A stretch of DNA of 14,633 nt from the NCBI GenBank assembly GCA_030604285.1, contig JAUVWD010000006.1:1-14633 (forward strand), read 5' to 3'. The DNA comes from Chloroflexota bacterium (lineage in GTDB: Bacteria; Chloroflexota; Dehalococcoidia; GIF9; AB-539-J10). The notes under the pieces are model-generated. The model made no database searches. It saw nothing but the letters and a program-made list of their open reading frames with translations, and was not told where the DNA came from. The translations under genes were made by a program, and so were the position numbers. This document shows, piece by piece, positions 1 to 14,633 of the stretch; the stretch's first letter is position 1; each line of letters begins with the position of its first letter.

Positions 1-2
1 AT

Positions 3-296
3 GACAAGTCATCCTTAGCAGCATCCACAGAAGCCTCAAAGTTTTTCTTTGAAAAGACCGGAAGGAAGCGTTGGGGGAATCAGATCCAAAGAGAGCAGTT
101 CGAGGTGGCTGAAAAGGAAGTCGGCAGCCCGAGGATGATTGAGGCGATCACATGGGCACTGACCTCGGGGATATCGAATATCAAGAGCATAATCACGGCT
201 GCGAAGAAAGGAAAACAAGGGTCCGCCCGGGCAGCAAGATCCCCAGGAGCCCTCCCAACAGGCGACGAATTAAGGAGAAGTTGGAAAGGAGAATGA
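3..296 (+). CDS. Phage replication protein, DnaD-like C-terminal part (5' end outside window)
   Basis: The frame is open from the left edge to a TGA at 294-296, giving about 97 residues of a protein whose start lies upstream. The visible part contains an aromatic and basic stretch (KFFFEKTGRKRW), then a segment with the pattern of a DnaD/replisome-organiser C-terminal helix pair: alternating charged residues, then WALTSGISNIKSIITAA. It ends in a basic, Pro/Ser-rich tail. DnaD-like phage proteins bind the origin or host initiator and recruit the helicase loader. The next gene is a DnaC-like loader that starts inside this stop codon (ATGA overlap), so the pairing fits a replication-initiation module. 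A GTG at 105 could be read as a start, but the frame stays open well upstream and no SD precedes it. Family assignment is inferred from pattern and context; partial gene is secure. Confidence 0.7.
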   Translation, partial: DKSSLAASTEASKFFFEKTGRKRWGNQIQREQFEVAEKEVGSPRMIEAITWALTSGISNIKSIITAAKKGKQGSARAARSPGALPTGDELRRSWKGE

Positions 297-955
297 CCAT
301 GGGATGGAAGCAAATTGCGCCAGGTGTTTACCAGGTTGTGCCAGGGGATTTGTACGACATAGAGCCAGGGCGCTTGCGGCTTTCCAACATACCACCGGAT
401 ACCAGGTACACCCATCGCTTCTCTAGCTTCAAGGTTGAGCTTGGAACTAGGGATGCCTACAATGCGGCAGCAGCTTTCTGGCTCAACGAATCACCCCACT
501 TCTTCCTCACACTAGTTGGGGAACCAGGATTGGGGAAGACTCACCTGGCACTGGCTATTGCTTGGAACTGGCTGGAGATTCGGTGGCCAGCACTTCAGGG
601 CACCATGGGGTATTACCAGGTCAGCAACTTGCTTGAGCGGATCCGGGCGGAATACGACAAGCCGCGGTGGCAACAGAATGGCGAGGAATCCATCATGCTG
701 AACTTTGTTCAAAAGTGCGGCCTCCTGGTTATTGACGATATCGGTGCTCACAATCCCACAGCTTGGGCACAGGAGAAACTGGACATGATAGTGGATGCCC
801 GGTACATCGCCCGCCGGCCCACCGTGTTCACAACAAACCTGGCTCAAGAGAATCTGCCTGACCGGGTTGTAGACCGACTGCATGAGGGGGTTGTGGCGGT
901 CCTCGAGGGCGAGAGTTACCGGAAGCAGAAGAAAGCCCTTGCTTTAACGGAATAG
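293..955 (+). CDS. DnaC-like AAA+ helicase loader
   Basis: A 220-residue ATPase expected to load the replicative helicase onto phage origin DNA in the cytoplasm. Walker A is GEPGLGKT at residues 76-83, Walker B is LLVIDDIG at 144-151, and a sensor-I-like TTNL lies further on, followed by an arginine-containing DRVVDRLHE segment. This order and spacing fit the DnaC/IstB/DnaI class of short AAA+ proteins. The frame extends further upstream to 152, but the ATG at 293 is chosen because GGAAAGGAG lies just before it and it overlaps the stop of the previous gene as ATGA. The N-terminal 60 residues are not recognisable and may carry the helicase- or DnaD-binding part. Family confidence is high. IstB transposase helpers share the fold, but no transposase gene is nearby. 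Confidence 0.92.
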   Translation: MTMGWKQIAPGVYQVVPGDLYDIEPGRLRLSNIPPDTRYTHRFSSFKVELGTRDAYNAAAAFWLNESPHFFLTLVGEPGLGKTHLALAIAWNWLEIRWPALQGTMGYYQVSNLLERIRAEYDKPRWQQNGEESIMLNFVQKCGLLVIDDIGAHNPTAWAQEKLDMIVDARYIARRPTVFTTNLAQENLPDRVVDRLHEGVVAVLEGESYRKQKKALALTE

Positions 956-970
956 AACGGAACGGAAGCG

Positions 971-1060
971 AGTGTCGGGTGGCGGGAATATATGAAAAGA
1001 AAGGATCAGTTACAATTGCGAGATCTAAAATCCCAGACAACACCCGCCACCCGCGACACT
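971..1060 (+). repeat. 16-bp inverted repeat with 56-base loop
   Basis: The left arm AGTGTCGGGTGGCGGG (971-986) pairs with CCCGCCACCCGCGACACT (1043-1060), giving 16 base pairs with a two-base bulge in the right arm. It fills the 133-base gap between the helicase loader and the YopX gene. The gap holds no convincing gene. No T-run follows, so it is not a simple terminator. The last five bases of the right arm also form the 5' arm of the small hairpin at 1056-1074, so the two structures exclude each other. Position after the replication genes makes an origin or a leader switch possible; both are inference. Confidence 0.75.
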
Positions 1061-1084
1061 TCAGAAGGAAATGTAAAAAGGGGG
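1056..1084 (+). promoter_or_regulatory. Gene-joint hairpin element, copy 1
   Basis: ACACTTC (1056-1062) pairs with GAAATGT (1068-1074) with one mismatch, loop AGAAG, then TAAAAAGGGGG as the ribosome site of the YopX gene at 1089. Confidence 0.65.
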
Positions 1085-1088
1085 AACA

Positions 1089-1490
1089 ATGAGAGAGATT
1101 AAGTTCAGGGCTTGGGGGATTATCAGTAATCGTATGCGTTCCTGGGAGAATGTTCTTATGGATGGGATGTTGCTAAGTGCAATAGGCTTACCACCAGATG
1201 AGTGCCGCCTCGTCTGGCTGCAGTACACTGGCCTCAAGGACAAGAACGGGGTGGAGATTTATGAGGGGGATATTGCAACCTATAGAACTTGGCAAGGTAA
1301 AGTAGGCGGGAAGCTCAAAACGGTTAATGCTGAAGTTTACTGGGACAAGAATGCATGGTGTATCAAATGGAAGACAAAACTCGGAGTGGGCTCTACAGGT
1401 TTGCATATTCCAGAAAGTGAAGAATTTGGCAGTGAGGTCATAGGCAACATCTATGAAAATCCAGAGTTGACATCTCAAGGTCAAATGTAA
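1089..1490 (+). CDS. YopX-family phage protein
   Basis: A 133-residue protein with the layout of the YopX family (PF09643), common in phages of Firmicutes and many other bacteria. The N-terminus MREIKFRAW, the middle segment LQYTGLKDKNGVEIYEGDI and the C-terminal VIGNIYENPEL are the typical family blocks. The fold is a small beta-barrel; the biochemical role is not established, so none is given. The ATG at 1089 has a G-rich ribosome site (GGGGG at 1080-1084). The end of the gene contains another copy of the gene-joint element, so its last codons are constrained by that sequence, and only one base separates its stop from the next gene. Confidence 0.92.
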   Translation: MREIKFRAWGIISNRMRSWENVLMDGMLLSAIGLPPDECRLVWLQYTGLKDKNGVEIYEGDIATYRTWQGKVGGKLKTVNAEVYWDKNAWCIKWKTKLGVGSTGLHIPESEEFGSEVIGNIYENPELTSQGQM

Positions 1491-1491
1491 A
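1467..1491 (+). promoter_or_regulatory. Gene-joint hairpin element, copy 2
   Basis: TTGACAT (1467-1473) and ATGT (1485-1488) form the outer stem (ACAT/ATGT plus one inner pair), with AAGG in the loop (1477-1480). It lies inside the last codons of the YopX gene. No AAAGGAGG follows; the loop AAGG is the best ribosome site for the ATG at 1492. Confidence 0.55.
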
Positions 1492-1890
1492 ATGAAGTGC
1501 ATCAGGTGTGGTAGGAATGAAGATATCGAGAACCACCATATACTTGAATCCCGTTTTGGTGGTGGAAATGAGCCAGGGAATAAAGAATATCGCTGCCGTG
1601 CTTGCCATAAATACGAACATACTCGGCGGCGGGTATTGAGTGCCTTAGAGTATGAAAGAAGCAGAGGTCAAAAGGATAGGATTGCAGCTTATGAACATCG
1701 CCTTGAAGTACTGGACAGACTCAATATCATCGAGCTTATCCGAGAACGAGGTACTTATATCAGTTATTGGTCAGTCAATAGAACCCATCGTTTACCCCGA
1801 AGGATACCGACGAAAGAAGAAGCCGAGTTTGATAAACGGTTAGATGAAGACATGGCAGTATTCGTGGCAGAATTGACAAATGAAAGGTGA
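1492..1890 (+). CDS. HNH-type zinc nuclease-like protein
   Basis: A 132-residue protein with a compact HNH/treble-clef layout in the first 45 residues. CxxC at C3/C6 and CxxCH at C35/C38/H39 would hold zinc; the HH pair at H15-H16, N30 and H43 fit the catalytic strand and helix of HNH nucleases. The remaining 85 residues are charged and helical, with no recognised domain. Phage HNH proteins nick or cut DNA, act as homing enzymes, or work in packaging; which applies here cannot be told. There is almost no space to the upstream gene, and the only SD candidate is AAGG in the hairpin loop at 1477-1480. Two further HNH genes lie at 6023 and 7487. Fold likely, activity not shown. Confidence 0.75.
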   Translation: MKCIRCGRNEDIENHHILESRFGGGNEPGNKEYRCRACHKYEHTRRRVLSALEYERSRGQKDRIAAYEHRLEVLDRLNIIELIRERGTYISYWSVNRTHRLPRRIPTKEEAEFDKRLDEDMAVFVAELTNER

Positions 1891-1897
1891 AAGTTAA
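1873..1897 (+). promoter_or_regulatory. Gene-joint element, copy 3 (degenerate)
   Basis: TTGACAAATG at 1873 followed by AAAGGTGAAAGTTAAG up to the GTG start at 1898. It keeps the TTGACA head and the GAAAGT-TAA tail, but the arms pair poorly. Confidence 0.4.
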
Positions 1898-2140
1898 GTG
1901 ATTAGTGCCATGCTCGAAGACCTGGACACGATTGAAGGGCAACGCTGTGTCTTTTGCCTTGTGGCATCATCACCAACTCCAATTGGTCGCCGTAGTAGCC
2001 TTCACATATATCGCTCTAATAAGAGCAGAGAACGAGGTCTGAAGCGTTATCAAAGGGAAACCACCTTAATGGATACAGTCTATTTTCTATTTGAAGTGCC
2101 GATAGACTTCTACCTCGACCACGCGAAGAAGCGAATATAA
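1898..2140 (+). CDS. Hypothetical protein (80 aa)
   Basis: No family is recognised. The protein is 80 residues with a CxxxC-like pair (CVFC) near residue 17, a basic middle (RSNKSRERGLKRYQRE) and an aromatic C-terminal part. The GTG at 1898 is chosen because AAAGGTGA (1883-1890) sits seven bases before it; an in-frame ATG at 1910 is the alternative. It follows the HNH gene by seven bases and is followed directly by a copy of the joint element that begins at its stop codon. Confidence 0.65.
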   Translation: MISAMLEDLDTIEGQRCVFCLVASSPTPIGRRSSLHIYRSNKSRERGLKRYQRETTLMDTVYFLFEVPIDFYLDHAKKRI

Positions 2141-2162
2141 CATTTGGAGAGTGAAAGTAAAA
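2140..2162 (+). promoter_or_regulatory. Gene-joint hairpin element, copy 4
   Basis: ACATTTG (2140-2146) faces TGAAAGT (2152-2158), pairing with one A/A mismatch and two G/T wobbles, then AAAAA. No start codon follows directly; the palindrome at 2164 comes next. Confidence 0.5.
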
Positions 2163-2163
2163 A

Positions 2164-2181
2164 TAGGTGCGCGCGCACCTA
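2164..2181. repeat. 18-bp perfect GC palindrome
   Basis: TAGGTGCGCGCGCACCTA is its own reverse complement over 18 bases, with an alternating CGCGCG centre. It lies in a 120-base gap (2141-2260) with no gene of useful size. It could be a dimeric repressor or regulator operator, or a leader hairpin. The 2182-2227 part of the gap has a half copy of the joint element (CAAATGTAAAAAAGG at 2189) and a G-rich run, but no gene follows it, which suggests a lost gene. Confidence 0.8.
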
Positions 2182-2227
2182 ATGAAAGCAAATGTAAAAA
2201 AGGGGGGTAGGGGATATACCCACTAAG

Positions 2228-2255
2228 ACATTTGAGAGTCAAGAGTAAAAGGAGG
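2228..2255 (+). promoter_or_regulatory. Gene-joint hairpin element, copy 5
   Basis: ACATTTG (2228-2234), loop AGAGT, CAAGAGT (2240-2246), then AAAAGGAGG (2247-2255) as SD for the ATG at 2261. Confidence 0.75.
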
Positions 2256-2260
2256 ATTCG

Positions 2261-2653
2261 ATGGCAGTACGTGCAAAGACTCCCTGCCCTATCACCTATC
2301 GCCATTGCAAGAAGAGTCTCGATTGTATGCTGAAATTTGACGCTTGCCGTATTGAAACACGTGAAGAAATTACGGATACGGGTGTTCTCAGTCGCTGGAG
2401 ATGGAATGAGGAGTTAAAAGCTAAATTCCAAAAATGGTTAGTGCTTTATTGCCCTAATGCTCGTGCTCGGCAACACACCATTCGAGTTCTTAATAAAGAG
2501 CCTTTGCCTGTTCTTACACCTTGGGAAATATTTGAACAAATAGATAGGGACATAAAAGCCCAAAAGCTAGCCACTGGTCCAAATGCCAAATATTTCAATG
2601 CAATTTTGGCAGGCATGCAGGCAAAATCAAAGGAGGATTTAGAAAACATATAA
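2261..2653 (+). CDS. Hypothetical protein (130 aa)
   Basis: No family is recognised. The 130-residue protein begins with a Cys/His-containing stretch (CPITYRHCKKSLDC, C9, C16 and C22), which could bind a metal together with C29. A central segment is rich in Trp, Lys and Arg and could bind nucleic acid; the C-terminal half is helical. The ATG at 2261 has the very strong site AAAAGGAGG five bases upstream, attached to the joint element. Start and reality of the gene are well supported; function is unknown. Confidence 0.8.
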   Translation: MAVRAKTPCPITYRHCKKSLDCMLKFDACRIETREEITDTGVLSRWRWNEELKAKFQKWLVLYCPNARARQHTIRVLNKEPLPVLTPWEIFEQIDRDIKAQKLATGPNAKYFNAILAGMQAKSKEDLENI

Positions 2654-2716
2654 ATGTTCCCTGCCGAGTATAGGATTCTTTGACGAGGCCGGAGGAAATG
2701 TAAAAAGAGAGAACCC

Positions 2717-2926
2717 ATGAAACATTGCTGGCACTTCGAGAGCAAAAAGTATTGGCCGCCAGACGTAACAGAGCGTTGTTGCTACTGCGGCAAGAAGCGA
2801 AAATATCCAACCTATGTACGGGAAAAGCGACGAGGACACGGCCCTAAACTGCCAGACGATTGGGTGCTGAGTAAGGCGCCAAAGCCGCTTGAGGATGAAG
2901 AGTGTCCAAAGCGAGCTAACACTTGA
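2717..2926 (+). CDS. Small zinc-knuckle-like protein (69 aa)
   Basis: A 69-residue basic protein with HCWH at residues 3-6 and CCYCGKK at about residues 21-27, a pattern that fits a single zinc site. The C-terminal half is charged and proline-rich. Such small zinc proteins are common in phage accessory regions; partner and role are unknown. The 63-base gap upstream (2654-2716) contains a worn copy of the joint element (GGAGGAAATGTAAAAAGAG at 2691), and GAGAGA before the ATG is the only SD candidate. Confidence 0.7.
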   Translation: MKHCWHFESKKYWPPDVTERCCYCGKKRKYPTYVREKRRGHGPKLPDDWVLSKAPKPLEDEECPKRANT

Positions 2927-2940
2927 AACTCAAAAGTAAA
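2921..2940 (+). promoter_or_regulatory. Gene-joint hairpin element, copy 6
   Basis: ACTTG (2921-2925), loop AAACT, CAAAAGT (2931-2937), then AAA and the ATG at 2941. The 5' arm reads ACTTG instead of ACATTTG, matching AAGT rather than ATGT on the other side. Confidence 0.6.
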
Positions 2941-3069
2941 ATGACTCGTTTTACAGAGGAAGATGCGCTACGCATGAGGCAATTGTTCGCATTGCGTAAC
3001 GAAAGGGGGCTCACGATAGTGGAGCTTGATGAGCTTGATGAACTCGTTCGGCGATGGGAACGAAGATAA
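2941..3069 (+). CDS. Small acidic/helical protein (42 aa)
   Basis: A 42-codon gene found between the zinc-knuckle gene and the methyltransferase. The peptide is rich in Leu, Glu and Arg, with LDELDELVRR near the end, and should form one or two amphipathic helices. No family is recognised. Support is the joint element ending one base before its ATG, the tight fit between neighbours (19 bases to the methyltransferase), and a phage-like composition. There is no strong SD. Confidence 0.6.
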   Translation: MTRFTEEDALRMRQLFALRNERGLTIVELDELDELVRRWERR

Positions 3070-3088
3070 CCGAAGAAAGTGAAACAAG

Positions 3089-3784
3089 ATGAAGCCTTAT
3101 TATCAGGATGAAGCGGTGACAATCTATCACGGGGATTGCCGGGATATTCTGCCGACCCTACCTCGGGTTGACTTAGTGCTAACTGATCCCCCATATAAAC
3201 ATACTGGTCTTGGCGGGGGGGGCTTTGGTGGCCATCAATTTTACCATGATGAGTTTGTCCAATCTATGTGCGATTTCGACTTGAGAGAGTATTCCAAATT
3301 GCTGATGGAGGCTGCGCCGATGTTAATAGCTTTCCACAGCCGAGATCTTATTGTGCACTATGCCAATTTGGCAGGTGATTGGAACCGATTATACGATTTG
3401 CATGTTTGGTATAAGCCAAATGCAATTCCCTTCACTCATCATACTTGGAAAACAGATATTGAGTATCTTGCTCTTGTTTGGGCCAAGAAGCCTGGATGGA
3501 CACAGGCTAATCAAGCCCTGCATAGCAAGGTCTTTATTGCCCCGATTTGCCAAGATAGCTTGCATCCCACAGCAAAACCGGTCCCGCTGTTAGCAAAATA
3601 TATTTATATTCTTGATGCCCAAATAATTGTCGACCCTTTCATGGGTAGTGGCACAACCCTTCGTGCCGCAAAAGACCTTGGCAGAAAATCCATAGGGATA
3701 GAGATAGAGGAGCGCTTTTGCGAGGTCGCCGCTAACCGATGTCGGCAGATGGTGATGGATTTGACATTTGTAAAAGGAAAGTAA
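3089..3784 (+). CDS. Orphan DNA methyltransferase, DPPY type (N6-adenine or N4-cytosine)
   Basis: A 231-residue S-adenosylmethionine-dependent DNA methyltransferase of the beta class. The catalytic DPPY is at residues 33-36 near the N-terminus, HPTAKP is at 159-164, and the AdoMet-binding block DPFMGSGTT is at 182-190, followed by GIEIEERFCEVA. The motif order (catalytic first, cofactor site last) is what defines the beta class. The target-recognition region between residues 40 and 155 is short. No restriction enzyme gene is adjacent, so it is probably an orphan enzyme that protects phage DNA from host restriction or marks it for regulation. GAAAGTGAAACAAG before the ATG is a poor ribosome site. 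Its last codons carry a copy of the joint element. Class is certain; target base and site cannot be read. Confidence 0.95.
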   Translation: MKPYYQDEAVTIYHGDCRDILPTLPRVDLVLTDPPYKHTGLGGGGFGGHQFYHDEFVQSMCDFDLREYSKLLMEAAPMLIAFHSRDLIVHYANLAGDWNRLYDLHVWYKPNAIPFTHHTWKTDIEYLALVWAKKPGWTQANQALHSKVFIAPICQDSLHPTAKPVPLLAKYIYILDAQIIVDPFMGSGTTLRAAKDLGRKSIGIEIEERFCEVAANRCRQMVMDLTFVKGK

Positions 3785-3786
3785 AG
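3762..3786 (+). promoter_or_regulatory. Gene-joint element, copy 7
   Basis: TTGACATTTG at 3761-3770, then TAAAAGG and AAAGTAAAG (3778-3786). It lies within the last codons and stop of the methyltransferase, upstream of the gene at 3804. The stem is weak. Confidence 0.5.
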
Positions 3787-3803
3787 CGAAGCGGAGTTAC
3801 CGA

Positions 3804-4370
3804 ATGAGCGAAAAAGGAATGATATTCACAGGCGAGAGCATCCGGGCGATGCTGGAAGGCAGAAAGACGGTTACTCGCAGGCGTGGGGGATTGGATAAGA
3901 TAAACGAAATGCCCGACCTCTGGCATGATCCATTCTTTGATGAAGTCACTGGCTATTGGAACTTCTGGCAACGCTATACTGGCGACGTGTTGAGTGCCAA
4001 GCCTCGCTATGCCATAGGAGACATTGTGTATGCAAAGGAGACGTGGGCACTTGCTATTCCTCTGGGTGCATCTATCCACGCTGACAGAATACTACATTAT
4101 AAGGCTGATGGAATCGGATTGCCAAAGTGGAAGTCCGCCATGTTCATGTTCAAGAAGTATGCCCGGATCTGGCGGGAGATTGTCGGGGCCAGGCCGGAAC
4201 GGTTGCAGGAGATAACACCTGATGATGCTGTGGCAGAAGGTTGTGGAAGTCTTCATAGCAATCCCATGCTGTCTGCAATAGACAATTTCTCCCAACTCTG
4301 GGGCTCCACCAACCCGAAGCACCCCTGGGACAGGAACGAATGGGTGTGGAGATACGAGTTCAAAAGCTGA
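3804..4370 (+). CDS. ASCH/PUA-like phage protein
   Basis: A 188-residue protein with the block order of a widespread phage family with an ASCH-like (PUA-fold) domain: IFTGESIRAMLEGRKTVTRR at the N-terminus, KPRYAIGDIVYAKETWA in the middle, then a beta strand and basic segment ending in RIWREIVGARPERLQEITPDDAVAEG, and a C-terminal FSQLWGSTN...WVWRYEF. ASCH domains are thought to bind RNA or nucleotides and resemble PUA domains; a precise function for the phage members is not established. Only 19 bases separate it from the methyltransferase. The SD is weak (GGAG at about 3794). Its TGA stop is the first base triplet of the best-formed joint hairpin in the window. Confidence 0.85.
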   Translation: MSEKGMIFTGESIRAMLEGRKTVTRRRGGLDKINEMPDLWHDPFFDEVTGYWNFWQRYTGDVLSAKPRYAIGDIVYAKETWALAIPLGASIHADRILHYKADGIGLPKWKSAMFMFKKYARIWREIVGARPERLQEITPDDAVAEGCGSLHSNPMLSAIDNFSQLWGSTNPKHPWDRNEWVWRYEFKS

Positions 4371-4389
4371 CATTTGAAGGCCAAATGTA
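4368..4389 (+). promoter_or_regulatory. Gene-joint hairpin element, copy 8 (perfect stem)
   Basis: ACATTTGAAGGCCAAATGT at 4370-4388 forms a perfect 7-bp stem with loop AAGGC. The TGA stop of the upstream gene supplies the first bases, and the ATG at 4390 follows one base after. The only SD candidate, AAGG, lies in the loop. Confidence 0.85.
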
Positions 4390-4680
4390 ATGGCAGATAT
4401 TGAGGAAGTCCAGCAGCAAATCACTGATGCGATCCGGGCTATCGTCGGCAAGGATTATGCTGTCTTCGTCTACATCGCTGATGAGGAGCGTGAGACTGGG
4501 ATCTGTTTGAACTTCTCCGAGAACGCAGCGGTGGCCGCGGTGACCAATATCATAACGCAGTTCAACCTCAACATTGTGGGAATCCTTGCTGCCCTTGGGC
4601 ACCAGATTCGTGTAGTTAGTAACATTCGAGTAGAGATGAGAACGGAGGAGGGTCCGCCGCCAGATCCAAGCAAGACATGA
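4390..4680 (+). CDS. Hypothetical protein (96 aa)
   Basis: No family is recognised. The 96-residue protein starts with a charged helix (EEVQQQITDAIRAIVGKD), continues with alternating hydrophobic strands (YAVFVYIADEE, IVGILAALGHQIRVVS) and ends in an acidic, proline-rich tail. It looks like a small soluble alpha/beta protein. Translation would begin directly after the joint hairpin, with AAGG of the loop ten bases from the ATG as the ribosome site. The stop overlaps the next small gene (ATGA). Confidence 0.75.
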   Translation: MADIEEVQQQITDAIRAIVGKDYAVFVYIADEERETGICLNFSENAAVAAVTNIITQFNLNIVGILAALGHQIRVVSNIRVEMRTEEGPPPDPSKT

Positions 4681-4802
4681 AAAAGAAGCCTGCAGGGACA
4701 AATCCAACAGCGGCCAGCTTACGGTTCAGCTTTGTCAGGTTGTTCCTCGCTGTGTTCCTGCAGGCTGACAAATATCTCCGAAAAGTAAAGGAGGATGTGT
4801 AA
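4677..4802 (+). CDS. Small basic protein (41 aa), translationally coupled
   Basis: A 41-codon frame that starts on ATGA with the previous stop (4677-4680) and ends on TAATG with the next start (4800-4804). The peptide is basic with a hydrophobic middle (FSFVRLFLAVFLQA) that could be a short membrane-associated helix. No family is recognised. Perfect nesting between two overlapping neighbours supports a real gene; lack of its own SD, and a 14-bp inverted repeat spanning it, leave open that the stretch is mainly a structured RNA. Confidence 0.5.
   Translation: MKKKPAGTNPTAASLRFSFVRLFLAVFLQADKYLRKVKEDV
4687..4766 (+). repeat. 14-bp inverted repeat
   Basis: AGCCTGCAGGGACA (4687-4700) pairs with TGTTCCTGCAGGCT (4753-4766), 13 Watson-Crick pairs and one G/T wobble. 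CAGCG (4708-4712) and CGCTG (4748-4752) can add five inner pairs. The whole 80-base structure lies inside the 41-codon frame and ends just before a joint element. Confidence 0.75.
4766..4794 (+). promoter_or_regulatory. Gene-joint element, copy 9
   Basis: TGACAAATATCTCCG then AAAAGTAAAGGAGG (4781-4794), which is the SD of the gene at 4802. Head and tail are kept, but the stem is poor. Confidence 0.55.
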
Positions 4803-5014
4803 TGACTATTATTCTGCGCCAATGCCTATTCTGCAATAAGTGGTTTCCAACAACCAAAATGGAGATGGTTCAAGCACGAACTGGTAAATCATCCCCTGAA
4901 CTTGAGCCTATCTTCTGGGTTTGCGACAAGAAGTGTATGGACAAACTTAATGAAGGGATAGAGGGCTCAACATTTCACCCCAAGAGTAAAGGAGGTACCC
5001 GCGATGAGAATTGA
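4802..5014 (+). CDS. Small zinc-ribbon-like protein (70 aa)
   Basis: A 70-residue protein with CLFC at residues 8-11 and CDKKC at about 41-45, a four-cysteine zinc-ribbon layout, separated by a 30-residue loop. No named family. The ATG overlaps the previous stop (TAATG) and has AAAGGAGG seven bases upstream. The C-terminal codons double as a joint element and as the ribosome site for the next gene. Confidence 0.8.
   Translation: MTIILRQCLFCNKWFPTTKMEMVQARTGKSSPELEPIFWVCDKKCMDKLNEGIEGSTFHPKSKGGTRDEN
4970..4995 (+). promoter_or_regulatory. Gene-joint hairpin element, copy 10
   Basis: ACATTTC (4970-4976), then CAAGAGT (4981-4987) and AAAGGAGG (4988-4995). It lies inside the coding end of the 70-residue gene and serves the ATG at 5004. 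Confidence 0.65.
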
Positions 5015-5141
5015 TAACACTTGCGATATGGTCTGCGAAGGTTGTGAGTGGGAAACTCAACCCGAAAGATGTCTTGAAGATTTCGTACGCGAAACCAAGG
5101 AAATATGCCGAATGTTAGCAAGCGAGAGCCGCAAAGAGTAG
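5004..5141 (+). CDS. Small cysteine-rich protein (45 aa)
   Basis: A 45-codon gene with AAAGGAGG at 4988-4995, eight bases before its ATG, one of the best ribosome sites in the window. It overlaps the previous gene by 11 bases. Five cysteines (C7, C11, C14, C23, C35) in a CxxxCxxC plus two arrangement suggest zinc binding or a small metal cluster. No family is recognised. The SD and element make the gene itself likely. Confidence 0.8.
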   Translation: MRIDNTCDMVCEGCEWETQPERCLEDFVRETKEICRMLASESRKE

Positions 5142-5148
5142 GGACGAT

Positions 5149-5355
5149 ATGGCCATGGGAAGATCGACAATGAGCCTAGAAGCGAGGATGGCCCTTGCGA
5201 TTTGGATCCACGCCGCAAATCATAAGGGAACCTGGTGTTGGCTCCGCCCGGGCCTTTTCTGCCAAGAGGGTTTTTGCTGGAATTGCCAGATATACAAAGC
5301 GAGAAAGGAAGGTAGAGATGAGCGAGCAAAGGAAACCGCCGGCAATAGTAATTAA
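5149..5355 (+). CDS. Cysteine/tryptophan-rich protein (68 aa)
   Basis: A 68-residue frame with a helical N-terminal part and a WCW...LFC...FCWNC block at residues 29-46, followed by a basic, charged tail. The CxxxxCxxC spacing could bind zinc. The ribosome site is weak (TAGGGA at 5139-5144; start at 5149, with 5155 as alternative). It overlaps the next gene by 38 bases, more than most pairs here. Probably real because the cysteine block looks designed and it fills the gap, but less secure than its neighbours. Confidence 0.55.
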   Translation: MAMGRSTMSLEARMALAIWIHAANHKGTWCWLRPGLFCQEGFCWNCQIYKARKEGRDERAKETAGNSN

Positions 5356-5602
5356 CAATCCCGGGGAACTAAACAAGCTAGAAGGAGCCGTGATAAGGAA
5401 GGCCATGCCAGGGATGCCTCATTCAATTGTTCTCGATTTAACCCATGTGATGTGGCCAAATCCTGTGCGGGTGATCTTCACCCCAGAAGCAAGAGCTGGA
5501 TTTCCCCGGGCTCAATTGGGTGATGGCTGGCCTATCACTGTTACGCCTTTTCTTACTATAGGCACCATGGATATTGTAGAGAAGAAGGAGGAGCCTCTGT
5601 AA
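5318..5602 (+). CDS. Hypothetical protein (94 aa)
   Basis: No family is recognised. The ATG at 5318 is chosen over longer upstream starts because AGGAAGG lies five bases before it and the peptide upstream overlaps another likely gene. The 94 residues form a probable small beta-rich domain: PAIVINNPGELNKLEGA, then HSIVLDLTHVMW, VRVIFTPEARAGF and ITVTPFLTIG, ending in an acidic/basic tail. The next gene starts 12 bases after its stop. Confidence 0.7.
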   Translation: MSEQRKPPAIVINNPGELNKLEGAVIRKAMPGMPHSIVLDLTHVMWPNPVRVIFTPEARAGFPRAQLGDGWPITVTPFLTIGTMDIVEKKEEPL

Positions 5603-5614
5603 GAGGTGCCCTAA

Positions 5615-5713
5615 ATGACTGGTGAAGAATTCGGGTATTTGATTGTGGGGATCCTTTTCATCAGCCTTTTCGTTGGTCTGATCGCCGCGTCGTGGGATAA
5701 AAAGGACAAATGA
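5615..5713 (+). CDS. Tiny membrane protein (32 aa)
   Basis: A 32-codon gene with one membrane segment (residues 8-26, LIVGILFISLFVGLIAASW), a short acidic N-terminus and a charged C-terminus. AAGAGGTG (5601-5608) is a fair SD six bases upstream. It overlaps the next membrane gene as ATGA. The pair could act together at the membrane (holin-like or a membrane-anchored regulator), but the sequence does not decide. Confidence 0.7.
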   Translation: MTGEEFGYLIVGILFISLFVGLIAASWDKKDK

Positions 5714-5871
5714 GGGATTGGCTGGCATGGCGTCTCCTCCCCCTGATTCTCATCCCGATTGAATTTGTCATGGTGGCCGCTTATGCGAGCTATGTCAGGG
5801 TTGAAAATCTCTGGCGGGGAAAAGTCGGGAAAAAGTCGGGAAAAAATAAGGGAAAAGTGAGGAAAAAGTGA
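5710..5871 (+). CDS. Small membrane protein with lysine-rich tail (53 aa)
   Basis: A 53-codon gene starting on ATGA with the previous stop. One membrane segment at about residues 8-28 is followed by a strongly basic tail (residues 36-53, mostly Lys and Gly). The tail is encoded by an 11-bp imperfect tandem repeat whose A-runs are phased with the DNA helix, so the DNA may be selected as much as the peptide. A short membrane span plus basic tail is seen in some holins and antiholins, but there is no endolysin gene nearby. Confidence 0.65.
   Translation: MRDWLAWRLLPLILIPIEFVMVAAYASYVRVENLWRGKVGKKSGKNKGKVRKK
5817..5871 (+). repeat. Helically phased A-tracts (about 11-bp tandem repeat)
   Basis: Five A-tracts of 4-6 bases begin at 5820, 5830, 5841, 5853 and 5863 (spacing 10, 11, 12, 10), each preceded by GG or GGG. 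Phased A-tracts are known to bend DNA. They code for the lysine-rich tail of the gene at 5710 and lead directly into a 150-base gene-free stretch. Confidence 0.8.
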
Positions 5872-5878
5872 GCCATCA

Positions 5879-5899
5879 ACTTTTGTCCACAAAAGTAAA
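5879..5899 (+). promoter_or_regulatory. Gene-joint hairpin element, copy 11 (perfect stem, changed bases)
   Basis: ACTTTTGTCCACAAAAGT at 5879-5896 is a perfect palindrome (a 7-bp stem with a 4-base loop as RNA), followed by AAA. Compared with copy 8, the third base pair is T-A instead of A-T. No gene start follows; the next start is at 6023. Confidence 0.8.
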
Positions 5900-5932
5900 G
5901 ATACGGAAATAGGTTAATTGCCTATATCAGTA

Positions 5933-5958
5933 TTGACATTTACACATAGAAAGTAAAA
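5933..5958 (+). promoter_or_regulatory. Gene-joint element, copy 12
   Basis: TTGACATTT (5933-5941), then GAAAGTAAAA (5949-5958). Sixty-five bases from the next start codon, so not attached to a ribosome site. Confidence 0.5.
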
Positions 5959-6022
5959 TCAGCTAGTAGATAGGAAGGAATTAGCAACCTAGTATAGTGA
6001 AAAATTTTGAGGGGGTGTTCCT

Positions 6023-6541
6023 ATGAGTATATGTAGAGTTTGTGGTGGCCCTACAGGCAGGACTAATAGAAAGACTTGCATCGCTTGTAAGGGTATCAGT
6101 ATTGCTATTGTCGAAGCAGATCGCCCCTCCTTTCTACGTGCATGTGTGGTCTGTGGCACAACCTTCGGTAGTAAGTATCCTTGGGCAAAGTATTGTTCGC
6201 CAACTTGCAAAGCACACAAATATCAAGGGGAGGAATCTTACGAGGTATCTTCACGGTTCTATAGATTGCGCTTTGCGATCTTGGCGAGAGATGACTTTCG
6301 TTGTCAGTATTGCGGAAGAACAGCACAGGATGGAGCGAAGTTGTTGGTAGTTGATCATCTGCTGCCTAAATCTCGCAGGGGTTCGGACGAACCATTCAAT
6401 TTGATTACTGCTTGTTGGGAGTGTAATACCGGCAAGGGAGATTTACTGTTGCTGGCACACAATGGAACAATTCCCAATTTTGTTAGCGTCACCGGGCGCG
6501 GCAAATCCAAAAGAAAAAAGTGGAAGTTGACAAAGGGGTAG
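6023..6541 (+). CDS. HNH endonuclease with N-terminal zinc fingers
   Basis: A 172-residue protein. The C-terminal half is a clear HNH domain: RFAILARDDFRCQYCGR with C94/C97, the catalytic strand LLVVDHLLPKSRRG with D111-H112, N126, and CWECNTGKGD with C131/C134 and N135. The N-terminal half carries CxxC pairs at C4/C7, C19/C22, C41/C44 and C58-C62, enough for two zinc sites, probably for DNA binding. HNH enzymes of this type cut or nick double-stranded DNA with a metal ion. GAGGGGG six bases before the ATG is a good ribosome site. It sits after a 150-base gene-free stretch and before a DUF5131 gene, so it may be a mobile (homing) gene or a phage nuclease used in packaging or host DNA attack. 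Confidence 0.92.
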   Translation: MSICRVCGGPTGRTNRKTCIACKGISIAIVEADRPSFLRACVVCGTTFGSKYPWAKYCSPTCKAHKYQGEESYEVSSRFYRLRFAILARDDFRCQYCGRTAQDGAKLLVVDHLLPKSRRGSDEPFNLITACWECNTGKGDLLLLAHNGTIPNFVSVTGRGKSKRKKWKLTKG

Positions 6542-6567
6542 ACCAATTCCACATATCTCTTAAAACA

Positions 6568-6582
6568 GAGGCCGTGAGCCTC
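6568..6582 (+). other. Small hairpin in the 6542-6627 gap
   Basis: GAGGC and GCCTC (6568-6572 and 6578-6582) form a 5-bp stem with loop CGTGA. No T-run follows, so it is at best a weak terminator. The rest of the 86-base gap holds only the GAGGAGG ribosome site of the next gene. Confidence 0.3.
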
Positions 6583-6627
6583 ATTTCTGAAGGGTGTTGA
6601 ACGGCAACTTTTTGAGGAGGCGTTTCA

Positions 6628-7473
6628 ATGAACCGAACAAAAATAGAGTGGGTCGAGAATCCAGACGGGAGCCAGGGCTGGACCTGGAATCCGATTACCG
6701 GTTGTACGAATCACACGGATGGAAGGTGTAAAGGTGGTGGCTTTCCCTGCTGGGCATACAAGTTAGCGAATAGACGGCTGAAGAAGCGGTATCTGGCGAA
6801 TGAGAATATTGCCCCCTCGCCAGTGGTGCATAGCCCTGAGTTGCATGAGCAGGATGTAGGCGAGCAACTTCAAGACCCCTTCTATCCCCGGTTCTGGCCG
6901 GAGCGATTAAGCGAGCCACTGGCAACGATGAGGGCTACAAAGAAAGGATGGGAATACTGGGCCAGCACTCCGAAGGGTATCTTCGTCTGCGACATGGGCG
7001 ACCTGTTCGGGCCTTGGATACCCTGGCAATGGCAAGCCGAAATCTTCCAAGTCTTTGCGGATTGTCCTGATCATCGCTTCTACCTCTTGACGAAGCAACC
7101 CCAGGAGCTCCCCCGGTTCTCACCCTTCCCCGAGAATTGCTATGTTGGCGTCACAGCCACAGGGCATCACCAGTTTATTGAAGCCCTCCGGGGATTGAAG
7201 GCTATCGAAGCCAAGGTCAGGTTCTTGAGTATTGAGCCATTCCTTGAGCCAATTCTAGTGCCCGGTATGTCCATTATGGGGGAGATAGTGGATTGGCTCA
7301 TTATCGGGGGACAGACTAATCCCACTGTCTTGCCTGAACTGGAATGGGTAGGCGAACTCCTTTTCAGTGCAGACCGAGCTGGGATTCCGGTCTTTGAGAA
7401 AGATAACTTGGCTGCCTTGATTCCCGCATCAGAAAGGCCATTGAGGCAGGAGTTCCCAAACCTGACATCTTAG
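6628..7473 (+). CDS. DUF5131 / phage Gp37-Gp68 family protein (three-Cys motif)
   Basis: A 281-residue protein of the PF07505 family. Blocks in order: KIEW...GWTWNPITGC at the N-terminus, three cysteines C26, C34 and C41 (radical-SAM-like cluster motif of this family, here with wider spacing than the usual GCxxxSxGCxxC), GIFVCDMGDLFG at 117-128, FYLLTKQPQ at 151-159, VRFLSIEPFLEPI at 197-209, WLIIGGQTNP at 223-232 and AGIPVFEKDN at 251-260. Members are common in phages and mobile islands and are often next to a three-Cys-motif partner (TcmP) gene; none is visible here. The reaction is unknown, though a radical-SAM-type or nucleic-acid modifying role is suspected. GAGGAGG lies eight bases before the ATG. 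The stop lies inside a joint element. Confidence 0.92.
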   Translation: MNRTKIEWVENPDGSQGWTWNPITGCTNHTDGRCKGGGFPCWAYKLANRRLKKRYLANENIAPSPVVHSPELHEQDVGEQLQDPFYPRFWPERLSEPLATMRATKKGWEYWASTPKGIFVCDMGDLFGPWIPWQWQAEIFQVFADCPDHRFYLLTKQPQELPRFSPFPENCYVGVTATGHHQFIEALRGLKAIEAKVRFLSIEPFLEPILVPGMSIMGEIVDWLIIGGQTNPTVLPELEWVGELLFSADRAGIPVFEKDNLAALIPASERPLRQEFPNLTS

Positions 7474-7486
7474 AGGCGAAAGTAAA
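7465..7486 (+). promoter_or_regulatory. Gene-joint element, copy 13
   Basis: TGACATCTT (7463-7471), loop AGAGGC, GAAAGTAAA (7478-7486), then ATG at 7487. The TAG stop of DUF5131 lies in the 5' half and GAGGCG in the loop is the ribosome site candidate. Confidence 0.6.
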
Positions 7487-7969
7487 ATGGATAGCATCAA
7501 GTACATCGGCCATGTGACAGGATATGAGGAAACTGGCAGTTGTGCTTGGTGTGGTGGGGAATTCCCTGATAGGCGACATCGGACTTACTGTTCCCCTGAA
7601 TGTGCTCAAGCCTATTTGGGATTATTTCACTGGCCAGAAGCATCAAAGCAGGCATTGGTTAGAGCACACTACAAATGCGAAAGGTGTGGAATGTCATGCC
7701 AGGGTTTGAAATATTGCACCTGGAGTAATAGGCGACTATGGCACTATCCTTACAACCGGTGGAACCTTGAAGTTCACCACATAGATCCGATTGGGAGCAA
7801 CTATTATGCCGATAGATTGTGGTCACTCAAGAATGTTCCCTGGAATCTCCTGGTGCTCTGCAAGGAGTGTCACGGGATAGCCCATGGTGCAAAACCCGCC
7901 CAAGAGGATATTGATCTCTGGGAGTTGGCCCGAAGGCAGGGGCAGATGCTCTTGCCGATGAACATTTGA
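7487..7969 (+). CDS. HNH endonuclease with zinc-finger N-terminus
   Basis: A 160-residue protein. Residues 19-40 hold CAWCGGEF...YCSPEC, a zinc finger; C64/C67/C71 add a second cluster. The HNH core is LEVHHIDPIG (H97-H98), PWNLLVLCKECHGIAH (N120, C125, C128, H129, H133). This is the third HNH-type gene in the window and differs in sequence from the one at 6023, so they are not recent copies. The ribosome site is the GAGGCG of the joint element. Its TGA stop is inside the next joint hairpin. Confidence 0.92.
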   Translation: MDSIKYIGHVTGYEETGSCAWCGGEFPDRRHRTYCSPECAQAYLGLFHWPEASKQALVRAHYKCERCGMSCQGLKYCTWSNRRLWHYPYNRWNLEVHHIDPIGSNYYADRLWSLKNVPWNLLVLCKECHGIAHGAKPAQEDIDLWELARRQGQMLLPMNI

Positions 7970-7988
7970 GGTACGAATGTAAAGGAGG
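7962..7988 (+). promoter_or_regulatory. Gene-joint hairpin element, copy 14 (full stem with one wobble)
   Basis: ACATTTG (7962-7968) pairs with CGAATGT (7974-7980), six Watson-Crick pairs and one G/T wobble, loop AGGTA, then AAAGGAGG (7981-7988) for the ATG at 7993. The TGA stop of the HNH gene is within the stem. Confidence 0.85.
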
Positions 7989-7992
7989 GAAG

Positions 7993-8313
7993 ATGCCAAA
8001 GGTTGATGTATCGAAGGGGATTGAAGTGGGACCAAGTCACTATTCTGTCGTGTGTGGGGAGGACACCAATAAAGAATTAGAGAGCAAGGCCGTCTATGGG
8101 GATTGTGCAGGACTTCTACGTAGGATAAGAGTGGCAACAAACACAAGTGAGGAACAATTCTCCACTACATTCTTGCATGAGTCCCTTGAAGCTATAAATG
8201 ATATTTGGTGCAACAGTAAACTAGAGCATGAGTTATTGACGAATCTAGCCAATGGACTCTCCCAGGTACTGCGGGGTCTTGGCATTAGCTTCAAATTTGA
8301 CAATTCGAGGTAG
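7993..8313 (+). CDS. Hypothetical protein (106 aa)
   Basis: No family is recognised. The ATG at 7993 is chosen because AAAGGAGG ends four bases upstream; a TTG at 7966 would lie inside the previous gene and the hairpin. The protein has a variable N-terminal third and a helical rest (LLRRIRVATNTSEEQFSTTF, ESLEAINDIWCNS, LTNLANGLSQVLRGLG). It could be a small soluble helical-bundle protein. Confidence 0.75.
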   Translation: MPKVDVSKGIEVGPSHYSVVCGEDTNKELESKAVYGDCAGLLRRIRVATNTSEEQFSTTFLHESLEAINDIWCNSKLEHELLTNLANGLSQVLRGLGISFKFDNSR

Positions 8314-8322
8314 AAAGTAAAG
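8298..8322 (+). promoter_or_regulatory. Gene-joint element, copy 15 (degenerate)
   Basis: TTGACAATTCGAGGTAG, then AAAGTAAAG (8314-8322) directly before the ATG at 8323. GAGG is in the centre. The arms pair poorly. Confidence 0.45.
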
Positions 8323-8631
8323 ATGGGCAAACTGACAGATAGAATACAGAACTCCAGCAAGCCAAGGCAATTGCCGCCAGGGATAGAAACGAGCATCAAA
8401 CTCGGCGGGAAGGTTGGCAGGATTCAGGATGCCCTTGTCAACAGCTTATGGCATCCAGAGGAGGCAAAGCCCAACAGGGCATTTATGTATTCTGCCATAG
8501 CTGATGCTATCACCCTTCTCAAGATACTATGCGAGGAAATGGACTTCGATTATTGCGAGACTGAAGGGCATGGCATTGATCGATTCAATGACCACTTTGA
8601 CCAAGTAGATAGGGGATTACGCCCCTATTAG
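8323..8631 (+). CDS. Hypothetical protein (102 aa)
   Basis: No family is recognised. The 102 residues have a polar N-terminus, a helical middle (GRIQDALVNSLWHPEEAKPNRAFMYSAIADAITLLKILCEEM) and an acidic, aromatic C-terminus. It follows the previous gene by nine bases and shares its joint element as ribosome site (GAGG at 8307-8310). Its TAG stop leads into the next joint element. Confidence 0.75.
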   Translation: MGKLTDRIQNSSKPRQLPPGIETSIKLGGKVGRIQDALVNSLWHPEEAKPNRAFMYSAIADAITLLKILCEEMDFDYCETEGHGIDRFNDHFDQVDRGLRPY

Positions 8632-8658
8632 ACATTTGGGTGCAAGAAGTAAAGGAGG
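8632..8658 (+). promoter_or_regulatory. Gene-joint hairpin element, copy 16
   Basis: ACATTTG (8632-8638), loop GGTG, CAAGAAGT (8643-8650), then AAAGGAGG (8651-8658) for the ATG at 8665. Confidence 0.75.
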
Positions 8659-8664
8659 CAATAA

Positions 8665-8952
8665 ATGGATAAATGGAGACCTGAAGGATGGAATACGGCT
8701 TACATGGACTACTTCTCAAGCCCACAGGCGGACGCTGGCAAACAGCATCTACGGGACAGAGGCTTCTTCGACGCAGGTGCGGATGCAATATTGGAAGGCT
8801 TGAAATCCGAAGGCATCTATGTTACCAGGTCAATCCTTGGGGCTGACATTAACAACAAATATGGACACTTCAAGCTCGAACCAAAAGGTGCCGGCTGGTT
8901 GTTGTTTCTTCCAGATGATAGAGAGGGGGATGATGGAAATCCTGATAGATAA
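8665..8952 (+). CDS. Hypothetical protein (95 aa)
   Basis: No family is recognised. AAAGGAGG lies six bases before the ATG. The 95 residues have an aromatic N-terminus (WRPEGWNTAYMDYFSS), a helix (AGADAILEGLKSEGI) and a beta-like C-terminal part with GWLLFLPDD. The last 20 bases overlap the next gene. Confidence 0.75.
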   Translation: MDKWRPEGWNTAYMDYFSSPQADAGKQHLRDRGFFDAGADAILEGLKSEGIYVTRSILGADINNKYGHFKLEPKGAGWLLFLPDDREGDDGNPDR

Positions 8953-9109
8953 GCGTGTCGAACTGGTGCCGGGGACCCGGCTCACCTTAGTGGTTGAAGA
9001 ACCGGGGAAAGAGCCCGAGGAAGTATGGGCATGGCAGGCACCTAACTTCAAGGGATCCCAAAAGACAGTTTTTCAGATGGAAAGCCTTTCCCTGGAAGTG
9101 ACAGTTTGA
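8933..9109 (+). CDS. Hypothetical protein (58 aa)
   Basis: A 58-codon gene that overlaps the previous one by 20 bases. The ATG at 8933 is chosen because AGAGGGGG (8922-8929) precedes it; the ATG at 8930 is too close and longer starts have no ribosome site. The peptide is beta-rich (RVELVPGTRLTLVVEEPG, EEVWAWQAP, SLSLEVTV), like a small barrel or OB-like piece. No family. Confidence 0.65.
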   Translation: MEILIDKRVELVPGTRLTLVVEEPGKEPEEVWAWQAPNFKGSQKTVFQMESLSLEVTV

Positions 9110-9125
9110 AGGGAAAGCAAGGAGG
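9099..9125 (+). promoter_or_regulatory. Gene-joint element, copy 17 (degenerate)
   Basis: TGACAGTTTGAAGGG, then AAAGCAAGGAGG (9114-9125) for the ATG at 9131. The AAAGTAAAGGAGG tail is altered to AAAGCAAGGAGG; there is no clear stem. Confidence 0.45.
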
Positions 9126-9130
9126 CGAGG

Positions 9131-9331
9131 ATGAGTGAAATCATGGAGGAAACCCTTGAGGATTTACGAAGCATCAAGGGTATGACGGAGGAGGTAATTC
9201 TAGCAATCCTGACACATCCTCATATAGCTGTGGTGAATAGGGCGGCTGAGTTGCCTACGGAGGAATGCATAGTAATGAAGTATATATGCCCCTTACTAAA
9301 GACAGGCTGGGTCAAGGAGATTAAAAGTTGA
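9131..9331 (+). CDS. Hypothetical acidic helical protein (66 aa)
   Basis: No family is recognised. AAGGAGG lies five bases before the ATG. The 66 residues are acidic at the start (EIMEETLEDLRSIKG) and mostly helical, with the look of a small winged-helix or adaptor piece (GMTEEVILAILTHPHIAVVNRAAELP). Its TGA stop begins the next joint element. Confidence 0.75.
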   Translation: MSEIMEETLEDLRSIKGMTEEVILAILTHPHIAVVNRAAELPTEECIVMKYICPLLKTGWVKEIKS

Positions 9332-9357
9332 CATCTTGAAAGGAAATGTAAAGGAGG
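9329..9357 (+). promoter_or_regulatory. Gene-joint hairpin element, copy 18
   Basis: TGA stop, then ACATCT (9331-9336) pairing with AAATGT (9344-9349) with one mismatch, loop TGAAAGG, then AAAGGAGG (9350-9357) for the ATG at 9361. Confidence 0.75.
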
Positions 9358-9360
9358 AAT

Positions 9361-9684
9361 ATGATAATACAAAGGATATATATAATAATGCGGAATGGCT
9401 TATCCCCTGGCAGCAAATGCTTGAAGTGCGGTGCGAGTTTCGGATGGAAGAAAGCCGCATTTAATGTGAGGGTAACAAAGAACTCACGGATACCAATCTT
9501 TTGCCAAGACTGCAATGCACTTGCAACCGTACATGAACGAGAGCAGGCATTAAGAATGTGGAAAAATGACAGTATCCTTGAGATTCAATCGGGGAAATAT
9601 TTAAGGCATTGGATGGAAGAGTTTAAGAAGGAACAAATAGAGGAATTAAAGCAAGCAAGGCTAGAAGATGAGGAAACAGACTGA
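9361..9684 (+). CDS. Zinc-ribbon protein with helical tail (107 aa)
   Basis: CLKC at residues 20-23 and CQDC at about 48-51 make a four-cysteine zinc ribbon around an aromatic strand; residues 55-107 are helical and strongly charged (REQALRMWKND, WMEEFKKEQIEELKQARLEDEE), a possible coiled coil. The ATG at 9361 is only three bases from GGAGG, shorter than in other genes here; the in-frame ATG at 9388 with AAAGGA at 9371 is an alternative start and leaves the zinc ribbon whole. Function unknown. Confidence 0.78.
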   Translation: MIIQRIYIIMRNGLSPGSKCLKCGASFGWKKAAFNVRVTKNSRIPIFCQDCNALATVHEREQALRMWKNDSILEIQSGKYLRHWMEEFKKEQIEELKQARLEDEETD

Positions 9685-9706
9685 CATTTCTGAAAGGAAG
9701 TGTAAA
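9682..9706 (+). promoter_or_regulatory. Gene-joint hairpin element, copy 19 (full stem with one wobble)
   Basis: TGA stop, ACATTTC (9684-9690) pairing with GAAGTGT (9697-9703) through one G/T wobble, loop TGAAAG. AAA and then the ATG at 9707 follow. The SD-like GAAAGGAAG is in the loop and 3' arm. Confidence 0.8.
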
Positions 9707-9907
9707 ATGACACAGGAAAAGAAGGTAATAATACTGGCAAGAAACTGCTTCATCTGCGGTAGCCCTATGGAAAGGGTTGAGGTGCCTCATAGTCCATTAT
9801 ATGTTCTCTTCATGGGCGAAAGGATGATGCACGAATGGCACTGCTCAAAATGCACTGCTGTAGAAAATGATTCAGGGAGACTGAGGGCACTCAAGCTCAT
9901 CGATTGA
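9707..9907 (+). CDS. Small zinc-ribbon protein (66 aa)
   Basis: CFIC (about residues 14-17) and CSKC (about 47-50) form a four-cysteine zinc ribbon with an aromatic/hydrophobic loop between. The ATG at 9707 is chosen because it follows the joint element as in other genes; a start at 9668 would overlap the previous gene. It is related in layout, not in sequence, to the gene just upstream. Its TGA stop begins the next joint hairpin. Confidence 0.75.
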   Translation: MTQEKKVIILARNCFICGSPMERVEVPHSPLYVLFMGERMMHEWHCSKCTAVENDSGRLRALKLID

Positions 9908-9931
9908 CATTACGGCTACTAATGTAAAAGG
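9905..9931 (+). promoter_or_regulatory. Gene-joint hairpin element, copy 20 (perfect stem, changed bases)
   Basis: TGA stop, ACATTA (9907-9912) pairing perfectly with TAATGT (9920-9925), loop CGGCTAC, then AAAAGG. The innermost pair is A-T where copy 8 has T-A, so both arms changed together. Confidence 0.8.
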
Positions 9932-10023
9932 CTGTGGGGTGTTTGGAGGATGCTGCCGAAGAATAAGGCAGGCTGAATTCCTATTGAGGGGTTTGGTTGC
10001 TAAGCTCCCCCAAGCCCCCACAG
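9932..10023 (+). ncRNA. Candidate structured stretch (possible leader or small RNA)
   Basis: CTGTGGGG (9932-9939) pairs perfectly with CCCCACAG (10016-10023). Inside are CTGCC/GGCAG (9952-9956 and 9967-9971) and GGGGTTTGG (9988-9996) facing CCAAGCCCC (10010-10018) with one wobble. The last stem competes with the outer one for the same C-run, so two alternate folds are possible. The stretch is the longest gap between secure genes in this part. Confidence 0.4.
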
Positions 10024-10037
10024 GTGGAAAGGAATAG
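9939..10037 (+). CDS. Possible small protein (32 aa), GTG start
   Basis: A 32-codon frame from GTG at 9939 to TAG at 10035-10037, with AAAAGG (9926-9931) at a fair distance from the joint element. The peptide is basic with a hydrophobic middle (AEFLLRGLVAKLPQAP). It fits exactly between its neighbours, which is the main support. The same bases can form strong hairpins, so this may be coincidence. Confidence 0.35.
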   Translation: MFGGCCRRIRQAEFLLRGLVAKLPQAPTGGKE

Positions 10038-10039
10038 CG

Positions 10040-10291
10040 ATGGATATCGAGGAATTCAAGGCTAGGGTAGTAACATTGGTAGATGAATATAAAAACAGTT
10101 CTGGTTACAAGCCACCTGTTGAACGGCACCAACACCTATATTGGTTTTTTGTTGGTTGGTGGGCTTTATCATTTGGCTTTCATATTAGCTTGAAGCATCT
10201 AAATGTTGAAATACATTTACCATTTGGCTTTATTACAATCAGCCTTAAAGGAAAGAAGCATACACGGTACACTGCTGTGATACAGGTATGA
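10040..10291 (+). CDS. Hypothetical protein with hydrophobic segment (83 aa)
   Basis: No family is recognised. GGAAAGGAA lies seven bases before the ATG. A charged N-terminal helix (residues 1-20) precedes an aromatic stretch (YWFFVGWWALSFGFHIS, about residues 34-50) that could cross or lie on the membrane, then beta-like segments and a basic end. Confidence 0.7.
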   Translation: MDIEEFKARVVTLVDEYKNSSGYKPPVERHQHLYWFFVGWWALSFGFHISLKHLNVEIHLPFGFITISLKGKKHTRYTAVIQV

Positions 10292-10306
10292 GGAGGCTAG
10301 CCAAGA

Positions 10307-10331
10307 TTGACATTTGAGACTGAAAAGTAAG
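10307..10331 (+). promoter_or_regulatory. Gene-joint hairpin element, copy 21
   Basis: TTGACATTTG (10307-10316), loop AGAC, TGAAAAGT (10321-10328), then AAGG as ribosome site for the ATG at 10342. Confidence 0.65.
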
Positions 10332-10341
10332 GCAATGTAGT

Positions 10342-10458
10342 ATGTGGTGGATTTACATAGTCGTTGCTATCTCTTTTCTTATCATTTGGAAGGGCGGTCT
10401 AGCAATAGCTATCTACATACATGACCGCCACTCTGATAAGAAGTGGAAAGGGCACTAA
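10342..10458 (+). CDS. Tiny membrane protein (38 aa)
   Basis: A 38-codon gene with one membrane segment (residues 2-26, WWIYIVVAISFLIIW and on) and a basic, His/Lys-rich tail (HDRHSDKKWKGH). The ribosome site is AAGG (10329-10332) attached to the joint element. It is the last secure plus-strand gene before the convergent junction. No family. Confidence 0.7.
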   Translation: MWWIYIVVAISFLIIWKGGLAIAIYIHDRHSDKKWKGH

Positions 10459-10468
10459 AGGTAAAAGT

Positions 10469-10495
10469 AGGGGGAGTCCCTGGCGAACTCCCCCT
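10469..10495 (-). terminator. 9-bp hairpin at the convergent junction
   Basis: AGGGGGAGT (10469-10477) and ACTCCCCCT (10487-10495) form a perfect 9-bp stem with a 9-base loop. Read on the minus strand, the stem is followed by ACTTTTACCTTT, a weak T-run, so it may end transcription of the leftward operon. On the plus strand it is followed by AAAGGAGG and a start codon instead. Confidence 0.5.
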
Positions 10496-10510
10496 GAGAA
10501 AGGAGGTAAG

Positions 10511-10618
10511 ATGGGCGAACTGACTGGCGAGGTGATACCAGCCAGTAACAGGTATCCGTCTTGCCTCTACTTTAGGGATAGAACCATTTCCACTCTATCA
10601 CCAGTATCCAGGCCATAA
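10511..10618 (+). CDS. Short open frame (35 aa) at the convergent junction, possibly truncated gene
   Basis: The ATG at 10511 has a full AAAGGAGG five bases upstream, as good as any gene here, yet the frame runs only 35 codons and its second half is antisense to the end of the minus-strand membrane gene (overlap 10572-10618). The N-terminal MGELTGEVIPASNRY looks gene-like. This fits either a real tiny gene or the start of a gene whose rest was replaced when the leftward module joined here. Confidence 0.45.
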   Translation: MGELTGEVIPASNRYPSCLYFRDRTISTLSPVSRP

Positions 10619-11012
10619 TCAAGCTCCAAGCCATCATTCCCCACTGTCCCCGCAGTACCGCGGGAAACATGACATCCGGGTGATGCAGCCAGTAGCCCTT
10701 CTTCCCTTTGAGCAACCGTATGGGGTGCTCGATATCCGGTAGGCAGGCGCACACGACATATCCGATCAGGTGCGGCGCCCTGACAATCAATAGAGCCCCC
10801 ATCAGACCCCCGACAATCCCGGTCCAGGCGACATACAGCCAGGTTCGCCAGCCACCGTCCCCGTACCCGTGATACCAGCTTGTGATCGGATCGACGTTCA
10901 GATCGTCAAGGATGATATGGGTCCACAGGGCCAGCAGGTAGCCCAGCGGATTCATGCGAGCCAAGATGCCGATGCCTATGCCGGCACCCATATGAACCGG
11001 CGTTGCTGCCAT
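10572..11012 (-). CDS. Multi-pass membrane protein with LPDIEHP motif (YdjM/DUF457-like, order changed)
   Basis: A 146-residue hydrophobic protein with about four membrane segments (roughly 8-30, 58-77, 80-92 and 124-141). Metal-ligand-like groups are H7 (TPVHMGAG), THIILDD (H32, D36, D37), LPDIEHP (D93, H96) and HH at 110-111. These groups resemble those of the YdjM/DUF457 membrane-bound metal-dependent hydrolases (PF04307), but there the PD-DH block comes before the HxxxD block; here the order is reversed. Alternatively it may be unrelated. AGGGAGAG five bases before the ATG is a good ribosome site. It is the last gene of the leftward operon. Confidence 0.65.
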   Translation of the reverse strand: MAATPVHMGAGIGIGILARMNPLGYLLALWTHIILDDLNVDPITSWYHGYGDGGWRTWLYVAWTGIVGGLMGALLIVRAPHLIGYVVCACLPDIEHPIRLLKGKKGYWLHHPDVMFPAVLRGQWGMMAWSLIMAWILVIEWKWFYP

Positions 11013-11180
11013 CTAACTCTCCCTGTCTATCTGTTCCTGCTTGTGGAGAGCGCAAGCCATACCACCGCGCAGATCCTGGGTGGCCGGCGTCGCACCGCAA
11101 TACGAGCAACGAGGAGCGAGTTTGTTTGGCCTCTGCAACGCCATCTTCTTCCTTTGCTTCGGCGTTGGCTTCTTCGGCAT
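11013..11180 (-). CDS. Small basic zinc-finger protein (55 aa)
   Basis: Start at 11180 because AAGGAGG lies nine bases upstream; longer starts overlap the previous gene. The N-terminal half is Lys/Arg/Pro-rich; then CSYC (about residues 25-28) and CALH (about 43-46) form a CxxC...CxxH zinc site. Likely nucleic-acid binding. The next gene begins right after its stop. Confidence 0.75.
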   Translation of the reverse strand: MPKKPTPKQRKKMALQRPNKLAPRCSYCGATPATQDLRGGMACALHKQEQIDRES

Positions 11181-11184
11181 TGGC

Positions 11185-11361
11185 CTATTCCTCCTTGAGT
11201 TGCCGTTTGAGCGATGATTGCCGAGTCTGCAGGTCTTTCCGCTTAGCCCGAGCTGCCTTCGCCGATCCATCAGCCGCGAGAGCGTTGGCTGTGCAGACCT
11301 CGATGCTCGCTTCTACCCGGGCAAGCTCCTCTTGCAGGGCATCCCTCTCATTGTTCTCCAT
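11185..11361 (-). CDS. Small coiled-coil protein (58 aa)
   Basis: A 58-codon gene with AAGGAGG seven bases before the ATG. The peptide is almost wholly helical and charged, with heptad-like spacing (LQEELARVEASIE, then AKAARAKRKDLQTRQSSLKRQL). It may act as a dimeric coiled coil. No family is recognised. It sits four bases ahead of the zinc-finger gene. Confidence 0.75.
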   Translation of the reverse strand: MENNERDALQEELARVEASIEVCTANALAADGSAKAARAKRKDLQTRQSSLKRQLKEE

Positions 11362-11362
11362 A

Positions 11363-11434
11363 CTACTTCCTCCTTCGCGCTCTCCTAGCCTTGGCTAGTG
11401 CTGCTCGCCGCTTCTTGGTGAACACGTATTTCAT
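11363..11434 (-). CDS. Tiny arginine/lysine-rich peptide (23 aa)
   Basis: A 23-codon frame with AAGGAGAAG eight bases before the ATG. More than half of the residues are Arg or Lys (MKYVFTKKRRAALAKARRAR is its start). Its TAG is one base before the next ATG, the same TAGTATG joint as its upstream neighbour. Such basic peptides could bind nucleic acid or the ribosome. Regular spacing and ribosome sites support a real gene. Confidence 0.65.
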   Translation of the reverse strand: MKYVFTKKRRAALAKARRARRRK

Positions 11435-11435
11435 A

Positions 11436-11543
11436 CTACTTCTCCTTCTTTGTTTTTGCCTTCGCCTTGGGCTTGGTCTTTGCAGCCTTACCCTTGGCCA
11501 CCAAACCCCAGTCGATGTTGCCTCCGCAATGTGGACATTTCAT
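11436..11543 (-). CDS. Tiny zinc-knuckle peptide with lysine tail (35 aa)
   Basis: A 35-codon gene with AAAGGAGG about seven bases before the ATG. MKCPHCGG is a half zinc ribbon (CxxC) that would need a partner or dimer to complete a metal site; the last 18 residues are mostly Lys and Ala. It lies directly after the repeat-rich tail protein gene. No family beyond zinc-ribbon. Confidence 0.75.
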   Translation of the reverse strand: MKCPHCGGNIDWGLVAKGKAAKTKPKAKAKTKKEK

Positions 11544-11558
11544 GTCCTACCTCCTTTC

Positions 11559-13361
11559 CTACAGTTGGAACCTCGCAGCGTGTAGCCGTGCCCATTCAGT
11601 GAAAGTAACCGGCAGAGTGAAAGTACCGGTCTCGGTGATTGCTACCGAATCGGCCAGGTGCAGCGTCATGTCCCGGGTAATAGCCTCGGCTATCGCAATG
11701 GAGTCCTCCTGGCTGATCCCGATAGCCTTGGACACAGCATCGGCGATAGCCACGGTGTCGGCAAGCCCTATAGACGCAGCCTTTACTAACTCATCGAGGA
11801 CAGCTATTTCATCGCTCAGGTTGACGCCTACCTGTTTAGCCTCGCTATCAGCTATAGCAATACTATCAACGAGGGCTAGATAGGCGGTCCATGCCTGGGC
11901 AAAAGTGTCAGCGATGTTCACTGTGTCTGCCAATGCTAGTTGTGCATCCCAGACCTTGGCAAAGCTATCAGCTATCGCCACTGTGTCGCTGGGATTCTTG
12001 CCAATACCCTTCATAATGTCCTCGGCGATAGCCACGGCATCGCTGGCTGCCTTCCCTACACCCTTGGAGATATCATCAGCAACTGCCACGCTGTCACTTG
12101 AAACCTTTCCTACAGCTTTAGCAGGGCTATCAGCTAGGGCAATGGTATCGCTCAAGGATTTCTCGTGTGCCACACCCCCTACCGTGTATTCAAGATGCAC
12201 CTTTGCGCCTTTGGTATTATCATCGAAATCCCATGATTGAATATCCAAATCTTCATAGCTAGTGCTATCTATTATAAAGACCAATGCATCACCAGTTCCG
12301 GCATTGTCATCCACAACTTCTTGCACTTCATCTATCAAGTCGCCACTAGCAGGGCAGTTCTTCCAGCCTGTCCCTTGTGATCCACCAACTAATTCAGTGC
12401 TGGCAGTTGTGAGGGTTCTATTACTCATGTTGCTCGCACCAGTTGTGAATGTACCAGGATTATTACCATTCTCGCAGTACACATCTTTATTCGTGTAGAG
12501 GTCGTCACCAGCAGCATTCGGAAGATAAAGCTCAAGATATGCCGCTGTAACAGTTGTACCATCGGGAACACTAATACCCGTAAACCGGAAGCCGACCATG
12601 CGGAAAGAATCTCCAAGGGTAAGTTCATCATTATCCAGGATCATACCAGCATGATGCTGCTCCGCGTCATCTGAACTCTGCCCGACTTGCTCACCAATTA
12701 CGGTGGCATCTATAATGGGATACTGGATAGGCAGAACCTCCGCTGCTTCCTCGTCGGCAAATACTATAGGCAGTTCTCCAAGACGCTCACGATGTCCTCC
12801 AAGAATAGACTCACGGTACATCCTGATTCGCTTGGCATTAGCATCAGTAGCATGGCGAAGCCCTCGCATCCTGGCTCGACCAGGGTAAGCCTCGTAAAGG
12901 ACATCATGGACTCGTGGAGCATCTTCCTGCTTAACAATCCACAAAAGCGTTACTGTGCGTGTACCAGCCACTACTACCACGTCTACCTGCTTATACAGGT
13001 CCTCCCAGATGATACGGTTGCCCTCGATGCGAGGCAGCACTCGGTTAGGACGCAATCCAGGACTGCCCTTTAGCCTGACGTTGAACTCGCCGCTATGCCG
13101 TGAGCGGTGCCAGAAGTTTGGTAGCTTCTCAAGGTCTACATCAAGCATATAAGGAGCAGCACGAATCTTACCGTTGGAATCGAAGTTGAGGTCAATATCG
13201 AGCCAGGGAAGTGACTCATCCTTCTCATCCTCACGGTAGTGCAGAATACCTACTACTGAGTCAAGAGCATAGCGGTGCTTGCCACCACGAGCAGGACCAA
13301 GGTAAGTAGTCTTGCTACTGCGTGTGCGCTTCCGTAGTAGCTCTTGACCAACTGTAGGCAT
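11559..13361 (-). CDS. Tail fibre-like virion protein with C-terminal 18-20-residue repeats (600 aa)
   Basis: A 600-residue protein, probably part of the virion (tail fibre or appendage). The start at 13361 has GGAGG six bases upstream and shares its A with the previous stop (TAATG). Residues 1-250 have a conserved look with no name given. Residues 255-393 form a jelly-roll-like domain of the kind seen in many phage and surface proteins (VGFRFTGISVPDGTTVTAAYLELYLP ... LIDEVQEVV ... ALVFIID ... AKVHLEYTV). Residues 404-587 are about ten repeats with core D-T/S-hydrophobic-A-hydrophobic-A-D, e.g. SDTVAIADSFAK. The last 13 residues differ. No receptor-binding domain is recognised. Sequence-level function is inferred from context. 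Confidence 0.8.
   Translation of the reverse strand: MPTVGQELLRKRTRSSKTTYLGPARGGKHRYALDSVVGILHYREDEKDESLPWLDIDLNFDSNGKIRAAPYMLDVDLEKLPNFWHRSRHSGEFNVRLKGSPGLRPNRVLPRIEGNRIIWEDLYKQVDVVVVAGTRTVTLLWIVKQEDAPRVHDVLYEAYPGRARMRGLRHATDANAKRIRMYRESILGGHRERLGELPIVFADEEAAEVLPIQYPIIDATVIGEQVGQSSDDAEQHHAGMILDNDELTLGDSFRMVGFRFTGISVPDGTTVTAAYLELYLPNAAGDDLYTNKDVYCENGNNPGTFTTGASNMSNRTLTTASTELVGGSQGTGWKNCPASGDLIDEVQEVVDDNAGTGDALVFIIDSTSYEDLDIQSWDFDDNTKGAKVHLEYTVGGVAHEKSLSDTIALADSPAKAVGKVSSDSVAVADDISKGVGKAASDAVAIAEDIMKGIGKNPSDTVAIADSFAKVWDAQLALADTVNIADTFAQAWTAYLALVDSIAIADSEAKQVGVNLSDEIAVLDELVKAASIGLADTVAIADAVSKAIGISQEDSIAIAEAITRDMTLHLADSVAITETGTFTLPVTFTEWARLHAARFQL
11601..12152 (-). repeat. Tandem repeat block coding for 18-20-residue units
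   Basis: About ten units of 54-60 bp in the tail-fibre-like gene. Most are 18 residues; two middle units are 20. Repeats are diverged at DNA level, though pieces such as TCAGCTATCGCC/A recur. They would form a regular rod or stalk, and copy number may vary between relatives. Confidence 0.8.
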
Positions 13362-13849
13362 TAAGTTCCTCCGAAGGTCACCGTCCAAGTTATTACTAGG
13401 CTATCATTGGCACCCTTGTTGATGGCGGCGAAACTGGCAGAGACGAACATGGTGCCAGCTGAGGCATCGTTGAAGATACCGGCTTCAGTAAGCGCAGCGG
13501 TGGCATCGCCGGCAGCCCATGTACAGACATAGATGACATCGTTATCATCGCCGACGGTACCCTGCGTGGTGCTATCCAGAGCATTGCGGTCTGTCTCGCT
13601 ACCAAGAGCCGTAGTGCTAGGAGTACCTGCGCCCACAGCCATATGGCTCATGGCAGTGTTGCCCTGGTCACTGAGCTGGTCGGCAACGTGAGCATCGCCG
13701 AGGGCGGTAACGGTATTCAGGAGCAGGCGGCTATCGAGGCAATCGAGGATCTCAGCGCTCAGGTCGTAGCCCTCAATTTGGAGGTGGCCGATCTCACTGA
13801 AGAGTTGTATACTGATGCTTCCCTTTATCCCCAAGCTGTCTTTTAGCAT
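13361..13849 (-). CDS. Phage tail-associated virion protein (162 aa)
   Basis: A 162-residue protein with the pattern of a family found next to tail-fibre genes: AMSHMAVGAGTPSTTALGSE, then VIYVCTWAAGDATAALTEAGIFN, then GTMFVSASFAAINKGANDSLVITWTVTF. The beta-rich C-terminal half is the conserved part. GGAGG is six bases before the ATG, and the previous stop TAG overlaps that site. Stop and next start are joined as TAATG, so it is coupled to the repeat-rich protein, which it may assemble with. Confidence 0.82.
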   Translation of the reverse strand: MLKDSLGIKGSISIQLFSEIGHLQIEGYDLSAEILDCLDSRLLLNTVTALGDAHVADQLSDQGNTAMSHMAVGAGTPSTTALGSETDRNALDSTTQGTVGDDNDVIYVCTWAAGDATAALTEAGIFNDASAGTMFVSASFAAINKGANDSLVITWTVTFGGT

Positions 13850-13858
13850 CTTTTCCTC

Positions 13859-14254
13859 CTAGATAAACTTGAACACCCGGACTGAAGCAGTGCCACTCTC
13901 ACAGATTGCCCAGATGCTCGGTGGCCCTCCTTCGCGGGTCACTGGGTCTATTTGCCACTTCCTCACGTCCATATCCAATTTGATATGTTCACTCTTCTTA
14001 ATAGGAGCTTCGTTGACGTCCCACGGGAGGGTATCCAGCGGATGGCCTATCCTGATATAAAGGTTGGCATCACCATCATTCCAGATATCCACTGACTTCC
14101 ATGCGCCTATCAGTAACTCTCTCCATGAGGTTCCTACGATTCTTGTCTCAGTGTTCAGGACACCGACAGCCCCCAAGTCTTCAAGCCGCTTGGCTATCTC
14201 GTCCAGTTTGACGAGCATGAGTTGCTCGGGTGACAGCCGTGGTGGTCCTGTCAA
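13859..14254 (-). CDS. Probable virion protein (131 aa), TTG start
   Basis: A 131-residue protein with a helical N-terminus (LSPEQLMLVKLDEIAKRLEDLG) and a beta-rich rest (WKSVDIWNDGDANLYIRIG, SIWAICESGTASVRVFKF) like other small phage structural proteins. The start is taken as TTG at 14254 because AGGGAGG lies four bases upstream and it overlaps the previous stop (TTGA); an ATG at 14218 is the alternative. Place in the late operon before the tail genes supports a virion role. Confidence 0.7.
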   Translation of the reverse strand: MTGPPRLSPEQLMLVKLDEIAKRLEDLGAVGVLNTETRIVGTSWRELLIGAWKSVDIWNDGDANLYIRIGHPLDTLPWDVNEAPIKKSEHIKLDMDVRKWQIDPVTREGGPPSIWAICESGTASVRVFKFI

Positions 14255-14397
14255 TGAACCTCCCTATGCACGGTGATAACCTGCTTGTGTCCTCGGTAGT
14301 CTACCCATTCCCAGACCTCGGCATTGCGGGTGCCTTGCTTCCGGGTGATCCACCAGAGAGCCAAGCCTATTAGCGCAAGAAGATGCCAGTCCTTCAT
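14251..14397 (-). CDS. Small membrane-anchored protein (48 aa)
   Basis: A 48-codon gene with one N-terminal membrane segment (about residues 5-17, HLLALIGLALWWI) and a polar C-terminal part. AAGGAGAG precedes the ATG by four bases. It overlaps both neighbours (ATGA before, TTGA after). No family. Confidence 0.7.
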   Translation of the reverse strand: MKDWHLLALIGLALWWITRKQGTRNAEVWEWVDYRGHKQVITVHREVH

Positions 14398-14483
14398 GAT
14401 CTCTCCTTGACGAACTCCCGGTAGAATTCAAGTATCACGCCGGCGGCGATGATAATGAGCAACCATTTCATTCCTTTGTTCAT
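14394..14483 (-). CDS. Tiny membrane protein (29 aa)
   Basis: A 29-codon gene with one membrane segment (residues 6-18, KWLLIIIAAGVIL) and a charged end. GGGAAGG precedes the ATG, attached to a minus-strand copy of the joint element. It overlaps the next gene as ATGA. Confidence 0.65.
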   Translation of the reverse strand: MNKGMKWLLIIIAAGVILEFYREFVKERS

Positions 14484-14486
14484 CTT

Positions 14487-14519
14487 GCCTTCCCTTTACT
14501 TTCTCTCGCTGAAAGTCAA
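14487..14519 (-). promoter_or_regulatory. Gene-joint hairpin element, minus-strand copy
   Basis: On the minus strand TTG, then ACTTTC (14516-14511) pairing perfectly with GAAAGT (14503-14498), loop AGCGAGA, then AAAGGGAAGG as ribosome site for the ATG at 14483. It lies between the stop at 14522 and the tiny membrane gene. Confidence 0.8.
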
Positions 14520-14521
14520 TT

Positions 14522-14632
14522 CTATCCTGTACTCCTGATAAACTTGATCTTTGCCAGGGGAATCTTGCTGGGGCTAGGATAACTCTTACTCCTGGCTCTA
14601 TGGGTAGTGGCAAAGAATCCATTTTTGTCTCT
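14522..14632 (-). CDS. C-terminal end of a probable virion protein (start outside window)
   Basis: The frame is open from the right edge to a TAG at 14524-14522, about 36 residues: basic, Ser/Pro-rich, with THRARSKSYPSPSKIPLAKI before the end. Composition resembles C-termini of phage structural proteins, but no family is claimed. A different 64-codon minus frame in this area (14428-14622) is rejected because it would overlap the joint element and two better-supported genes. Confidence 0.55.
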   Translation of the reverse strand, partial: RDKNGFFATTHRARSKSYPSPSKIPLAKIKFIRSTG

Positions 14633-14633
14633 G

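Follow-up and report, generated by a model that had tools for sequence, protein, structure and literature searches.

The phage contig JAUVWD010000006.1 raises the question of what the short sequence repeated at its gene joints is, and what might read it. Within the window (the whole stretch of DNA analyzed, 14,633 nucleotides), this element is a directional two-box sequence, TTGACATTT-N7-AAANGTAAA, found in 23 copies, 22 on the plus strand and one on the minus strand, plus one lone right half (Table 1). The initial annotation had estimated about 22 copies, and all eleven coordinates that it named fall in an element. The array is dense, with 22 copies within 9.3 kb. With arms of 9 nt, the spacer measures 7 nt in 19 of the 23 copies and 6, 6, 5, and 8 nt in the other four, rather than forming the variable loop of 4–7 bases first described.

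Table 1 Copies of the two-box element in the window and their relation to neighboring genes.
Feature	Position	Strand	Relation to genes
Element copy	1053–1077	+	G of GTAAA at 1073; gene 1089–1490 starts 16 nt past G
Element copy	1467–1491	+	Gene 1089–1490 ends on the TAA of GTAAA; ATG at 1492 directly after
Element copy	1873–1897	+	Contains upstream TGA stop; GTG start at 1898
Element copy	2137–2161	+	104 nt from listed start; upstream TAA stop in head; 14-codon ORF 2182–2226 downstream
Lone right half of element	2190–2198	+	
Element copy	2225–2249	+	Precedes gene 2261–2653
Weak element copy	2680–2704	+	Precedes gene 2717–2926; 12.0 bits
Element copy	2916–2940	+	Contains upstream TGA stop; ATG at 2941 directly after
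Element copy	3761–3785	+	Gene 3089–3784 ends on the TAA of GTAAA; start at 3804, 23 nt past G
Element copy	4367–4391	+	Head TGA is the stop of gene 3804–4370; ATG at 4390 overlaps element end
Element copy	4765–4789	+	Precedes gene 4802–5014
Element copy	4967–4990	+	Spacer 6 nt; precedes gene 5004–5141; upstream ORF 4802–5014 reads through
Element copy	5876–5899	+	Spacer 6 nt; 128 nt ahead of gene 6023–6541; tandem with 5933–5957
Element copy	5933–5957	+	70 nt before gene 6023–6541
Element copy	7462–7486	+	Contains upstream TAG stop; ATG at 7487 directly after
Element copy	7959–7983	+	Contains upstream TGA stop; GGAGG, then start at 7993
Element copy	8297–8321	+	Contains upstream TAG stop; start at 8323
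Element copy	8629–8653	+	Upstream TAG stop in head; GGAGG, then start at 8665
Doubtful element copy	9099–9121	+	Spacer 5 nt; precedes gene 9131–9331; E 0.06; 0.0 bits
Element copy	9328–9352	+	Upstream TGA stop in head; GGAGG, then start at 9361
Element copy	9681–9706	+	Spacer 8 nt; upstream TGA stop in head; ATG at 9707 directly after
Element copy	9904–9928	+	Upstream TGA stop in head; next listed start (10040) 116 nt away
Element copy	10307–10331	+	Precedes small gene 10342–10458
Element copy, sole one on minus strand	14495–14519	-	16 nt before ATG of small leftward gene

The two boxes are conserved and the spacer between them is not, its sequence being free (identity of 2.05 out of 7 between copies versus 2.03 in shuffled spacers, p = 0.39, 19 copies). 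By counting, the centers of the TTGAC and GTAAA boxes are separated by 20 bp, close to two turns of the helix. The arms of the consensus form a near-dyad (TTGACATTT versus TTTACNTTT) with a consistent difference at the third base (G on the left in 17/23 copies and A in 6/23; A at the matching right position in 22/23), so the element is no simple palindrome for a dimer. A purine directly follows the GTAAA pentamer in 23/23 copies (13 G and 10 A), and every copy points the same way as its gene.

The repeat is real, and the observation is confirmed. Indel-aware leave-one-out scoring gave at least 17.2 bits to 21 copies, 12.0 bits to the weak one at 2680–2704, and 0.0 bits to that at 9099–9121. 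Without indels, 21 of the 23 copies scored above 10 bits versus 7 of the 29,057 other positions, and these seven were the half copy and six elements read on the reverse strand. By this scoring, 16 of the 23 copies outscored the best of the other positions; the two copies below 10 bits, 9117 (9099–9121) and 9702 (9681–9706), both have another spacer length. A weight matrix trained on 17 of the copies found 17 matches of at least 16 bits on the plus strand and one on the minus strand, whereas 100 dinucleotide shuffles averaged 0.02 per strand.

The copies are placed in a consistent manner relative to genes. A copy lies 3–23 nt upstream of 18 of the 26 listed rightward genes, where random placement expects 1.15 and reached a maximum of 7 in 20,000, and 18 of the 22 plus-strand copies sit 3–23 nt ahead of a listed start, in agreement with the claim that the element marks most gene joints. 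The block that carries it consists of rightward, non-structural genes; among the leftward genes, a copy accompanies just the small one that begins near 14483. Chance or a plain Shine-Dalgarno (SD) sequence is ruled out by the shuffles, the leave-one-out scores, and this placement at starts, so the first impression of a signal far more than an SD, tied to joints and starts and oriented with the genes, stands. Conservation of a coding sequence is ruled out as well: the upstream stop codon falls inside the element in 14 of 22 cases, in all three frames, and coding therefore does not explain it. A TGA in the head does serve as the upstream stop in the four copies for which this had been proposed, with TAA and TAG serving in two more heads. 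The four copies located 70–128 nt from a listed start average 22.9 bits, compared to 20.8 bits for the 19 near copies (21.9 bits once copy 9117 is left out). As the far copies are as well conserved as the near ones, proximity to a start does not account for the conservation.

Folded into an RNA hairpin, the element could serve in processing or as a structured operator. The consensus arms are complementary, 72.5% of the cells pair in register (33–50% when slid by 1–3 columns), and copies 5876, 9904, and 14519 carry matching changes in both arms. Arm-swapping gave p = 0.02 for the nine pairs with G-U and p = 0.009 for the inner six, and the covariation score was reached by only 20 of 500 shuffles. 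However, 27.5% of the cells are unpaired, 14 of the 23 copies have a mismatch at the central pair, and pairs changed on both sides number 3, versus 3.0 in shuffles. RNAalifold returned no structure and no predicted pair across the copies, arm-swapping with Watson-Crick pairs only gave p = 0.28, the minimum free energy was no better than that of arm-swapped sequences (p = 0.14), and Rfam had 0 matches in the window at the gathering cut-off. The conserved RNA hairpin of the initial annotation is thus mostly not supported, arm-swapping leaving a weak hint to the contrary, and we consider this explanation very unlikely. Integron attC sites and CsrA-type GGA hairpins were also weighed as candidates and dropped.

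The main rival to a site read on DNA is a translational operator on the mRNA. A phage protein would bind the element in the leaders and raise or lower translation of the whole set, with the ribosome-binding site formed by the spacer and the bases after GTAAA. The position of most copies just before a start agrees with this, as does the spacer, which is 68% purine and enriched in AGG: the triplet is present in 12 of the 23 copies versus 7.05 in composition-matched shuffles (p = 0.01) and 4.07 in random windows, and in 12/19 near-start versus 0/4 far copies (Fisher p = 0.037, post hoc). The 3′ end of the 16S rRNA is CACCTCC in 4/4 same-family genomes read, and the weak arm pairing seen by arm-swapping also fits. 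The orientation is explained at once, since strict orientation is a free consequence of an RNA element while a special reason is needed on DNA, which argues against the DNA reading. On the other side, four full copies have no listed start in reach, and the stop-start position may be forced, the joint holding little else. The seven copies with a start right after GTAAA and the other 16 show no difference in the anti-SD energy of their spacers (p = 0.36), and only 10 of the 23 copies fold at −1 kcal/mol or below. Such an operator is possible but, in our view, doubtful. That one phage protein reads a bipartite tag in nearly every early-gene leader and gates single genes at the ribosome, with the ribosome-binding site in the tag's spacer or directly behind it, seems unlikely.

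Two oriented boxes at a fixed spacing ahead of single genes could also form a promoter recognized by an RNA polymerase or sigma factor of the phage, in which case transcripts would begin at or just past GTAAA, many of them nearly leaderless. TTGACA is the textbook −35 box, the purine that always follows GTAAA and the tandem copies ahead of gene 6023 would suit a promoter, and copy 9681, with its longer spacer, reads CTGACA-16-TAAAAT (10/12 matches). However, the consensus has no TATAAT-like −10 box 16–18 nt past TTGACA, and the window holds no more sigma-70-like sites than chance predicts (17 versus 17.2 expected). In seven copies the start lies 3–6 nt past the G of GTAAA, and AGG is present in six of these seven spacers, suggesting that the mRNA extends across the element. 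The Pfam and PHROGs scans of the window proteins described below matched no phage RNA polymerase, though the contig probably lacks most of the phage genome. Altogether, a promoter appears improbable.

A recombination joint that lets single-gene cassettes swap, with no regulatory role, would account for upstream genes that enter the element and end at whatever stop codon lies there. It would also suit the accessory-type cargo of the block (HNH, YopX, methylase, and DUF5131 genes), and in L321, a phage sharing DUF5131, three joints have an identical 18-mer, different in sequence from the element, followed by a start. The PeSLs of T4-type phages, which Arbiol et al. reportedly described in 2010 as mobile regulatory cassettes forming repeated joints between small accessory genes, are said to consist of an early promoter plus a stem-loop, neither of which is supported for the present element. 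The cassette shuffling suggested by the initial annotation is not supported in the form of recent copying: the spacers are as diverged as shuffled ones (p = 0.39), and their similarity is flat with distance (p = 0.51), so the copies are not recent duplicates. Recombination alone would not keep two boxes with 7 nt free between them, and we judge this explanation highly improbable.

The reading that we favor, tentatively, is a phage-specific, directional, bipartite regulatory site at rightward gene joints, serving one phage regulator and most likely recognized as duplex DNA. It is preferred because the boxes are conserved, the spacing is rigid, the arms are near-dyad, and RNA pairing lacks covariation support, and also because the far copies are conserved, stops fall in all frames, all copies point with their genes, and the metagenome-assembled genome (MAG) has no other model match (150 of 202 candidates scored). 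The reasoning on the cluster K repeats and the oriented sites of cluster A phages, both treated below, also speak for it. The arm asymmetry, the weak arm-swap pairing, the AGG near starts, and the failure to identify a repressor count against it. One phage-encoded regulator, probably a protein, would read the candidate site on DNA, and the site would control transcription into the adjoining gene. Each small gene might be silenced or released individually, similar to control by stoperators or ESAS inverted repeats.

Candidate readers were sought in the window. A Pfam scan of all 26 listed rightward proteins and a PHROGs scan of most of them identified no repressor; the sole regulator-like match was a sub-threshold MerR in the 42-aa product of 2941–3069 (E = 0.023, Pfam scan). 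The 66-aa product of 9131–9331, which had the look of a winged helix, was set aside: a homologue search found only itself, and no PDB match fell below E = 0.1; its single-sequence structure model (pLDDT 52) was too poor for use.

An element of the host is rejected as far as searched, with no other array in the MAG, 393 genomes of the class, or 198 relatives. All 20 matches of the model search in the MAG lie on this contig (150 of 202 candidates scored). Under stricter filters, with 18 candidates scored per listed genome, four of the 393 class genomes had a match at E ≤ 0.1 (14 in G000 and one in each of three others), and the exact pattern was matched in six of the 198 relatives (5 in G000, one in each of five others). 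Pattern scans of viral contigs gave at least 120, 5, 10, and 4 stretches, and a scan of genome contigs gave 6; 17 of the 158 loci from one viral set were examined in detail. By weight matrix, the fetched loci held no array outside the window among the matches listed. Sites of at least 16 bits numbered at most three in any counted outside locus (the AT-rich L051), and one or two sites were present in each of the loci from the three later scans (10, 4, and 6 stretches). A few AT-rich loci (L051 and L059) have two sites above 20 bits, which were taken for an effect of composition.

Protein-led searches gave a similar picture. The tail protein led to no relatives, and DnaC led to at most two sites of at least 16 bits in any (80 of 453 relatives, among the matches listed). 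Among the 26 loci of a DUF5131-led search, only L163 had two sites above 20 bits, and five others had one site of 14.3–16.0 bits. In L163, a 40.5-kb record with a 48% identical DUF5131, sites of 24.6 and 20.9 bits lie at adjacent joints and a third of 19.7 bits lies elsewhere; its shuffles gave 0.003 sites of at least 20 bits, and model R1 recovers only one of the three. These sites are suggestive only, the locus having been picked by a pattern scan from many. No site of at least 9 bits was present in L170, a fragment from the same family that carries ASCH-type and DUF5131 genes. No close relative was found in the searched class genomes, viral contigs, and protein-led loci, nor any relative with an array. 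Among the literature matches listed, none reported the element sequence, and the 15 listed of 118 papers containing at least one of three letter strings from it were not phage papers by title.

Oriented signals at phage gene starts are known already, and the element would be a new variant of them, its sequence not having been met as a set elsewhere. The comparisons here draw on excerpts of the published descriptions. The start-associated sequences (SAS) of cluster K mycobacteriophages are 13 bp long (GGGATAGGAGCCC) with the SD inside, number 11–19 per genome, adjoin start codons of non-structural genes, nearly always in one orientation, and in some places hold the upstream stop. The ESAS adds a 17-bp imperfect inverted repeat whose base changes do not favor RNA pairing; in Adephagia, it lies beside a putative SigA-like promoter with −35 and −10 hexamers 17–18 bp apart. 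The failed pairing was taken by the authors to point to DNA-binding proteins (PMC3203893). The parallel drawn by the initial annotation is fair, as our element is also start-proximal, in one orientation, and at non-structural genes (18/26 starts; 23/23 oriented). It is denser, however, lacks the 13-bp sequence, to which its own is unrelated, and has TTGACA only in its consensus, without a −10.

Further parallels are offered by the stoperators of cluster A, the 21–22-bp repeats of T1 and TLS, and the palindromes of cluster O. Cluster A phages (e.g., L5) have >20 directional stoperators, many in short intergenic spaces and oriented with transcription; these 13-bp, asymmetric sites are bound by a monomeric repressor and are held to stop transcription (PMC9283540). 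The element shares their asymmetry, orientation, and location, but it is 25 bp long and bipartite, its arms form a near-dyad, and the window yielded no repressor match. The T1-like phages TLS, T1, and Stevie have 16–21 copies of asymmetric, mostly intergenic 21–22-bp repeats along transcription; that of TLS, aaATAGCACnnnTTGnTAAAA, has both ends conserved, a variable middle, and a 3′ end of TAAAA, and lies about 76 bases before the start (PMC11447400, PMC4319613). Their copy number, asymmetry, location, and orientation resemble those of our element, as do the kept ends and variable middle in TLS, while the consensus (ATAGCAC..TTGnTAAAA in TLS) and the distance to the start (3–23 nt here) differ. 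In cluster O, the excerpted description gives 34 copies of an invariant 17-bp palindrome with inverted halves, TGTTCGGNNNCCGAACA, the intergenic ones mostly in one leftward region and read as likely dimer sites, with little meaningful orientation, about a third within genes, and no link to starts (PMC4351075). Our element also has many copies with inverted halves but is oriented, start-linked, and not an invariant palindrome.

In the sources excerpted, oriented repeats at gene starts or joints occur in unrelated phages (mycobacteriophage clusters A and K and T1-like phages), with palindromes in cluster O, and among the repeats compared a tested role is given for the cluster A stoperators alone (PMC9283540). 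The present set is the densest met among these systems as described there, and its copies are numerous enough to show that the boxes are conserved while the spacer varies freely, and to put the hairpin idea to the test.

The window is the entire 14,633-base contig (C105) of a bacterial MAG (G000; 725 kb, 115 contigs, 59% complete), and its gene content reads as that of a phage. Its host would be that of the MAG by binning, which alone is no proof of host. Leftward genes follow the phage-type block, among them one for a 609-aa protein with DSVAIAD-like repeats; 15 other proteins matched it, some on contigs of 20–41 kb, and similar repeats occurred in several of the eight read. A strong hairpin at 10469–10495, terminator-like on the minus strand, lies near the end of the small rightward gene block.

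Features of the window and of the viral loci compared with it
Feature	Location	Position	Strand	Remark
DnaC-like loader	window	299	rightward	PHROG 50 match
YopX, HNH, N6/N4 methylase, DUF5131	window			phage-type genes; family matches
Methylase gene	window	3089	rightward	
DUF5131 gene	window	6628	rightward	
609-aa protein	window	11559–13388	minus	D(S/T)VAIAD-like units repeated towards C-terminal end
Genes without near copy	window	299 (DnaC), 3089 (methylase), 5318, 5710, 6023, 6628 (DUF5131), 8933, 10040	rightward	
Small CxxC-motif proteins	window	2717–2926, 4802–5014, 5004–5141, 9361–9684, 9707–9907		zinc-ribbon-like by eye
Two adjacent joints	L163 (IMG/VR 3300009034_000104)	6372–6410, 6672–6714		24.6 and 20.9 bits
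One further site	L308 (same 40.5-kb record as L163)	about 4199–4223		19.7 bits
18-mer copies	L321 (IMG/VR 3300005253_000282)	9748–9765, 10848–10865, 11596–11613		

Indel-aware alignment of the 23 copies of the element gave TTGACATTT, a free spacer and AAANGTAAA. The best columns of the left box were an A and a C (22/23 each), with G at 17/23, while the GTAAA of the right box was conserved in 23, 22, 22, 23 and 20 of the 23 copies, respectively. Under leave-one-out scoring without indels, 21 of 23 copies exceeded 10 bits versus 7 of 29,057 other positions, the seven comprising a half copy (2194) and six elements read in reverse, whose scores stem from the near-dyad arms. With indels allowed, 22 copies reached at least 12.0 bits and the doubtful copy at 9117 scored 0.0. 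R1, a sequence-only covariance model built on the same 23 copies that it then lists, returned them and the half copy at E ≤0.09, with the next best match at E 1.3.

A listed start lies 3–23 nt after the G of GTAAA in 18 of the 22 plus-strand copies, where random placement gave 1.15 expected and a maximum of 7 in 20,000; 18 of the 26 listed rightward genes carry a copy. The distances form one group of 3, 5, 5, 5, 5, 5 and 6 nt, in which GTAAA leads straight into the start codon, and another of 13–18 nt, much of which has a GGAGG-type SD in between, with a single copy at 23 nt. Four far copies stand 70, 104, 116 and 128 nt before the listed start, including those before the genes at 6023 and 10040, and the sole copy on the minus strand lies ahead of a small leftward gene. 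The upstream stop falls inside the element in 14 of 22 copies, at eight offsets that cover all three frames, and the element therefore belongs to the joint, not to the coding sequence; that it is a neutral recombination joint seems to us very improbable.

Tiny ORFs of 12–14 codons were found between tandem copies (2182–2226 and about 5917–5955), ending at the next copy as full-size genes do; they may be very small genes or what is left of lost ones. A perfect palindrome, TAGGTGCGCGCGCACCTA (2164–2181), terminator-like on the minus strand only, is flanked by two copies.

The initial annotation had taken the arms for a conserved RNA hairpin. Complementarity between the consensus arms holds at 7 of 8 defined positions, and 72.5% of cells pair in register (33–50% in a slid register) versus 70.1% with shuffled partners, the observed value being reached by 31 of 500 shuffles. 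Pairs changed on both sides numbered 3, versus 3.0 after shuffling, and the covariation score was reached by 20 of 500 shuffles. Matching changes on both arms occur in three copies (5876, 9904 and 14519). Exchanging whole arms between copies gave a weak hint of pairing, own arms being slightly better paired (6.17 vs 5.98 of 9), with p = 0.02 overall, 0.009 for the inner six pairs, 0.28 when only Watson-Crick pairs count and 0.14 for energy. With the pair at columns 9–24 unformed in 14 of 23 copies and no structure predicted by RNAalifold on the aligned copies, the hairpin is mostly unsupported, a possible but very improbable reading.

The spacer is purine-rich (68%). Counted over the spacer plus three right-arm bases, AGG occurs in 12 of 23 copies, versus 7.05 in composition-matched shuffles (p = 0.01) and 4.07 in random windows, and in 12/19 near versus 0/4 far copies (p = 0.037, post hoc). 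Anti-SD energy was alike in the seven copies with a start directly behind and the other 16 (p = 0.36); the anti-SD was standard in all four same-family hosts read. The simplest reading is that the spacer serves ribosomes where nothing else fits and that mRNA passes through the element, which argues against a promoter ending there, an improbable role.

Several features point to a putative protein-bound site: the boxes are conserved and rigidly spaced, with a free spacer between them, the far copies are conserved too, and arm pairing mostly fails. The arms form a near-dyad and stand some two turns apart, as would suit DNA, and control at the DNA level is our tentative reading; the fixed orientation is more simply explained by RNA, which favors a translational operator, a possible but rather doubtful alternative. 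Family searches of the window proteins named no regulator reading the element. Sub-threshold matches were to MerR (product of 2941–3069, E 0.023) and to the Pfam family Zn_ribbon_RanBP, a zinc ribbon (9707–9907, E 0.0002), the latter being the only Pfam match, and a weak one, among the small CxxC proteins, which are candidate nucleic-acid binders.

In the MAG, all 20 R1 matches at E ≤5 were on C105 (150 of 202 candidates scored). Searches of 393 class genomes and 198 relatives found no array, and none was among the matches listed from pattern-led and protein-led searches of viral and genome contigs. The L163 joints share the layout of the element, their starts lying 15 and 18 nt beyond the G, and count as suggestive only. 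Two AT-rich viral contigs (L051 and L059) have two sites each above 20 bits with the element matrix, taken for a product of composition. The DnaC-sharing phage L211 has three TTGACAA or GACAA ... GTAA sites (about 914, 1002 and 1878). They look like -35 regions, and in two of them the gap between the boxes is one base longer than in the window.

In phage L321, the identical 18-mer AGCAGATATTGAAGGGGT occurs at three consecutive joints, with a start 23–40 nt behind it and, in two of three copies, the TAG stop of the upstream ORF overlapping its head. L321 has DUF5131, HNH and ASCH-type genes in common with the window but not the element; a different phage from this gene pool therefore carries a start-associated repeat of its own. 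Phages with many short repeats at gene starts or joints are already on record, as described for stoperators (PMC9283540), SAS/ESAS (PMC3203893), T1-like phage repeats (PMC11447400, PMC4319613) and cluster O palindromes (PMC4351075). The window element is unlike each of these in sequence and, as far as those accounts describe them, also differs in density and in joining the stop, the two boxes with their spacer and the start into a single unit. What is new relative to these accounts is thus the sequence, the density and the one-unit layout, and the element is therefore a variant of the known phage repeats.
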